Part shown: piece by piece, positions 1 to 64,000 of the stretch
How the letters are laid out: the number at the start of each line of letters is the position of its first letter
How positions within the stretch are numbered: the stretch's first letter is position 1
Origin: Flavobacteriaceae bacterium YJPT1-3
GTDB taxonomy: Bacteria; Bacteroidota; Bacteroidia; Flavobacteriales; Flavobacteriaceae
Direction of reading: 5' to 3'
Assembly: GCA_029866965.1 (NCBI GenBank)
Contig: CP123444.1
Span: forward strand, 3,071,001-3,135,000
Length of the DNA stretch: 64,000 nucleotides
The notes under the pieces: generated by a model
The model's input: the letters and a program-made list of their open reading frames with translations, nothing else
The model's database searches: none
What the model was told of the DNA's origin: nothing
Position numbers and translations under genes: made by a program

Positions 1-357
1 TCCATACGGGAAGGAAAAGCATCCATCGCCGAAGGCTTCTGTGAATTTGAGAATGGGGAACTCTTTGTCATCAACATGACCATACAGCCCTACTCCCACG
101 CCACCCATTTTAATCACGATCCAAAAAATGCGCGCAAGTTGCTGCTGAACCGGCGCGAACTCAACAAACTGGAGAAGGAAGTGCGCAATAGCGGACTCAC
201 CATCATTCCCCTGCACCTCTTTATCAATGAACGCGGACTCGCCAAATTAAAGATCGCTCTGGCGCGCGGAAAGAAATTGTACGATAAACGGGAAAGCATC
301 AAAGAGCGGGACAGCAAACGTAACCTCAGCCGCATCAAAAAAGCCTTCAACAACTAA
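1..357 (+). CDS. smpB: SsrA-binding protein SmpB, 5' end missing
   Basis: SmpB binds tmRNA and brings it to stalled ribosomes for trans-translation. The frame is open from base 1, so the gene begins upstream of the window; the 118 residues seen are the C-terminal three quarters. They start inside the family motif SIREGKASI and continue through GELFVINM, the PYSHATHFNHDPKNARKLLL stretch and a basic tail (KKLYDKRESIKERDSKRN), which in this family folds into a helix in the ribosome. A later ATG at 76 lies inside the conserved barrel and is not the real start. The stop at 357 is one base before the next gene, so the two may be cotranscribed. The identification is by recognisable family sequence and is firm. 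Confidence 0.96.
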   Translation, partial: SIREGKASIAEGFCEFENGELFVINMTIQPYSHATHFNHDPKNARKLLLNRRELNKLEKEVRNSGLTIIPLHLFINERGLAKLKIALARGKKLYDKRESIKERDSKRNLSRIKKAFNN

Positions 358-358
358 G

Positions 359-2839
359 ATGAAATACCTTATCGCCCTCTGTGGTCTACTCGTTACCCTA
401 TCCGGAGGGAGTCAAGTGGTTGGCAAAGTAACCGATGAGGCAGGTGCCTCCCTGCCTTACGTCAATATCTATTTGCAAGACAGCTACACCGGCACCACCA
501 CCAATGCCGATGGCAATTATAAATTGGAGCTGGAAAAAACCGGGACCTACACCCTGGTCTATCAGTTTTTAGGCTATCAGCGACTGCAAAAAGAGGTCAA
601 CATCGATCGTTTTCCTTACATCTTGAATGTGAGTCTTCAACCGGAGACCACTTCATTGGATGAGGTGGTCGTCTCCTCAGACGTCAATCCTGCCGATCGC
701 ATCATCCGGGAAACCATAGCCAAACGCAAGGCTTATTTGGAGAAGACCGACGCATTTACCGCTGATTTCTACTCTCGCGGACTCTGGCGCATCGAAAACG
801 CCCCTGAGAAAATTCTGGGCCAGGAAATAGGGGATCTGGGCGGCGGCCTCGATTCTACACGCTCCGGCATCATCTACCTCAGTGAAACGATCTCTGAAAT
901 TGCCGTGCGTCGCCCCAATGATTTTGAAGAACGCATCGTGGCCAGCAAGGTAAGTGGCAACGATAACGGCTTCAGCTTCAACAGTGCGCAGGAAGCGAAT
1001 TTCTCCTTCTACGACAACACGGTCGATCTCAATGTTCCCATGGTCTCTCCCATTGCGCGTAACGCTTTTTCCTATTACGACTATCGACTGCTGGGTGCTT
1101 TTTATGAAGAAGGAAAGCTCATCAATAAGATCGAGGTCACTCCCAAGCGTCCTAAAGACCGGGTGTTCAATGGCGTAATCTACATCGTGGAAGACGACTG
1201 GCAACTATACGGACTGGAGCTCAAGACCAACGGGGAAGCCATTCAGGTGCCCGTGGTCGAAAACCTGATTTTCCGGCAGAATTTTAAATACGATCCGAAC
1301 ACCGAACAATGGATCAAGATCTTACAGACCATCGATTTCAGCTTTAAATTCCTGGGCTTCGAAGGCGATGGCCGCTTTACTGCAGGCTATAGCAACTATG
1401 AGTTCGATCCTACATTCTCACGAAACCGCTTTGGTGCAGAAGTGCTCAGTTTTGAGCCCGAAGCGAATAAAAAAGACAGCATTTTCTGGAAAGGGATCCG
1501 CCCGGTACCCCTGACTGACGAAGAGCTGAATGACTACATCAAAAAAGACAGTCTACAAGTCATTCGAAAGAGCGAAAAATACCTGGATTCACTGGACGCA
1601 CGCAGCAATAAATTTTCGCCCTTGTCCCCCGTATTCGGATACACCTACACCAACAGCTACGATCGTTGGCAATTGGCTTTTGAAGGGCCTCTAACCGATA
1701 TTCAGTTTAACACCATCCAGGGCTGGCACGGTACCTTGGGACTCTCCTTCAACAGCTGGAGTGATGAGAATTATACCCGCTATTTTTCCGCTTTCGCGAA
1801 AGCGAACTACGGCTTTTCCGATGATCAGTTACGCTTTACCGCAGGCTTGTCCATGCGCTTCAATCGCACCAATAGGCGCTATCTGGCTCTTTCCGGGGGT
1901 CGTGCCCTTCGGCAATTCAATCCGCAAGAGCCCATTTCACCTTTGATCAATACGGCGGCTTCTTTGAATTTTGAACGCAACTACCTCAAGGCCTACGACC
2001 TGCATTTTGCACGTATCGACTACTCGGAAGAATTGGTCAATGGCTTCCGACTGTACGCCAATCTGGCCTACGAAGAGCGTCAACCTCTGTTCAATACCAC
2101 TGATCAGACTTGGTTTCCTCAAGACGATATCCAGTATACCAGCAACAATCCGCTGGACCCTAGCAATTTTACCAGCGCGGCCATTACCCGGCACGAGATC
2201 GTCAAGACCAGCATCACCGGGCGCTTTCGGTTTGGACAGAAGTACATGAGCTATCCAGACGGCAAATTCAACCTGGAAAATGAAGACTACCCTACCCTCT
2301 TCCTGACCTACGAAAAAGGCTTTGGAGCCTCAGAAGACGGCCTGGAATTCGACCAAGTGCGCATACAGGCGCAGCAGGACCTTAATCTGGGCAATAAGGG
2401 TACTCTGGGCTACAACCTAAAAGCCGGTACCTTTTTCAATGCTGCCAATGAAATCAGCTTTGTCGATTATCAGCATTTTAACGGCAATCAAACCCGGGTA
2501 GGCACCAGCGGTCGTTACCTCAACACCTTTAACCTCATGCCCTATTATGAGCGCAGTACCAACCAGAATTACCTGGAAGGCCATCTGGAACACGATTTTA
2601 AGGGATGGATCCTTGGTAAAATTCCGGGCATCAACCAACTCAATTTCAATCTGATCGCCGGGGCGCACGTCCTCGCCACCCGCGATGCCAAACCCTACTA
2701 TGAATTTTCGGTGGGCATGGACAACATCGGCTGGGGGAAATACCGCCTTCTACGCCTGGATTATGTGCGCTCCTACAACCAGGGTGATGGATTTGGCGCC
2801 CTGATCTTCGGACTCAAGTTTCTTGATTTTCTCAACTAA
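359..2839 (+). CDS. DUF5686 outer-membrane protein with carboxypeptidase-like N-domain
   Basis: An 826-residue predicted outer-membrane protein of unknown function. A short signal peptide (about residues 1-20) is followed by a carboxypeptidase-regulatory-like beta-sandwich (VVGKVTDEAGASLPYVNIYL, to about residue 110), the same N-domain that SusC-type receptors carry. There is no TonB plug; instead a DUF5686 region follows, rich in alternating aromatic strands and ending in hydrophobic FGLKFLDFLN, as expected for a beta-barrel end strand. It directly follows smpB with one base between. It is often found in Flavobacteriia, but its substrate is not known. Position 1790-1803 carries one copy of the iterated palindrome described in the findings. 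The domain call is from pattern recognition; the barrel is inferred. Confidence 0.85.
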   Translation: MKYLIALCGLLVTLSGGSQVVGKVTDEAGASLPYVNIYLQDSYTGTTTNADGNYKLELEKTGTYTLVYQFLGYQRLQKEVNIDRFPYILNVSLQPETTSLDEVVVSSDVNPADRIIRETIAKRKAYLEKTDAFTADFYSRGLWRIENAPEKILGQEIGDLGGGLDSTRSGIIYLSETISEIAVRRPNDFEERIVASKVSGNDNGFSFNSAQEANFSFYDNTVDLNVPMVSPIARNAFSYYDYRLLGAFYEEGKLINKIEVTPKRPKDRVFNGVIYIVEDDWQLYGLELKTNGEAIQVPVVENLIFRQNFKYDPNTEQWIKILQTIDFSFKFLGFEGDGRFTAGYSNYEFDPTFSRNRFGAEVLSFEPEANKKDSIFWKGIRPVPLTDEELNDYIKKDSLQVIRKSEKYLDSLDARSNKFSPLSPVFGYTYTNSYDRWQLAFEGPLTDIQFNTIQGWHGTLGLSFNSWSDENYTRYFSAFAKANYGFSDDQLRFTAGLSMRFNRTNRRYLALSGGRALRQFNPQEPISPLINTAASLNFERNYLKAYDLHFARIDYSEELVNGFRLYANLAYEERQPLFNTTDQTWFPQDDIQYTSNNPLDPSNFTSAAITRHEIVKTSITGRFRFGQKYMSYPDGKFNLENEDYPTLFLTYEKGFGASEDGLEFDQVRIQAQQDLNLGNKGTLGYNLKAGTFFNAANEISFVDYQHFNGNQTRVGTSGRYLNTFNLMPYYERSTNQNYLEGHLEHDFKGWILGKIPGINQLNFNLIAGAHVLATRDAKPYYEFSVGMDNIGWGKYRLLRLDYVRSYNQGDGFGALIFGLKFLDFLN
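1790..1803. repeat. Iterated palindrome GCTTTCGCGAAAGC, copy 1
   Basis: Perfect 14-bp palindrome inside the DUF5686 gene, read there as Ala-Phe-Ala-Lys-Ala. Confidence 0.9.
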
Positions 2840-2883
2840 GCAGCCGCCGGGGTGGTGAGCGCTAACGAGCGCATGCGAGTAGG

Positions 2884-2949
2884 CTTTGCGCAGCAAAGAG
2901 CAAGACGCAGTCTTGAAACGATACAGTCGGTAGTCGGTAGTCGGTAGTC
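2884..2949. repeat. Intergenic twin hairpins and AGTCGGT tandem repeat
   Basis: The 115 bases between the DUF5686 gene and pcm hold two adjacent 6-bp hairpins with the same GCA loop: CTTTGC-GCA-GCAAAG at 2884-2898 and CAAGAC-GCA-GTCTTG at 2901-2915. They are followed by 3.6 copies of the heptamer AGTCGGT at 2925-2949. No T-run follows, so this is not a standard terminator. It looks like an extragenic repeat element, but only one copy is in the window. Confidence 0.6.
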
Positions 2950-2954
2950 AAGAA

Positions 2955-3596
2955 TCAATTCCGATCCTCCAACATAGGCACAAATCGGAAGGCGCCAAAC
3001 TCTTCCTTATCAAAGGCTTTGGGACCGGTGCGTATAAAACGGGTCATGATCTGATCTTCATCCCCCACCGGAATGACGAGTCGGCCACCGACTTTCAATT
3101 GCTCCAGCAAGGCTTCAGGCACGAAGGGTGCGCCCGCAGTCACGATAATACTGTCAAAGGGTGCCTCTTCGGGAAGACCTTTATACCCATCCCCAAAAAT
3201 AAGCTGCTTGGGACGGTACCCCAGCTTGGCCAAAAAGCGCTGGGTCTGCTTAAATAATTTCTGTTGGCGCTCGATAGAATACACCCGAGCCCCCAGTTCG
3301 CATAATACCGCACATTGATAACCGCTTCCGGTACCGATCTCCAGCACCTTATCGTCCTTCTTCACCTCCAACAGTTCGGTCTGAAAAGCCACAGTATAGG
3401 GCTGCGAGATGGTTTGCCCAGCCGCGATCGGAAAGGCTTTGTCCTGATAGGCGTGAGCCTCAAAACCACTATCCATGAATAAATGACGCGGTATGCTCCC
3501 AATGGCGTCCAACACGCGCCGATCTTCAATTCCTTTTCCGGCCACCGTCTCCTTCAACTGGCGGCGCATGCCCTGATGTTTTGGGGTGTCTTTCAT
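2955..3596 (-). CDS. pcm: Protein-L-isoaspartate O-methyltransferase
   Basis: The enzyme uses S-adenosylmethionine to methylate L-isoaspartyl residues of damaged proteins, starting their repair. The 213 residues show the family features: KHQGMRRQL near the N-terminus, IGSIPRHLFMD, AYQDKAFPI, the QTISQPY motif and the SAM-binding LEIGTGSGYQCAVL. The frame is open 23 codons further up, but the family usually begins at MKDTxKHQGM, so the ATG at 3594-3596 is chosen. A poor -7-like box (TATTTTAG, read on the minus strand at 3601-3608) sits just before it. The gene is divergent from the oxidoreductase at 3677, with an 80-base shared promoter region. Confidence 0.94.
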   Translation of the reverse strand: MKDTPKHQGMRRQLKETVAGKGIEDRRVLDAIGSIPRHLFMDSGFEAHAYQDKAFPIAAGQTISQPYTVAFQTELLEVKKDDKVLEIGTGSGYQCAVLCELGARVYSIERQQKLFKQTQRFLAKLGYRPKQLIFGDGYKGLPEEAPFDSIIVTAGAPFVPEALLEQLKVGGRLVIPVGDEDQIMTRFIRTGPKAFDKEEFGAFRFVPMLEDRN

Positions 3597-3676
3597 ACGG
3601 CCTAAAATACGTAGATTTTTTAGTGGGCGAAAGCGATTTCGCCTGCAAAATCTTATTTTTACCAAAACACAAAAAC

Positions 3677-4636
3677 ATGCTAAAAGCTGGCGTTTTGGGT
3701 GCCGGACACCTGGGCAAAATCCATCTCAAACTTTTAAAACAATCTCCCGCTTATGAACTGGTAGGCTTCTTTGACGCCGATCAGGAAGCCAGCGCCAAGA
3801 TCGAATCGGAACTGGGCTACACTTCCTTCCCCACTATGGAAGCCCTCATCGCCGCCTGCGACATGGTGGACGTAGTGACCCCTACCAGCTATCATTTTGA
3901 GTGTGCCAAAAAAGTGATCGAAGCCGGTAAACATCTTTTTATCGAAAAACCCATCACCCAAACCGTAGAAGAAGCTGAAGAACTGCTCGCCCTGGCAAAA
4001 AAACACCGGGTTAAAGGGCAGGTAGGACACGTAGAACGCTTCAATCCGGCCTTTATGGCGGTCAGTCATACCATCAACAATCCCATGTTTATCGAAGCGC
4101 ATCGCCTGGCCGAGTTCAATCCCCGAGGTACTGATGTACCCGTGGTGCTGGACTTGATGATACACGACATCGATGCGATCCTGAGTGTGGTGAAAAGTAA
4201 AGTAAAGCAGATCAGCGCCAGCGGTGTTTCGGTCATTAGTGACACCCCAGACATTGCCAATGCCCGTATTGAATTTGAAAACGGCTGCGTGGCCAATCTG
4301 ACCGCTAGTCGGATCTCCATGAAAAACATGCGGAAATCGCGCTTCTTCCAACGAGACGCCTACATTTCTGTAGATTTCCTCACCAAAAAAGTGGAGGTAG
4401 TGCGTATGAAAGATGCTCCGGAAGATCCGGATGATTTTGCCATGATTCTGCAAAATGCCGAGGGTATCAAAAAACAGATCTATTTTGACAATCCGGAGGT
4501 GAATGCAAACAACGCCATACTGGATGAGCTGGAAGCTTTCGCGAAAGCGATACATGAAGATTCCACCCCGGTCGTCTCCCTGGAACAAGGCACCGATGCG
4601 CTGCGGGTGGCCAAACAAGTCATTGCCAATTTTTAA
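3677..4636 (+). CDS. Gfo/Idh/MocA family NAD(P)-dependent oxidoreductase
   Basis: A 319-residue Rossmann-fold oxidoreductase. The N-terminus MLKAGVLGAGHLGKIHL is the dinucleotide-binding loop. VDVVTPTSYHFECA and the EKPIT motif (GKHLFIEKPIT) are family hallmarks; the Lys of EKP is the usual catalytic residue. The C-terminal half is the GFO_IDH_MocA alpha/beta domain with FENGCVANLTASRIS. The frame is open from 3581, but the first methionine that matches the family is at 3677. A TATTTTTA box at 3654-3661 is a plausible -7 element. The substrate cannot be told from sequence; sugar or inositol derivatives are typical. The next gene follows after 18 bases, so they may form one transcript. Confidence 0.9.
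   Translation: MLKAGVLGAGHLGKIHLKLLKQSPAYELVGFFDADQEASAKIESELGYTSFPTMEALIAACDMVDVVTPTSYHFECAKKVIEAGKHLFIEKPITQTVEEAEELLALAKKHRVKGQVGHVERFNPAFMAVSHTINNPMFIEAHRLAEFNPRGTDVPVVLDLMIHDIDAILSVVKSKVKQISASGVSVISDTPDIANARIEFENGCVANLTASRISMKNMRKSRFFQRDAYISVDFLTKKVEVVRMKDAPEDPDDFAMILQNAEGIKKQIYFDNPEVNANNAILDELEAFAKAIHEDSTPVVSLEQGTDALRVAKQVIANF
4535..4548. repeat. Iterated palindrome GCTTTCGCGAAAGC, copy 2
   Basis: Perfect copy near the 3' end of the Gfo/Idh/MocA gene, read as Ala-Phe-Ala-Lys-Ala. Confidence 0.9.
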
Positions 4637-4654
4637 TTCAATAAAATCAATCTT

Positions 4655-5542
4655 ATGAAAAATATAGCCGTCATTGGCGCAGGCACCATGGGCAACGGAA
4701 TCGCCCATACCTTCGCCCAAAGTGGTTTTAAAGTACAACTCATTGATATCTCACAGGCTGCCCTGGATCGCGGATTGGCAACAATAGAGAAAAATCTGGA
4801 TCGCCAACTCGCCAAAGAGAAAATCACCGAAGCCGAGAAAAACGAAACACTCAACAACATCACTACCCATACCGGGATGGCTAATGGAGTGGAATACGCC
4901 TCTTTGGTGGTCGAAGCGGCTACAGAGAACGTCGATCTGAAATTGAAAATTTTTCGTGACCTGGAAGAGTTCTGTGGAGAAGACGTGATCCTGGCCTCCA
5001 ACACTTCCTCCATATCGATCACCAAGATCGCCTCAGTCACCAAGCGCGCAGACAAGGTGATAGGCATGCACTTCATGAATCCGGTGCCCATCATGAAACT
5101 GGTCGAGATCATTCGCGGGTACAATACCAGTGATGAGACGACACAGATCATCATGGAGCTTTCGCGAAAGCTGGGAAAGACCCCTACCGAGGTCAACGAT
5201 TATCCGGGCTTTGTGGCCAATCGCATTCTTATGCCCATGATCAACGAAGCCATTGAAACCCTCTACAACGGGGTCGCCGGCGTGGAAGAGATCGACACGG
5301 TCATGAAACTAGGGATGGCGCATCCCATGGGTCCGCTACAATTAGCCGACTTTATTGGTCTGGATGTCTGTCATTCCATCCTGGAAGTGATGTACGACGG
5401 TTTTAAAAACCCGAAATACGCACCCTGCCCCCTACTGGTCAACATGGTACAGGCCGGGAAATACGGCGTTAAATCCGGGGAAGGCTTTTATGACTATGCA
5501 CAAAGCCGTAAAGCGGAACAGGTAGCTGCTCAATTTGCATAG
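4655..5542 (+). CDS. 3-hydroxybutyryl-CoA dehydrogenase family enzyme
   Basis: A 295-residue single-domain 3-hydroxyacyl-CoA dehydrogenase that interconverts 3-hydroxyacyl-CoA and 3-oxoacyl-CoA with NAD. GAGTMG at residues 8-13 is the nucleotide-binding loop. Further family motifs are LASNTSSISIT, the GMHFMNPVPIMKLVEII block containing the catalytic His, and NDYPGFVANRILMPMINEA. The C-terminal helical domain ends GKYGVKSGEGFYDY. The length fits the stand-alone Hbd/PaaH type rather than the FadB fusion. The likely role is short-chain fatty acid or butyrate-type metabolism; no partner thiolase or enoyl-CoA hydratase is in the window. Its stop overlaps the start of the next gene. Confidence 0.93.
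   Translation: MKNIAVIGAGTMGNGIAHTFAQSGFKVQLIDISQAALDRGLATIEKNLDRQLAKEKITEAEKNETLNNITTHTGMANGVEYASLVVEAATENVDLKLKIFRDLEEFCGEDVILASNTSSISITKIASVTKRADKVIGMHFMNPVPIMKLVEIIRGYNTSDETTQIIMELSRKLGKTPTEVNDYPGFVANRILMPMINEAIETLYNGVAGVEEIDTVMKLGMAHPMGPLQLADFIGLDVCHSILEVMYDGFKNPKYAPCPLLVNMVQAGKYGVKSGEGFYDYAQSRKAEQVAAQFA
5158..5171. repeat. Iterated palindrome GCTTTCGCGAAAGC, copy 3
   Basis: Perfect copy inside the 3-hydroxyacyl-CoA dehydrogenase gene, read in a second frame as Leu-Ser-Arg-Lys. Confidence 0.9.
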
Positions 5543-6167
5543 CGGGAGCCTGTTATATAGTGTTCTTATCGCACTCGGCCTCCTCGGACTCACGAGTACA
5601 GTGCAAGCCCAGGACAAAGAAGGCACAGGCTGGCACCGCATCGGTTTCAATGTGGGGTACGGCAATGTCAACAACCTGCTCTTCAACGATGAAGACTATG
5701 CGTATGTATTGCGGACCTTTAAAGGACAGGCCTACTATCGTATTAAAGAAGGAAAACTAGATCTGGAGTTGCTCTTTGAACCGCAGATCAATCAGGCACG
5801 CCACGAATTGCTCAATATGTACTTTGTCAATCCGGAAGATCGGGAGCGTTTTATGCAGGAACGCCCCATCAATGAATACCTGATAAGCGGCGGATTTTTG
5901 GTTAGAAAAACGCTATTCAATACCTTAGAAGGCTATGTGCTGGGAAGCCTGGGACTTGGATATATCGATGAAGCCAGTGAACGCCTAGCCAAAGGGTTTA
6001 CCTTTGTCGATCAAATTAGTCTCGGGATCAGCTGGGGCTTTATGAAGAATGGATATATAGATATTCGTCCCTCATTTCGGCACATGAGTAATGCGAATCT
6101 AAAACGTCCCAATAGTGGGTATAACTCCCTGAACATAGAGTTTGGGATCGCTTTTGACATCAATTAA
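5535..6167 (+). CDS. PagL-like acyloxyacyl hydrolase (lipid A 3-O-deacylase family)
   Basis: A 210-residue outer-membrane protein with an N-terminal signal peptide ending at VQAQ (about residue 26), then alternating beta-strand sequence. The stretch RHMSNAN with His183 and Ser185, followed by GYNSLNIEFG with Glu202, matches the His-x-Ser...Glu catalytic arrangement known for PagL, which removes the 3-position acyl chain of lipid A. The only possible starts in frame are a TTG at 5535, overlapping the previous stop by eight bases, or a CTG shortly after; no ATG is available, so translation probably depends on coupling to the upstream gene. The next gene starts two bases after the stop. Deacylase activity is inferred from motif only. 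Confidence 0.7.
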   Translation: MHSGSLLYSVLIALGLLGLTSTVQAQDKEGTGWHRIGFNVGYGNVNNLLFNDEDYAYVLRTFKGQAYYRIKEGKLDLELLFEPQINQARHELLNMYFVNPEDRERFMQERPINEYLISGGFLVRKTLFNTLEGYVLGSLGLGYIDEASERLAKGFTFVDQISLGISWGFMKNGYIDIRPSFRHMSNANLKRPNSGYNSLNIEFGIAFDIN

Positions 6168-6168
6168 C

Positions 6169-7410
6169 ATGGCTACAATACACCCTTTTAAAGCGGTACG
6201 ACCCAGTCGGGATAAGGTGAGCTTAGTGGCTTCCCGTTCCTACGACAGCTATACCCCAGCCGAGCGAAAAGCACGCCTGGATAACAATCCGTTTTCCTTC
6301 TTGCACGTGGTCAATCCCGGTTACAAATACGCCAAGAAAGTAAGCGGTGTCAAACGCTTTGAATTGGTGCGACAGCGCTACGAAGAGTTCTGTGAAGAGG
6401 CGGTCTTGATCAAAGAAGATCAGCCTTCCTTTTATGTGTACAAGATCATTGACCGGGAAGGTCAGGAATTCTGCGGCCTGGTTGCCGCAGCCGCTGTGGA
6501 AGACTATCAAAATGGGGTGATCAAGAAACACGAACACACCCTGCGTCTACGCGAAGAATTATTTAAGGAGTACCTCAAAACCGTAGGCTTCAATGCAGAA
6601 GCCGTCTTACTTACCTACCCGGATGAGTCTGCTTTAGAGCAGCTGCTGCAGCAATTGATGGAAGAACGTCCTGAATATGAATTTACGACCACTTATCGGG
6701 ACACCCATTATTTATGGCCCGTTCAGGATTCGTCTACCATTAAACGCATACAGCAGGTATTTGAGAACATGGCCGCTCTTTACATTGCTGACGGACACCA
6801 TCGCTCGCAGAGTTCGTTTCTGCTGGCTGAAGATCTCAAAGCGGCCAACAAAACGCATACCGGCACTGAAGCCTATAATTACTTTATGGCGTATCTGCTT
6901 CCGGAATCGCAGCTCAAGATCTACGAATTCAATCGCCTGGTCAAAGACCTCAACGGCTTGAGCAAGGAAGAATTTCTTGTCGCTCTGGATACCAACTTCC
7001 GCATCCAAAACCGGGGAAAAATGGAATATAAACCGTCTAAGAAGCATCATTTTAGCATGTACCTGGACGGGGAGTTCTACTCCCTCTATTTACGTAAGCG
7101 TATGCGTCGTTTCGACAATGCTTTACAAGGACTCGATGCTCAAATCCTTTTTGAGTACATTCTGCAACCGATACTAGGCATTAAAGATGCAAGGAAAGAT
7201 GAACGATTGGCCTACGCACACGGCAAAAAAGGCTTTGCCTTTCTTACCGATAAGATCGATAAAAAACAGTTTGCCGTGGGCTTTGGTATGCTCCCGGTCA
7301 CCATGGAGGAAATGAAGCAGATTGCCGATCAGGACTTACGCATGCCCCCTAAAAGCACCTATATTGAACCCAAACTGCGCAGCGCAGTGACTATTTATGA
7401 ATTCGAATGA
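6169..7410 (+). CDS. DUF1015 family protein
   Basis: A 413-residue cytosolic protein of the DUF1015 family, whose function is not established. Recognisable blocks are IHPFKAVRPSRDKV at the start, DNNPFSFLHVVNP, YIADGHHRSQSS and FLTDKIDKKQFAVGFGMLPVTM with the C-terminal MPPKSTYIEPKLRSAV. The ADGHHR motif looks like a metal or phosphate site and is conserved in the family. The frame is open from 6142, but the first methionine before the conserved IHPF is at 6169, one base after the previous stop region. It overlaps yggS by four bases (ATGA), so it is probably in the same operon. In other genomes it often neighbours serine biosynthesis genes, which are not in this window. Confidence 0.9.
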   Translation: MATIHPFKAVRPSRDKVSLVASRSYDSYTPAERKARLDNNPFSFLHVVNPGYKYAKKVSGVKRFELVRQRYEEFCEEAVLIKEDQPSFYVYKIIDREGQEFCGLVAAAAVEDYQNGVIKKHEHTLRLREELFKEYLKTVGFNAEAVLLTYPDESALEQLLQQLMEERPEYEFTTTYRDTHYLWPVQDSSTIKRIQQVFENMAALYIADGHHRSQSSFLLAEDLKAANKTHTGTEAYNYFMAYLLPESQLKIYEFNRLVKDLNGLSKEEFLVALDTNFRIQNRGKMEYKPSKKHHFSMYLDGEFYSLYLRKRMRRFDNALQGLDAQILFEYILQPILGIKDARKDERLAYAHGKKGFAFLTDKIDKKQFAVGFGMLPVTMEEMKQIADQDLRMPPKSTYIEPKLRSAVTIYEFE

Positions 7411-8057
7411 ACATTAAGGAAAATATTGAGCATTTTAGATCGACTATACCCAATCACGTTTCCCTGTGTGCGGTAAGCAAAACCAAGCCCAACGAAGATC
7501 TGATGGAAGCCTATAAAGCGGGTCAACGCATCTTTGGCGAGAACCGGGTGCAGGAAATGGCTGCAAAAGCAGAGGCCTTGCCAGAAGACATTCAGTGGCA
7601 TATGATTGGCCATGTGCAGACCAATAAGGTCAAGTATATGGCTGCCTTTGTCGATTTGATCCATTCCGCAGACCGACTTAAACTGTTCAAGGAGATCAAC
7701 AAACAAGCAGAAAGCGTCGACCGGATACAAGACGTTTTACTGCAGGTGAAGATCGCTGAAGAAGAAAGTAAATACGGCATGCCTATTAGTGAGGCTATCG
7801 AGTTTCTGGCCGAGCGAAAAGACAAAGAATATCCCAACGTCCGGGTACGCGGACTCATGGGGATGGCCACCTTTACCGATGATCAGGAACAGCTTCAGCG
7901 GGAATTCAAGAGTCTGCAAGCGATCTATGAACGCTTTCGCGAAAGCAACGACCTAAGCATCCTTTCCATGGGCATGAGCGGTGATTATCAACTCGCAATT
8001 GCCTGCGGCAGCAACATGATTCGTGTAGGAAGTGCTATTTTTGGGGCGCGCAAGTAA
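7407..8057 (+). CDS. yggS: YggS/PROSC family pyridoxal 5'-phosphate homeostasis protein
   Basis: A 216-residue PLP-binding TIM-barrel protein. The PLP Lys is in VCAVSKTKPNEDL near the N-terminus; IFGENRVQEM, IQWHMIGHVQTNKVKY, IHSADR and the phosphate-binding LSMGMSGDYQLAIACGSNMIRVGSAIFG end are all diagnostic. Family members bind PLP without known catalysis and affect B6 and amino-acid pools. It starts inside the stop of the DUF1015 gene. A perfect copy of the iterated palindrome lies near the end. Confidence 0.95.
   Translation: MNIKENIEHFRSTIPNHVSLCAVSKTKPNEDLMEAYKAGQRIFGENRVQEMAAKAEALPEDIQWHMIGHVQTNKVKYMAAFVDLIHSADRLKLFKEINKQAESVDRIQDVLLQVKIAEEESKYGMPISEAIEFLAERKDKEYPNVRVRGLMGMATFTDDQEQLQREFKSLQAIYERFRESNDLSILSMGMSGDYQLAIACGSNMIRVGSAIFGARK
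7933..7946. repeat. Iterated palindrome GCTTTCGCGAAAGC, copy 4
   Basis: Perfect copy inside yggS, read in the third frame as Arg-Phe-Arg-Glu-Ser. Confidence 0.9.
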
Positions 8058-8071
8058 AGAAGGAAGCTCGT

Positions 8072-9448
8072 ATGTACGCTATATTGGATATTGAGACCAC
8101 AGGAGGAAAATACGGAGAAGAAGGGGTCACCGAGATCGCGATCTATCGCTTTGACGGCCATGAAGTCGTCGACCAGTACAGTAGCCTAATCAATCCGGAG
8201 CGTCCCATACAACCCTTCGTGGTGGGCCTGACCGGTATCAATAATGAAATGCTTCGCAACGCACCCAAATTCTACGAAGCGGCTAAACGCATCATCGAGA
8301 TCACCCAGGATTGCATCATTGTGGCGCATAATGCCCAGTTTGACTATCGCATCTTACAACTTGAATTCGATCGCCTGGGCTACGATTTCCAGCGACGTTC
8401 CTTGTGCACGGTTGAATTGGCCCAGGAATTATTGCCGGGACATAAAAGTTACAGCCTGGGCAAACTCACCCGTGCCTTAGGCATCCCGATGACCAGTCGG
8501 CACCGCGCTAGCGGAGATGCACTGGCTACAGTTCAACTTTTCAAATTACTTCTGGCTAAGGACACTCAAAAGAAGATCATTGGTGAAGCTGTTCGCGCCA
8601 ACCCACGACGCCGCATGGACACCAAGCTGAAAGACCTGCTGGAAGAAGTTCCTGCGGTCACCGGTGTTTACTATATGCATGATGCAGCCGGAGAAGTACT
8701 TTACATTGGAAAGAGTAAGAATATTAAAAAGCGTCTCAACCAGCATTTTACCAGCGATAATCGCAAGAGTAAGGAAATTCAGGAGGAAGTGATGATGGTC
8801 TCCTATGACGAGACCGGCAGCGAATTGCTAGCCTTACTGAAAGAAAATGAAGAGATCAAAAAAAATCGCCCACCCTATAACCGCGCGCTGAAAAAACGTC
8901 TGTTCCACGTACAGTTAACCTCCTTCCAGGACCAAAACGGTTACCTGCACCTGAAGACCGAAAAAGCTGATCCTCGAAAATCGGCCATCACTACTTTTAC
9001 CAATAACCTCAGCGCTAAATCGCATTTGGAGCGTATTCTGGAAAGCTATGAGCTCTGTGCACACAAAGTGGGTCGCAACAGCCGCAGTGGAGCCTGCTTC
9101 AATTATACCATAAAAAAATGTCGAGGTGCCTGCGTAGGAGAAGAATCAGCAGCCGACTACAACGCTCGGGTTCAGGAATACATCGACAAGCACAGCTATG
9201 AGAATCAAAGCATGCTGATCATTGACCGCGGCAGAGCAAGGGATGAACGCGCCATGGTATGGATTGACGATGGGACATTTAGAGGTATTGGCTGGTATAA
9301 TTTGAATTTCCAGATTCACAATCCAGAAGTGCTGAAGTCAATTGTAGTACCCATGGAGGACAATCGAGATGCGCAACACATCATCCAAAGTTACCTCCGT
9401 ACCAAGAAGGTGATCAAAACTGTTACCCTCGAGAAAACGCCGAGTTAA
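8072..9448 (+). CDS. Exonuclease plus GIY-YIG nuclease fusion (Cho/UvrC-like)
   Basis: A 458-residue two-nuclease protein. Residues 1 to about 175 are a DEDDh exonuclease like the DNA polymerase III epsilon subunit: DIETTG at 6-11, AHNAQFDYRIL, and RHRASGDALAT supplying the His and last Asp. Residues from about 195 are a GIY-YIG endonuclease as in UvrC and Cho (VTGVYYMHDAAGEVLYIGKSKNIKKRLNQHF). A UvrC-type region with several Cys residues follows (CAHKVGRNSRSGACFNYTIKKCRGAC). The UvrC helix-hairpin-helix and C-terminal incision domains are absent. It probably cuts and trims DNA at bulky damage, as shown for Cho, with added 3'-5' exonuclease. This fusion recurs in several phyla; the exact role here is not known. 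Confidence 0.88.
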   Translation: MYAILDIETTGGKYGEEGVTEIAIYRFDGHEVVDQYSSLINPERPIQPFVVGLTGINNEMLRNAPKFYEAAKRIIEITQDCIIVAHNAQFDYRILQLEFDRLGYDFQRRSLCTVELAQELLPGHKSYSLGKLTRALGIPMTSRHRASGDALATVQLFKLLLAKDTQKKIIGEAVRANPRRRMDTKLKDLLEEVPAVTGVYYMHDAAGEVLYIGKSKNIKKRLNQHFTSDNRKSKEIQEEVMMVSYDETGSELLALLKENEEIKKNRPPYNRALKKRLFHVQLTSFQDQNGYLHLKTEKADPRKSAITTFTNNLSAKSHLERILESYELCAHKVGRNSRSGACFNYTIKKCRGACVGEESAADYNARVQEYIDKHSYENQSMLIIDRGRARDERAMVWIDDGTFRGIGWYNLNFQIHNPEVLKSIVVPMEDNRDAQHIIQSYLRTKKVIKTVTLEKTPS

Positions 9449-9484
9449 AAAACTTTCCTACTTTTATAAAAATGCAATGCTCTT

Positions 9485-10369
9485 ATGGGTCACCCTCCCA
9501 AAGGCGGCTGGCGCGCCACCGTTCATGAAATTATTTACGAAGCAGATACTCCCCTAGGGAAACTATTTGATGTTATCCTATTGATCCTCATTCTGTTGAG
9601 CGTCGTTTTCGTCATGATCGAAAGTGTACGTGGCCTGAATCCCTGGGTGTATGATTTCTTGCTCTACGGCGAATGGGTCATCACCATTTTCTTTACGCTG
9701 GAGTACATTCTGCGGGTCATTTCGATCAAAAAGCCCAGTGCCTACATTTTTAGCTTTTACGGAATTATCGATTTCATCTCGACCATTCCACTCTACCTCT
9801 CCTTTTTCTTCGTGGGCACAAACGCTTTACTCACGATACGAGCCCTTCGCCTGCTGCGTGTATTCCGAATCTTAAAGATCACGCGCTATTTGGGAGAAGG
9901 CAATAAACTGACCAAAGCCTTGAAAGACAGTCGGCCGAAAATCGCGGTATTCCTCTTTGCGGTGCTCATTGTATCCGTTATTTGTGGCACCCTAATGTAT
10001 CTGGTCGAAGGCGAAGAAAGTGGTTTTGTAAGTATTCCGGTCTCGGTCTACTGGTGTATCGTGACCTTGACCACGGTAGGATTTGGAGACATTGCCCCGG
10101 TAACCCCTGCAGGGCAGTTTATCGCCATGCTGATCATGATTATGGGATACGGGATTATTGCGGTACCCACCGGTATTGTAACTTCAGAAATGGCGCGTTC
10201 CAAACAAGAACCCTTACCGACCGGAACTAAAGACAAGATTAAATTTCTAGGCGAAGAATACGTACATATGAATACGCAGGCTTGCCGCAACTGCAATGCC
10301 ACTAAACATCGCGATGATGCCTTATTTTGCCATCATTGTGGCTCGAGTTTAGCGAAAGATGAAGCCTAA
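9485..10369 (+). CDS. Voltage-gated-type potassium channel with C-terminal zinc ribbon
   Basis: A 294-residue six-helix ion channel. The N-terminal half has S1-S4 helices, with S4 showing Arg at every third position (IRALRLLRVFRILKITR), the voltage-sensor pattern. The selectivity filter is TLTTVGFGDIAP, typical of K+ channels, before a last helix MLIMIMGYGIIAVPTGIV. After about residue 250 comes a soluble tail with two CxxC pairs (ACRNCNATKHRDDALFCHHCGSS), a likely zinc ribbon that could bind a ligand or partner. The start codon at 9485 follows a 36-base gap. The gene overlaps miaA by 11 bases, so the two are probably cotranscribed. Gating and the role of the ribbon are inferred. Confidence 0.9.
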   Translation: MGHPPKGGWRATVHEIIYEADTPLGKLFDVILLILILLSVVFVMIESVRGLNPWVYDFLLYGEWVITIFFTLEYILRVISIKKPSAYIFSFYGIIDFISTIPLYLSFFFVGTNALLTIRALRLLRVFRILKITRYLGEGNKLTKALKDSRPKIAVFLFAVLIVSVICGTLMYLVEGEESGFVSIPVSVYWCIVTLTTVGFGDIAPVTPAGQFIAMLIMIMGYGIIAVPTGIVTSEMARSKQEPLPTGTKDKIKFLGEEYVHMNTQACRNCNATKHRDDALFCHHCGSSLAKDEA

Positions 10370-11273
10370 AAAGTACCTCATTACCGTGGTTGGGCCCACG
10401 GCCATCGGCAAGACGGCCTTGGCGATACAACTGGCACAGCATTTTCAGACCGAAATCATCTCAGCAGATTCGCGCCAGTTTTTTAAAGAGATGCGCATTG
10501 GAACTGCAGTTCCTTCCCAAGACGAGCTCAAAGCTGCTCCGCATCACTTCATACAACACAAATCCATTCATGAAGCCTATACCGTGGGGCAGTTTGAAAA
10601 AGAAGCATTGGAACTATTGGATCGCCTATTCCAGCGACATCAGGTGCTTATCCTCGTGGGGGGATCCGGACTCTATGTGGATGCCGTGCTCAACGGACTG
10701 AATCATTTCCCCAAAGTGCCGGCGACTGTCCGAGAAGAGGTACGGCGCTTGTACAAAGAAAAAGGCCTTAGTGAAATACAGGCCCAATTATTACAACTTG
10801 ATCCAGCTTCAGAGGACAGCGTGGATATGCTGAATCCTCAACGTGTGCTTCGGGCTTTGGAGGTCTGTATGGCTACCGAACAGCCTTTCAGCTCTTTCAA
10901 GAATAAGCCGAAAGCGGAACGCCCCTTTACCGCGATACAGATCGGTCTTCAGGCCGAGCGATCCGTGATCTACGATCGCATCAATAAACGGGTCGATCTG
11001 ATGGTGGAGGAAGGCCTGGAAGCAGAAGCTCGTGCACTCCATCCCCATCGGAAGTTGAACGCTTTGGTGACCGTAGGCTATCGCGAACTGTTTGCCTATT
11101 TCGATGGAGTGTATAATTTCGCGAAAGCGATAGAAGAGATCAAGAAAAATACCCGTCGTTTCGCTAAAAGGCAACTGACCTGGTATCGTAAAAACGAGCA
11201 GATCCATTGGTTTCCTTTTCAGACTCCCCTGGCAGCTGTTCTCGAACATATCCAAAAAAAAATGTCCCGCTAA
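10359..11273 (+). CDS. miaA: tRNA dimethylallyltransferase
   Basis: MiaA adds a dimethylallyl group to N6 of A37 in tRNAs reading codons that begin with U. The 304 residues show the P-loop GPTAIGKTALA near residues 10-20, SADSRQFFKEMRIGTA, HHFIQHKSIHEAYTVGQFE, LVGGSGLYVDAVLNG, NPQRVLRALEV, and the closing FAKRQLTWYRKNEQIHWF. The start overlaps the channel gene by 11 bases. The stop codon forms the loop of a terminator hairpin shared with the convergent response-regulator gene. A degenerate palindrome copy lies at 11117-11126. Confidence 0.97.
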   Translation: MKPKKYLITVVGPTAIGKTALAIQLAQHFQTEIISADSRQFFKEMRIGTAVPSQDELKAAPHHFIQHKSIHEAYTVGQFEKEALELLDRLFQRHQVLILVGGSGLYVDAVLNGLNHFPKVPATVREEVRRLYKEKGLSEIQAQLLQLDPASEDSVDMLNPQRVLRALEVCMATEQPFSSFKNKPKAERPFTAIQIGLQAERSVIYDRINKRVDLMVEEGLEAEARALHPHRKLNALVTVGYRELFAYFDGVYNFAKAIEEIKKNTRRFAKRQLTWYRKNEQIHWFPFQTPLAAVLEHIQKKMSR

Positions 11274-11287
11274 GCGAGACATTTTTT
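11257..11287. terminator. Bidirectional terminator whose loop is the miaA stop codon
   Basis: AAAAAATGTCCCGC (11257-11270) pairs with GCGAGACATTTTTT (11274-11287) with one mismatch; the three-base loop TAA is exactly the miaA stop. The A-run on one side and T-run on the other let it work for both miaA and the convergent gene ending at 11304. Confidence 0.85.
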
Positions 11288-11303
11288 CTATACCACTAAT
11301 TGC

Positions 11304-12014
11304 TTAGTCTTCGTTCTTGACCACCAGTCGGAATCCTTCTCCATGGATATTCAGGATCTCGACAGAATCATCGACCTTCAGATACTTACGTAATTTGGCG
11401 ATGTACACGTCCATACTACGCGAGGTAAAGTAATTATCGTCTCTCCAGATTTTGGTAAGTGCTAATTCTCGAGGCATCAGGTCATTCTCATGCAAGGCCA
11501 ACAAACGCAAAAGTTCATTTTCCTTTGGTGATAGTTTATTAGGATCTTCGTCTTTATAGGTCAGGAACCGCAATTTGGAATTCAGGTGAAAATTCCCTAT
11601 CTGAAATTCAAACTGCTTACTATCAGCTGCGCTATCGCTGCCCTTACGCTGCATGATGGCCTTGATTTTCATCAGCAACACTTCACTGTCAAAAGGCTTG
11701 TTCAGATAATCATCAGCTCCCACTTTATAGCCCTTTAAAACATCTTCTTTCATGGCTTTGGCCGTAAGGAAAATAATGGGAACATCCTCATTCTTCTCGC
11801 GTATCTCTTTGGCTAGCGTAAAGCCATCCTTATAAGGCATCATGACGTCTAGTATACAAAGATCGAAATCGTCTTTCTTGAACTTTTCAAAGCCTTCCAT
11901 TCCGTTCTTGGCGTGGGTGACATCAAATTCATTCATTGACAGATAATCTTTGAGTACCGTTCCGAAATTGGGATCGTCCTCTACCAATAAAATTTTCTTG
12001 TTTTCAGTTTCCAT
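11304..12014 (-). CDS. rprY: OmpR-family response regulator, RprY-like
   Basis: A 236-residue DNA-binding response regulator. The receiver domain (residues 1-120) has the acidic pair in LVEDD, the phospho-acceptor Asp56 in LCILDVMMP, and the Lys in YLNKPFDSE. A winged-helix OmpR-type domain follows, with LSPKENELLRLLA and the recognition region YFTSRSMDVYIAKLRKYL. The sensor kinase gene ends four bases upstream on the same strand, so the two form a pair. Sequence and pairing resemble RprXY, known from Bacteroides fragilis; its regulon here is unknown. Confidence 0.9.
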   Translation of the reverse strand: METENKKILLVEDDPNFGTVLKDYLSMNEFDVTHAKNGMEGFEKFKKDDFDLCILDVMMPYKDGFTLAKEIREKNEDVPIIFLTAKAMKEDVLKGYKVGADDYLNKPFDSEVLLMKIKAIMQRKGSDSAADSKQFEFQIGNFHLNSKLRFLTYKDEDPNKLSPKENELLRLLALHENDLMPRELALTKIWRDDNYFTSRSMDVYIAKLRKYLKVDDSVEILNIHGEGFRLVVKNED

Positions 12015-12018
12015 GGAT

Positions 12019-13590
12019 TTATGTTATTAGTGGTAATTTAATGATAAATGTGCTTCCTTTCCCGCGTTCACTCTCGACGCTAATTTCGCCGTGGTGATCT
12101 TCTACAATGCGCTTCACGTAGGCCAGACCTAAACCGTGACCTTTTACGTTATGCACATCGCCGGTGTGAGCTCTGTAAAATTTTTCAAAGACCTGCTTTT
12201 GAGCCGTCTTGCTCATGCCTATTCCCTGATCCTGTATCTTTAAGATAACAAAGTTTCTAGCATTCTCCGTATAGATATCAATCTTCGGACTCTCTTCAGA
12301 GTATTTGACCGCATTATCCAGGATATTGACGAGAACATTGGTAAAGTGCGAATCATTGGCCAGAATGGCGGTACGCTCCGCATCCAAATGCGTTTCTATA
12401 TACCCTTGACGGTCTTCCACGATCAAGGAAATATGACTGATCGCATCATCCACCAGATCGTGCAGATCCAATCGCTCCTTTTTAATATCGAGTTCGTTGC
12501 GCTCCAATTTGGAAATACGCAAGACATTCTCCACCTGCGCATGCATACGCTTGTTCTCTTCCTTGATCATCCCCAAATAGCGTTTCACTTTAGTCTCATC
12601 AGCGGAGACCAGAGGATTCTTGATCGCGTCTAAAGCCAGATTGATGGTAGCAATGGGTGTCTTGAACTCATGCGTCATGTTGTTGATAAAGTCAGTTTTG
12701 ATCTGAGAGATCTGCCGTTGACGGATGAGCTGTTGTAGAGCGCTGGAATAAGCGATCACAATGATCAAGGTAAAAATGATGGACAGAGCGGCCATCCCAA
12801 ATATGGAGGACAACACAAATTCTTTTTCTCCGGGAAAATTGGCCAGCAATTGATAATCGCTCAGGCCATCCTTATTGACAAATAAAGGAACACTGTAGGT
12901 CCGACTGGAACCCTGTAGATCAAAATTTTCGGATCGAACCTGAGTGGCCAGAGAGTTGCTATGCACGGCATATTCAAAGTCGGTTTCCATATCCCGCTCG
13001 GCCAATTCCATGATCATGATCCGCTCGATCTCTCCTTCAGGAATACGTTTGTGAATAGGGATTTTTCGTCGTTGGTCAAAAATGATCTCCTGAAAATTCA
13101 ACTTGCTGAGTTCATCCATGTTGGAAAATAGCTCCAACCGTTTTTGGGAGGAGAGATACTGGCCGTCAAGGGAATTGTTATTGAAGACCTGAGCTACTTT
13201 TCTACTGATGTATTTTTTGATCTTAATGCTGTCCAGATCGTATTCTGTAGCCGGAGAACCCAATTTGAAGTCCTGCTCAATGATGCTGTTGCTGTAGAGA
13301 TAGGTTTGATTGGAGACTGAATCCTCCTCGATTAAAAATAATTCTTGAATGGAAATATCATCAGGTATTCCGATGCTATCTGCCATAGCTCTCAAAGGAT
13401 AGTAGTATTCTTCGAGTTCTTGATTTTGAATTTTATTGGCTGTGGAGATCAATACCTGTTTGGCATTGAAGGCGAATTGTTCCCGCTTGGTTTCGACGCT
13501 ATTTGAGATCCAATATCCCTGCACAAAAATGATCCCGATGAGCGATAAGCTCATGAGCACCACGAGGAATACAAATAGGCGTCTGTTCAT
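12019..13590 (-). CDS. rprX: Membrane sensor histidine kinase, RprX-like
   Basis: A 523-residue sensor kinase paired with the regulator just downstream. A first transmembrane segment lies near the N-terminus (FVFLVVLMSLSLIGIIFV), then about 220 periplasmic residues, then a second segment (AALSIIFTLIIVIAYSS). The HisKA domain has the phosphorylated His in THEFKTPIATINL, and the ATPase domain has VNILDNAVKYS (N box), DQGIGMS (G1) and HGLGLAYVKRIVEDHHG (G2). No HAMP domain is visible. The frame is open up to 13614, but a perfect -7 box is at 13595-13602, so the ATG at 13590 is the likely start and the message may be leaderless. The signal sensed is unknown. Confidence 0.9.
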   Translation of the reverse strand: MNRRLFVFLVVLMSLSLIGIIFVQGYWISNSVETKREQFAFNAKQVLISTANKIQNQELEEYYYPLRAMADSIGIPDDISIQELFLIEEDSVSNQTYLYSNSIIEQDFKLGSPATEYDLDSIKIKKYISRKVAQVFNNNSLDGQYLSSQKRLELFSNMDELSKLNFQEIIFDQRRKIPIHKRIPEGEIERIMIMELAERDMETDFEYAVHSNSLATQVRSENFDLQGSSRTYSVPLFVNKDGLSDYQLLANFPGEKEFVLSSIFGMAALSIIFTLIIVIAYSSALQQLIRQRQISQIKTDFINNMTHEFKTPIATINLALDAIKNPLVSADETKVKRYLGMIKEENKRMHAQVENVLRISKLERNELDIKKERLDLHDLVDDAISHISLIVEDRQGYIETHLDAERTAILANDSHFTNVLVNILDNAVKYSEESPKIDIYTENARNFVILKIQDQGIGMSKTAQKQVFEKFYRAHTGDVHNVKGHGLGLAYVKRIVEDHHGEISVESERGKGSTFIIKLPLIT

Positions 13591-13594
13591 AATC

Positions 13595-13602
13595 CAAAAG
13601 TA
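13595..13602 (-). promoter_or_regulatory. -7 box of the rprXY promoter
   Basis: Read on the minus strand the sequence is TACTTTTG, a perfect TAnnTTTG. It ends four bases before the ATG at 13590. No clear TTG -33 element is seen upstream. Confidence 0.5.
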
Positions 13603-13664
13603 ACATTTTAACATTTAGGCTTCTTTCCATTTAGCAAAATGTTAACAAAGAAAACCCCTTGAAT

Positions 13665-14249
13665 TTACTGGCGTTTCAAAAGGTTTTCATGGATTTGAAC
13701 GACCCTTTTTTTGGTGCTTTCCAGGTCAATATTCTCGATGATAAAATCGGCTAATACTCTCTTTTTTTCATCCGGCCATTGGGCTGCCATTCGAGCCTGA
13801 ACCGCTTCTTCGGTCGTTTGGTCTCTCTTCATGACCCGCTCGACACGAAGGTCTTCAGGGGCGGTCACTAAAATCGTATAATCACAGGCTTTGTAATTCC
13901 CGTTTTCGAATAAAATTGCGGCCTCCTTGATCACATAAGCGGCCTTTTGTTGCTCGGCCCAAGATTGGAAGTCGGTGCCTACCCGGGGGTGTACCAAAGC
14001 ATTCAGCTGTTCTAGCAGGTCACGATCATTAAAAACCCGAGCAGCGACATAGGGTCGGTCCAACAGCTCTTCCTTATAAGCTTCTTCGCCTAACAACTCT
14101 ATGATCTCTTGTTTGAGCTCCGCCGACTGATTCATCAGGTATTTAGCACGCGTATCCGCAACATAGACCGGAATCCCCAATGCTTCGAAGAAAGACGCCA
14201 CTGTACTCTTCCCGCTTCCAATGCCTCCGGTGAGCCCCACAATCATCAT
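13665..14249 (-). CDS. coaE: Dephospho-CoA kinase
   Basis: CoaE phosphorylates dephospho-CoA, the last step of coenzyme A synthesis. The 194 residues open with VGLTGGIGSGKSTVASFF (P-loop), then GIPVYVADTRAKYLM, LVHPRVGTDFQSW and the lid region RVERVMKRDQTTEEAVQARMAAQWPDEKKRVLADFII. The length is normal. The start overlaps the end of the YbbR-like gene by four bases, indicating coupling. coaBC of the same pathway is about 9 kb away on the same strand. Confidence 0.96.
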   Translation of the reverse strand: MMIVGLTGGIGSGKSTVASFFEALGIPVYVADTRAKYLMNQSAELKQEIIELLGEEAYKEELLDRPYVAARVFNDRDLLEQLNALVHPRVGTDFQSWAEQQKAAYVIKEAAILFENGNYKACDYTILVTAPEDLRVERVMKRDQTTEEAVQARMAAQWPDEKKRVLADFIIENIDLESTKKRVVQIHENLLKRQ

Positions 14250-15199
14250 TTGACCAGGATGTATTGAATGCGATTCTCAAGCACTCGGTAGTCTTGAATA
14301 CCCTCGGGTGCACTGACCACACGTGGAATCATAAAGGAACCCTCGGTATCGGCCTCCTCAAAGTCGCAAACCACTTTAAAGTTATTGGCAAGAATGGTAT
14401 TGTACTGCTCCACCGCTACCCGATACTTAACACGGACCTCCTTTGGAAAGATTTTTAATTGTTGATCTTCTGGGACATTGATCAGCTCCACCGGAACTTT
14501 AGCCTCCGCCTCCGTGAATTTATCCACTTGCACCGTATAGTTCAAGGTATAGACCTCAGCCGATACATGCGGTCCAAAGCCGGTGGTATCGATGTCGAGA
14601 CTTCCCTGCAATGCGGAGCGTACTTCTTCTTGCTGCAATTGCTTAGTTGGGATAGCCTCCAGGGTATCCATCAGCCCCCGGGGGCCGGAAACGAAGAGGG
14701 AGTCCGGTACCAGTTCGATCTCCCCGGTACGGTCATAGCCGGAGGCGAAATCAAGTTCAATACGCGACGCTACCGGGAGTTTCTTGGTCACCAATTCGTC
14801 CAGCGTAAACCAAAGTGTATCCGGTTGCATGCTTAAGGGTTCAATCCCCTTTAAGCGGGTATCCATCCGGTCCAAATTCTCCTCCAGCAGATAGTAATAG
14901 CGGTTCCCGGACTGGTTCCTGACTTCGGAGAGATCGATCTCAAAGGTGGGCGACCACATGGAAAAACGCAGAAAATAGTAGCCCTGAGCGCGCATACGCA
15001 CCACCGCCTCCTGAGTGGAGGCTTGTTGAATGATCTTGCCTTCGGGCAGATTAACGTAGCTCAACGCGACATTGGCACTCTCTGTATAGGTTTTGGTCAA
15101 TTTGATCAGGAAGGAAATAAGAGCAGTCACCACTAAAAAGGCCAGAAAAACGCGAAGGTTGTGGTTCTTAAAATCGAATAATTTCTTATTACTTTCCAT
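14246..15199 (-). CDS. YbbR-like domain protein (CdaR-like)
   Basis: A 317-residue protein with a short cytoplasmic N-terminus, one transmembrane segment (VFLAFLVVTALISFLIKLT, about residues 15-35) and a large periplasmic part made of YbbR-type beta repeats (for example LPEGKIIQQASTQEAVVRMRAQGYYF and VPVELINVPEDQQLKIFPKEVRVKYRV). In Gram-positive bacteria such repeats occur in CdaR, a regulator of a diadenylate cyclase; no cyclase gene is seen here. The frame runs to a TTG at 15205, but the ATG at 15199 is the better start. It sits between the glycosyltransferase gene (9-base gap) and coaE (4-base overlap). Confidence 0.8.
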   Translation of the reverse strand: MESNKKLFDFKNHNLRVFLAFLVVTALISFLIKLTKTYTESANVALSYVNLPEGKIIQQASTQEAVVRMRAQGYYFLRFSMWSPTFEIDLSEVRNQSGNRYYYLLEENLDRMDTRLKGIEPLSMQPDTLWFTLDELVTKKLPVASRIELDFASGYDRTGEIELVPDSLFVSGPRGLMDTLEAIPTKQLQQEEVRSALQGSLDIDTTGFGPHVSAEVYTLNYTVQVDKFTEAEAKVPVELINVPEDQQLKIFPKEVRVKYRVAVEQYNTILANNFKVVCDFEEADTEGSFMIPRVVSAPEGIQDYRVLENRIQYILVK

Positions 15200-15208
15200 G
15201 GGCAAAAG

Positions 15209-16207
15209 TTAATCAAAAAATAAGTGGGGGAACCGCTCTTCAGGATGCTGTTTTAAAATATGCAAAGCCCACCACGAGGTTAAATAACCGGTACCATAGC
15301 CATAAAATTGTACGCCTACAGCCCGTAAGGCCAGTACTGCTGTAGTCCAGCTTTTGGTCTGCATCCAGGCTACCAAAAAAATAGCCGTCAAATACCCGAT
15401 CAATAGGGTGATGGGCCACCACCAACCTGCAACGAGCAGGAGCAGCGAGAGCAGCGTAAAGAGCAGGGCCAGGGTGGGCAACCAAAAGGTAGCTTTCGCG
15501 AAAGCAGGATACCGCTGATTTAGAATGGGACGCACCAATCCGAACTTATGCACCTGCGTATAGAATTTACTCCAACTCAGGCGCCGTTTGTGGTAGACAT
15601 AGGCATTGGGAAATAATCGCGTCTCGTAGCCCAATTCCCAAAGCTTAAAAGTCAATTCCGGATCTTCCCCGGGATGGATCTTCCCAAAGCCGCCACTTTG
15701 AGTGAAGGCTTCTCGAGAAAGTCCCATATTAAAGCTTCGCGGCTGAAACCGACTCAGGCTGCGGCTGCCACCCCGCACCCCACCGGTGGTCAAAAAAGAG
15801 GTCATGCTGAAATTGATCGCCTGCTGGAGGGCGGAAAAATCAGGATGGGCGTCATCAGGACCGCCAAAACAATGCACAAAGCTTTCCTGCAGTTCATAGT
15901 CTACGGCTTTGAGATAATGCGAAGGTAGCACGCAGTCAGAGTCCAGGATCAAAAAATAATCGCTCTGGGCCCGTTCCATCCCGTAATTGCGGGAAGGTCC
16001 GGGACCGGTATTTTCTTTGAAATAATAGCTGATGTGCAGTTGGGGAAAGGCAGCAACCACCTCTTTGGCCGTCAATTTCGAGCCGTCTTCTACGATAACC
16101 ACCTCAAAATCCTTATCAAAGTCAAGCTGGGCCAAGCTCTCCAGCAATTCTCTGACCTCCTCCGGACGATTGTACACAGGAACAATAAAGGAATAGGCAT
16201 ACTGCAT
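15209..16207 (-). CDS. Family 2 glycosyltransferase, membrane-anchored
   Basis: A 332-residue GT-A glycosyltransferase. The N-terminal part has FIVPVYNRPEEVRELLESL, VVIVEDGSK, ENTGPGPSRNYG and the metal-binding DSDC. An acidic motif GEDPELTFKLWELGY marks the acceptor side. The C-terminal third holds two or three hydrophobic segments (WLPTLALLFTLLSLLLLVAGWWWPITLLIGYLTAIFLVAW in part), so it is held at the inner membrane. The sugar and acceptor cannot be told. The start ATG is at 16207; the next gene follows after nine bases. Confidence 0.9.
   Translation of the reverse strand: MQYAYSFIVPVYNRPEEVRELLESLAQLDFDKDFEVVIVEDGSKLTAKEVVAAFPQLHISYYFKENTGPGPSRNYGMERAQSDYFLILDSDCVLPSHYLKAVDYELQESFVHCFGGPDDAHPDFSALQQAINFSMTSFLTTGGVRGGSRSLSRFQPRSFNMGLSREAFTQSGGFGKIHPGEDPELTFKLWELGYETRLFPNAYVYHKRRLSWSKFYTQVHKFGLVRPILNQRYPAFAKATFWLPTLALLFTLLSLLLLVAGWWWPITLLIGYLTAIFLVAWMQTKSWTTAVLALRAVGVQFYGYGTGYLTSWWALHILKQHPEERFPHLFFD
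15492..15505. repeat. Iterated palindrome GCTTTCGCGAAAGC, copy 5
   Basis: Perfect copy in the glycosyltransferase gene, read on the minus strand as Ala-Phe-Ala-Lys-Ala. Confidence 0.9.
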
Positions 16208-16269
16208 GCAGGTAAAGCTAGGGCAAAAAAATTCCCGTCACAAGATTGAGGTGATCTATCTCTTCCCGG

Positions 16270-19200
16270 CTAGCGCTTGAGAATACGATGACGCTGCAGA
16301 CGATCTCCACTTCCTGTCTCCAACAAATACATGCCGCTGGATAGGTTCTGGAAAGGGATTTCAAAGCTTTGCGTTTCTACCTGCTGCTGAAAGAGAAGTT
16401 TACCGCTTAGATCGTACAACTTCACCCTGCCCAGAGGCTGCTCTGACTGTAAGTACAGGAAGTCCTTGACAGGATTGGGGTAGAATTGCAGGGAGGTCAG
16501 GGTACGATCGTCCAAACTGAGAATACTCTCGTCATACGCCCCAATGCTAAATTCTCCCCCACCAGTTCCAGCTCCGAAGACCCGAACGGTAAGTAAAGTT
16601 CCCGGGGTCAAATCAGACAATTCCGCTTTCGCGAAAGCGTCCAATCCACCCCCATCATCGCATAAGATCTCTACTAAAGACCCACAATTTCCGGTATATA
16701 CACTCAGTGCCGTTCCGGTAAGAGGTTGCTCCCCGCCGGCCTGGGTTTCTATCGTCAGGTTACCGGAGTCCGGCACAGTCACTTCAAAGAAAATATCCCT
16801 GCTGGAGGCATCAAAACCCCCGCAGGTCGGCGTCGGAGTGGTCGACGAATTACCGGCAGTCAAGGTACTGCGCAGACTAGCCGCCTCTTCAAAATTATTC
16901 TTCGGATTTAAGGTCACTGCCGCATCACAATCGTCATTAGCAAGCACACAGCTCACTTGAGCTTCCCAACCGCTGCGGTTGAAGGAAACATCAGAACGGA
17001 ACACTACCGTAAGAGTCCCGGCTTCTGCTGTAGAAATAAAAGTAGCGGGGCCGGTAACTTCAGCAGATAATTGAGTACCACCGGTACCTATCCCCTCATA
17101 AACTTCGAGATAATCAAAATTGGCTTCCAAATCGACTTGGGTAAATTCCAAAAGTATGGATTGCCCGGGCTGATCGGGACCAAAATAATAGAATTCATTC
17201 TCCCCATCTCCATAGTTGCCATTTGGACCGCCACTGTCAAAAAAGTCTTGTCCACAACTGATAAACGTACTAAAGTCGGCCGCGACGCCATAAACACTGG
17301 TCCCTGCACTTTGCGGATCACAAAGTGCACGAACAAAGGCCTCATAGGAGGTGTTTGAAAGGAGTCCGTTTAATTTTACTTTGAACGTAACCGCATCGAC
17401 CACTCCGGTCAGAACGGGGGTATCCGAATAGGGGTTGTCCCCTGCATTCACGACCACATATTCATAGCCGGAAGCTCCATTGGCATTGGCTTCCCAGGTT
17501 AAGGCGGCCGTATCCGGACCGGTGGGCATGACCTCCGTATTCTGAGGTGAATCGCAATTACCGATTGTGACAAAGAAAGCCGGATCGTAAAGAAATTGAG
17601 CTTCACAATTGGCGATCACATAAGCCTCATAGGCCGTTCCGGGAACAAGTTCAGAGACAATTACGTTAGTCTCATTGGTAGCGGTCTGACCGGATTGAAC
17701 AGGCGTCGCGGTCAGGGGATCTGAGCCGGCAGCGAAGACTGCCCAGCGGTATCCATCGGGGTCAAAATCAATATCGTTCCAGTCCAGTTGCACCGAGCTT
17801 TCGCTGATAGCACTGGCCGTAATTTCGGGATCAATGCAGAAACTCTCTTCGATGGAAACATCATCGATCAGGATATCATTAAAGAAAGGGGAACCACTAG
17901 CCGTGGTGATGTTCGTAAAGAGTACCTGTACCGGACCACTAACGGTAAAATCTGCGCCTAAATTGATCACAAACTGTTGCCAGCCGGCTTCGCCCTGCGT
18001 TTGCTGATTGATCGCCGTGAAAACCGACAAGGCTGCTCCGTCAAAAACCGATACTTCCAGGGTATTGTATGAATTAGGTTCATTGCTATTGCTGCTAAAC
18101 ACCCAAAAACTGATAATGGGGTTCTCCAGAGCAGACACATCCACCAAGGGCGATGCCAGTGTCGAGCGATCTCCATTTTCGTTGACTGAGCTATCGATCC
18201 AGGCAAAAGCATTACTGTCCAAACTGCCGCTGGTATGGTCAGGGGCATCCAAGGCGTCATAATCAGGCTCTTGATTGTACTGCCAGGCCTCCTCTCCCCG
18301 CTCCCGCCAGCACACGGGCGTAATATTGGTATCAAAGGTTTGCACCAGGGGTGCGCTAACCGGGTCACATAAGGTAAAAATAGCTTCTGCTGCACTCAAC
18401 CCACTTACCCCTTCCCCACCGCAATCACTGCGGATGTAAAGATCATAATTAGTCTCTGCGTTAAGACCATTCAGGGTGGTAGCAACGGTTCCTGCAGGAA
18501 GGCTTGCGGTTACCTGTGGCGTACCTGTTTCCGTATTGACACCACTTAAATAGGCTAAAAGTTCATAGCCTGAGGCTGCATTATCCACCGGAGTCCAAGA
18601 GAGCTGCACAAACGTATTGCCTACAAAATCAACACTTAGTGCAGCAGGAGCCTGACAAACGGGTGTGGTGGTAAACGATGCAGGACCGGCCCATTGGCTT
18701 TCTTCATCCGTACAGCGGGCGCGAATGTAAAAATCATAGGTCGTCTCCGCAGTCAAGTCCGTGACCAAAAGTTCCTCCTCGCCTGCCATAGCTGATAGCT
18801 GCTGGACTGGATCCAAGTCAGGATCGTCTCCGGTCAGTGTCACAGTAATGGAATAGCCATTGGTAGCCGTATCCGACCCGCGCCAACTCAAAGTCGCTTC
18901 GGTAGCCAAAATGTTGGATGTCTGGAGGTCAATTGGAATGGCACAGGAAGCGCAGCTCACCGCGGTAGTAAACGAGGTATCCGAAACATCGGGATTGGAC
19001 ACTTCAAGCAGGCTATTTCCTTCCGAATCAAATAGGGTGTAGCTGATCTCCTCCGGAAAATCACCGTTTTGAATCCAGCTCAGTTCCAGGTTGTCTCCTT
19101 CACTGACTTCCAGTACAAGCAGTTCAAATTCTCCATCCGCTAAGGTGTAGGGAGTTGTCGCTCCGTTGATCGTGATATTGAGCAAACCACCATTCCAGCC

Positions 19201-19307
19201 GTCATTAAAACTGTCGCGGGCTTCCAGGGTGTAGGCACACGCATTTTGAGCTAGTCCAAGCGCAGGAAAGAGAACTAAAAAAAAAGAAAGAGTGCGTTTT
19301 TAGTCAT
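16270..19307 (-). CDS. Large T9SS-secreted protein with FN3 and CUB domains, apparent signal-peptide frameshift
   Basis: A secreted multidomain protein of about 1012 residues if one base is restored. The order is: a glycine- and Trp-containing N-domain, FN3-like repeats (SYSxTVTL- and LSWTPVDNAASGYEL-type), a jelly-roll region with WRERGEEAWQYN and ASPLVDVSALENPIISFWVF, more FN3 repeats, a CUB domain (CGQDFFDSGG to SGWEAQVSC), a second sandwich domain, and a type A T9SS sorting domain (FYPNPVKDFLYLQS, SSGMYLLE). From the ATG at 19307 the reading gives MTKNALFLFF and then a stop; adding one T to the T9 run (A9 at 19277-19285) gives a perfect signal peptide ending GLAQ and joins the main frame. 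No ATG, GTG or TTG lies in the main frame before 19185. It is either a homopolymer error or real slippage. Confidence 0.85.
16625..16638. repeat. Iterated palindrome GCTTTCGCGAAAGC, copy 6
   Basis: Perfect copy in the large T9SS protein gene, read as Ala-Phe-Ala-Lys-Ala. Confidence 0.9.
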
Positions 19308-19374
19308 AGCTATGATTCGGGCATGGCAATATACTGCGAATCCCGAGCTCAGGCAAAACTATTTCAGGAGGTGA

Positions 19375-20199
19375 TTATTCACCCTCCTCACCGGTCATTT
19401 GATCCATGAGCGCCTGGCTCACTCCCATATTGCTAAAACCACCGTCATTGTATAAGTTCTGCAGGGTCACACGTTTGGTAAGGTCAGAAAATAAAGTCAC
19501 CGTATAATTGGCACAATCCATGGCGGTCGCATTGCCTAACGGACTCATTTTATCGGCATACTCCAGGAAACCGTCAAAACCCTTGACTCCCTGACCCGCT
19601 GTAGTTGGTGTGGGAGATTGAGAAATGGTATTGACCCGAACCTTCTTTTCTTTTCCGAAAAAGTACCCAAAGCTCCGCGCTATGGATTCCAAATAGGCCT
19701 TGTTGTCAGCCATATCGTTGTAGTCCGGAAAGACACGCTGTGCCGCCATATAGGTAAGTGCAACGATACTACCCCACTCGTTCATCGCGTCCTTCTTGTA
19801 TAAGGTTTGCATGGTCTTGTGAAAAGACAAGGCGCTAACATCCCAGCCCTTGGCCGTCCAATCATAATTTTGGTCGGTGTAATGGCGTCCTTTACGCACA
19901 TTGACTGACATTCCAATAGAGTGGAGTACAAAATCCAATTTACCCCCAAGAATACGAGTGGCTTCATCTACCAAATGCTCCAGCGCTTCTTCTGATGTAG
20001 CATCAGCAGGAACGACCTCAGAACCGGTCTTTTCAGCAAGCTTGTCGATCTGTCCCATACGCAAGGCAATAGGTGCATTGGTGAGCACAAAGGTACCTCC
20101 TTCTTCGTGCACACGCTCCGCGGTTTTCCAGGCGATAGAATTCTCGTCCAATGCCCCAAAAATGATTCCTCGTTTTCCTTTAAGTAAATTATAAGCCAT
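19375..20199 (-). CDS. fabI: Enoyl-[acyl-carrier-protein] reductase
   Basis: FabI reduces the enoyl-ACP double bond with NAD(P)H in each round of fatty acid elongation. The 274 residues begin MAYNLLKGKRGIIFGALDENSIAWKTAE, the cofactor-binding start of the SDR fold. VLHSIGMS and the catalytic pair Tyr160 and Lys167 (Y-x6-K in PDYNDMADNKAYLES) are visible, as is RVNTISQSPT after them. The frame is open to 20244, but the first fitting ATG is at 20199 and a perfect -7 box (TACATTTG) lies 26 bases before it. The gene is separate from recN by 83 bases. Confidence 0.94.
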   Translation of the reverse strand: MAYNLLKGKRGIIFGALDENSIAWKTAERVHEEGGTFVLTNAPIALRMGQIDKLAEKTGSEVVPADATSEEALEHLVDEATRILGGKLDFVLHSIGMSVNVRKGRHYTDQNYDWTAKGWDVSALSFHKTMQTLYKKDAMNEWGSIVALTYMAAQRVFPDYNDMADNKAYLESIARSFGYFFGKEKKVRVNTISQSPTPTTAGQGVKGFDGFLEYADKMSPLGNATAMDCANYTVTLFSDLTKRVTLQNLYNDGGFSNMGVSQALMDQMTGEEGE

Positions 20200-20225
20200 A
20201 GTGAATAATCGGTTTGTTTTGTTTT

Positions 20226-20233
20226 CAAATGTA
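20226..20233 (-). promoter_or_regulatory. -7 box of the fabI promoter
   Basis: Minus-strand TACATTTG, a perfect TAnnTTTG, 26 bases before the fabI start. No good -33 TTG at the usual distance. Confidence 0.45.
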
Positions 20234-20282
20234 CTAAAAAGCAAGCCTACGCGCCTAGCGCGGACTTTAAACTTTCTTCAGT

Positions 20283-21935
20283 TTAGTTCAATAGTTGACG
20301 TGCGTGCGAAAGCGCCGTCTCTGAATTGCTTTTGCCCCCCAGCATTTGAGCGATCTCCACGACTCGGTCTTCGGCTTGCAAAGGTTCGATATAGGTCAGT
20401 GTTCGCTGCTCGCCATCTTCTTTGTACACTTTCATGTGATGCTCGCCCTGACCGGCGATCTGCGGGAGATGAGTAATGCTGATCAGTTGCATATGCGCAC
20501 CCATCTGCTTCATGATCCCACCCATCTTAAGAGCGATCTCGCCACTTACTCCGGTATCGATCTCATCGAAGATCAAGGTGGGCAATTGCACGAATTCGCT
20601 TAAAGCGGCTTTCAGAGTAAGCATGATACGGGAAAGCTCTCCTCCGGAGGCGGCTTTCTTTAATTCCTGAGGTGGCATTCCTTTATTGGCACTGAACAAA
20701 AATTCCAATTGATCCATTCCCCGGCTGTTGAGCGCTTCGGTTTTGATCACCTTCAAATTGAAGCGGGCGTTGGGCATACCCAATTCGTCCAGCATGGCTT
20801 CCAGGGTTTTCGCGAGTTGCGGCAAGGCGGCAGTTCGGTTTTTGTGCAGTTCATCGGCTTGTTGCTCTAGTTCCGCTTTCGCGAAAGCGATCTCCTGCTC
20901 CAGCTTTTCGATCCTATCTTCCAGACCACCGGCTTCAAGCATAGCGTTGTCCAGGCTTTCCCGCAGGTCGATCAATTCTTCGACGGTGGCGACCTGATGC
21001 TTTTTCTTCAAATCGTGAATGAGCCGTAATCGGGTGTCCAAAAAGGCCAAGCGTGACGGATCGGCATCCACGGTCTGGGTATAATCATCCAGCGTTTCGG
21101 TGATATCGTCCAGCTCAATGCTCACGCTGTTTATTCGGTTGTGTAAATCTTCCAAAGTGGGTGAGAATGTGGATAATCGCGCTAATTTAACATTGATCTG
21201 TTGAAGTAATTCATTGACGCCATTGTCCGGTTGTTGCAACAATTGATAGGCTTCACTTAGGGCTTCGGTAATTTGCTCGCTATTGTTTAGCGTATTGAAC
21301 TCCTGCTCGATCTCCTCCTCCTCTCCGGGCTTCAGCTGCGCATCCAGCAGTTCCTGTAACAGAAATCCATTGTAATCCGCCTCTTTTTGCGCTTCTTGTT
21401 GACGCTGCTGTAGACTTTTCAATTCATGTTGCTGATTGCGAAGGGTGCCATATCGGACTTGATACGAGTGCAACAAGGACTTGTTTTTCGCGAAAGCATC
21501 CACCACCTGAAACTGATACTCATTTTCCATGATAGTTCTGGTTTCATGCTGGCTGTGGATATCGACCAGTTGAGCACCCAGAGCATTAAGCTGAGAAAGA
21601 TTGACCGGGGTATCATTGACGAAAGCTCGGCTCTTTCCACTGGGAAGGATCTCCCGTCGCACAATGGTGCGTTCTTCATAATCCAGGTCCTCCGCTTCAA
21701 AAAGGCCTTGCAACGACCATTGCTTAAGATTGAACGTGGCTTCGATCACACACTTCTGGTCTGCCGAACCTATACTGGAGAGGTCTGCCCGATTTCCGAG
21801 AATTAAACCCAGGGCGCCTAATAAGATGGATTTCCCGGCACCGGTTTCTCCGGTGATCACCGTAAAACCTTGCTCAAAAGAGAGATGAGCCTTATCGATC
21901 AAGGCGTAATTTTTTATGGTCAGGGTCTCCAGCAC
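20283..21935 (-). CDS. recN: DNA repair protein RecN
   Basis: RecN is an SMC-like ATPase acting early in double-strand break repair. The 550 residues have the Walker A loop GETGAGKS at residues 29-36, a long central coiled coil rich in Gln and Glu, the ABC signature region KAASGGELSRIMLTLK, and Walker B LPTLIFDEIDTGVSGEIA, followed by ISITHLPQIAGQGEHH. Length is typical. It lies 53 bases downstream of porD on the same strand and probably belongs to the bamD-rpoZ-coaBC-porD-recN group. It contains one perfect palindrome (20875-20888) and one partial one (21486-21495). Confidence 0.97.
   Translation of the reverse strand: MLETLTIKNYALIDKAHLSFEQGFTVITGETGAGKSILLGALGLILGNRADLSSIGSADQKCVIEATFNLKQWSLQGLFEAEDLDYEERTIVRREILPSGKSRAFVNDTPVNLSQLNALGAQLVDIHSQHETRTIMENEYQFQVVDAFAKNKSLLHSYQVRYGTLRNQQHELKSLQQRQQEAQKEADYNGFLLQELLDAQLKPGEEEEIEQEFNTLNNSEQITEALSEAYQLLQQPDNGVNELLQQINVKLARLSTFSPTLEDLHNRINSVSIELDDITETLDDYTQTVDADPSRLAFLDTRLRLIHDLKKKHQVATVEELIDLRESLDNAMLEAGGLEDRIEKLEQEIAFAKAELEQQADELHKNRTAALPQLAKTLEAMLDELGMPNARFNLKVIKTEALNSRGMDQLEFLFSANKGMPPQELKKAASGGELSRIMLTLKAALSEFVQLPTLIFDEIDTGVSGEIALKMGGIMKQMGAHMQLISITHLPQIAGQGEHHMKVYKEDGEQRTLTYIEPLQAEDRVVEIAQMLGGKSNSETALSHARQLLN
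20875..20888. repeat. Iterated palindrome GCTTTCGCGAAAGC, copy 7
   Basis: Perfect copy in the coiled-coil part of recN, read as Ala-Phe-Ala-Lys-Ala. Confidence 0.9.
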
Positions 21936-21988
21936 GTGTTCAATTTTAGGTAAAGATAAATGGGAATTTCGGCTGCGCCAAACAATTC

Positions 21989-22876
21989 TTAGAAGCTGAT
22001 AGATCGCCAGTAATTGGCCTTGGTAGGAGCTACCCGATTGAGCGTTTCGACCAAATCTTTGATGTTCACCTGGGGTCCGTCAGAAAATACCTGGGAAATC
22101 TCCTCGGCTTTGGCATCAAAGAACACCCGGGTCAGGAAATTATTAGGTCGCTTGTTGTACATACGACGCATCAATTCCAGTGTGTCTGCCAGGTCTTGTT
22201 TGGCTTGTTTTTGATTTTGAGCCATGGTATCCATACCCAGACGATGGTAGTTGTACATCACCTCGTGAAACTCTCCGAAATTGGGAGATAGGAGATCTTG
22301 ATTCAATCGGAAACGGGTTTGCGTATTCCCGCTAGCTTGCCAGCCTGTTGTCCCGCTCTGCTGGGCGGTATTGACAATTTGCTTGGCCAGTTCGAAATAG
22401 GCACGTCCACCATCCTCTTGAAAAGTATCCGCATCAATGCCAATGATGGTGTAGGCATAAAACGCCAGTACTGAAATAAGATTGGATGTATAAATGTTGG
22501 GGTTAAAATTGAGAGGCTGGAACTCGGTGTATTGAAAATTGAAATCCCGATCGTTGAAATTGAATACCGGACTGTCGTAGGTCGAGTTATAAATAGGTCT
22601 CGAAGACTGCACCTGCAGGGTAGCTTCAAAAAAATCAGAGTCGATACGGCGTACGATGATTACCAAACTGCAATCAATACGCTCCTGGTTCTTGACATTG
22701 AGATTGGTCCATTTGGTCTCGTTCATAAACTCCAGAATGTCGCGTTCAAGGGTTTTAAAAACCTGCAAATTATCTTGTCCAGTCTGCTCTGCATTGATGC
22801 TGACTGTACAGTTCAGCTCCTGTGCCTGGGTAAGCACCGAACTGAATACAAGGAAGAAAAGAAACAGTTTACGCAT
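21989..22876 (-). CDS. porD: DUF4835 / PorD-like type IX secretion protein
   Basis: A 295-residue protein with a signal peptide ending at TQAQ (about residue 19) followed by ELNCTVSINAEQ. It belongs to the DUF4835 family, which is named PorD for its link to type IX secretion in Porphyromonas; the molecular role is not clear. Typical stretches are DILEFMNETKWTN, YNFNDRDFNF-like FNDRDFNFQYTEFQPLNFNPN and LISVLAFYAYTIIGIDADTF. It overlaps coaBC by eight bases and is followed by recN. This neighbourhood is very common in Flavobacteriia. T9SS cargo with sorting domains is present at 16270 and 38755, consistent with a working system. Confidence 0.88.
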   Translation of the reverse strand: MRKLFLFFLVFSSVLTQAQELNCTVSINAEQTGQDNLQVFKTLERDILEFMNETKWTNLNVKNQERIDCSLVIIVRRIDSDFFEATLQVQSSRPIYNSTYDSPVFNFNDRDFNFQYTEFQPLNFNPNIYTSNLISVLAFYAYTIIGIDADTFQEDGGRAYFELAKQIVNTAQQSGTTGWQASGNTQTRFRLNQDLLSPNFGEFHEVMYNYHRLGMDTMAQNQKQAKQDLADTLELMRRMYNKRPNNFLTRVFFDAKAEEISQVFSDGPQVNIKDLVETLNRVAPTKANYWRSISF

Positions 22877-24080
22877 GTAGAGATTCTTGTATCAGGGCGA
22901 AGATATCCTTAGCCACTTCCGCTTTGGTCTTCACTTCAAACGGTGTTTTAGCTCCATTCTTGTGGAAGACAGTAATTTTATTGGTGTCTTTACGGAATCC
23001 GGCACCCTTATCATTCAGCGAATTCAGCACAATCATGTCCAGATTCTTCCGTTTCAATTTGCCTTGCGCATGCTGTTCTTCATTTTCTGTCTCCAGGGCA
23101 AACCCTACCAAGAATTGCTCTTTTTTCAGTTGACCCATGCTGGCCAGGATATCCCGTGTAGGCTCCAGATCTATGGAGTGATACCCCTCTTTTTTCTTGA
23201 TCTTTTGCTCAGCTACGATAACCGGTTTATAGTCGGCGACTGCAGCAGCAGCAATGACAATATCCATATCCTCGTAGACTTCCATGACCTGAGTGTACAT
23301 CTCCTGCGAATCGGTCACCTTGATCAATTGGATAAAAGGATGGTTCACCCGTTCTGCTGAGGGACCGGAGATCAGCGTGACCTGGGCTCCAAGACGCGCC
23401 GCCTCATGCGCCAGGGCATAACCCATTTTTCCACTGCTGTGGTTGCCAATAAATCGTACCGGATCGATCGCTTCGTATGTGGGTCCGGCAGTGATCATGA
23501 GCTTCTTGCCGTAGAGGGGCATCTGCCCGAGTAGATGATCTTCTATAAAGGCGACGATATGTTCCGGTTCAGCCATACGTCCCGGACCGTGCAAACCACT
23601 GGCTAACTCTCCATGCTCCGCAGGAATTTGAATCAGCCCATGTTGTTCTAATTGATCAAAGGTTTGCTGCGTTGATGGATGCTCGTGCATGTCGAGATCC
23701 ATTGCGGGTGCAAAATAGACCGGGCATTTAGCCGACAGATAGGTCGCTAAAAGTAGATTGTCGCTAGTACCCGAGGCCATCTTAGCCAGGGTATTGGCGG
23801 TGGCCGGGGCTATAACGAAAAAATCGGCCCAGAGGCCGAGTTCTACGTGGTTATTCCATACTGCCCCATCTTCCTCTTCAGAAGTAAAAGAAGATAGCAC
23901 GGGATTTTTACTTAGGGTACTTAGGGTTAGCGGGGTCACAAAATCTTTAGCAGCAGGCGTCATGACGACGCGAACCTCTGCACCTTTTTTGATGAATTCA
24001 CGAACCAATGGTGCCGCTTTGTAAGCCGCTATTCCACCGGTCACCCCGAGTAAGACTTTTTTATCCTGAAGGACGGACAT
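22869..24080 (-). CDS. coaBC: Bifunctional phosphopantothenoylcysteine decarboxylase / phosphopantothenate-cysteine ligase
   Basis: The enzyme makes 4'-phosphopantetheine from 4'-phosphopantothenate and Cys in coenzyme A synthesis. In 403 residues, the flavoprotein CoaC half comes first (VLLGVTGGIAAYKAAPLVREF, WNNHVELGLWADFFVIAPATANTLAKMASG, FAPAMDLDMHEHP), then the CoaB half from about residue 190 (LMITAGPTYEAIDPVRFIGNHSSGKMGYALA, AAAVADYKP, VGFALETE, NKITVFHKNG). The active-site His of CoaC is in WNNHVEL. Two bases separate it from rpoZ upstream and it overlaps porD downstream. Confidence 0.97.
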   Translation of the reverse strand: MSVLQDKKVLLGVTGGIAAYKAAPLVREFIKKGAEVRVVMTPAAKDFVTPLTLSTLSKNPVLSSFTSEEEDGAVWNNHVELGLWADFFVIAPATANTLAKMASGTSDNLLLATYLSAKCPVYFAPAMDLDMHEHPSTQQTFDQLEQHGLIQIPAEHGELASGLHGPGRMAEPEHIVAFIEDHLLGQMPLYGKKLMITAGPTYEAIDPVRFIGNHSSGKMGYALAHEAARLGAQVTLISGPSAERVNHPFIQLIKVTDSQEMYTQVMEVYEDMDIVIAAAAVADYKPVIVAEQKIKKKEGYHSIDLEPTRDILASMGQLKKEQFLVGFALETENEEQHAQGKLKRKNLDMIVLNSLNDKGAGFRKDTNKITVFHKNGAKTPFEVKTKAEVAKDIFALIQESLHA

Positions 24081-24082
24081 GC

Positions 24083-24424
24083 TTACTCTCCCTTATCCTC
24101 GATATCCTGAGTGTTTCGGTGGTAGATCTTATCTTCTAACCACTCCTGAACAGCAAGTGCATGAGGCTTAGGAAGCTTTTCGTAAAATTTAGAAACCTCA
24201 ATCTGTTCCTTATTCTCGAAAATCTCCTCTAAACTGTCATTGTAGGTCGCAAACTCATCCAATTTCTCGAGTAATTCCTTTTTGATATCGCCATTGATTT
24301 GCGTCGCACGCTTGGCAATGATCGAAATAGCTTCGTAAATATTGTCGGTCGGTTTATCCACTAAATTCTTATCAATAGTGGTTGTATTCACGGGTGCATC
24401 AAGATCTCTAAAGTTCATAGTCAT
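24083..24424 (-). CDS. rpoZ: RNA polymerase omega subunit, Bacteroidota type
   Basis: A 113-residue RpoZ/Rpb6-like protein. The helical core TDNIYEAISIIAKRATQINGDIKKELLEKLDEFA is the part of omega that wraps the beta' C-terminus. The rest (EIFENKEQIEVSKFYEKLPKPHALAVQEWLEDKIYHR) is the lineage-specific tail. A second in-frame ATG at 24418 could also be the start. It sits between bamD (8-base gap) and coaBC (2-base gap), the standard gene order for this phylum, which supports the call. Confidence 0.88.
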   Translation of the reverse strand: MTMNFRDLDAPVNTTTIDKNLVDKPTDNIYEAISIIAKRATQINGDIKKELLEKLDEFATYNDSLEEIFENKEQIEVSKFYEKLPKPHALAVQEWLEDKIYHRNTQDIEDKGE

Positions 24425-24432
24425 TCCTTTTA

Positions 24433-25245
24433 TTAAATGTAATCCTCCAATCTGGAGTTGATTTCTGCAAGTATTTTATCGGCTTGCTCGCGGTACTCTC
24501 CGTTGGGATAGTAACGCATCATGGTGGTGTATATTTCTTTGGCTTCTATCAAGCGTTCCTCCACAAGATAGGCAAAACTATTTATGGCGTATTCGTAAGC
24601 CGCTTCCAGTTTGTAATAAAAAGCACCTTCGCGATAGGGTGAGCCGGGATATTCCGAAATGAAATTATCCAACGCTTTGATCGCTACCGGAGGTGAAATG
24701 ATCTCCACCTTATGATACTGTTTTGCTATTTCGTAAGCTTTCTTTTCTAACTTGGTTTGCAATTCTGCCACAGCGGCATTGGCTTCATCCAGGTACTCTG
24801 ACTCTTGGTAGCGGTTGATGAATTCCTGCAAACGGGCTATTCCCTTTTCTGTTTCTTCCTGATCCAACGTGTAGCGCGGGGAGTTATAATAGAAACTCAT
24901 CCCGGCCTTAAAGGAAGCTTCCTCGGCTTTCGTACTCTGTGGATAACTCTTTTCAAAGCGATCAAACTGATAACTGGAAAGCAGATAATCGCTCAGTTGA
25001 TAATAGGTATCAGCGTACATGTACATTACGCGTTCCGCTTGAGGTCTACCACGGTAACTGGGTACGATCTGTTCCCAAAGACGTAAGGCTTTCTTGTATT
25101 TGCCTTGTTGATAAAGAGAATCTGCAAAGGTGTATTTCTCGCCAATATCATCAGACTTCAGCACCTCTTGATAAGGGCTACAGGAAGTCAGCGACAGGGC
25201 AAAACACGCGATAACAAACAGGGGACGAATCACTTTCAAAAACAT
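24433..25245 (-). CDS. bamD: Outer-membrane assembly lipoprotein BamD
   Basis: BamD is the essential lipoprotein of the complex that folds beta-barrels into the outer membrane. The 270 residues start with a lipoprotein signal (FVIACFALSLTSCSPY; Cys near residue 22), followed by tetratricopeptide-like helical repeats: YTFADSLYQQGKYKKALRLWEQIV, ADTYYQLSDYLLSSYQFDRFEKSYP, and VEERLIEAKEIYTTMMRYYP. The frame is open to 25278, but a promoter with a perfect -7 box at 25250-25257 lies inside that stretch, so the ATG at 25245 is chosen. It is the first gene of the bamD-rpoZ-coaBC-porD-recN group. Confidence 0.94.
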   Translation of the reverse strand: MFLKVIRPLFVIACFALSLTSCSPYQEVLKSDDIGEKYTFADSLYQQGKYKKALRLWEQIVPSYRGRPQAERVMYMYADTYYQLSDYLLSSYQFDRFEKSYPQSTKAEEASFKAGMSFYYNSPRYTLDQEETEKGIARLQEFINRYQESEYLDEANAAVAELQTKLEKKAYEIAKQYHKVEIISPPVAIKALDNFISEYPGSPYREGAFYYKLEAAYEYAINSFAYLVEERLIEAKEIYTTMMRYYPNGEYREQADKILAEINSRLEDYI

Positions 25246-25249
25246 CGTG

Positions 25250-25279
25250 CAAAAATACAGTTTTAAATGAGATAACAAA
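25250..25279 (-). promoter_or_regulatory. Promoter of the bamD-recN gene group
   Basis: On the minus strand TTTG (25279-25276), an 18-base spacer and TATTTTTG (25257-25250). The -7 box ends four bases before the bamD ATG, so the message would have almost no leader. Confidence 0.6.
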
Positions 25280-25347
25280 AAAGAAATTCTAAGACGAAAG
25301 TAGCTTTATCTCTAAGGAAAGAAAAGCACTTGTGAAAGATTTAACGA

Positions 25348-26232
25348 CTAAGAACTGAATGGCTTAAAGGCATCGCGAAGTTGCTCCTTCAAGGGCGGAG
25401 TTGCCTGGACTAAGGGTAAACGAACTCCAGCCGATCCTATCCCTTGAATCTCAAGCAGAGCTTTAATTCCCGAAGGGTTTCCTTCCGCAAAGATAATATC
25501 GATCAGGGGCATCAAATCAAAATGAAGTTGATAGGCCTTTGACGGCTGATCTCCTTCCAATCCCATTCGTATCATATCGCTAAATGGTCGCGGTACGCCC
25601 TGACCGATCACCGAGATCACCCCATCTCCTCCAGCGGAGACTAAAGGCAAGGCTAACATATCGTCTCCGGAAATCACCATAAAGTCGCGAGGTCGATCGG
25701 CCAACAATCGAAGTACCTGAGTCATATCGCCAGCAGCCTCCTTGATTCCGATAATATGGTCAAAGGCATGAGCCAGACGCAGTACGGTGGCAGGAAGCAT
25801 ATTGCTTCCGGTACGCGAAGGAACGTTGTACAGCACTAGGGGTTTAGAAGTCGCTTCAGCAACCGCCTTGTAATGCTGGAAAATCCCTTCTTGAGACGGT
25901 CGGTTATAATAAGGGGAAACCGAGAGAATGGCATCGAAGGCAGAGAGATCCCGACGCTTCAGTTCATCAATCACCTGCTGGGTGTTATTCCCTCCCACGC
26001 CTAGAACAAGAGGCAGTTGTCCTCCGGCTTTTTGAACCACCTGTTGGATAACGCGATCTTTCTCATCCGCAGTGAGTGTAGCACTTTCACCGGTGGTGCC
26101 CAGCACCACTAAATAATCAACTCCACCCTGAATACAGTGATCAACAAGTTGATTTAAGGCCTCTAGATCCAGAGCACCCTGTGCATCAAATGGAGTGATT
26201 AGGGCTACTCCGGTCCCTCTTAACTGTTGCAT
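25348..26232 (-). CDS. dapA: 4-hydroxy-tetrahydrodipicolinate synthase
   Basis: DapA condenses pyruvate with aspartate semialdehyde, the first step to diaminopimelate and lysine. The 294 residues have GTGVALITPFDAQGALD, LGTTGESATLT, ILSVSPYYNRPSQEGIFQHY, VLYNVPSRTG and the Schiff-base Lys in IIGIKEAAGDM. The start overlaps the end of the DUF6913 gene by one base, so the two are translated from one message. dapF of the same pathway is at 44095. Confidence 0.96.
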   Translation of the reverse strand: MQQLRGTGVALITPFDAQGALDLEALNQLVDHCIQGGVDYLVVLGTTGESATLTADEKDRVIQQVVQKAGGQLPLVLGVGGNNTQQVIDELKRRDLSAFDAILSVSPYYNRPSQEGIFQHYKAVAEATSKPLVLYNVPSRTGSNMLPATVLRLAHAFDHIIGIKEAAGDMTQVLRLLADRPRDFMVISGDDMLALPLVSAGGDGVISVIGQGVPRPFSDMIRMGLEGDQPSKAYQLHFDLMPLIDIIFAEGNPSGIKALLEIQGIGSAGVRLPLVQATPPLKEQLRDAFKPFSS

Positions 26233-26753
26233 TATGCGATTCGCTTCAAAATTTTTAAGTACTTGATCAGTTCGGTTTCAAAGGTCTCCAGCTTTTGAAG
26301 GGGCGTGTCAATGACCAGATCGTTCAATGGATAGGTCTGCAGTGGAAATCCGGCCTTGAACTTGGCCCGACTCGTTCCGGCTATGTAGATCAGAGACAGG
26401 TCTTCCTGCGTAAAAAAATTGACCAGTAGGTCAAAGGGTTCAGCAGTGAATTCCTCCAGCTCAGTATCTTTAAGCTGTCCTTTCCAGCCAATGACATCGT
26501 CATCAAAACTGATGGCGCGCATCTGCATCATTTCAGGGATGTCCTGAACGTAGCAACACACCTTACAATAGCGATCGTCACCTTTGATCTTACGGGCCAT
26601 TTCCCAGAGTCGGTCAATGTCATTAAACTGACGCGCATCTACCAAAAAACCAATCGAACGGATACGGCCCGAACCCTCCTGCTCTGGCGGACTGTCAAGC
26701 ACACGCTCCAGACTTCTTTTGATGGATTTTCGTTTGAATGCGTCTAAAAACAT
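26232..26753 (-). CDS. DUF6913 family protein
   Basis: A 173-residue soluble protein of unknown function. It begins with a basic helix (FLDAFKRKSIKRSLERVL) and continues with an alpha/beta pattern (IRSIGFLVDARQFNDIDRLWEMARKI, PFDLLVNFFTQEDLSLIYIAGTSRAKFKAGF). No catalytic motif or signal peptide is visible. It directly precedes dapA, an arrangement I know as common in Flavobacteriia, but no functional link follows from this. A -7 box lies 18 bases upstream of the start. Confidence 0.75.
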   Translation of the reverse strand: MFLDAFKRKSIKRSLERVLDSPPEQEGSGRIRSIGFLVDARQFNDIDRLWEMARKIKGDDRYCKVCCYVQDIPEMMQMRAISFDDDVIGWKGQLKDTELEEFTAEPFDLLVNFFTQEDLSLIYIAGTSRAKFKAGFPLQTYPLNDLVIDTPLQKLETFETELIKYLKILKRIA

Positions 26754-26771
26754 TTACCTTTAACCTTTAGG

Positions 26772-26779
26772 CAAATGTA
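26772..26779 (-). promoter_or_regulatory. -7 box of the DUF6913-dapA promoter
   Basis: Minus-strand TACATTTG, a perfect TAnnTTTG, 18 bases before the ATG at 26753. It lies in the 46-base gap between divergent genes. Confidence 0.45.
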
Positions 26780-26799
26780 CTCAAATTCGTAGCACAAAA

Positions 26800-27582
26800 A
26801 TGATATCCAAGCCGGCTGTTTTTCTTTTTCGATTCGGGATGCTCTTACTGCTGATTGCAAGTATCACCTCCTGTAAACGTAGTGTATTCTCTCTTTCCCA
26901 GGTGAAAGCTGAACAACTAAAAATAGCTGACTCGCTGGAAGCCGATTCCCGCATTTCAGAGTTCATTGAGCCCTACAAGAAAGCGGTCGATCGGGAAATG
27001 GATAGTGTGCTGGCTTACGCTCCCCGTACCCTGAGTAAGAATGAGAGCCCCTACAATACACCCTTGGGAAACATGATGGCCGATGCCGTTTATGAAATGG
27101 CCAATCCCATTTTCAGGCTGCGTACCGGAAAAGACATGGATGCGGTACTCTTCAATCATGGCGGTATACGATCGGATATCAATCAGGGCCCTGTAACTAC
27201 GCGTACCGCCTACGAGATCATGCCTTTTGAGAATATATTGGTAGTGGCTCGCTTAAACGGAACTCAAATGCAGGAAATGGTCGACTATCTGGCCTATGGA
27301 AGAGCTCATCCCTTTACCGGACTTCGCTTGCGTTTGGATGCGGAAGGCGGAACGATAACCGAGGCCCTTGTGAATGGGGAACCTATTCAGCCCGATAGAG
27401 ACTATTGGGTCTGCACCAGTGATTACCTGGTCAACGGTGGAGACAGGATGACCTTCCTCACAAAGACGGAAGAAATTCACGATCTTAATTATAAGGTAAG
27501 AAATGCCCTCATTGACTATTTTAAGAAACACGATACGATCGCTCCGGTGCGGGACGATCGTTTTTTAGCCCAGCTCCCATGA
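26800..27582 (+). CDS. 5'-nucleotidase C-terminal domain lipoprotein
   Basis: A 260-residue predicted lipoprotein (signal ending IASITSCKRS) that holds only the substrate-binding C-terminal domain of 5'-nucleotidases. Family blocks are ESPYNTPLGNMMADAVYEMAN, VLFNHGGIRSDINQGPVTTRTAYEIMPFEN and LVNGGDRMTFL. The metal-binding catalytic domain is absent and is encoded by the next gene, which overlaps by four bases. The two products probably act together in the periplasm to take phosphate from nucleotides. The order is reversed relative to the fused enzyme, where the catalytic domain comes first. Confidence 0.88.
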   Translation: MISKPAVFLFRFGMLLLLIASITSCKRSVFSLSQVKAEQLKIADSLEADSRISEFIEPYKKAVDREMDSVLAYAPRTLSKNESPYNTPLGNMMADAVYEMANPIFRLRTGKDMDAVLFNHGGIRSDINQGPVTTRTAYEIMPFENILVVARLNGTQMQEMVDYLAYGRAHPFTGLRLRLDAEGGTITEALVNGEPIQPDRDYWVCTSDYLVNGGDRMTFLTKTEEIHDLNYKVRNALIDYFKKHDTIAPVRDDRFLAQLP

Positions 27583-28502
27583 AAAGAAGAACTTTCCTCA
27601 AGCAAACGGCCGCCACCTCTGCTCTGGTTGGATTTGGCGGACTGGCCAGCTCTTTCGCATTTAAGGAGACTTTTCAACCTTCGTACTCCAAACACATTAC
27701 CCTACTACACACCAACGACGTGCACAGTCATATCGAACCCTTTCCGACCAATGACGCTCAGTTTCCCGGTCAGGGCGGCGCCGCACAACGCTTAACTCTT
27801 ATCGAGGCCATCCGGAAAGAGAATCCAAACACTCTATTGCTGGATGCTGGCGATATTTTTCAAGGCACTCCTTATTTCAATTTTTACGGTGGCGAACTCG
27901 AATTTAAGCTAATGAGCATGATGGGCTACGACGCGGCGACTTTAGGAAATCACGATTTTGACAATGGAGTCGACGGACTTTTTGCGCAAACGCCTCACGC
28001 CCAATTCGATCTGATCACGGCCAATTATGATTTTTCGAATACGATCATGGATGGAAAGACGATACCGCATCGGGTGTTTGAAAAAGACGGGGTACGCATC
28101 GGCGTTTTCGGACTGGGAATTCAGCTCGAGGGGCTCGTCAATAAGCGCATGTATAAGGAAACCCGTTATCTCGATCCTGTAGCGATCGCCCAGGATCAAT
28201 CCCGTATTTTAAAGGAAGAACAGCGCTGTGATCTCGTCATCTGCCTCTCCCATCTAGGATACCACTACCAACATGATAAAATTGACGACCTCAAACTGGC
28301 CGCGGCCACAGAGTATATTGATCTCATCATCGGCGGTCATACCCATACTTTTTTACCCAAACCCACCGTAACCAAAAACCGAAAAGGGCAAAATGTCCTG
28401 GTCAATCAGGTAGGCTGGGCCGGGGTGAATATGGGACGGGTAGACTTCTATTTTGAAGAAGGATCAACGGCATCGACTAAGAGTACGACCATTATCGTTT
28501 AA
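27579..28502 (+). CDS. Metallophosphatase, 5'-nucleotidase catalytic domain
   Basis: A 307-residue metallophosphoesterase. It starts with a twin-arginine type signal (KRRTFLKQTAATSALVGFGG), so it is likely exported folded. All metal-site motifs are present: LLHTNDVHSH, LLDAGDIFQGTP, TLGNHDFDNG, CLSHLGYH and IIGGHTHTF. The C-terminal nucleotide-binding domain is lacking and is supplied by the preceding gene, whose stop overlaps this start. The likely activity is hydrolysis of extracellular nucleotides, consistent with phosphate or nucleoside scavenging. Confidence 0.9.
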   Translation: MKRRTFLKQTAATSALVGFGGLASSFAFKETFQPSYSKHITLLHTNDVHSHIEPFPTNDAQFPGQGGAAQRLTLIEAIRKENPNTLLLDAGDIFQGTPYFNFYGGELEFKLMSMMGYDAATLGNHDFDNGVDGLFAQTPHAQFDLITANYDFSNTIMDGKTIPHRVFEKDGVRIGVFGLGIQLEGLVNKRMYKETRYLDPVAIAQDQSRILKEEQRCDLVICLSHLGYHYQHDKIDDLKLAAATEYIDLIIGGHTHTFLPKPTVTKNRKGQNVLVNQVGWAGVNMGRVDFYFEEGSTASTKSTTIIV

Positions 28503-28590
28503 GGCTTTGACAATTTTTTAACCTTTACGGTGTAAGGATTTCTTATCGAATACGATTTAAGCGATAAGTAATAACTATTAAAACCTTACC

Positions 28591-29010
28591 ATGAAAACAG
28601 TTAAAAAATACCTTCCCCTGATCTTACGACTAGCAGTGGCCGTAATACTTATCCAAACCCTGCGCTTTAAGCTTACCGCACATCCGGACAGTGTGTATAT
28701 TTTTGAGCAATTGAGCGTTGAACCCTATGGACGGATCGCCACAGGAATACTTGAATTGATCACCGGAATTTTGATCTTAATCCCCAGAACCGCCTGGTTG
28801 GGAGCCACACTCGCCTTAGGTATACTTGGTGGTGCTCTATTTTCTCACTTGACCATACTGGGCATTCAAGTGCCGTACAACGGAAGTCTGGATGGGGGTC
28901 AACTCTTTTTTACTGCCTTGATCACTTTTGTTCTAAGCGCCATCGTGCTTTATCAAAATCGAAGGGCTATTCCTTTTTTAGGCGCTCGATTTTCAACAAA
29001 AGTGGCCTAA
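28591..29010 (+). CDS. DoxX-like small membrane protein
   Basis: A 139-residue protein with four predicted membrane helices, for example LILRLAVAVILIQTLRFKL, ATGILELITGILILIP and FTALITFVLSAIVLY. The layout fits the DoxX/SURF4-like superfamily. The function is not known. It lies alone after an 88-base gap. Its TAA stop directly abuts the stop of the convergent ligA gene (TAATTA at 29008-29013), leaving no room for a terminator between them. Confidence 0.75.
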   Translation: MKTVKKYLPLILRLAVAVILIQTLRFKLTAHPDSVYIFEQLSVEPYGRIATGILELITGILILIPRTAWLGATLALGILGGALFSHLTILGIQVPYNGSLDGGQLFFTALITFVLSAIVLYQNRRAIPFLGARFSTKVA

Positions 29011-31032
<2,022 letters not shown>

Positions 31033-31075
31033 TTAATCAAGCTGGAAAGATTATCCATACGGCAAAGAAAAGTTC

Positions 31076-31678
31076 TTAGGTATCTTCCAGATCGAGCCAC
31101 TTGGTCACTGGCACTGCCAGGTAGGACTCCATCTGTGTAAGCAGACCGGCCACTGTGGTATCCACCAACAGCAGTGCTGCATTCTCCGGTTTTAAAAAGC
31201 CCACTTCCACCATCTGCTTCAGCTGCGCCAAAAGCGGGTCGAAGAAACCGTTGATGTTGAGCAGTCCGATGGGTTTTTGATGCAAGCCAAGTTGAGACCA
31301 GGTGATGATTTCAAAAAGCTCTTCTAAGGTGCCAAATCCGCCGGGTAGGGTGATGAACGCATCGCTACGCTCATGCATGATCATTTTTCGTTCATGCATA
31401 TTCTCAGTGACAATCAACTCCTGTAGCTCGAGGTGAACCACCTCTTTGGTTTTGAGAAAATCAGGAATGATGCCAATGACCTTCCCTCCTGCATCTAAGG
31501 TACTCTGTGCCACTGCTCCCATGACACCGATCTTGCTCCCGCCATAGACCAGAAAGCGATCCGATTGGGCCAATTCAGTGCCTAACGAACGTGCAGCTGC
31601 TAAAATATCGGAATCCCTACCGGGGCTGCTCCCGCAAAAAACACAGATGGATTTTAGGGTATTGGTTTTTTTACTCAT
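31076..31678 (-). CDS. LOG family Rossmann-fold protein (TIGR00730)
   Basis: A 200-residue lysine-decarboxylase-like protein. ICVFCGSSPG at the start, LVYGGSKIGVMGAVAQS, MHERKMIMHERSDAFITLPGGFGTLEELFEIITWSQL and the PGGxGTxxE nucleotide-binding motif define the family. Characterised members hydrolyse nucleoside monophosphates such as cytokinin nucleotides to base and ribose phosphate. The physiological role in this bacterium is not known. It overlaps prmC by eight bases and is likely cotranscribed. Confidence 0.9.
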   Translation of the reverse strand: MSKKTNTLKSICVFCGSSPGRDSDILAAARSLGTELAQSDRFLVYGGSKIGVMGAVAQSTLDAGGKVIGIIPDFLKTKEVVHLELQELIVTENMHERKMIMHERSDAFITLPGGFGTLEELFEIITWSQLGLHQKPIGLLNINGFFDPLLAQLKQMVEVGFLKPENAALLLVDTTVAGLLTQMESYLAVPVTKWLDLEDT

Positions 31679-32525
31679 GGAATTTAGCTTTTATCATTCG
31701 GTCTTTCCCAAACATATCCTGGCGCAGTTCGACCCTTGAAAAACCGTGTTCACGCAAGAGCGCGACCGTTTCCGCACCCAGATATTCATTGATCTCGAGG
31801 TATAAGGCGCCATCTTCCGCAAGGCTTTGTCGTGCCAATTGAGCCAGTTGACGGTAATAGCGTAACGGATCTTCATCACTAACAAAGAGGGCCGAATGTG
31901 GCTCGTAGGCCATCACGTTTTGGTGCATATGTTCCTGATCCTGGACGCGTACATAAGGAGGATTGGAAACGATCACATCATAAGATTCACCCAAGGACTG
32001 AAGTTCAAAGAGATCATCTTCCAAAAATTTAATCTCCACTTTATTGCGCTGCGCATTTTGCCGGGCCACCTCCAGCGCACGGGGTGAAATATCTAGGGCA
32101 TGCATCTGCATCGCAGGACATCGCACCGCCAGGCTAATAGCAATACATCCTGAGCCGGTACCTACATCCAGGACTTTTTTAGAAGTGCTTGGTTGTCCCT
32201 CATCCTGAATGATCCAGCTGACCAGATCTTCGGTTTCCGGACGTGGAATCAATACGCCTTCACTGACGTAGAACTGCAGTCCAAAGAATTCCGTCTGACC
32301 CAAAATATACTGCAGAGGTTCTGCGTTGGCGAGCCGTTCGAGGGCTGCCAGTATCGGATCTAGTTTTTCCGTAGGGAGAGTTTGCTTTCGCGAAAGCGCT
32401 ACTTCAATGCGCTGCTGTTTTGTGATGACTTCTAACAAGCGGTAAAAGAGAGAATCCCGCTCCTCCTTAGGATAAAGAGGCTCCAGGCGATCGTCAAATT
32501 GAGCTTTCAGCTCTGCATAGGTCAT
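31671..32525 (-). CDS. prmC: Release factor N5-glutamine methyltransferase
   Basis: PrmC methylates the Gln of the GGQ motif in release factors 1 and 2. The 284 residues have an N-terminal helical domain, LQYILGQTEFFGLQFYVSEGVLIPRPETEDLV, the SAM site VLDVGTGSGCIAISLA and the catalytic NPPYVRV. It overlaps the acetyltransferase gene upstream by four bases. It includes one perfect palindrome copy at 32384-32397. Confidence 0.95.
   Translation of the reverse strand: MTYAELKAQFDDRLEPLYPKEERDSLFYRLLEVITKQQRIEVALSRKQTLPTEKLDPILAALERLANAEPLQYILGQTEFFGLQFYVSEGVLIPRPETEDLVSWIIQDEGQPSTSKKVLDVGTGSGCIAISLAVRCPAMQMHALDISPRALEVARQNAQRNKVEIKFLEDDLFELQSLGESYDVIVSNPPYVRVQDQEHMHQNVMAYEPHSALFVSDEDPLRYYRQLAQLARQSLAEDGALYLEINEYLGAETVALLREHGFSRVELRQDMFGKDRMIKAKFHE
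32384..32397. repeat. Iterated palindrome GCTTTCGCGAAAGC, copy 8
   Basis: Perfect copy in the N-domain of prmC, read as Leu-Ser-Arg-Lys on the minus strand. Confidence 0.9.
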
Positions 32526-33013
32526 ACCGACAGGCTTTTGAGCATATGCACCGGACAGGAGAAATGCCCGGTATCTCCCATAGGTCCATCGATATAAGTG
32601 AAGCCCGTTTTTTTATACAATTCCTGAGCATCCTTCATATAGGGCATGGTTTCCAGATACACCTGTTCGTAACCAAAGGCTTTTGCCTGATCCAGGCAGC
32701 GTTGCATCATGACTTTCCCGAGTCCACGACCCCGGGCCTGTGGACTGAAATACATTTTCTGTAACTCACAGACATTGCCCTCGTAATTCGCCAATTGAGC
32801 GATTCCCGCCCCGCCAATGAGTTGGCCATTCTCCTCCACCACAAAATAAATGGCTCGGGGCTCATCGTAGGTTTCGTACATCGCGTCCAGGGCTTCATCG
32901 GCGTAGGCCGTGCCCACTTTAGGTACGCCCAGCTCGATCAAAACCTCCCGTACCATTCGGGCGACGGCTTCGTTATCGGCTTTTTCAATAGGACGGATCA
33001 GCGCTTTTTCCAT
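32522..33013 (-). CDS. GNAT family N-acetyltransferase
   Basis: A 163-residue GNAT enzyme. IRPIEKADNEAVARMVREVL is the N-terminal strand and helix; LQKMYFSPQARGRGLGKVMMQRCLDQA holds the acetyl-CoA pyrophosphate loop (RGRGLGK). The end (YKKTGFTYIDGPMGDTGH) is typical of this subgroup. The frame is open to 33118, but the ATG at 33013 starts at the conserved domain and leaves a 26-base divergent gap to ribD. The acceptor is unknown. It is the first of three overlapping genes with prmC and the LOG protein. Confidence 0.88.
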   Translation of the reverse strand: MEKALIRPIEKADNEAVARMVREVLIELGVPKVGTAYADEALDAMYETYDEPRAIYFVVEENGQLIGGAGIAQLANYEGNVCELQKMYFSPQARGRGLGKVMMQRCLDQAKAFGYEQVYLETMPYMKDAQELYKKTGFTYIDGPMGDTGHFSCPVHMLKSLSV

Positions 33014-33039
33014 GGGGAGAATAGTGGTACTTTTACGGG

Positions 33040-34095
33040 GTGAAGATACATCAAAAGTACATTTCGCGCTGCCTGGAATTGGCAAAAAAAGGCCTGATCG
33101 CAGCCCGTCCCAATCCATCTGTAGGCTGTGTAATAGTGCATGACGACCACATCATTGGAGAGGGTTACACCAGCCCTTATGGCGGACCTCATGCGGAGGT
33201 CAATGCCATTCAATCGGTACAACAACAGGAGCTTCTGGCGGCAAGCACGCTCTACGTTTCTTTAGAGCCCTGCAATCATTTTGGCAAAACCCCGCCCTGT
33301 ACTGATCTGATCCTGGCCAAAGGGCTGAAAAAAGTCGTCGTAGGCACCACCGATCCCCATGCTAAAGTAGCCGGCACCGGGATCGCCAAACTCATGGCAT
33401 CGGGCTGCGAGGTCATTGTGGGTGTCCTCGAGCAGGAATGTCAGGAGATGAATAGACGGTTCTTTTGCTTCCATCAGAAGCAACGCCCCTATATAGTCTT
33501 AAAATGGGCCCAGAGTCGGGACGGGTATTTGAGTCCGCGGCACCAAAAACCGGGTGAACCCCATTGGATCACCAATTCCTATTCGCGTCAGCTGGTGCAC
33601 CAATGGCGATCAGAAGAACAAGCCATATTGGTAGGGGCCGCTACGGTCTTGAAAGACAATCCCTCACTCACCGTTCGTGACTGGTCAGGCCCCTCTCCAT
33701 TGCGGATCATCCTGGCACCACAGCAGCTGCTTCCTTTAGATGCTGCTCTATTTAAGGACAAGGTAGACACCTTATTGTTTTCCAACGTTCATCAGCAGAA
33801 TGAAGTGCCGGAATCTTGTACCCTCCTCCCCTGGCCCGAATCGACCACTGATCTTGGCTATTTAATGGAAGAGCTCCATAGCCGTCATATACTCTCTCTT
33901 TTTGTGGAAGGTGGAGCACAGACCCTTAAGGCTTTTATTAATCAGGACCTGTGGGATGAAATGCGGGTTTTGGAAGGACCTGTAGTCTTTCACGACGGAC
34001 TGCAAGCGCCACAAGCGAAAGGATATTTGACAAAATCCACGGAGGTGGAAGGAGATCGTATCGATTGGTACCGCAAGGCAAAGCGTTATGATTAA
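33040..34095 (+). CDS. ribD: Bifunctional pyrimidine deaminase/reductase of riboflavin synthesis
   Basis: RibD deaminates and then reduces the pyrimidine intermediate of riboflavin synthesis. The 351 residues carry the zinc deaminase motifs GGPHAEVNAI and EPCNHFGKTPPC in the first third, then the reductase domain (RPYIVLKWAQSRDGYLS, LVGAATVLKDNPSLTVR, SLFVEGGAQTLKAFI). The start is taken as GTG at 33040; a TACTTTTA box at 33028-33035 ends four bases before it. No riboswitch-like leader fits in the short gap. It is the first gene of a set with a HAD phosphatase, which could be the missing dephosphorylation step of this pathway; that link is a guess from position. Confidence 0.95.
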   Translation: MKIHQKYISRCLELAKKGLIAARPNPSVGCVIVHDDHIIGEGYTSPYGGPHAEVNAIQSVQQQELLAASTLYVSLEPCNHFGKTPPCTDLILAKGLKKVVVGTTDPHAKVAGTGIAKLMASGCEVIVGVLEQECQEMNRRFFCFHQKQRPYIVLKWAQSRDGYLSPRHQKPGEPHWITNSYSRQLVHQWRSEEQAILVGAATVLKDNPSLTVRDWSGPSPLRIILAPQQLLPLDAALFKDKVDTLLFSNVHQQNEVPESCTLLPWPESTTDLGYLMEELHSRHILSLFVEGGAQTLKAFINQDLWDEMRVLEGPVVFHDGLQAPQAKGYLTKSTEVEGDRIDWYRKAKRYD

Positions 34096-34705
34096 GAACA
34101 TCATCTTTGATTTTGGCGATGTCTTCATCAACCTGGATAAGCAGGCTACAATTCAAGCTTTTCAGGAGCTTAACTTGACGGAATTTACCGAATCCCTTCA
34201 AGAGGTCAACCAAGCCTACGAATGCGGAAAGGTCTCCAGTACTGCTTTCGCGAAAGCATACAAGAATCACCTGCCTTCCACTATCGAAGAGGGACAGCTC
34301 TATAAAGCCTGGAATGCCATGATAGCCGACTTTCCGGAGTACCGACTGCAGTGGATCGAAGCTCTGGCCGCTGCGCAAGACTACCGTTTATTTTTGCTGA
34401 GTAATACGAATGCCTGGCACATCGAACAAGTACAGGAAAACATGGGGCTCGATCGCTATCAGCGTTTTGTAAATTGTTTTGAGGCCTTTTACCTGTCGCA
34501 TGAGTTGGGGATGCGAAAACCCAATGCGGATTGCTACAAACACCTGCTTCATCACCATGAATTGACTCCAATAGAAACCCTTTTTATCGATGACACCCTA
34601 GAGAATACCCAAGCTGCCGATCGACTTGGGATCAAGACCTGGAACCTGCAGCCGGGAAGAGAGGATGTCATAGCTTTGCGAACCCTAAAAAAGGAGCTGT
34701 TTTGA
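34088..34705 (+). CDS. HAD-superfamily phosphatase, subclass IA
   Basis: A 205-residue HAD hydrolase. The nucleophile Asp8 is in MIKNIIFDFGDVFINLD. The position two residues on, usually Asp, is Gly here, as in the YihX-type subgroup that includes active sugar-phosphate phosphatases. Motif II is LFLLSNTNAWH, motif III Lys is in LGMRKPNADCY, and motif IV is TLFIDDTLENTQAADRLG. It overlaps ribD by eight bases; several HAD proteins are known to dephosphorylate the ribityl pyrimidine phosphate in riboflavin synthesis, so this is a candidate, though not proved. Confidence 0.88.
   Translation: MIKNIIFDFGDVFINLDKQATIQAFQELNLTEFTESLQEVNQAYECGKVSSTAFAKAYKNHLPSTIEEGQLYKAWNAMIADFPEYRLQWIEALAAAQDYRLFLLSNTNAWHIEQVQENMGLDRYQRFVNCFEAFYLSHELGMRKPNADCYKHLLHHHELTPIETLFIDDTLENTQAADRLGIKTWNLQPGREDVIALRTLKKELF
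34244..34257. repeat. Iterated palindrome GCTTTCGCGAAAGC, copy 9
   Basis: Perfect copy in the HAD phosphatase gene, read as Ala-Phe-Ala-Lys-Ala. Confidence 0.9.
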
Positions 34706-35571
34706 TCTATTTATTACTGAGCATTGGGGCCAGTACCCTCATCTTTGTGGTCTTTAAATTGTTTGCCCGTTTCCAGGTGAATACTTTCCAGGCAATCGTG
34801 GTCAATTACCTGGTGGCTTGCCTTTCGGGACTGATCGCCTACGGCAATCCGATAAGCCCCGAAGTCATTGCAGGAAAAGCCTGGTTTATTGGCTGCCTTG
34901 TACTGGGGGTCTTATTCATTGCTGTCTTTAATCTCATGGCCCTGACCACCCAGCGCAGTGGTTTATCGGTCGTTTCTGTAGCCACTAAAATGAGTGTGGT
35001 CGTCCCGGTGCTTTTTGGCATTTTGTACTACAAAGAAGCCCTTAGCGGATGGCAGATCCTGGGGATCCTGCTCGCTCTGGTGGCTGTATATCTGGCTTCT
35101 GCCCGACAGAAAAGCACGCTGCAAATCGATAAAAAATACCTCTGGCTTCCCGTACTCGTGTTTCTGGGCAGCGGCATCATCGATACGAGTATCAAATTTT
35201 TAGAAGGCGCTTTTGTCTCCAGCACAGATGTCCCCATTTTTTCAGCGACCATCTTTGCCTGCGCCGCCCTGTGTGGCATACTCAGCTTTGGCGTACAAGC
35301 CGTACGCGGGCAATTCCATTTCGCCTGGAAAAGTGTGATCGGGGGCATTGCGCTGGGCATTCCCAATTACTTTTCCATTTATTATTTGGTGCAGGCCTTG
35401 CGGTCTTCCCCCTTTGCCAGCTCGACTTTGTTTACCATTAATAATGTGGGGATCGTCATGCTCAGCACCCTACTGGGAATCGCTTTTTTTAAGGAGCGCC
35501 TTTTGCGCAAAAACTGGATCGGGATAGTGCTGGCTATCCTGAGTATCATTTTGATTTCCTTACCCCTATAA
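34702..35571 (+). CDS. EamA/DMT-type transporter
   Basis: A 289-residue membrane protein with about ten helices in two similar halves, as in the drug/metabolite transporter superfamily. Typical helix ends are LTTQRSGLSVVSVATKMSVVVPVLFG in the first half and SPFASSTLFTINNVGIVMLSTLLG in the second. No ATG is available at the front; the TTG at 34702, preceded by AAGGAG (34691-34696) at a good distance and overlapping the HAD stop, is the likely start. A clear Shine-Dalgarno site is unusual for this phylum. The substrate is unknown. Confidence 0.85.
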   Translation: MIYLLLSIGASTLIFVVFKLFARFQVNTFQAIVVNYLVACLSGLIAYGNPISPEVIAGKAWFIGCLVLGVLFIAVFNLMALTTQRSGLSVVSVATKMSVVVPVLFGILYYKEALSGWQILGILLALVAVYLASARQKSTLQIDKKYLWLPVLVFLGSGIIDTSIKFLEGAFVSSTDVPIFSATIFACAALCGILSFGVQAVRGQFHFAWKSVIGGIALGIPNYFSIYYLVQALRSSPFASSTLFTINNVGIVMLSTLLGIAFFKERLLRKNWIGIVLAILSIILISLPL

Positions 35572-35572
35572 T

Positions 35573-36187
35573 ATGAGCACGGAAGAAACAGATGCCTATA
35601 AAACGTTGGCAAAGGCCAGTCCGGAGGTACTTTTTAAGGACCGGGGCAGTAAGTTTATGGGTCTGGCCTTTCCCGTGCGCACTGAAACAGAGATTTCCAC
35701 CTACCTGGATCGCGTAAGGCAGGACCATCCCAAAGCCACTCACCACTGCTACGCCTGGCAATTGGGAGTGCAGAACGTGCAGTATCGAGCCAACGATGAT
35801 GGAGAGCCTTCCAACAGCGCAGGCATGCCCATCTATGGTCAAATCCAATCTTTTGAGGTAACGAATATTCTGGTCGTGGTCGTGCGCTACTACGGGGGAA
35901 CCAAGTTAGGGGTTGGCGGACTCATCAACGCGTATCGCACCACAGCACAAATGACCTTAGAGGCTGGAAAAATAATCGTTCGCTATCTGGAATGTGAACT
36001 CGAATTGACTTTTGAATATCCGTTACTCAATACCGTCATGCGCGTGATCAAAGAAGAGGAACTCGATATTGCCGAACAACAGATGGAACTGAATTGTCGA
36101 ATACGGATACGCTTTCGCGAAAGCGAACTCCAACGCATTCAAGGGCGTTTTAAAGCCATCTACGGAGTAAAGGTAAAAGAATCCTGA
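35573..36187 (+). CDS. YigZ/IMPACT family protein
   Basis: A 204-residue protein of the UPF0029/IMPACT family. The N-terminal domain has KDRGSKFMGLAFPV, HHCYAWQLG, YRANDDGEPSNSAGMPIYGQI and NILVVVVRYYGGTKLGVGGLINAYRTTA, all diagnostic; a small C-terminal domain follows. The function is not settled; eukaryotic IMPACT proteins act in translation control. It starts one base after the transporter stop and ends by overlapping the convergent thioesterase by 28 bases. Confidence 0.93.
   Translation: MSTEETDAYKTLAKASPEVLFKDRGSKFMGLAFPVRTETEISTYLDRVRQDHPKATHHCYAWQLGVQNVQYRANDDGEPSNSAGMPIYGQIQSFEVTNILVVVVRYYGGTKLGVGGLINAYRTTAQMTLEAGKIIVRYLECELELTFEYPLLNTVMRVIKEEELDIAEQQMELNCRIRIRFRESELQRIQGRFKAIYGVKVKES
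36111..36124. repeat. Iterated palindrome GCTTTCGCGAAAGC, copy 10
   Basis: Perfect copy near the end of the yigZ-like gene, read as Arg-Phe-Arg-Glu-Ser. Confidence 0.9.
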
Positions 36188-36576
36188 AGCTTTTCAAGAA
36201 TGTACTCCGGGCAACGCATGGGTCGGTTGCGCTGGGTATCCATAAAGACAAGTTCTGTAGAAGCCGTACAGAGTAACTCTTCCTGCTGATTGAAAATCTG
36301 GTAGTCAAAATGAATGCGCACCGTAGGAATTTTCGACAGGGTGGTGACCACCTTTAACCGATCGTCGAAATAGGCCGGCTTCTTGTAAGAAAGTGTCAAC
36401 TCATGAACAGGTAGTTTTACCCCATTTTCTTCCATCCACTTGTAAGAAATCCCCAGATCATCGAGCCATTCTAATCGTGCTATTTCCAGATATAACGGGT
36501 AATTCGCGTGATGGACTACACCCATTTGATCGGTTTCTGCGTAACGAACTTTAACAAAAGTATGAAAGGCTCTCAT
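36160..36576 (-). CDS. Hot-dog acyl-CoA thioesterase, YbgC/FadM type
   Basis: A 138-residue single hot-dog domain enzyme. VRYAETDQMGVVHHANYPLYLEIARLEWLDDLG is the hallmark, with the catalytic Asp in ETDQMG. The rest (LSYKKPAYFDDRLKVVTTL, IHFDYQIFNQ) fits the 4-hydroxybenzoyl-CoA thioesterase group. It hydrolyses acyl-CoA esters; the natural substrate is unknown. Its last 28 bases overlap the end of the convergent yigZ-like gene. Confidence 0.9.
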   Translation of the reverse strand: MRAFHTFVKVRYAETDQMGVVHHANYPLYLEIARLEWLDDLGISYKWMEENGVKLPVHELTLSYKKPAYFDDRLKVVTTLSKIPTVRIHFDYQIFNQQEELLCTASTELVFMDTQRNRPMRCPEYILEKLQDSFTFTP

Positions 36577-36680
36577 GAGATATTAACAAATTAAATTTGT
36601 ACTTTCCTTGAGTCGACATTATGAGAAAAACATTCTAGAAAACCAATAGGAATTGCTTTTTTTATTAAAAAAAATGTTCA

Positions 36681-36744
36681 CATATTTGCGACGTATTCAG
36701 AGGTGCACTAGAGCCCTTTAGTGACCCCTTAATCAAGCCTCTGA
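36681..36744 (+). promoter_or_regulatory. dnaA promoter -7 box and structured leader
   Basis: CATATTTG at 36681-36688 is one base off TAnnTTTG. Directly downstream TCAGAGG (36697-36703) pairs with CCTCTGA (36738-36744), enclosing a second stem CACTA (36706-36710) with TAGTG (36719-36723). The stem lies 33 bases before the dnaA start. The pairing is seen in the sequence; a regulatory role is inferred. No match to TTATCCACA is seen in the 201-base gap. Confidence 0.45.
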
Positions 36745-36777
36745 TCTTAGACTAAAAAACGAAATTTAAAACCACCA

Positions 36778-38208
36778 ATGAGTATAACTGCGCAATCAGT
36801 TTGGGATAATTGTCTGTCGTTTATAAAAGACAATATAACCCCTCAGGCATACAAAACGTGGTTTGAACCCATTCGAGCAGTAAAGCTTACCGAAAATGCC
36901 TTAAGCATTCAGGTTCCCTCCAAATTTTTCTACGAGTGGCTGGAAGAACATTATGTAAATCTTCTTAAAGTCTCGTTGACCAAAGAATTGGGTGAAGGGG
37001 CTAAACTGGTTTACGTGATCCGGATGGAGAATACCTACGGGAACAAAAAGCCATTTACAGAGAAAATTCCAAGTTCGAATCGGGTCTCCAGCGTCAAATC
37101 ACAGGATGTTGATGCTCCTTTAAAAAACAAAAGCCCCGAACTAAAAAATCCTTTTGTAATTCCGGGAATCCGCAATCTGCAAATCGAATCTCAGCTCAAT
37201 CCCAACTACAATTTTGAAAATTTTCTGGAAGGTGATTCTAACCGTCTCGCTCGTTCTGCCGGACTGGCGGTAGCGAATAAACCGGGAGGAACCTCCTTCA
37301 ATCCCCTGCTTATTTTTGGAGGGGTAGGTCTGGGAAAAACCCATCTTGCGCACGCCATTGGTGTGCAGATTAAAGACAAGTACCCTGAAAAGACCGTACT
37401 GTATATCTCTGCAGAAAAGTTCACGCAGCAATACATCGAATCGGTAAAAAAGAATAATCGCAACGATTTTATTCATTTTTATCAGATCATCGATGTCCTG
37501 ATCGTTGATGACATCCAATTGCTTTCCGGAAAAGCCGGTACTCAGGATGTCTTCTTCCATATTTTCAATCACTTGCACCAAAACGGGAAGCAAGTGGTCC
37601 TGACCAGCGATAAAGCGCCGGTCGATATGCAGGATATTGAGCAGCGATTGCTTTCTCGTTTCAAATGGGGACTCTCTGCCGAGTTGCAGCATCCCGGTTT
37701 TGAAACACGCGTATCCATCATCAAAAATAAATTGTATCGCGATGGGGTGGAAATGCCGGAAGACATCATCGAGTTTTTGGCCAACAACATCAAAACCAAT
37801 ATCCGGGAACTCGAAGGAGCTATTATCTCGTTAATTGCTCATTCCTCTTTCAATCGCAAAGAGATCACTCTAGAGCTGGCCAAGAAGATCGTTGACAATT
37901 ATGTCAAACACACCAAGCGGGAAGTATCCATTGACTACATTCAAAAAGTCGTAAGTGATTATTTCCAGATGGATGTAGACACCTTACAGTCCAAGACCCG
38001 AAAACGCCACATTGTTCAGGCGCGCCAACTGGCTATGTTTTTTGCTAAGAAACTGACTAAAGCTTCCCTGGCGAGTATCGGTTCGCAAATTGGACAACGC
38101 GATCACGCCACGGTATTGCACGCCTGTAAAACCGTCAATAATCTAGCGTCTACAGACAAGCAATTCCGCAAGTACGTGGAAGACCTCAACAAAAAACTAA
38201 CACTCTAA
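36778..38208 (+). CDS. dnaA: Chromosomal replication initiator protein DnaA
   Basis: DnaA binds DnaA boxes and melts the replication origin. The 476 residues have the N-terminal interaction domain (VWDNCLSFIKDNITPQAYKTWFEPI), a variable linker, the AAA+ domain with Walker A GGVGLGKTHLAHAIG, Walker B VLIVDDIQLL and sensor regions (LLSRFKWGL), and the C-terminal helix-turn-helix with the signature GQRDHATVLHACKTV. The ATG at 36778 is preceded by a 200-base gap holding the promoter. The usual partner dnaN does not follow; a phosphatase gene does. Confidence 0.98.
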   Translation: MSITAQSVWDNCLSFIKDNITPQAYKTWFEPIRAVKLTENALSIQVPSKFFYEWLEEHYVNLLKVSLTKELGEGAKLVYVIRMENTYGNKKPFTEKIPSSNRVSSVKSQDVDAPLKNKSPELKNPFVIPGIRNLQIESQLNPNYNFENFLEGDSNRLARSAGLAVANKPGGTSFNPLLIFGGVGLGKTHLAHAIGVQIKDKYPEKTVLYISAEKFTQQYIESVKKNNRNDFIHFYQIIDVLIVDDIQLLSGKAGTQDVFFHIFNHLHQNGKQVVLTSDKAPVDMQDIEQRLLSRFKWGLSAELQHPGFETRVSIIKNKLYRDGVEMPEDIIEFLANNIKTNIRELEGAIISLIAHSSFNRKEITLELAKKIVDNYVKHTKREVSIDYIQKVVSDYFQMDVDTLQSKTRKRHIVQARQLAMFFAKKLTKASLASIGSQIGQRDHATVLHACKTVNNLASTDKQFRKYVEDLNKKLTL

Positions 38209-38233
38209 GTTGGTTTAGACCTGCAATCCTATC

Positions 38234-38689
38234 ATGTCTAAAACGAAGATTCTAATGGTTTGCCTGGGAAATATCTGCCGATCTCCCCTGGCTCATGGCC
38301 TCCTGGAATCGAAACTGGATGCTGATCAATATTTTGTCGATTCTGCCGGCACAGGCAATTGGCACGTGGGCAGTCCACCGGATCCTCGCAGCGTCGCCAT
38401 AGCTCGAAGACACGGCCTAGACATCAGTAGACAGCGCGGCCAACACTTTGAAGCGCATCATTTTGAACAATTCGACCATATTTTCGTCATGGATAGTTCG
38501 AATCGCGAGCATGTGCTTACCCTGGCGCCTCAACCCGAGCAGCGATCTAAAGTACAATTGATCATGGAAGAAATTTTTCCGGGGGAACGCATGGATGTCC
38601 CAGACCCGTACTACGGAGGAGATGACGGCTTTGAACGCGTCTTTCAAATGCTCGATCGGGCCACTGACGAGATCGCTGCACGCATTTAA
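38234..38689 (+). CDS. Low-molecular-weight protein tyrosine phosphatase
   Basis: A 151-residue cysteine phosphatase. The P-loop is VCLGNICRSP with Cys10 as nucleophile and Arg16; the general acid is the Asp of VPDPYYGG near residue 120. Both match the active family. Substrates may be tyrosine kinases or other phosphoproteins of exopolysaccharide control, as in other bacteria, but no such kinase is nearby. It follows dnaA after 25 bases and could be cotranscribed. Confidence 0.93.
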   Translation: MSKTKILMVCLGNICRSPLAHGLLESKLDADQYFVDSAGTGNWHVGSPPDPRSVAIARRHGLDISRQRGQHFEAHHFEQFDHIFVMDSSNREHVLTLAPQPEQRSKVQLIMEEIFPGERMDVPDPYYGGDDGFERVFQMLDRATDEIAARI

Positions 38690-38754
38690 AGGGCTCGTCT
38701 TCAGCTTGTGAACGGACTTATTTCGTAACTTTCAAAAGCCTAAATCGTTGACTT

Positions 38755-40140
38755 ATGAAAATGCTCCGTACTCTATGCGCATGCCTATGCATTCCCTTCA
38801 CTTTAATGGCCCAAGATCTGGATATTGAATTGGTGGCCGACGGTTTCAATTCGCCCGTCGCCATTGAAAATGCAGGCGATCAACGCCTCTTTGTGGTTCA
38901 GCAAGGAGGGCTTATTCGAATTTTGAACCCGGATGGCTCCATCAATCCTGATCCATTTCTGAATATCAGTGATTTGGTAAGCGGCGGTGGAGAACGTGGC
39001 CTGCTTGGCCTGGCCTTCCACCCGAACTACGCTGCTAACGGGTTTTTTTATGTCTACTACACCGATCTGGCTGGAGATACGCAAATTTCCCGCTTTCGCG
39101 AAAGCACAACTAATGAAAATCTCGCCGACCCGGATAGTGAATTCCCTATCTTAAGCTTCACTCAACCCTACGCCAACCACAACGCCGGTTGTCTGGCGTT
39201 TGGACCCGACGGCTACTTATACATCGCTTCCGGAGATGGAGGAAGTGGTGGCGATCCACAGAATTACGCTCAGCGACTGAATACCCTTCTGGGCAAATTA
39301 TTGCGCATTGATGTAGATAATGGTTCGCCCTACGCCATCCCCAGCGATAATCCCTTTGTAGGCACTTCAGGCGCTATGCCGGAGATCTGGGCTTACGGAC
39401 TGCGCAATCCCTGGAAGTTCTCCTTTGACAATGCGGATAACGCGTTATGGATAGCCGATGTGGGCCAGAGTGAGATCGAAGAGATCAACAAAGTAAATAG
39501 TGCTACTGGCGGACAGAATTATGGCTGGCGCTGTTATGAAGGCGACGAAGCCTTTAATAATGGGATGGAATGTCCTGAAGAAAGCACCTTGACCTTTCCG
39601 GAGGCTCAATACACCCATAACAGCAGCGGAAATTTTAAATGCTCCATCACCGGAGGCTATGTGTATCGCGGGAGCGAACAGATCAATCTGGTAGGACGCT
39701 ATATTTTCGCCGACTATTGCAGTGATGAGCTGGGTATTCTAAATTCGGATGGGAGCCTGACTTATTTTGGACCCTTTGTCAACAATAGTTTTAGCACCTT
39801 TGGGATGGATGTCGATCAGGAATTATACGTGGCCGGAGTCAGTAGCGGTGCGATTTATAAGGTCATCGACAAGGAAAGCCTAAGCGTAGAGGAGGAAGAA
39901 GCGCTTTCCATAGCGATCACTCCCAATCCAACCCAAGAAATTATAACCATCCAGGGGCTTTCTCCGCTCTCCAATAATTCAGAAAGAACCATAGAACTAT
40001 ACAGTCTTAATGGCAAGCGGTTGTCGGTTTACGAGGCGGAAGGAAACTCCCTGGCCATCGATATTGGACACCTGGCTCCCGGACTCTACCTACTCAAGCT
40101 CAGCGATCAAAAAGGCGCCTATAAAATTGTAAAACGATAA
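38755..40140 (+). CDS. PQQ-type sugar dehydrogenase, T9SS-sorted
   Basis: A 461-residue secreted beta-propeller of the glucose/sorbosone dehydrogenase family. A signal peptide ends at LMAQ (about residue 20). Family motifs include LFVVQQGGLIRIL, RGLLGLAFHPNYAANGFFYVYYT, NHNAGCLAFGPDGYLYIASGDGG, YALRNPWKFSFD-like YGLRNPWKFSF, and IADVGQSEIEEIN. The last 75 residues are a type A T9SS sorting domain (IAITPNPTQEIITIQG to LAPGLYLLKLSDQKG). It is thus likely exported by T9SS to the cell surface. PQQ dependence and substrate cannot be proved from sequence. It contains one perfect palindrome copy. Confidence 0.9.
   Translation: MKMLRTLCACLCIPFTLMAQDLDIELVADGFNSPVAIENAGDQRLFVVQQGGLIRILNPDGSINPDPFLNISDLVSGGGERGLLGLAFHPNYAANGFFYVYYTDLAGDTQISRFRESTTNENLADPDSEFPILSFTQPYANHNAGCLAFGPDGYLYIASGDGGSGGDPQNYAQRLNTLLGKLLRIDVDNGSPYAIPSDNPFVGTSGAMPEIWAYGLRNPWKFSFDNADNALWIADVGQSEIEEINKVNSATGGQNYGWRCYEGDEAFNNGMECPEESTLTFPEAQYTHNSSGNFKCSITGGYVYRGSEQINLVGRYIFADYCSDELGILNSDGSLTYFGPFVNNSFSTFGMDVDQELYVAGVSSGAIYKVIDKESLSVEEEEALSIAITPNPTQEIITIQGLSPLSNNSERTIELYSLNGKRLSVYEAEGNSLAIDIGHLAPGLYLLKLSDQKGAYKIVKR
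39092..39105. repeat. Iterated palindrome GCTTTCGCGAAAGC, copy 11
   Basis: Perfect copy in the sugar dehydrogenase gene, read as Arg-Phe-Arg-Glu-Ser. Confidence 0.9.
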
Positions 40141-40200
40141 GTGCATTCTTGATCTGCTCAGTCACACTGAACTATCTTCGTGGAACGAGAACCCTCTGCT

Positions 40201-40920
40201 ATGCATTCCAATCCTTCCGGTAAACTCTATTTAATTCCAAATACGCTAGGCGATACAGATCCACTTCAGGTTCTACCCGGGCAGATCACTACAGTCATAA
40301 AGCGCATCCATCATTACGTGGTAGAACACGAAAAAGTGGCCCGTCGTTTTATTAAAAAGGTCGTGCCCGAAAAGATCCAAAATGATCTCGTCCTCTATCC
40401 TTTAAACAAACACACCCCAATGGAAGAACTGCCTGCCTATTTGCAGGCCTGCCGTGACGGATTGGACATGGGATTGATCTCTGATGCCGGGGCTCCCGGA
40501 GTGGCTGATCCCGGTGCGGCCATTGTACAACTTGCACATGAGCAGCATATTCAAGTAGTGCCCTTGGTAGGGCCGAGTTCCATACTACTCGCCCTGATGG
40601 CCAGTGGTATGAACGGTCAGTCCTTCAGTTTTCACGGCTATTTACCCATTGATCAGAAAGCACGACGCCAAGAGATCAAGCGATTGGAGCATCTATCCAA
40701 AGAACAGGATCAATCACAACTCTTTATCGAAACGCCTTACCGTAACAATAAGCTTTTGGACGAATTGCTAAATAGTCTGCACTCCCACACCCGCCTGTGC
40801 ATAGCCACCGACCTTACACTGGCTTCCGAGTATGTCAAAACACGACCGGTAGCCGACTGGAAAAAAAATAAGGTAGACCTCCATAAGAGACCTACCTTGT
40901 TTATCCTGCATCAGGATTAA
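40201..40920 (+). CDS. RsmI-like SAM-dependent methyltransferase
   Basis: A 239-residue tetrapyrrole-methylase-fold enzyme related to RsmI, which 2'-O-methylates C1402 of 16S rRNA. Motifs are KLYLIPNTLGD, GLISDAGAPGVADPGA, VVPLVGPSSILLALMASGMNGQSFSFHGYLP and FIETPYRNN. It is shorter than RsmI (about 280) and has a different N-terminus, LIPNTLG instead of the usual LYVVATPIG, so it may be the second family member often found in this phylum. The frame opens at a GTG (40180), but the ATG at 40201 fits better. The target is unknown. It converges with the lysozyme-like gene after three bases. Confidence 0.85.
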   Translation: MHSNPSGKLYLIPNTLGDTDPLQVLPGQITTVIKRIHHYVVEHEKVARRFIKKVVPEKIQNDLVLYPLNKHTPMEELPAYLQACRDGLDMGLISDAGAPGVADPGAAIVQLAHEQHIQVVPLVGPSSILLALMASGMNGQSFSFHGYLPIDQKARRQEIKRLEHLSKEQDQSQLFIETPYRNNKLLDELLNSLHSHTRLCIATDLTLASEYVKTRPVADWKKNKVDLHKRPTLFILHQD

Positions 40921-40923
40921 ATG

Positions 40924-41571
40924 TTATGAAATACGCGCTCGCGCTTTCTTGTTTGGCTTGATGAAGGACACATCATAGCCCGAGAATTTCTTGAGGTACG
41001 ATTGGATGCTTGTACCGTAAGCATCTTCAAAACCTTCAACTCCCCCACTTCTGAGGTATTTTTTTACGCTTCCGGGCCCGGCTAAATGGGCCGCCGCGAG
41101 TATGCCGGATTCGGTGATGAGCGTACCGTTGATGTAGGTTCCTGAAAATCGCTTGATGTCGCGTCGCAACACCCATTTGTTTCGAGAAGCATTAGCCAAA
41201 AAGGCTCTCTCTTGTAACAATGGAGTCTGCAGAAACTGATCTGCATCTTTAACCCCCAATAGGTCAAGAGTGCTCTTTCCAAATTGGTATTTCCCCATAT
41301 ACCCGAACTCGTTGATCCGAGAATAATCGCCTTGCGATTCTTTAAAAGCCAAAGCCTCACGGAATCCGATAAAAGTTTTACCGGTGTAGGGAATACTGTA
41401 CAAATAGGTAGGCTCAGCGACCAATTCCTCGGGTAAGGCAGCGGTATAATTTAATGCTAAGCCTGCAGTGCGATACGGCGCTGCATTGAATTTAGGTTTG
41501 GTGATTGAGTGAATCGAGAACAGGACTACCGTGAGGGGTAATACTGCAAAAAAGATCACATTTCTTACCAT
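40924..41571 (-). CDS. Lysozyme-like exported protein, paralogue 1
   Basis: A 215-residue protein with an N-terminal membrane or signal segment (VIFFAVLPLTVVLFSI). The core GFREALAFKESQGDYSRINEFGYMGKYQFGKSTLDLLGV resembles lysozyme-fold lytic transglycosylases: an acidic residue in FKESQGDY, then the GKYQF turn. A second block has ITESGILAAAHLAGPGSVKKYLRSGG. It is about 40 percent similar by eye to the product of the next gene upstream. The likely role is peptidoglycan cleavage in the periplasm, which is inferred. A TATTTTTG box lies 58 bases upstream of the start. Confidence 0.65.
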   Translation of the reverse strand: MVRNVIFFAVLPLTVVLFSIHSITKPKFNAAPYRTAGLALNYTAALPEELVAEPTYLYSIPYTGKTFIGFREALAFKESQGDYSRINEFGYMGKYQFGKSTLDLLGVKDADQFLQTPLLQERAFLANASRNKWVLRRDIKRFSGTYINGTLITESGILAAAHLAGPGSVKKYLRSGGVEGFEDAYGTSIQSYLKKFSGYDVSFIKPNKKARARIS

Positions 41572-41629
41572 AATTTTGAGTTCAAGTCGATCCTAATCTG
41601 TAAGAGTGGATTAACTAAATTTCAGCGCG

Positions 41630-41637
41630 CAAAAATA
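41630..41637 (-). promoter_or_regulatory. -7 box upstream of lysozyme-like paralogue 1
   Basis: Minus-strand TATTTTTG, a perfect TAnnTTTG, giving a leader of about 55 bases. It shows that the two paralogues need not share one message. Confidence 0.45.
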
Positions 41638-41686
41638 CAACTATTTCTACAAATCTGAAAATCAGTATGTTAAACTATTCTAAACA

Positions 41687-41713
41687 AAAAGACCGGAATA
41701 AATCCGGTCTTTT
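41687..41713 (-). terminator. Terminator after lysozyme-like paralogue 2
   Basis: AAAAGACCGG (41687-41696) pairs perfectly with CCGGTCTTTT (41704-41713) around a 7-base loop, with further A residues on the exit side for minus-strand transcription. It sits between the two paralogues. Confidence 0.8.
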
Positions 41714-41724
41714 GGTAATCATAA

Positions 41725-42333
41725 TTATACCCTTGCCAACGCATTAGGAGCAATTGCAGACGTGTCGTAGCCTCCGAACTTCTCTATATAAGCGCTGATT
41801 GGTACACCATTGGCATCTTTAAAGCAATCAGCACCTTTAGAATCGAGAAAATCTTTAACGTTTCCTGCTCCTCCTAAATGCGCGGCTGCCAGCAATCCAG
41901 ATTCGGTAATCGTTACACCCCCTACTTCCATACCATCAAAGGCTTTGATATGGTCTTCGAGGATGAATTTATTCTTTGCCAGAAGCACGTCAAACGCGCG
42001 TTCTTGCAAAGCGGGTTGTTCTAAAAACGACTTGTAGTCGGTAACTCCTACCCACTTCAGGGTAGAATTACCAAACTGATACTTGCCTTTATAACCAAGT
42101 CGATTCACCGCAAAATAATTACCGCTGGACTCACTGAAAGCCAGGGCTTCTTTGAAGCCTAAAAATGACTTGTCCAAATTGAGGCTTGAATAGCTCTGGA
42201 ACAACTCATTACCAGCATTGACTTCTGCCAATGCTGTGGCCGCTTTATTATCGTCGTGATTAGACCAAAGACCCATGCTAATGATTGAGAGCACAGGTAA
42301 TAACAAAGCTAGTTTTACAAAACGTCCAATCAT
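41725..42333 (-). CDS. Lysozyme-like exported protein, paralogue 2
   Basis: A 202-residue protein with a hydrophobic N-terminus (FVKLALLLPVLSIISMGL). The core FLGFKEALAFSESSGNYFAVNRLGYKGKYQFGNSTLKWVGV lines up residue by residue with paralogue 1, including the Glu of FSESSGNY and the GKYQF turn; the second block is ITESGLLAAAHLGGAGNVKDFLDSKG. It is probably a peptidoglycan-acting lysozyme-fold enzyme. The frame is open to 42363, but the ATG at 42333 gives a better signal start. It has its own terminator downstream and a 204-base gap upstream. mltG, another transglycosylase, is the next gene. Confidence 0.65.
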   Translation of the reverse strand: MIGRFVKLALLLPVLSIISMGLWSNHDDNKAATALAEVNAGNELFQSYSSLNLDKSFLGFKEALAFSESSGNYFAVNRLGYKGKYQFGNSTLKWVGVTDYKSFLEQPALQERAFDVLLAKNKFILEDHIKAFDGMEVGGVTITESGLLAAAHLGGAGNVKDFLDSKGADCFKDANGVPISAYIEKFGGYDTSAIAPNALARV

Positions 42334-42537
42334 TCTATTAAGGAATTTAAAGTTTATAATCACCTAGGCCGCACGATGCGGCTTGGTCTCTTGATAAACC
42401 TCATTGTTCAGTGGAGCTTAACACCCCACAGGTTTTGTAACACATTTCAATGAACTACTTGTAATATAACAAGTTAAGTGCGTTAAAGCGATGATTTAAC
42501 ATCCTTTAACCCCTATATACCCAGCTTTAACAGCCTC

Positions 42538-43581
42538 TTAGCGATTGATTCCCTGCTGATTGATCCAACGGACGTAATCCCGTTTATTGGCGTTGTGTTC
42601 GGCAAGGGTACGGGCAAATTTGTGATAGCCGAAATTCTCGACATCGGCGACAAAGAAGTAGAATTGATGGTCTTCGGCATTAAGCACTGCATCAATAGCA
42701 CTGATGTCGGGCATAAATATAGGTCCGGGGGGAAGTCCTGCATTTTTATAGGTATTATAGGGAGAATCCAGCTCCAGATCTTTGTAGAGTACGCGTTTTA
42801 TGATCAGGTTCCAGTCTGCTTGATCCTTTTTAAGTGCATAGATCACGGTGGGGTCGGCGTCAAGTTTCCAACCACTTTTCAGTCGGTTTAAGTACACGCC
42901 GGCCACCCGAGGGCGCTCATCCACTTTGGCTGACTCCTTTTGAACGATGGAGGCCAGGGTATACACTTCCTCTGGACTCAGCTCCAATTGCTCTGCTTTT
43001 TTTAAGCGGGTGTCATTCCAAAATTTCTGATGTTCTTTAACCATCCGGGCCCGAAATTCCTGAGCACTTGTATCCCAAAAAAACTCGTATTGATTTGGGA
43101 TATACAGGCTTAAAGCCGTCTCTTGGTCCAATCCCTGTTCTCTTAAAAAATCTTCCTCGGTCATCAGCTGCACCAGGCTAACACTGTCTGCCTCAATTTG
43201 GGTCGCTACCCGCCCGGCCAGATCTTCGATCCGTTCCTGATTGTTGAAAGAAACCTTTACCGGTACGTTTTTACTTCGAATTGTGTTGATGATGGTGTTG
43301 TTGTCCATGTCCTTGCGGATGATGTAATGACCGCCCTTAACATTATTGACATAACCTTTGCGCTTAGCCACTGCATCAAAATCATCCATATTCTTCAGTA
43401 AGGGCTGAAGCTGTGCACGCACTTCTTCGTAGGAGGCATCAGAAGGAATGTACAGATGAGCTTCCTCATTGTTAAAGGCTGTATTGGGAGCGAAGAGCAT
43501 GCCGTAAATGTTGTAGGCGACCACAGAAGCGATCACCAGTCCGATCAGGACTATGGCAAGTAGTATTTTCTTAATGTACAT
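42538..43581 (-). CDS. mltG: Endolytic peptidoglycan transglycosylase MltG
   Basis: MltG cuts nascent glycan strands in the periplasm and is thought to end their elongation. The 347 residues have one N-terminal membrane helix (ILLAIVLIGLVIASVVAYNIYG), a LysM-like region and the YceG catalytic domain: PEEVYTLASIVQKESAKVDERPRVAGVYLNRLKSGWKLDADPTVIYAL with the catalytic Glu in QKES, and YNTYKNAGLPPGPI. Length is typical. The start overlaps the acetyltransferase gene by 11 bases, and that gene overlaps dapF, so all three are likely one transcript linked to cell-wall building. Confidence 0.94.
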   Translation of the reverse strand: MYIKKILLAIVLIGLVIASVVAYNIYGMLFAPNTAFNNEEAHLYIPSDASYEEVRAQLQPLLKNMDDFDAVAKRKGYVNNVKGGHYIIRKDMDNNTIINTIRSKNVPVKVSFNNQERIEDLAGRVATQIEADSVSLVQLMTEEDFLREQGLDQETALSLYIPNQYEFFWDTSAQEFRARMVKEHQKFWNDTRLKKAEQLELSPEEVYTLASIVQKESAKVDERPRVAGVYLNRLKSGWKLDADPTVIYALKKDQADWNLIIKRVLYKDLELDSPYNTYKNAGLPPGPIFMPDISAIDAVLNAEDHQFYFFVADVENFGYHKFARTLAEHNANKRDYVRWINQQGINR

Positions 43582-44113
43582 GGATATTGATCAATTGATA
43601 AAGCAATTCGTTTTTATAGCTTCCTTGTAAACGTCTCCAGTCCTTTTTTATTCCCACAAGAACAAAACCTACTTTCTCAAAAAGGCGCTGACTGGCCGTA
43701 TTCTCTTCCAAAATATTGGCATACAGTTGATGCAGATCCAATTGCTTAAAAGCGTATGCCTTCAGAATTTCCAGAGTTTCCAGAGCATAGCCATGCCTGC
43801 GATCTTCAGCTTCAATGATCAGGATCCCCACTCCGGCTCTGAAATGACGGGGCGAAAAGTCAAATAGATCAACTAATCCCAACACGCGTTGGGTTTCGCG
43901 TAAGCAAATCACAAATCGCAGTTGCTTTGCTTCGTAGAGGTCCTTATAAGCATTGGCGATATACTCCTGAAGAAGATGCCGGCCGTAGGGAGCTTGCGTT
44001 CCACTCAATTCCCAATATTCTTCCCGGTTCTCGATATCGTAGAGCATATCGATGTCTTCCGGCTCTAAAGCCCTCAGAAATATCGTATCTCCTACTAAGG
44101 TTGGTGCTCCCAT
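43571..44113 (-). CDS. GNAT family acetyltransferase, RimJ/RimL type
   Basis: A 180-residue GNAT enzyme of the Acetyltransf_3 group. FLRALEPEDIDMLYDIENREEYWELSG is the N-terminal part; GVGILIIEAEDRRHGYALETLEILKAYAF has the acetyl-CoA loop region, and LHQLYANILEENTASQRLFEKVGFVLVG is the characteristic end motif. Relatives acetylate ribosomal proteins, spermidine or amino sugars. It lies between dapF and mltG with overlaps of 19 and 11 bases, which suggests cotranscription but not substrate. Confidence 0.88.
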   Translation of the reverse strand: MGAPTLVGDTIFLRALEPEDIDMLYDIENREEYWELSGTQAPYGRHLLQEYIANAYKDLYEAKQLRFVICLRETQRVLGLVDLFDFSPRHFRAGVGILIIEAEDRRHGYALETLEILKAYAFKQLDLHQLYANILEENTASQRLFEKVGFVLVGIKKDWRRLQGSYKNELLYQLINIHVH

Positions 44114-44883
44114 ACGCCTTCAAATACAAATGTTGCCGGTCCTATTAAATGAACCTGCTCATACCCTTTATCTGTTTTTTGGAAGCGAACTTCCAAAGAT
44201 CCCCCCGGCGTATGGAGCCGAACGGAATTACGCACTACCTGCCCGGTATAATGCATCGCCAAAGCCACGGCAGTGACCCCGGTACCACAACTGAGCGTCT
44301 CGTCTTCTACTCCGCGTTCGTAAGTTCGCACTCCAAAAGTATCGGAAGCCTGCTTACTGACAAAATTGACATTGGTACCTACAGCACCGTAACGATCACT
44401 GTAGCGCACCGCTGCCCCCTCCTTGGCAACATCAACCTGTGCCAGGTCTTCAACCATGATAATGTGATGAGGCGAACCGGTATCAAGAAACAGAAAATCA
44501 GCAGTCTCCTGAATTTGGGTTACATCCTGCATCTGCAAGGCCACCCTGCCATCTTCCAGGAGTTCAGCCCGATGTAAGCCATCAACCGCCCGAAAGGTCG
44601 TCTGCTGCTCAATGATTCCTAACGCTTTCGCGAAAGCGACCAGACACCGACCTCCGTTTCCACACATGGTGCTGGGATTCCCGTCGGCATTGTAGTACAC
44701 CATCTTAAAATCGACCTCCTCATCCAGTTCCAACAGAATGAGTCCGTCAGCGCCTATGCCAAATTTACGGTCACAGAGGTGCCGGATCAGTTTGGTATTG
44801 TTTTTGAAAAATACCGATTGTCTGTTGTCAATGATAACAAAGTCATTCCCGGTACCTTGGTATTTAAAAAAGGGCAATGTCAT
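44095..44883 (-). CDS. dapF: Diaminopimelate epimerase
   Basis: DapF converts LL- to meso-diaminopimelate for lysine and peptidoglycan. The 262 residues have FFKYQGTGNDFVIIDN, the first catalytic Cys in TMCGNGGRC, and the second in ETLSCGTGVTAVALA. Length is normal. A perfect -7 box (TAACTTTG) lies 19 bases upstream. The gene overlaps the acetyltransferase gene by 19 bases and leads the dapF-GNAT-mltG set. Confidence 0.96.
   Translation of the reverse strand: MTLPFFKYQGTGNDFVIIDNRQSVFFKNNTKLIRHLCDRKFGIGADGLILLELDEEVDFKMVYYNADGNPSTMCGNGGRCLVAFAKALGIIEQQTTFRAVDGLHRAELLEDGRVALQMQDVTQIQETADFLFLDTGSPHHIIMVEDLAQVDVAKEGAAVRYSDRYGAVGTNVNFVSKQASDTFGVRTYERGVEDETLSCGTGVTAVALAMHYTGQVVRNSVRLHTPGGSLEVRFQKTDKGYEQVHLIGPATFVFEGVWEHQP
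44624..44637. repeat. Iterated palindrome GCTTTCGCGAAAGC, copy 12
   Basis: Perfect copy in dapF just after the first active-site region, read as Ala-Phe-Ala-Lys-Ala. Confidence 0.9.
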
Positions 44884-44902
44884 TTCCTGGTTTTCACAGC
44901 GA

Positions 44903-44910
44903 CAAAGTTA
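44903..44910 (-). promoter_or_regulatory. -7 box of the dapF promoter
   Basis: Minus-strand TAACTTTG, a perfect TAnnTTTG, 19 bases before the dapF ATG. No convincing -33 element. Confidence 0.45.
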
Positions 44911-45013
44911 CAACATCCCGTCTTGCCGCTATCCTGTTAAAAGCCAGTTAAATCAAGGCCGCAGGCACAACAATTTAATAATTTTAAAGGTTATCAATTC
45001 ATAAAACGCAAGC

Positions 45014-46417
45014 ATGAAAAAATTAGCAAGTTTACTTATGGTTTCAGTGCTTGGTGGTGTCATTACACTGAGTACGTACAAATTATTCATCGAACAAGAA
45101 GCGAAAGACTTCGATCTCAATCAACAACAGGACAGTGCGGTTTTTATGCCCACTTCCTTCAGCACGGCATCCAGCCTGCCCATGGATACCGATTTTACCG
45201 AAGCGGCAGAAATGACGGTCAACGGAGTGGTTCACGTCAAAAACGTGCGAATCGCTAAACGACCCCGCAACATGATGGAATACCTTCGAGGAGGAGGTGA
45301 TTCCGGACGGGCTCTGGCCGGTGCAGGTAGCGGCGTAATCATATCCGCAGACGGCTATATCGTGACTAATAATCACGTGATCGAGGGCGCTAACGAAATT
45401 GAAGTTACGCTGAATGACAATCGAATTTTTCAAGCCGAGCTCGTCGGGACCGATCCCAGAGCGGATATTGCTTTGCTCAAAGTCGATGCAGACAATGAAC
45501 TGCCTTATATTCCCTTTGGAGACAGTGATAATGCCAAAATAGGCGAATGGGTATTGGCCGTAGGAAATCCATTTAATTTGACCAGTACCGTGACCGCAGG
45601 AATCATTTCCGCCAAGGCGCGCGATATCAATGAGTATGATGGAAATCCGCAATCGTTCTTGCAGACGGATGCGGCGATCAATCCTGGAAACAGCGGTGGT
45701 GCCTTGGTCAATGTCAATGGTGAACTGATTGGAATCAATACAGCCATCACCTCTCAAACCGGAAGTTATGTGGGCTATGCTTTTGCTGTTCCTTCCAATA
45801 ATGCACGCAAGATCGTAGAGGACATACTCGAGTTCGGAAACGTACAGCGTGGCATTCTAGGGGTAAGCGGACAAAGTCTAAACCCCATGCTCTCCGAAAA
45901 CCTGGAAGTAGAAGAGATCGAAGGATTCTATGTGGGTGGTGTCGAATACGACAGTGGTGCTGAAAAAGCCGGAATCAAAGAGGGGGATATCATTAAACGG
46001 ATCGACAACATACGTATTCGTAAATTCTCTGACCTCTCCGGATACTTAGGCTCCAAGCGGCCTAATGATGTAGTTGAAGTAGAAATTATTCGAAACGGCC
46101 GACCTAAAACCGTACCGGTCACTCTGGTCAAATTGGAAACCTTCAAATTGGAAGAGGTTGGACTGGAGGTCAAGAACGCCTCTCCTCGAGATCTTAAGCC
46201 GTACGGTGTTAAAAAAGGAGTGGTGATTAGCGGCGCCTTATCACCAGATATGCAACGCTACAATCTCAACGGCATCGTGATCACAGAAATTGACGACAAT
46301 CCGGTAGGTGACATTGACGATGTAAAACGAATCATTGCCCAACGCAATACCAATGAACCCATCAGCATCACTTTTGTGGATCGCGATGGTGAACGCAACC
46401 GGTTCATCTTTAGATAG
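45014..46417 (+). CDS. HtrA/Deg-family periplasmic serine protease
   Basis: A 467-residue trypsin-like protease with an N-terminal membrane or signal segment (LASLLMVSVLGGVITLS). The catalytic triad is His121 (VTNNHVIEG), Asp151 (RADIALLKV) and Ser227 (INPGNSGGALVN). Two PDZ domains follow, the first around GVEYDSGAEKAGIKEGDIIKRIDN and the second around VVISGALSPDMQRYNLNGIVITEIDDNPV. It removes misfolded envelope proteins, as DegP/DegQ do. It stands alone, with a 130-base gap before and a strong terminator after. Confidence 0.95.
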   Translation: MKKLASLLMVSVLGGVITLSTYKLFIEQEAKDFDLNQQQDSAVFMPTSFSTASSLPMDTDFTEAAEMTVNGVVHVKNVRIAKRPRNMMEYLRGGGDSGRALAGAGSGVIISADGYIVTNNHVIEGANEIEVTLNDNRIFQAELVGTDPRADIALLKVDADNELPYIPFGDSDNAKIGEWVLAVGNPFNLTSTVTAGIISAKARDINEYDGNPQSFLQTDAAINPGNSGGALVNVNGELIGINTAITSQTGSYVGYAFAVPSNNARKIVEDILEFGNVQRGILGVSGQSLNPMLSENLEVEEIEGFYVGGVEYDSGAEKAGIKEGDIIKRIDNIRIRKFSDLSGYLGSKRPNDVVEVEIIRNGRPKTVPVTLVKLETFKLEEVGLEVKNASPRDLKPYGVKKGVVISGALSPDMQRYNLNGIVITEIDDNPVGDIDDVKRIIAQRNTNEPISITFVDRDGERNRFIFR

Positions 46418-46442
46418 ATCAAAGCACAAAATGAGTGTGCAT

Positions 46443-46480
46443 AAAATTCCCGTAAGGCGGTTTGGCTTTACGGGAATTTT
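46443..46480 (+). terminator. Terminator of the HtrA gene
   Basis: AAAATTCCCGTAA (46443-46455) pairs perfectly over 13 bp with TTACGGGAATTTT (46468-46480), followed by more T residues. Confidence 0.9.
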
Positions 46481-46517
46481 TTATTGCTGAACTGCTTACG
46501 AAAACGTTTGAAATTGG

Positions 46518-46525
46518 TACTTTTG
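46518..46525 (+). promoter_or_regulatory. -7 box of the GAPDH promoter
   Basis: TACTTTTG, a perfect TAnnTTTG, 45 bases before the GAPDH start. No TTG at the right distance. Confidence 0.45.
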
Positions 46526-46570
46526 CCGAAAATTTAATCGAAAATAATTTCAACCTGCTGATCGCTAGTT

Positions 46571-48019
46571 ATGAGTCAAAAAGACACCTACGAAAAAGAG
46601 TTATCCTTTCAAGCCGACCGTCGTCGTGCCACCGTTGAGTTCATTAAAACCGTCAGTGATCTCTGGTACGATAAAGCCATTGAACTGGTCTTGTTCAGAA
46701 ATCAACTCATTGACCGCAACGTTAGTGAGATTCTCAATCTTCATGAATACGCCGGTGCTTTTGTCCAGAAACCCATTTCTATTTTTGATTCGGTAGAGAT
46801 CGCCCAGGCCATTCAGCAATTGGATTTACCTCCGGCCAAATTGGACATTGGTAAGCTTACCTATGAATACCACATGGAAGAAGGGACTATTTCTAACGCC
46901 ATGACTTTTGTTGCCAATAAATTAAAGGTAGGAGAAGATCAGGAACCAATCCAGCCACGGGATGTGGTCTTGTACGGCTTTGGCCGCATTGGCCGACTCA
47001 TCGCTCGCGAACTGATGACCCGCACCGGACGTGGAAGTCAACTGCGACTGCGGGCAATCGTCACCCGTGGAGCGGTCGATAAGACCGTTTTAGAGAAACG
47101 AGCCTCCCTACTTAAAAATGACAGTGTGCACGGGGATTTTGCCGGCACGGTGAGTGTCGATGAGCAGGAACAAGCCCTGTTGATCAATGGGACTACAGTT
47201 AAGGTGATTTCCGCGAAAGCCCCTGAAGAAATTGATTATACCCAATACGATATAAATGATGCCCTGGTGATTGACAATACCGGAGCCTTCCGCGATAAGG
47301 AAGCGCTCTCCCGCCATTTGATCGCAAAAGGAGTGGACAAGGTTTTATTGACCGCTCCCGGTAAAGGCATACCTAATATTGTACACGGAGTGAATCATGA
47401 AGAGCACCACCCAGACAAAGTGCAGATCTTTTCGGCCGCTTCCTGTACCACCAATGCCATTACCCCGGTACTTAAAGCGATCGAAGATTCTTTTGGCGTC
47501 AAGAATGGACACTTGGAAACCATTCATGCCTATACCAACGATCAGAATCTGGTTGACAATATGCACAGTAAATACAGACGTGGTCGTGCTGCTGCTCTAA
47601 ATATGGTCATCACAGAAACTGGAGCCGGAAAAGCAGTGGCTAAGGCCCTTCCCGAACTGGAAGGCAAACTGACCTCCAATGCGATTCGGGTTCCTGTCCC
47701 TAACGGCTCGTTGGCTATTTTAAAATTAGAACTCAACAAAAAGACTTCTAAAGAAGGCCTTAATTCGGTACTGAAAAAATATGCCCTGGAAGGTAATCTG
47801 GTCGAGCAGATCAAATACTCGATCGATAACGAATTGGTTTCCAGTGATATTGTTGGATCTTCGGCTCCGGCGATCTATGACAGTAACGCCACTTTGGTGC
47901 ATAGTGATGGTAAAAGTGTGGTGCTTTATGTCTGGTATGACAACGAATACGGCTACAGTCATCAAGTCATTCGATTGGCCAAATACATCGCCAAAGTACG
48001 ACGCTATACCTATTATTAG
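46571..48019 (+). CDS. gap: Glyceraldehyde-3-phosphate dehydrogenase, long form
   Basis: A 482-residue GAPDH, about 140 residues longer than the classical enzyme. The first 130 residues form an extra, mostly helical N-domain (VEFIKTVSDLWYDKAIELVLFRNQLIDRN). The NAD fold begins at VVLYGFGRIGRLIARELM. The catalytic Cys292 is in SAASCTTNAITPVLKAI, followed by HAYTNDQNLVDNMH and the end WYDNEYGYSHQVIRLAKY. It catalyses the reversible phosphorylating oxidation of glyceraldehyde 3-phosphate; in other bacteria long forms can act in gluconeogenesis. That assignment is open here. Its stop lies inside a 6-bp hairpin (48017-48035) without a T-run. Confidence 0.92.
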   Translation: MSQKDTYEKELSFQADRRRATVEFIKTVSDLWYDKAIELVLFRNQLIDRNVSEILNLHEYAGAFVQKPISIFDSVEIAQAIQQLDLPPAKLDIGKLTYEYHMEEGTISNAMTFVANKLKVGEDQEPIQPRDVVLYGFGRIGRLIARELMTRTGRGSQLRLRAIVTRGAVDKTVLEKRASLLKNDSVHGDFAGTVSVDEQEQALLINGTTVKVISAKAPEEIDYTQYDINDALVIDNTGAFRDKEALSRHLIAKGVDKVLLTAPGKGIPNIVHGVNHEEHHPDKVQIFSAASCTTNAITPVLKAIEDSFGVKNGHLETIHAYTNDQNLVDNMHSKYRRGRAAALNMVITETGAGKAVAKALPELEGKLTSNAIRVPVPNGSLAILKLELNKKTSKEGLNSVLKKYALEGNLVEQIKYSIDNELVSSDIVGSSAPAIYDSNATLVHSDGKSVVLYVWYDNEYGYSHQVIRLAKYIAKVRRYTYY

Positions 48020-48126
48020 AGGCAGGTGACCTCTAGTTGAAATGTTGCTCCTCGGTGTAGCAGGGAGTCCGCTTAAAAGCTGGGGGCTGCTTAGGAGAGC
48101 GGCATGAGGCCAGGCGATGTGTCGAG

Positions 48127-48157
48127 TTGGTTTTGGCTTTTAGAAGCCTTACTTTTA
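48127..48157 (+). promoter_or_regulatory. Promoter with a palindrome in its spacer
   Basis: TTG (48127-48129), a 20-base spacer and TACTTTTA (48150-48157). The spacer holds the inverted repeat GGCTT-TTAG-AAGCC (48135-48148), a possible operator. It would drive the coiled-coil gene at 48214. Confidence 0.5.
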
Positions 48158-48213
48158 TATACAATATCCGCAAATCGCAGACGTTGTGATAACTATTACT
48201 CAACCCAAATGAC

Positions 48214-48816
48214 ATGATCAAAAATACTATACTACTATTCGCATGCCTGATTTCCACGGTTTTAGTGGCTCAGGAGACCACAGATACCTCGACAGATAAA
48301 GAGGCAACCATTGGTGGCCAATACACAGAAATGATCGAATCATCCAATTCGTATCAGGATTATAAGGTGATCAAGAAGTACAAACTGAATGCGTTTGAGG
48401 CGAACTTGAAAAAGGAGATTGACGGACTCAATGCTGAAATCGAAAGTCTTCAATCCACTATAGACAATCAGGAATCCCAATTGGAGAGCATCAAGCAAGA
48501 ATTGGCTACGACCCAGAACAGTCTGGCAGAGACCCGAAGTGAAAAGGATTCCATCAGTTTTCTAGGCTCACAAATGAGTAAAACAGGCTACAAAGGTTTG
48601 ATGTGGGGAATAATCGCGGTTCTTTTGGCCGGACTCTTATTCTTCTTCTACCGCTTTAGAAACAGTATTGCCCTGACCAAGGAAGCTAAAAAGAAATTGG
48701 ACGAGACCGAAATGGAGTTCGATGACTATCGTAAAAAAGCGCTGGAGAAAGAACAGAAAATGGGACGCCTGCTTCAGGACGAGCGCAATAAATTATTGAA
48801 AAGCACCAAGGGTTAG
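48214..48816 (+). CDS. Exported coiled-coil protein with one membrane helix
   Basis: A 200-residue protein of unknown function. It has a signal peptide (ILLFACLISTVLVAQ), a long coiled coil at about residues 60-110 (heptad-like LNAEIESLQSTIDNQESQLESIKQEL in part), a membrane helix at about 131-147 (GIIAVLLAGLLFFFY), and a charged cytoplasmic tail. It could thus bridge the periplasm and cytoplasm. From memory, relatives are sometimes labelled tRNA (guanine-N1)-methyltransferase in databases; nothing in this sequence supports that, and the true trmD is about 500 bases downstream. It has its own promoter and terminator. Confidence 0.75.
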   Translation: MIKNTILLFACLISTVLVAQETTDTSTDKEATIGGQYTEMIESSNSYQDYKVIKKYKLNAFEANLKKEIDGLNAEIESLQSTIDNQESQLESIKQELATTQNSLAETRSEKDSISFLGSQMSKTGYKGLMWGIIAVLLAGLLFFFYRFRNSIALTKEAKKKLDETEMEFDDYRKKALEKEQKMGRLLQDERNKLLKSTKG

Positions 48817-48836
48817 AAGTTTTACTAAGCCTGACC

Positions 48837-48864
48837 AAAATCCATACCTTTACGTATGGATTTT
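48837..48864 (+). terminator. Terminator of the coiled-coil gene
   Basis: AAAATCCATAC (48837-48847) pairs perfectly with GTATGGATTTT (48854-48864) and runs into more T residues. An ATG at 48856 falls inside it. Confidence 0.85.
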
Positions 48865-48867
48865 TTT

Positions 48868-49314
48868 ATGGACATATATCGCGCAACGCATGACGACCTC
48901 AACGATCTGGGTGACTTATTTGATCAGTATCGGGTATTTTACAAACAGAAATCCAATCGGAAACAGTCTGTCGCTTTTCTAAAAGACCGACTGGATCTTA
49001 ACGAATCGGTCCTCTTTATCGCCCGGGATCAGGAAAGAAAAGGAATTGGATTTACGCAGCTTTATCCCCTCTTTTCTTCCGTCACCGCTCAGCGCTCCTG
49101 GTTGTTGAACGATCTTTACGTACATCCTGATTTTCGCGGTCGCGGTATTGGCCAGGCCCTACTCCGTAAAGCCAAAGCCCATTGTACGATGACCGGTTGG
49201 AAAGGTGTTGCTCTACAAACCGATACCGATAATCCGGCCCAGCACTTGTACGAACGCGAGCAGTGGGAAAAAGAAGAAGTCTTCAGCTATTTCTGGAAGA
49301 ATTCAAAAGTATAA
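48868..49314 (+). CDS. GNAT family N-acetyltransferase
   Basis: A 148-residue GNAT enzyme. IYRATHDDLNDLGDLFDQYRVFY is the N-terminal part, WLLNDLYVHPDFRGRGIGQALLRKAKAHC contains the acetyl-CoA loop (RGRGIGQ), and LQTDTDNPAQHLYEREQW is the end motif. The ATG at 48868 is preferred to one at 48856, which is inside the upstream terminator. The substrate is unknown. Confidence 0.88.
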   Translation: MDIYRATHDDLNDLGDLFDQYRVFYKQKSNRKQSVAFLKDRLDLNESVLFIARDQERKGIGFTQLYPLFSSVTAQRSWLLNDLYVHPDFRGRGIGQALLRKAKAHCTMTGWKGVALQTDTDNPAQHLYEREQWEKEEVFSYFWKNSKV

Positions 49315-49354
49315 CTCCTAAATTTCACGCATCTTTGCAGCCTAAATGTATCCC

Positions 49355-50032
49355 ATGCGGATTGATATCATCACGGTAGTACCCGATCTTTTAAGAAGCC
49401 CATTCGAATCTTCCATCATGAAGCGCAGCATGGACAAGGGACATGTTGAAGTGCATCTTCACAACCTCAGAGATTATACCGACAACTCCTATAAGCAGGT
49501 GGACGATTATCAATTTGGAGGAGGCGCAGGCATGGTACTGATGATCGAGCCTATAGACCGCTGTATAACGCGCTTGAAGGCTGAACGTAACTACGATGAG
49601 ATCATCTACATGACCCCTGATGGGGACACTTTGAATCAGGGTATGGCCAATCAAATCTCATTGATGGAAAATATCATCATTCTCTGTGGGCATTATAAAG
49701 GTGTTGATCAGCGGGTTCGCGATCATTTCATCACCCGGGAAATATCGGTAGGCGATTATGTACTGAGCGGAGGAGAATTAGGTGCCCTAATTTTATGTGA
49801 TGCCGTGATTCGTCTTATTCCCGGAGTGCTGGGTAATGAAACTTCGGCCCTGACGGATTCCTTTCAGGACAATCTGCTCGCACCGCCCATTTACACGCGT
49901 CCGGCGGATTACAAAGGATGGGAGGTTCCGGAGATTCTGCGCAGTGGCAATGCCCCGAAAATAGAGCAGTGGAGAGAGCAAGAAGCCTTAAAACGCACTC
50001 AGGAACGACGCCCTGATCTTCTGGACGATTAA
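49355..50032 (+). CDS. trmD: tRNA (guanine-37-N1)-methyltransferase
   Basis: TrmD methylates N1 of G37 and prevents frameshifting. The 225 residues have [55 protein letters not shown], the trefoil-knot SAM site [13 protein letters not shown], and [32 protein letters not shown]. Another ATG three codons earlier (49346) is possible, but 49355 gives the family start. A CATCTTTG box, near the -7 consensus, is at 49330-49337. rplS follows, the usual partner. Confidence 0.96.
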
Positions 50033-50048
50033 TTTTTATCGAAAACAA

Positions 50049-50078
50049 TTGTTTGCCCGTAAAAATTGAGTATTTTTG
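50049..50078 (+). promoter_or_regulatory. Promoter of rplS
   Basis: TTG (50049-50051), a 19-base spacer and TATTTTTG (50071-50078), a perfect match to the Bacteroidota consensus, 72 bases before the rplS start. L19 therefore has its own promoter in addition to any read-through from trmD. Confidence 0.65.
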
Positions 50079-50150
50079 CATCCGTTTTGGTTTAACCGCT
50101 GGCGAAAATCGTGGATGTTGAATCAAGCATAACTTATTAAGGCCATAGCC

Positions 50151-50501
50151 ATGGAAGATTTAGTAAAATATGTTCAGGACGAGATGATCGTCAAAAAAGA
50201 TTTCCCAGAATTTGGGGCCGGTGATACGATCACCGTGTATTATGAAATTAGCGAGGGAAGCAAAACACGTACCCAGTTCTTTAGAGGGGTAGTGATCCAA
50301 ACTCGTGGAAGCGGTTTGACCAAAACCTTTACCATCCGCAAAATGTCAGGAACTGTTGGTGTGGAGCGTATTTTTCCCATCAATTTACCTGCACTCCAAA
50401 AAATTGAAGTGAACAAAAAAGGTAAAGTACGCAGATCACGTATTTACTACTTCCGTGGACTTACCGGTAAAAAAGCACGTATCAAAGAAGTACGCAAGTA
50501 A
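50151..50501 (+). CDS. rplS: 50S ribosomal protein L19
   Basis: L19 lies at the interface of the two ribosomal subunits. The 116 residues have FPEFGAGDTITVYYEISEGSKTRTQFFRGVVIQTRGSG, TFTIRKMSGTVGVERIFPINLP and the basic end RRSRIYYFRGLTGKKARIKE. Length is normal. It has a perfect promoter upstream and a perfect 12-bp terminator 22 bases downstream. Confidence 0.98.
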   Translation: MEDLVKYVQDEMIVKKDFPEFGAGDTITVYYEISEGSKTRTQFFRGVVIQTRGSGLTKTFTIRKMSGTVGVERIFPINLPALQKIEVNKKGKVRRSRIYYFRGLTGKKARIKEVRK

Positions 50502-50523
50502 ACTTTCGATACCACTGTTTATC

Positions 50524-50551
50524 AAAGGGTCTTTGTTTTCAAAGACCCTTT
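50524..50551 (+). terminator. Terminator of rplS
   Basis: AAAGGGTCTTTG (50524-50535) pairs perfectly with CAAAGACCCTTT (50540-50551), loop TTTT, followed by T residues. Confidence 0.92.
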
Positions 50552-50568
50552 TTCTATTTTGGTCCGCT

Positions 50569-51786
50569 ATGAACGCATTCCGCCTGTATCTGCTTCTATC
50601 AATGATAGGCTTCTTTGGAGGTGGATATTTCGTGCAGGCTCAGCCATCGAGGTCGGCTCCACTCGATGCCCCTTTTGGAGTGAAGAAGCTTTATCTGCAA
50701 GCTAGTTTTGGTTTAGTCCGTTACCACTTTACCAACGAGCTACTACGAGGAGATGTGGCGGCCGGATCCATCACCAACACCACCGCCTTTTCAGGACGAT
50801 TTCTTCTGGGCTACCATCTCAGTCCGCACTGGGATATTCAGTTTGGGGTGCTCCGTCCGGCAGCCTGGGTGTCTTACGAAGACTTCAACATTCCCTTGAT
50901 CGACCGCACGGTCTGGATCAATGTTTGGAGCCTGTCATCAAAATATAACTTTAAGTGGAGTGAGCGGATATCCGCTTTCGCGGAAGCGGGACTCAGCAAT
51001 GTCGCCCGGGAAGGATTTGACTTTGAAGGGTCGAGTGTGGCGCCTGATGCACAGTACCTCTACCCGCTCTTTGGTGCAGGAGTAATGTATCGGTTGAACG
51101 ATAAGTTTGGACTCAGTTTGAGCACCGTATACATCCCACCAAACCAAAAGGAAAACCAACCAACCATCAATCAGCTGACCGCCGGATTGATGTTCAGTGT
51201 TGGTGAAATTTCGGAGGCGGAGCTAGAAGCCAAAGCAAGCAGTCCGTATTTCTTTCCGAGAAACACCCTACAGTTAGGATACACCACCAACAGCTTTGGT
51301 TTCGATATCAATCGACAATTCAGTGGAGGATTGCCTACAAGCCTACCCATCTTTTGGCTAGGCGACGTACGCGTGGCGCAGGGATGGATGATCAATTATC
51401 AACGCACCCTCTTTAGAAGCCGTAAGCATTTTTCACTAAGTTGGGGAGCTAGCGTAGCGCAGTACAAATCGACCCAGGGAGATGCCTTCTACGCCTTATC
51501 CGCTTTTCCGGTCGTACGCTGGTGGTTCTGGAGGCCGGCTTTCATGGACCTCTATTTTAATTATTCAGTGATCGGACCAGCGTTCATCTCCCAATCCCGA
51601 ATCGATGCTATTGATACCGGAACTCAGGCGACCTTTCAGGATTTTATGGGTATAGGTGCCTGGTTGGGCGATCAACGTCAATGGAACATCGACCTGCGGA
51701 TCACTCATTATTCCAATGGAAACCTATTTACTGAAAATGCAGGAGTAGCCGTACCCCTGATGATCAGCTTGGGTCGTTCTTTTTGA
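50569..51786 (+). CDS. Two-barrel outer-membrane protein with PagL-like C-domain
   Basis: A 405-residue outer-membrane protein with a signal peptide ending VQAQ (about residue 25). The first half (to about residue 215) has the alternating strands of a small OmpW/OmpA-type barrel (LYLQASFGLVRYHF to TAGLMFSVGE). The second half, after a short linker with FPRNTLQLGYTT, ends in LRITHYSNGNLFTENAGVAVPLMISLGRSF, the His-x-Ser-Asn motif of PagL-type lipid A deacylases. The frame is open from 50455, but the ATG at 50569 directly precedes the signal peptide. Fusion of a porin-like barrel to a PagL-like barrel is unusual to me. Activity is inferred from motif alone. Confidence 0.75.
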   Translation: MNAFRLYLLLSMIGFFGGGYFVQAQPSRSAPLDAPFGVKKLYLQASFGLVRYHFTNELLRGDVAAGSITNTTAFSGRFLLGYHLSPHWDIQFGVLRPAAWVSYEDFNIPLIDRTVWINVWSLSSKYNFKWSERISAFAEAGLSNVAREGFDFEGSSVAPDAQYLYPLFGAGVMYRLNDKFGLSLSTVYIPPNQKENQPTINQLTAGLMFSVGEISEAELEAKASSPYFFPRNTLQLGYTTNSFGFDINRQFSGGLPTSLPIFWLGDVRVAQGWMINYQRTLFRSRKHFSLSWGASVAQYKSTQGDAFYALSAFPVVRWWFWRPAFMDLYFNYSVIGPAFISQSRIDAIDTGTQATFQDFMGIGAWLGDQRQWNIDLRITHYSNGNLFTENAGVAVPLMISLGRSF

Positions 51787-51808
51787 GGAATATGGTTATT
51801 AACAAAAG

Positions 51809-51840
51809 TTGATAACTCAAGTTCATAACACCTTGATAAC
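51809..51840. repeat. Three TTGATAAC-type iterons in AT-rich DNA
   Basis: TTGATAAC (51809-51816), TTCATAAC (51822-51829) and TTGATAAC (51833-51840) with an inverted GTTATTAAC just before. They open the 668-base gene-free region and could be protein-binding sites; they are distant relatives of the DnaA box. Confidence 0.45.
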
Positions 51841-52025
51841 TAAAAAGTTAAAAAAATAGTAAAATCCGATTTTCTATGCTATTTTAGTAAAACGATTAAC
51901 AGATCAAGATAGGCAACACTAAATTGAACTGTCAATTGAATGAAGTAACGTTCTTTATTTACTGATGCATGTATGTCGTTTTACTTATGAGAATTAGGTA
52001 AAAGCATCATGGATCAAGAGGTCTT

Positions 52026-52320
52026 ATTTCTAAGTTGTGGTTGCACAAACCAGAAATTGAATCAAGAAAGTTGAACATCCCTAAGCGCAAGCAGGAGGAC
52101 AAGTAAATTGAGACTAGTTCAATGGAAGACGAGAAGTAAGATGGGAAATGTGGAAACAAGCAGATTCTTTTTAAGATGTCGCTGTAAAACACATTTCAAC
52201 TGTGGAAAGTTCACGGTACAGGTACTAATAGCCCTGTTTTAGAATCGCAAGGATTCCCAGGTAAAGAATTTTCCCTAATGAAAGCCACATCAGTTGTACG
52301 TATGTACCTGATGTGGCTTT
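52026..52320 (+). ncRNA. Candidate structured non-coding RNA ending in a terminator
   Basis: The 668 bases between 51786 and 52455 hold no credible coding frame. From 52026 on, helices follow one another: ATTTCT/AGAAAT (52026-52031 with 52052-52057) around TTGTG/CACAA (52035-52039 with 52044-52048); TTGAAC/GTTCAA (52071-52076 with 52117-52122); GAAATGTG/CACATTTC (52145-52152 with 52190-52197); and GGAAAGTTC/GAATTTTCC (52204-52212 with 52266-52274) enclosing ACAGG/CCTGT (52218-52222 with 52233-52237) and GAATC/GATTC (52242-52246 with 52252-52256). A 13-bp terminator follows. The strand is set by that terminator. The 5' end is unknown and may lie upstream. It is not tmRNA, SRP RNA or RNase P RNA by their core motifs; a flavobacterial 6S-type RNA is possible. 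Confidence 0.5.
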
Positions 52321-52325
52321 TGATT
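52281..52325 (+). terminator. Terminator of the candidate RNA
   Basis: AAAGCCACATCAG (52281-52293) pairs perfectly over 13 bp with CTGATGTGGCTTT (52308-52320), followed by T-rich DNA. The nearest upstream gene ends about 500 bases before, so it most likely ends an RNA made from this region. Confidence 0.85.
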
Positions 52326-52352
52326 TTTACCCCCCGCTCTCCCTGCTGAATT

Positions 52353-52385
52353 TTTGTTAAAATAACTGCAGATATCCTATATTTG
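52353..52385 (+). promoter_or_regulatory. Promoter of icd
   Basis: TTTG (52353-52356), a 21-base spacer and TATATTTG (52378-52385), a perfect -7 match. It gives a leader of about 64 bases. Confidence 0.65.
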
Positions 52386-52401
52386 CACTCCTTTTAGGAT
52401 T

Positions 52402-52435
52402 CCTTGACCAGACCCGCCTCTGGTGAATTGCAAGG
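52402..52435 (+). promoter_or_regulatory. Structured leader of the icd mRNA
   Basis: CCTTG (52402-52406) pairs with CAAGG (52431-52435); directly inside, ACCAGA (52407-52412) pairs with TCTGGT (52419-52424). The stem lies 19 bases before the icd ATG. No T-run follows, so it is not a terminator. A regulatory role is inferred only. Confidence 0.4.
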
Positions 52436-52451
52436 TCCGATTAAACCATAG

Positions 52452-54683
<2,232 letters not shown>

Positions 54684-54710
54684 TGGTCCCATCGGGCCGG
54701 AAGATGAATC

Positions 54711-54735
54711 AAAGTCCCTATTTTTAAGGGACTTT
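54711..54735 (+). terminator. Terminator of icd
   Basis: AAAGTCCCT (54711-54719) pairs with AGGGACTTT (54727-54735), with a 7-base loop and four more T residues. Confidence 0.85.
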
Positions 54736-54781
54736 TTTTCTGCCCCTCTGGGGAGTCTTTAGATTACGAACGGCACAGCCT

Positions 54782-57196
54782 ATGAATTACTTGATTAAGT
54801 GTACCCTACTCCCCTGCTGCTTTTTACTGCTCCTCAACTCGTTTTCCACAGTGACCGCCCAGGAGCGCTATACCCTAAGTGGACGTGTTCTGGACGCAGC
54901 CAGTAATGAGACCTTGTTGGGAGTGAATATCCTCCTGCCCGATGCCAATACAGGCACAACCACCAATTCTTATGGCTTTTATTCGATTACCTTACCGGAA
55001 GGAACCTATCAAATTCAAATCCGCTATTTGGGTTATCAGGACCGGATAGAAACGGTGGTACTGAATCAGGACAGAACCATCAATTTTTTGTTGAACGAAC
55101 AGGCAGAGAGTCTGGATGAAGTGGTGATCGAAGAAAATATCGAACGGGTCAACATCAAAGAACCACAAATGAGCGTCAACCGCCTGACGGCTGAAACCAT
55201 CAAAAAAATTCCGGTGGTTTTGGGCGAAGCTGACGTTATTCAGTCAATCCTCTTATTACCCGGAGTGAGTAACGCCGGTGAAGGCTCTTCCGGCTTTAAC
55301 GTACGCGGCGGAGCAGTCGATCAAAACTTGATCCTGCTGGATGAAGCCGTCATTTTCAACTCCTCCCACCTTTTTGGTTTTTTCTCGGTCTTCAACCCGG
55401 ATGCCATCAAAGACATTAAACTGTTTAAGGGTGCTATCCCGGCCCGCTATGGCGGACGGGTATCCTCTGTACTCGAAATCTTCCAAAAGGAAGGGAACAG
55501 CAAGGAATTCAAAATGAATGGTGGAATAGGCGCTGTAGCCAGCCGATTGCTCGCGGAGGGCCCTATCGTTAAAGATAAATCGGCCTTTCTGATCGGAGGG
55601 CGCGCCTCTTACGCCCATCTCTTTCTGCCGCTCTTTGATGTGGAGAACACCGCCTACTTCTACGATCTGAATACCAAGATCAATTATGAACTGGATGACC
55701 GCAACAACATATTTTTATCCGGCTATTTTGGCCGGGATGTTTTTGGGATTGCCGAGCGGTTTAGAAACACCTACGGAAATGCGGTGGTCAACTTCCGCTG
55801 GAATCACCTGTTTTCCGACCAGATCTTCTCCAACCTCTCATTGATCTATTCTGATTATTACTACGGCTTGGACCTGGACTTTGTGGGCTTTACCTGGAAT
55901 TCGGGCATACAGAACTTCAATGTCAAATACGACATCAATCATTATGTCAATGATAAGTTCCAGGTCAACTACGGGCTCAACAACATCTATTACAAATTCA
56001 ATCCGGGGAAGATCGAACCCAGCACACCTGATTCCGGGATACTCGAAGAACAGCTGATCGAAAAATTTGCCAATGAATCTGCCGTGTATGTAGAGGTCGA
56101 ACACCAGATCTCCGATAAACTGCAAGTCCAGTACGGACTGCGATTGAGTCATTTTATACGGCTAGGACAAGACGAACTCAACGTCTATGCGAATGATATG
56201 CCGGTGGAGTTTGATCCGTTCACCCTGGTGTATCAGGAGGCCACTCCCATCGATACCATCAATCCCGGTCGAGGGGAAAGTCTGGCTAATTTCACCAACC
56301 TGGAGCCTCGCGTGGCGGTTTCATACAGTTTTGATGATGATACCTCCATCAAAGGGAGCTACACCCGCATTGCACAATACCTGCATCTGTTATCCAATAC
56401 CAGCTCACCAACCCCGCTCGATGTCTGGACTCCCAGTGGTCCCTTTGTAAAGCCTCAACTGGCCGACCAGTTCGCGCTGGGCTTTTTCAAAAATCTTAAA
56501 GACCGGGAATATTCCGTGGAAACGGAAGTATTCTACAAAGAAGTTGAGAATCGTATCGATTATATCGACGGCGCCCAGCTCATCGCCAACAACGCCATCG
56601 AGCAGGTTATTTTAAATGGAGAAGCCCGCGCCTATGGCCTGGAGCTGCTCTTCCGGAAAAATGAAGGTAAGTTTCAGGGCTGGCTCGCCTATACCCTGGC
56701 GCGTTCTGAGCAGCGAACCCCCGGAAGAATGCTCAATCAGGATAATGGCCGATCAAACCGGGAAACCGGAATTAATAACGGGAACTGGTACGCTACCCCC
56801 TATGATAAACGCCATGACATCTCGGTTTACGCCAGTTACGACTTGAATTCCAAATGGGATTTTAATGCCAACTTTATTTACCAGACCGGTCGACCGACCA
56901 ATTTCCCCATTGGCCAATTTGAGTTCCAGGGCCTGACCATCCCTTACTTTGGAGATCGAAACGCCCAACGCCTTCCTGATTATCACCGAATCGATCTCTC
57001 GGCTACCCTGACCCCGCCTAAGAAGAAAGATCGCAACTGGCAATCGCAATGGGTGTTTAGCGTTTACAATCTGTACAATCGACGCAATGCAGCCTCGATC
57101 AATTTCAGACGCAATGATGATACCGGGAATAATGAAGCCGTTCGAACATCCATATTTGGCATTGTCCCTGCCGTTACCTACAATTTTAAATTTTAA
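54782..57196 (+). CDS. TonB-dependent receptor with carboxypeptidase-like N-domain
   Basis: An 804-residue outer-membrane transporter. The signal peptide ends TVTAQ (about residue 27), then the carboxypeptidase-regulatory-like domain (YTLSGRVLDAASNETLLGVNILL, residues 30-115), the plug with VIQSILLLPGVSNAGEGSSGFNVRGGAVDQNLILLDEAVIFN and GAIPARYGGRVSSVLEI, and a 22-strand barrel ending AVTYNFKF with a terminal Phe. It imports an unknown ligand using TonB energy. A DUF4249 lipoprotein gene follows after three bases, the standard pair in this phylum, whose lipoprotein is presumed to lie on the receptor. Confidence 0.94.
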   Translation: MNYLIKCTLLPCCFLLLLNSFSTVTAQERYTLSGRVLDAASNETLLGVNILLPDANTGTTTNSYGFYSITLPEGTYQIQIRYLGYQDRIETVVLNQDRTINFLLNEQAESLDEVVIEENIERVNIKEPQMSVNRLTAETIKKIPVVLGEADVIQSILLLPGVSNAGEGSSGFNVRGGAVDQNLILLDEAVIFNSSHLFGFFSVFNPDAIKDIKLFKGAIPARYGGRVSSVLEIFQKEGNSKEFKMNGGIGAVASRLLAEGPIVKDKSAFLIGGRASYAHLFLPLFDVENTAYFYDLNTKINYELDDRNNIFLSGYFGRDVFGIAERFRNTYGNAVVNFRWNHLFSDQIFSNLSLIYSDYYYGLDLDFVGFTWNSGIQNFNVKYDINHYVNDKFQVNYGLNNIYYKFNPGKIEPSTPDSGILEEQLIEKFANESAVYVEVEHQISDKLQVQYGLRLSHFIRLGQDELNVYANDMPVEFDPFTLVYQEATPIDTINPGRGESLANFTNLEPRVAVSYSFDDDTSIKGSYTRIAQYLHLLSNTSSPTPLDVWTPSGPFVKPQLADQFALGFFKNLKDREYSVETEVFYKEVENRIDYIDGAQLIANNAIEQVILNGEARAYGLELLFRKNEGKFQGWLAYTLARSEQRTPGRMLNQDNGRSNRETGINNGNWYATPYDKRHDISVYASYDLNSKWDFNANFIYQTGRPTNFPIGQFEFQGLTIPYFGDRNAQRLPDYHRIDLSATLTPPKKKDRNWQSQWVFSVYNLYNRRNAASINFRRNDDTGNNEAVRTSIFGIVPAVTYNFKF

Positions 57197-57199
57197 AGC

Positions 57200-58081
57200 A
57201 TGAGAACACTTCCCCTGTTACTGCTGTTGAGCCTGTTATTGTACAGCTGTGAAGACGTCATTGAGGTTGACGTTCCAACGGAATCTCCCCGACTGGTGGT
57301 GGATGCATTGATCCGTATCGACACCTCCATGACCACCATGCCCGTGATCATTAAGGTCAGTGAAACCAGCAGCTTTTTTGAAGAGCCTCAGCCGGCCAGT
57401 GTAAACGACATGGTGATTACCAAGCAGACCCAAATTGGAGAGGAACCGGACGACCTCTTTATTCAGTTCATTGAGCTGGAGCCTGGAATCTATCAACCCT
57501 CTGACAATGAAATAGATCCCGACGAGATCGCCACTGCCTTGCTTTCTGCGCCCGGCACCTATCTCTTGACCATCAGCTATCAGGATGAAATCTATATCGC
57601 ACGCACCCAATATGCTCCCGCGGTGCAAATAGATAGCTTAGCCCAGGGCGACGGCACCCTCTTTGAAGGCGATGAGACCGAAGTAGTCGTCTCCTTTACT
57701 GATCAGCCGGATAGCGACAATTTTTATGTGATCGATATGGATTTTGATGAATTTATTGTCACAGAAGATCAGTTTTATCAAGGCCAACCCTTTTCCTTTT
57801 CCTATTTCTACGAAGACGAACTGGAACCGGGAACTACGGTCAATGTCAGTCTCCTGGGAGCTGACCGGGAGTTCTACAATTATATGGCGCAGCTTATTGA
57901 GCAAAGTGGTCAGGATTTTGGCCCCTTTGAGACTCCGGCAGTGACGGTGAGAGGGAATATTCTCAACGCGACCGATATTGATAACCGGGATCAATTTGAC
58001 AATGTGGACAATCCCGATAATTTTGTTCTTGGCTATTTTGCCCTAAGCCAGGAATTTAAAGCCAGTCTTACGATTGAGTAG
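57200..58081 (+). CDS. DUF4249 lipoprotein
   Basis: A 293-residue lipoprotein. The signal ends LLLYSCED (Cys about residue 17), directly followed by VIEVDVPTESPRLVVDALI, the conserved start of the family. The rest is a beta-rich domain with YLLTISYQDEIYIARTQY. The function is unknown; the fixed position after a TonB receptor suggests a role as a surface lid or binding partner of that receptor. It is three bases downstream of the receptor gene. Confidence 0.88.
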   Translation: MRTLPLLLLLSLLLYSCEDVIEVDVPTESPRLVVDALIRIDTSMTTMPVIIKVSETSSFFEEPQPASVNDMVITKQTQIGEEPDDLFIQFIELEPGIYQPSDNEIDPDEIATALLSAPGTYLLTISYQDEIYIARTQYAPAVQIDSLAQGDGTLFEGDETEVVVSFTDQPDSDNFYVIDMDFDEFIVTEDQFYQGQPFSFSYFYEDELEPGTTVNVSLLGADREFYNYMAQLIEQSGQDFGPFETPAVTVRGNILNATDIDNRDQFDNVDNPDNFVLGYFALSQEFKASLTIE

Positions 58082-58087
58082 GGCGTT

Positions 58088-58135
58088 ACCCCTGCGGGGT
58101 CGGGCTATACGCTGCAAGCTGCACCCAAGAGTGCA
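58088..58135. repeat. Small intergenic dyads after DUF4249
   Basis: ACCCC-TGC-GGGGT (58088-58100) and, further on, CTGCA with TGCAG around an 8-base loop. No T-run follows. It may be part of an extragenic repeat family. Confidence 0.4.
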
Positions 58136-58180
58136 GGCTTTTCACTGCTATCCCTAACGCAAAATCCCTATTTTTACGCC

Positions 58181-58993
58181 ATGGCATTTACCAAAACTAC
58201 CGAGCAGGAATCCTTGTATCAGGACCTGGAACAGAAAGACATCAAGACGCTATTGACCGAGATCAATCAAGAGGATGCCAAGGTACCGCAGGTGGTGGCG
58301 CAAGCAATACCTCAATTGGAAGCCCTGATCAGCGTCACCGTAGAAAAGCTGAAGCAAGGTGGCCGTCTGTTCTATTTGGGTGCGGGTACCAGCGGTCGTT
58401 TGGGCATTGTTGACGCCTCTGAATGTCCACCCACCTTCGGCGTGTCTGAAGACCTGGTCGTTGGCATCATGGCCGGAGGGGATCAGGCCATTCGTAAAGC
58501 CGTAGAATTTGCCGAAGACAGTGAAAATCAAGGCTGGGAAGATCTTAAAAAACATCAGATCTCCTCGGTTGATGTGGTTGTCGGGATTGCCGCATCAGGC
58601 ACTACCCCTTATGTGATCGGAGCGCTGCAAGCATGCAACAAGGCCGGGATCGTCACCGGCTGCATCACCTGTAACGCCGGGAGTCCGCTTTCGCGAACAG
58701 CGAACTACCCCATCGAAATCGTAGTGGGTCCGGAATACGTCACCGGAAGCTCACGTATGAAAGCCGGAACCGCACAAAAACTGGCCCTCAACATGATCTC
58801 TACGAGCGTGATGATCCAACTGGGTCGCGTAAAAGGGAATCGTATGGTGGACATGCAGCTCAGTAATAACAAATTGATGGATCGAGGAACAAAAATGATC
58901 GCCCAGGCCTTAGGGATTAACGAAGCGCGTGCCCTGGAATTGCTCCAGAAACACGGTAGCGTGCGCAAAGCCATTGACCATGGGAACCAATAA
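58181..58993 (+). CDS. murQ: N-acetylmuramic acid 6-phosphate etherase
   Basis: MurQ cleaves the lactyl ether of MurNAc 6-phosphate during cell-wall recycling. The 270 residues have LFYLGAGTSGRLGIVDASECPPTFG with the catalytic Glu in SECPP, VGIMAGGDQAIRKAVEFAED, VVGIAASGTTPYVIGAL and GPEYVTGSSRMKAGTAQKL. It is slightly shorter than the E. coli enzyme (298). The next gene starts inside its last codons, so translation is coupled. Confidence 0.95.
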   Translation: MAFTKTTEQESLYQDLEQKDIKTLLTEINQEDAKVPQVVAQAIPQLEALISVTVEKLKQGGRLFYLGAGTSGRLGIVDASECPPTFGVSEDLVVGIMAGGDQAIRKAVEFAEDSENQGWEDLKKHQISSVDVVVGIAASGTTPYVIGALQACNKAGIVTGCITCNAGSPLSRTANYPIEIVVGPEYVTGSSRMKAGTAQKLALNMISTSVMIQLGRVKGNRMVDMQLSNNKLMDRGTKMIAQALGINEARALELLQKHGSVRKAIDHGNQ

Positions 58994-59201
58994 AGTTTTA
59001 CTTGTCAAAGGTCTTCGTACCATGGCCATGAGCCTCCTCTTTGTGATCATCGGGCCCTCGGTACTGTACTCGGCCTTCAACAATCAGGATCATCCCCTGT
59101 ACATACCTGTTTTGATTTTGGGTCTACTGGCCATGGCTGCAGCTCTCTTCTTCGGTTTTAAAGGCTTGCGCAAAATCATGCGGGCGGTCTTTGACTCCTA
59201 A
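58980..59201 (+). CDS. DUF6095 small membrane protein
   Basis: A 73-residue protein with two membrane helices (TMAMSLLFVIIGPSVLYSAF and IPVLILGLLAMAAALFFGF) and basic ends. It belongs to the DUF6095 family and has no known function. The ATG at 58980 overlaps the end of murQ by 14 bases; an earlier in-frame ATG inside murQ is less likely. The coupling to murQ recurs in the family as far as I know, but no functional link is shown. Confidence 0.75.
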   Translation: MGTNKVLLVKGLRTMAMSLLFVIIGPSVLYSAFNNQDHPLYIPVLILGLLAMAAALFFGFKGLRKIMRAVFDS

Positions 59202-59247
59202 ATGGTTTCGCTGTTAATAACTATTTTGGTCTGCTATTTTCTAATTA

Positions 59248-59273
59248 TTGGAATTATTCCATAATTTTGGAAT
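59248..59273. promoter_or_regulatory. Paired TTGGAAT operator over the dinB promoter
   Basis: TTGGAAT occurs at 59248-59254 and 59267-59273, 19 bases apart. The first is half of a perfect 13-bp palindrome TGGAAT-T-ATTCCA (59249-59261). A perfect -7 box TAATTTTG at 59262-59269 overlaps the second copy. The arrangement fits a repressor that blocks the promoter, as in SOS control. No repressor gene is in the window. Confidence 0.55.
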
Positions 59274-59286
59274 ATATCTTAATTAG

Positions 59287-60507
59287 ATGCAGCGTACCAT
59301 TATTCATTTTGATCTGGACACCTTTTTTGTGTCCTGTGAGCGGCTTCTCGACAGCCGACTCAAGGGCATTCCGGTGATCATAGGAGGCACCGGGGATCGC
59401 GGAGTGGTCAGCGCCGCCAGCTATGAAGCCCGAGCCTACGGGGTGCATTCAGCCATGCCCATGAAAATGGCCCGCCAGCTTTGTCCGGAGGCTACCTACA
59501 TTCGCGGAAACGCAGGCACCTACACTAAATTCTCTAAAATGGTTACGGAGATTCTGCAGGAGGAGTTGCCTGTAGTCGAAAAAGCCAGTGTGGATGAGTT
59601 TTACGGAGACCTGACCGGGATGGATCGCTTTTTTGGCTGCTATAAGTTCTCCTCAGAGCTCCGTCATCGCATCATCAAAGAAACCGGATTGCCCATCTCC
59701 TTTGGACTGTCAGCCAATAAGACCGTATCTAAAGTCGCCACTGGAGAGGCCAAACCCAACAACCAGATGAAGGTGGATACGGGTTACGAGAAGGTATTCC
59801 TCAATCCGCTCTCCATCAAAAAAATTCCTATGGTCGGAAAAAAGACCTACCGTACTTTTTGTAATCTGGGCGTGCGGAAGGTAGGATTGGTACAACAAAT
59901 GCCGGTGGAAATGATGACCTCGGTCTTTGGCAAGAACGGCAGGATCATCTGGCAACGGGCTAACGGCATTGACGAGAGTCCGTTAGTACCCTACCACGAG
60001 CGTAAATCGATTTCCAGCGAGCGCACTTACGGTCAGGATACTACTGATGTCAAAAAACTCAGGACTACCATTCACGCCATGGCTGAAAACCTGGCCTTTC
60101 AACTGCGCCGGGGCAATAAACTCACTTCCATCATTACGGTGAAAGTACGTTATTCTGATTTTCAGACCTATTCCAAGCAACTCAAGATCCCCTATACGGC
60201 TGCTGATCACAATCTGATCCCCAAGGTTCTCGAGCTTTTCGATCGCCTCTACAACCGCCGGCTGCTCATTCGATTGGTAGGCGTGCGCTACAGCGGTCTT
60301 ACTGAGGGACACTACCAGATCGATCTGTTTGAAAATACCGCCAAAACGGTAGAACTCTATAAGGCCATGGACAACATCAGATTACGCTACGGAGATCGCA
60401 GTGTGATGCGGGCCGCTACCCTGGGCGAAGGGTCCCGTACCGTAGGGAATCAGGGCAACCCCTTCAATGGAGAACCGCCCATTCTGCTGGCGCACCGGCA
60501 TCAATAA
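59287..60507 (+). CDS. Y-family DNA polymerase (DinB/ImuB group)
   Basis: A 406-residue translesion polymerase. Catalytic residues are seen: Asp9 in IIHFDLDTFFVSCE, and Asp103 and Glu104 in KASVDEFYGDL; Phe13 or Phe14 is the steric gate. SYEARAYGVHSAMP, GLSANKTVSKVATGEAKPN and a little-finger domain follow. All active-site acids are intact, unlike inactive ImuB proteins, so it should be a working polymerase. It starts 14 bases after the operator pair and the short DnaE gene follows after 15 bases, forming a mutagenesis cassette. Confidence 0.92.
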   Translation: MQRTIIHFDLDTFFVSCERLLDSRLKGIPVIIGGTGDRGVVSAASYEARAYGVHSAMPMKMARQLCPEATYIRGNAGTYTKFSKMVTEILQEELPVVEKASVDEFYGDLTGMDRFFGCYKFSSELRHRIIKETGLPISFGLSANKTVSKVATGEAKPNNQMKVDTGYEKVFLNPLSIKKIPMVGKKTYRTFCNLGVRKVGLVQQMPVEMMTSVFGKNGRIIWQRANGIDESPLVPYHERKSISSERTYGQDTTDVKKLRTTIHAMAENLAFQLRRGNKLTSIITVKVRYSDFQTYSKQLKIPYTAADHNLIPKVLELFDRLYNRRLLIRLVGVRYSGLTEGHYQIDLFENTAKTVELYKAMDNIRLRYGDRSVMRAATLGEGSRTVGNQGNPFNGEPPILLAHRHQ

Positions 60508-60522
60508 CGCAAACCCCAACTC

Positions 60523-63500
60523 ATGTATTTGAACAATCACTCGTACTACAGTCTGCGCTACGGCACCCTCTCCGAAACTGACCTGCTGGAGCTGGCCCAA
60601 GATTTTGGCTGTCGCGAACTGGCATTGACCGACATCAACACCACTTCTGCCTGCCTGAACTTCGTTAAAAAAGCACAACAACTGGGTATCCGGCCGCTGC
60701 TGGGAGTCGATTTCAGAAACGAGGGCAATCAACGCTGCTATGTGATGCTAGCCAGGAATAATCAGGGTTTTCTGTCGATCAATCGCTTCCTCTCTGCGCA
60801 TTTGCATGAAAAAAAAGCATTCCCGGAACAGGCTCCCGATCTGGAAGATGCTTTCATTATCTACCCTTTTGAGCAACTGGTCCGTTTGGAAAAAGCGAGT
60901 TTCAGTCCCCGAGAATACATTGGCGTAAGCGTTCGCGATCTACGCCGACTCCCTTTTTCTCGCTTTAAAGAATACCAAGACCGACTCGTCATTCTGCAGA
61001 CCGTGAGTTTTTGCGATAAGCGGGATTTCAATACGCACCGCCTTTTACGTGCCATTGACACCAACACCTTGCTGAGCAAGCTGTCCGAACGCGAACAGGG
61101 ACATCCGGAAGATCAGATGATCGCGCCTGAGTTATTGACTGCTGCTTTTGAAGATCATCCGCACATCATTGAGAATACCCACGCACTGCTGATGGAATGC
61201 AGCATTGACTTTGATTTTTCCAAAGGCAAACCCTCCCAGAATAAGAAAACCGTATACGGCAGTCTGGAAGCCGACTATAAACATCTGGTCGAGCTGTGTA
61301 AAAAGGGACTCCCACAACGCTATGACCGCATCACCTATACGATTAAACGCCGCCTGGTCAAAGAGCTTTTATTAATCAAACAACAACAGTTCGTCTCCTT
61401 TTTTCTGATCAACTGGAAGATCATTGAATACGCCCGAAGTCGGGGTTATTTCTACGTAGGTCGCGGTAGTGGAGCCAACAGTATAGTCGCCTACCTGCTG
61501 CGCATCACTGATGTAGATCCCATTGAACTGGACCTGTACTTTGAACGCTTTATGAATCTGTACCGGGCCACTCCCCCCGATTTTGATATTGACTTCTCCA
61601 CCTGGGATCGGGAAGATGTGACCCGTTATATTTTTGAAGCCTTTGGTGCTCAGGGGCAGACGGCACTGCTGGGTTCCTATGTCACCTTTCAACACAGTGG
61701 TGCCGTACGCGAACTCGGGAAAGTATTCGGACTTCCCAAGCACGAGATCGACCGCCTGAGCGACGGACGCTACCATCCCCACAAGTTGGACAAACTCCAT
61801 CGTCTGGTACTCAAGTATGCAAGCTACCTGCACGGCCGACCCAATTACATCAGTATCCATGCGGCCGGTATACTGATTACTGAAAAGCCCATTCATTATT
61901 TTTCGGCCACCCATCTGCCGCCCAAAGGATTCCCCACCGTACAGTTTGATATGCATATAGCAGAAGATGCCGGCCTGCATAAGTTTGATATTTTGGGCCA
62001 ACGCGGACTGGGAAAGATCAAAGATGCTATTGCCATCATCCAAGAAAATCGTCCGGAAGTCGAGCTGCCCGATATTCACAACGCCCAGCCATTTTTTAAA
62101 GACCCCACCATCAACGCCATGATCGCGCGGGCGGAATGTATTGGCTGTTTTTACGTAGAGTCGCCCGCCATGCGTATGCTATTGCGCAAACTGGAAGTAC
62201 GAGATTATCTTACCCTGGTTGCGGCTAGTTCCATCATTCGGCCGGGGGTTGCTAAAAGCGGGATGATGCGGGAATACATCTTACGGCACAAATATAAGGA
62301 GCGGCGTAAAGAGGCCCACCCGGTGCTTTGGGACATCATGCCTGATACCTATGGCGTCATGGTCTATCAGGAAGATGTGATCAAAGTCGCCCATCACTAC
62401 GCCGGTCTCGATCTGGGAGAAGCCGATGTGCTGCGCCGTGGAATGAGCGGGAAATACCGTTCGCGCGAAGAGTTTCTACAGGTCAAAGCAAAATTCAAGA
62501 GCAACTGCCTGGCCCGTGGAGAGCAAGAAGCCATGGTAGATGATGTGTGGCGACAGATCGAAAGTTTTGCCGGTTACGCTTTCGCGAAAGGACACTCCGC
62601 CTCCTATGCCGTAGAATCGTATCAAAGCCTGTTTCTGAAATGCTACTACCCACTGGAGTATATGGTGGCGACCATCAATAATGGCGGAGGATTCTATCGG
62701 GTGGAGACCTATGTGCATGAGGCCCGTATGTGCGGCGCTCAGATACACCCGCCCTGCATCAATCGCAGTGAAGTGGAGACCATCATCCGCGGAAGCGATA
62801 TTTTCCTGGGCTTTCAACACCTACAGGGGTTCGAAAAGAAAAATATGCTGCGTATACTCAGCGCACGGACGGAGGGGTCGTTTGAATCCTTTGATGATTT
62901 TGTCGATCGCGTACCCATGAGTATAGAACAAATGGATATTCTGGTTCGCATCAATGCGCTTCGCACTTTGAATGAAGATAAACGAGCCCTGCTCTGGGAA
63001 GCTTATTACAAAGAGAATACCGCGCCGGTCAATGAATTGCAACAGGAGTTCTTTAAAGTCTCTATGAAAGACTTCCAACTCCCTAATTTTTCGATCGACC
63101 AACTGGAACATGCATTTGACCAACTCGAACTTTTGGGATTTCCGCTTTACGATCCTTTTATTCTATTAGAACAACCGCCCACTTCCTCTTTACTGGCCAG
63201 CGATCTGAGGAGTCACCTCCATCGGCAAGTGACGATTTACGGCTATTTGGTCACAGCTAAGAATACCAGTACTTCAAAAGGAGACCGCATGTTTTTTGGA
63301 ACCTTTCTCGATCGCTCCGGTTATTGGTTGGATACGGTCCATTTCCCTCCGGTAGCCAAAAAATATCCGTTTAGGGGAAAAGGAATCTATCGTATACACG
63401 GTAAAGTAGTGGAAGAATTTGGCTTTTTGACAATTGAAGTTCAGCAGATGGAGCGTATGGCCTATGTGGCCGACCCTCGTTTTGATCCCACCTATAATGC

Positions 63501-63549
63501 CAAGGGAGCCCTGGACGAACCGCCGGCTCCTTTTCGGTTGTTGCGTTGA
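60523..63549 (+). CDS. Short DNA polymerase III alpha subunit (DnaE2-like)
   Basis: A 1008-residue C-family polymerase, clearly shorter than replicative DnaE (about 1160 or more). The PHP domain is N-terminal (LNNHSYYSLRYGTLSETDLLELA). The catalytic acids are Asp353, Asp355 and Asp357 in PPDFDIDFS. GYFYVGRGSGANSIVAYLL, the FAKGHSASYA block and an OB-fold near the end (TIYGYLVTAKNT) are present. Together with the Y-family gene upstream it matches the damage-inducible dnaE2 cassettes known from other bacteria. It is probably error-prone and not the main replicase. The partial palindrome at 62578-62591 lies in the conserved FAKGH motif. Confidence 0.93.
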   Translation: MYLNNHSYYSLRYGTLSETDLLELAQDFGCRELALTDINTTSACLNFVKKAQQLGIRPLLGVDFRNEGNQRCYVMLARNNQGFLSINRFLSAHLHEKKAFPEQAPDLEDAFIIYPFEQLVRLEKASFSPREYIGVSVRDLRRLPFSRFKEYQDRLVILQTVSFCDKRDFNTHRLLRAIDTNTLLSKLSEREQGHPEDQMIAPELLTAAFEDHPHIIENTHALLMECSIDFDFSKGKPSQNKKTVYGSLEADYKHLVELCKKGLPQRYDRITYTIKRRLVKELLLIKQQQFVSFFLINWKIIEYARSRGYFYVGRGSGANSIVAYLLRITDVDPIELDLYFERFMNLYRATPPDFDIDFSTWDREDVTRYIFEAFGAQGQTALLGSYVTFQHSGAVRELGKVFGLPKHEIDRLSDGRYHPHKLDKLHRLVLKYASYLHGRPNYISIHAAGILITEKPIHYFSATHLPPKGFPTVQFDMHIAEDAGLHKFDILGQRGLGKIKDAIAIIQENRPEVELPDIHNAQPFFKDPTINAMIARAECIGCFYVESPAMRMLLRKLEVRDYLTLVAASSIIRPGVAKSGMMREYILRHKYKERRKEAHPVLWDIMPDTYGVMVYQEDVIKVAHHYAGLDLGEADVLRRGMSGKYRSREEFLQVKAKFKSNCLARGEQEAMVDDVWRQIESFAGYAFAKGHSASYAVESYQSLFLKCYYPLEYMVATINNGGGFYRVETYVHEARMCGAQIHPPCINRSEVETIIRGSDIFLGFQHLQGFEKKNMLRILSARTEGSFESFDDFVDRVPMSIEQMDILVRINALRTLNEDKRALLWEAYYKENTAPVNELQQEFFKVSMKDFQLPNFSIDQLEHAFDQLELLGFPLYDPFILLEQPPTSSLLASDLRSHLHRQVTIYGYLVTAKNTSTSKGDRMFFGTFLDRSGYWLDTVHFPPVAKKYPFRGKGIYRIHGKVVEEFGFLTIEVQQMERMAYVADPRFDPTYNAKGALDEPPAPFRLLR

Positions 63550-63575
63550 TTGGAGTCAGGTTAGTTACCTGACTT

Positions 63576-64000
63576 TTAAAGCCTACATATCCTTCTGGTG
63601 GACTCCCGTAAAACAGGTTTTTCCCTCGAGAGAAATTCTTGTAAACTGGTTGGTTTCTTGCCGGTTAGATTTTCGTACACCTGGGAAATCTTTGGCTCTG
63701 CTTGTAGTCGGGGTAAAAAATGCAATAGAGTAAAGACCAGCGCATAAGACATGGAGTGGCCTTCCTTTACCTTTTTTATGAAGAAAGAAAATGGGTTAAT
63801 GCTTTTATATCGAACCGGTATACCTGTTTCGCTCTGTATCAATTCAACCACCTCTTGAAAATTTTTATTTTCCGTTCCAGTGATATCGAAGGCTCTATTC
63901 TGATACTGATTAAAATAAAGCAGTACCTGAGCACAGTACTCGCTTACGTTAAAAGAATCTACCCAATTCAGCTTAGCCTTTCCCAGCGGCAACTCAATGC
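63576..64000 (-). CDS. NmrA/SDR-type NAD(P)-binding protein, N-terminal part missing
   Basis: The last 140 residues of an atypical short-chain-dehydrogenase-like protein; the frame continues beyond the window edge. The start seen, IELPLGKAKLNWVDSFNVSEYCAQVLL, is the usual substrate-side strand and the Asp-Val motif of NmrA-like proteins, followed by AFDITGTENKNFQEVVELIQSETG and the C-terminal helices ending LTGKKPTSLQEFLSREKPVL. The nucleotide-binding start is not in the window. It converges with the DnaE2-like gene, 26 bases apart. The substrate is unknown. Confidence 0.75.
   Translation of the reverse strand, partial: IELPLGKAKLNWVDSFNVSEYCAQVLLYFNQYQNRAFDITGTENKNFQEVVELIQSETGIPVRYKSINPFSFFIKKVKEGHSMSYALVFTLLHFLPRLQAEPKISQVYENLTGKKPTSLQEFLSREKPVLRESTRRICRL

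What the first reader, a model, noticed from the sequence alone, without database searches (positions are those of the whole stretch)
1790..62591. A 14-bp palindrome GCTTTCGCGAAAGC is iterated inside genes across the whole window
Twelve perfect copies occur at 1790, 4535, 5158, 7933, 15492, 16625, 20875, 32384, 34244, 36111, 39092 and 44624. The 10-bp core TTTCGCGAAA also occurs at 11117, 21486, 29678 and 62580, and near copies at 50974 and 58687. A random 14-mer would be expected far less than once in 64 kb (about 0.0002). All perfect copies are within genes, on both strands, and in all three frames (AFAKA in seven, RFRES in three, LSRK in two), so protein selection does not explain them. This is like the HIP1 palindrome of cyanobacteria. 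Its role could be a DNA-binding, methylation, uptake or chromosome-organisation site, or a drive of a repair or mutation process. I do not know whether it has been studied in this family.
Basis: partly seen in the sequence, partly recalled or inferred. Interest (0 to 1): 0.85.

Follow-up and report, generated by a model that had tools for sequence, protein, structure and literature searches.

The report
Evenly spaced genome-wide self-DNA palindrome
One 14-letter DNA palindrome is repeated 408 times, at unusually even spacing, in this bacterium's genome, and hundreds of times in two other genera of its family but hardly at all in most of the relatives checked; it likely works as a password that marks DNA as 'own' when such bacteria take up DNA from outside.

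Summary
GCTTTCGCGAAAGC has 12 perfect copies in the window and 408 in the whole 3.16-Mb genome (letter-reversed control 0). Of 397 genomes of the family only five, in three genera, are rich in it (408-857 copies; next highest 19); the nearest sampled relative of the own genome is poor. Some poor genomes hold clusters, on related islands. In rich genomes sites lie more evenly than chance (spacing CV 0.42-0.69 against 0.95-0.99), occur in all frames and anywhere in genes, override protein sequence, and are kept: 25 of 26 aligned sites perfect at 90% DNA identity. The motif is longer than 14 bp: T/G-rich, C-poor arms reach about 18 bp outward, without covariation between arms, so it looks like a dimer-binding site on double-stranded DNA, not a hairpin. 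Two DNA-methyltransferase classes, an extra ParB and a type IV pilus ATPase are not shared by the rich genomes. Best explanation (confidence 0.37): a palindromic DNA-uptake sequence of the pilus-independent flavobacterial transformation machinery. Main rival: site of a chromosome-organising protein. No receptor was identified, and no gene tracks the motif. No paper found in the library describes it. New variant of a known kind.

The parts
1790..1803 (.). perfect copy, in the ORF 359-2839 (+), AFAKA
4535..4548 (.). perfect copy, in the ORF 3581-4636 (+), AFAKA; G228 keeps the peptide with 2 DNA mismatches
5158..5171 (.). perfect copy in a 3-hydroxybutyryl-CoA dehydrogenase-like gene, LSRK; 623 bp from its neighbour
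7933..7946 (.). perfect copy in a YggS-family gene, RFRES; same column and frame as a perfect site in G228
11115..11128 (.). AATTTCGCGAAAGC, core with 2 outer mismatches
15492..15505 (.). perfect copy in a glycosyltransferase-like gene (-), AFAKA where the three relatives differ
16625..16638 (.). perfect copy in a gene with a T9SS sorting domain (-), AFAKA
20875..20888 (.). perfect copy in recN (-), AFAKA; same column and frame as in G228 recN, absent from 29 other recN sequences
21484..21497 (.). TTTTTCGCGAAAGC, second, imperfect site in recN
29678..29687 (.). 10-bp core only
32384..32397 (.). perfect copy in a prmC gene (-), LSRK; 2 mismatches at the aligned place in G228
34244..34257 (.). 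perfect copy in a HAD-hydrolase-like gene, AFAKA
36111..36124 (.). perfect copy in a YigZ-family gene, RFRES
39092..39105 (.). perfect copy in a T9SS-sorted PQQ-dehydrogenase-like gene, RFRES
43892..43905 (.). GGTTTCGCGTAAGC, 2 mismatches
44624..44637 (.). perfect copy in the ORF 44095-44883 (-), AFAKA; G167 keeps AFAK with 3 DNA mismatches
50974..50987 (.). GCTTTCGCGGAAGC, 1 mismatch
58687..58701 (.). GCTTTCGCGAACAGC, near copy with one extra base
62578..62591 (.). GCTTTCGCGAAAGG, 1 mismatch

Best explanation
The palindrome GCTTTCGCGAAAGC, present 408 times at unusually even spacing in this 3.16-Mb genome, likely works as a DNA-uptake (self-recognition) sequence: a predicted symmetric receptor of the pilus-independent transformation machinery would bind it on DNA outside the cell, and fragments carrying it would be taken up and recombined more often. 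Shown: number, spacing, arms, conservation, sporadic distribution, presence on islands and phage contigs, and a gene pair in all five rich genomes that looks like two of the flavobacterial transformation genes. Inferred: that uptake is the process; that biased uptake built the copies by point changes, least where coding opposes them and where a neighbour site already lies on the same fragment; that rich genera share one uptake 'dialect'; that genomes losing the receptor keep a few decaying copies, and that islands in poor genomes came from rich hosts. The receptor is not identified; the DUF5689 protein and the ~950-aa protein next to it are candidates only.
For: Copy number and control. Spacing: G000 n=81 CV 0.69 (null 0.99, P 0.0002), G010 n=30 0.50, G264 n=40 0.42, G416 n=21 0.63 (P 0.016), G228 n=15 0.45 (P 0.0009), with 0 gaps under 1 kb in these five stretches; with more stretches 2 of 221 gaps are under 1 kb, 36.5 expected. 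For H. [quoted passage not shown] here too the core has arms. Retention at homologous places: 25 of 26 aligned sites at 89.7% identity; by gene position 4 of 6 testable G264 sites in G416, 2 of 8 G000 sites in G228, 0 of 5 in G264. No marked preference for spacer type or part of gene. Substitution, not insertion, in recN. DUF5689 next to a protein with a carboxypeptidase-regulatory domain, the make-up of R. anatipestifer RS04920/RS04915, essential for its transformation (PMC8459023, abstract and sections 19-21), stands in all five rich genomes (domains of the second protein scanned in G000 only). R. columbina prefers its own DNA (PMC7965970, section 16).
Against: Known uptake sequences (USS, DUS) are not palindromes (PMC1939737, passages). 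R. columbina and R. anatipestifer are evidently not rich in this motif: their three commonest 10-mers are A-rich with 196-301 copies (PMC7965970, table 3), so self-preference in the group need not rest on it. DUF5689 is in 32 of 32 genomes searched, rich and poor, and neither tree of the gene pair groups the rich genomes (4 and 3 changes), so no gene tracks the motif. Density (one per 4-8 kb) is below that of USS (about 1 per kb). Phage contigs, one Mu-like, carry it too, which uptake drive explains less directly. Sequence-specific uptake has not been tested in any motif-rich strain that I could name.
Confidence: 0.37

Rival explanations
1. Binding site of a chromosome-organising or segregation protein: a dimer loads at each palindrome, contacts or bends the arms and acts over a few kb, so even coverage is selected.
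For: Long two-sided footprint without arm covariation, even spacing, even spread along the chromosome (20 stretches: mean 2.35 per 20 kb, variance 1.5). Even spacing of USS was itself once read as a sign of a role in replication, repair or compaction (Karlin et al., as reported in PMC1939737, passages). A nucleoid role has been proposed for HIP1 (Xu et al. 2018, recalled; not held).
Against: Each rich genome has one ParB, of 300-321 aa. Islands and phage contigs carry the sites; most relatives do without. No binder identified.
Confidence: 0.26
2. Self mark read inside the cell: sites protect resident DNA from a nuclease or defence system, as Chi does for RecBCD, so chromosome, islands and temperate phages all gain them.
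For: Chromosome, islands and phage contigs all carry sites a few kb apart.
Against: Chi-type sites are short and directional (recalled). No such system was looked for.
Confidence: 0.15
3. HIP1-type mark: an orphan methyltransferase recognises an inner palindrome and methylation-linked mismatch repair ratchets nearby sequence to the full motif (Elhai's model, PMC4390886).
For: Palindrome, high iteration, change by substitution, repulsion of neighbours. One-off copies show a mild excess at the outermost base (4 of 13 in g11, 6 of 20 in G000, where 1 in 7 would be even). CGCG is under-represented outside the motif (154 against 230.7 in g11, 962 against 1174 in G000).
Against: No PF00145 match in G000 and G264, no PF01555 match in G264, G416 and G228, so neither class serves all five; TCGCGA is only 1.3-1.4 times expectation outside the 14-mer. 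Other methyltransferase classes were not tested.
Confidence: 0.13
4. Regulatory or transcript-level element (terminator, RNA hairpin, operator).
For: The core could fold as a hairpin; over-represented in spacers in g11; 11 of 50 g11 spacer sites are between convergent genes, which make up 15% of spacer length.
Against: Otherwise spacer sites follow spacer length; in-gene sites are uniform along genes (26, 26, 24, 27, 22 of 125); arms do not covary; the T-rich side is upstream, not downstream.
Confidence: 0.02

Closest known systems
HIP1 (GCGATCGC) and alternate HIPs of cyanobacteria (PMC4390886: abstract and parts 1-2 of 3 of the discussion read)
   Same: Perfect palindrome, many copies, in and between genes, arises by substitution, sporadic loss.
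   Different: 14-bp core with ~18-bp arms; one per 4-8 kb, not about one per kb; even spacing; no C5 or beta-class methyltransferase common to the rich genomes; inner hexamer hardly enriched by itself.
USS of Pasteurellaceae and DUS of Neisseriaceae (PMC7811141, PMC1939737: passages)
   Same: Hundreds of copies, perfect core common, arms beside the core (USS), relatively even spacing; DUS maps serve to spot foreign ICEs (PMC7371117, abstract) as the palindrome spots islands here.
   Different: Palindromic; lower density; four of five rich genomes have no T4P/T2SS ATPase over the family cut-off; uptake untested.
parS/Noc-type sites
   Same: 14-16 bp palindromes with TTTC/GAAA halves (recalled).
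   Different: Hundreds of evenly spread copies; no extra ParB in the rich genomes; different spacing of the halves (recalled).

Membership tests
HIP1-class highly iterated palindrome | Palindrome strongly over-represented genome-wide | tested here: met
HIP1-class highly iterated palindrome | Methyltransferase specific for part of the motif present in rich genomes | tested here: inconclusive
   PF00145 and PF01555 not common to the five rich genomes; PF02086, PF02384, PF07669 not tested; specificities unknown
HIP1-class highly iterated palindrome | One-off copies deviate mainly at the outer bases | tested here: inconclusive
   outermost base 4 of 13 in g11 (position 6: 5 of 13) and 6 of 20 in G000; a mild excess, small numbers
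DNA uptake sequence (USS/DUS) | Preferential uptake of DNA that carries it | not testable with these tools
   needs an uptake assay
DNA uptake sequence (USS/DUS) | Over-representation with relatively even spacing | tested here: met
DNA uptake sequence (USS/DUS) | Non-palindromic, oriented core | tested here: not met
   perfect 14-bp palindrome
DNA uptake sequence (USS/DUS) | Type IV pilus uptake machinery | tested here: not met
   PF00437 over cut-off only in G264 of the five rich genomes; R. anatipestifer transforms with other genes (PMC8459023)
parS/Noc-type site | Cognate extra ParB paralogue | tested here: not met
   one ParB of 300-321 aa in each of the five rich genomes

The most novel reading that the evidence does not exclude
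The first uptake sequence of Bacteroidota and the first palindromic one: a 14-bp core with ~18-bp arms, read by a pilus-free surface receptor, shared as one 'dialect' by separate genera, gained and lost across the family, and carried by metal-resistance islands and phages, so that sites record who exchanges DNA with whom.
Probability: 0.32. Interest if true: 0.88.

Novelty: new variant of a known kind. Interest (0 to 1): 0.77.

Why it matters
If it is an uptake sequence, self-DNA preference by motif arose once more, without type IV pili and with a palindrome, and transformation in Flavobacteriaceae gets a defined ligand with which to find the unknown receptor. If it is a chromosome-organising site, it is a genome-wide scaffold that appears and disappears between genera. 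Either way the even spacing, and site-rich and site-free relatives with the same gene order, make a natural experiment on a question open since HIP1: what builds and keeps such repeats.

Tried and rejected
Chance or codon use: rejected. Peptide selection as the general cause: rejected, with two sites where the peptide outlasts or precedes the motif (4535, 44624). Insertion of a small mobile repeat: rejected for recN, where the 31 aligned sequences have no gap at the site. Hairpin or cruciform: arms do not covary. Terminator or operator. C5 and beta-class methyltransferases, extra ParB, T4P ATPase: not common to the rich genomes. DUF5689 as a gene that tracks the motif: not so. Naming the organism: the one genome-contig scan warned that the window's own genome may be left out, and gave four loci, the best from Winogradskyella. 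Named plasmids and phages with the extended motif: nothing longer than 20 matching letters. Island DNA against PLSDB plasmids and one phage stretch against INPHARED: no match.
Full report
What was checked. The window lies at 3071001-3135000 of a one-contig genome of 3,163,819 bases that holds 408 perfect copies and 536 within one mismatch; the same letters read backwards give 0 and 5. In 464 kb (20 spaced 20-kb stretches, plus the window) I counted 59 perfect, 20 one-mismatch, 28 two-mismatch and 50 three-mismatch copies; apart from its own sub-palindromes nothing of 8 to 14 bp is comparable. Of the 59, 51 lie in ORFs in all three frames (27, 14, 10) and 8 outside.

Whose genome. The proteins include T9SS-sorted ones, and the best named match to RecN is a Winogradskyella (48%), so Bacteroidota, likely Flavobacteriaceae; the genome itself is unnamed.

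Distribution. Of 397 genomes drawn from the family, 79 have at least one perfect copy, but only five have hundreds: G000 (own, genus g1) 408; G010, G264, G416 (g11) 578, 664, 609; G228 (g225) 857. The next highest are 19, 17 and 16. By RecN the nearest to G000 are G167 and G351 (60%), which hold 9 and 6 copies; G228 is at 51% and G264 at 44%. Over 21 window proteins found in all four, G000 is about equally far from poor G167 (67.2% identical) and rich G228 (66.1%), and further from G264 (58.2%); columns that split the four two by two favour G000 with G167 against G228 with G264 (142, against 113 and 111; best in 1935 of 2000 gene resamplings, a parsimony count without rate correction). Trees of two neighbouring proteins from 19 genomes (one of 20 dropped, cut by a contig end) do not unite the rich ones (4 and 3 changes; in the second tree the well-supported branches force only 1). 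So the rich genomes are not one closed clade in this sample, but one old gain with several losses is not excluded.

Copies in poor genomes. I fetched 11 stretches from eight poor genomes, chosen because their copies are clustered. Ten of the 11 are related to each other by DNA (L211 has no match); eight proteins scanned from three of them include CzcA/CusA pumps, copper and cadmium P-type ATPases, a multicopper oxidase and a 600-aa ParB. In the higher-copy poor genomes, all 16 copies of G099 lie in 78 kb and 12 of 17 in G074 in 38 kb. Where two islands align below 80% identity, 54 of 113 directed site comparisons are perfect in both, against 2.2 expected, and 2.3% for random 14-mers (pairs are counted in both directions and islands share ancestry, so these are not independent). 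I infer that the islands spend much of their history in rich hosts. G351 has six scattered copies; of the nine in G167, three are on one contig, two of them 2446 bp apart, a spacing also seen in the islands, and six are elsewhere.

Spacing. Sites avoid each other. CV of gaps: G000 0.69 (81 sites, 1-600 kb), G010 0.50 (30), G264 0.42 (40), G416 0.63 (21), G228 0.45 (15), where uniform placement gives 0.95 to 0.99; P from 0.016 (G416) to below 0.0001 (G010, G264) in 20,000 placements. In a larger pool 2 of 221 gaps are under 1 kb, 36.5 expected: 623 bp in the window and 523 bp in G228. Islands are less strict (933-bp pairs; 222 bp in G099 and G309). Counts per 20 kb along the chromosome of G000 are even (mean 2.35, variance 1.5).

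Shape of the motif. In gene orientation the G000 sites have C (0.71) before and G (0.55) after the 14-mer, T/G on the left and A/C on the right. Pooling each site with its reverse complement, the 82 g11 sites show C at -1 (0.92), T at -3/-4, T at -10 and -12/-13, and C at 0.01-0.15 from -4 to -18 (background 0.18); G228 and G000 show a weaker form (the pooling itself imposes symmetry, the unpooled list in the same call shows both arms). Left and right arms do not covary. This fits two independent half-sites contacted by a symmetric protein on double-stranded DNA, and does not fit a hairpin or cruciform.

Evolution. G010 and G264 are 89.7% identical where aligned; 26 of 30 G010 sites align and 25 are perfect in G264; in the other direction 28 of 40 align and 25 are perfect (0.897 to the 14th power is 0.22). 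By gene position, 20 of 21 testable G010 sites are kept in G264, 4 of 6 G264 sites in G416, 2 of 8 G000 sites in G228 and 0 of 5 in G264; G228 and G264 share 0 of 5 and 0 of 7 in the two directions. The two shared by G000 and G228 are in yggS and recN, at the same column and frame; two more G000 sites have a two-mismatch form in G228. G167, with the same gene order, has 0 of 8 alignable sites within two mismatches and no site in 80 kb. Shared places mean common descent, or repeated gain where the sequence was close already. So sites turn over slowly while density and spacing are kept. Sites override protein sequence: in recN and in the glycosyltransferase the motif replaces residues that relatives fill otherwise; but G228 keeps AFAKA at site 4535, and G167 AFAK at 44624, without the perfect DNA motif. 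Against coding cost, g11 sites are over-represented outside ORFs (G010 15 of 30 against 3.3; G264 23 of 40 against 5.0 and 7 of 21 against 1.8; G416 6 of 21 against 1.2) and 3 of 9 against 0.6 in G228; in G000 the excess is slight (8 of 59 against 5.2) and in the window 0 of 12.

Not regulation. Spacer sites roughly follow spacer length whatever the gene orientation (g11: 13 divergent, 11 convergent, 26 tandem, for length shares of 0.28, 0.15, 0.57), and 125 in-gene sites are spread evenly from start to end.

Candidate machines tested in 32 genomes (five rich, 27 others). C5 methyltransferases: none in G000 and G264, present in G010, G416, G228. PF01555: none in G264, G416, G228, present in G000 and G010. 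ParB: one in each rich genome. T4P/T2SS ATPase over cut-off: 8 of 32, among the rich only G264. DUF5689: 32 of 32. Outside the 14-mer TCGCGA is 19 against 14.8 in g11 and 117 against 84.6 in G000; TTCGCGAA 39 against 8.5 in G000, consistent with decayed or growing sites; CGCG is below expectation in both. This speaks against a HIP1-type methylation origin, but other methyltransferase classes were not searched.

Why uptake is my first choice. Riemerella anatipestifer transforms without recognisable pili; eight genes are essential, ComEC, DprA, ComF, RecA and four others, among them a DUF5689 protein and a neighbouring predicted outer-membrane protein with a carboxypeptidase-regulatory domain (PMC8459023, abstract and sections 19 to 21). 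A gene pair of that make-up stands in all five rich genomes, in G000 beside an Exo_endo_phos_3 nuclease; I had no R. anatipestifer sequence to compare. In R. columbina, equal amounts of its own DNA, but not of R. anatipestifer or E. coli DNA, lowered transformation; tenfold amounts of the foreign DNAs did too (PMC7965970, section 16). That paper's table of common 10-mers (A-rich, at most 301 copies in the two Riemerella species) means that those species are not rich in this palindrome, which weakens the link. Biased uptake predicts what is seen: hundreds of copies, arms, even spacing (PMC7811141, passages), gain by substitution with a coding cost, a shared dialect among genera, and foreign islands visible by their sites (as in Neisseria, PMC7371117, abstract). 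None of this proves uptake. A nucleoid protein is the main rival.

Phages. The 22-letter form gave 13 stretches. Among ten proteins scanned from stretches with arms are a baseplate hub, a tail sheath, a tape measure, a terminase and a transposase, the last 51% identical to that of Winogradskyella phage Peternella.

Literature. No paper in the library holds the 14-mer; TTTCGCGAAAG appears once, in a paper on ThiH by its title (listing only). Searches for uptake sequences in flavobacteria or Bacteroidota and for over-represented palindromes in Flavobacteriaceae listed no report of this motif that I recognised (listings, apart from the papers named). Subscription papers and preprints are not held, so priority is not established.

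Noticed in passing
L352:924-8429 (own genome 1223424-1230929): Two Exo_endo_phos_3 nuclease genes lie on either side of the ~970-aa CarboxypepD_reg gene and the DUF5689 gene. In 17 of the 18 rows printed a 349-368-aa ORF lies upstream on the other strand; only the two of G000 were scanned.
   Followed up: partly
L205-L210, L212-L215; G099:C3:32331-110029; G074:C6:1640-39803: Related metal-resistance islands (RND pumps, P-type ATPases, multicopper oxidase, 600-aa ParB) in many genomes of the family, visible through clusters of the palindrome; the 933-bp and 2446-bp site spacings recur.
   Followed up: partly
L129, L093, L089, L106, L075: Tailed phage contigs, one with a Mu-like transposase, with motif sites about 3-6 kb apart where there are several.
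   Followed up: partly
window 1-64000; G228:C15, G264:C3, G167:C4: Gene order of the window is largely conserved across genera at about 50-65% protein identity.
   Followed up: partly
G000:C1:860981-861964: The only PF01555 match of the own genome, in a 641-aa open frame; the size recalls a type III Mod subunit.
   Followed up: no
L352-L371: The DUF5689 protein evolves much faster than its neighbour: G264 against G416, same genus, 40% against 65% identity, as a surface protein under changing demands might.
   Followed up: no
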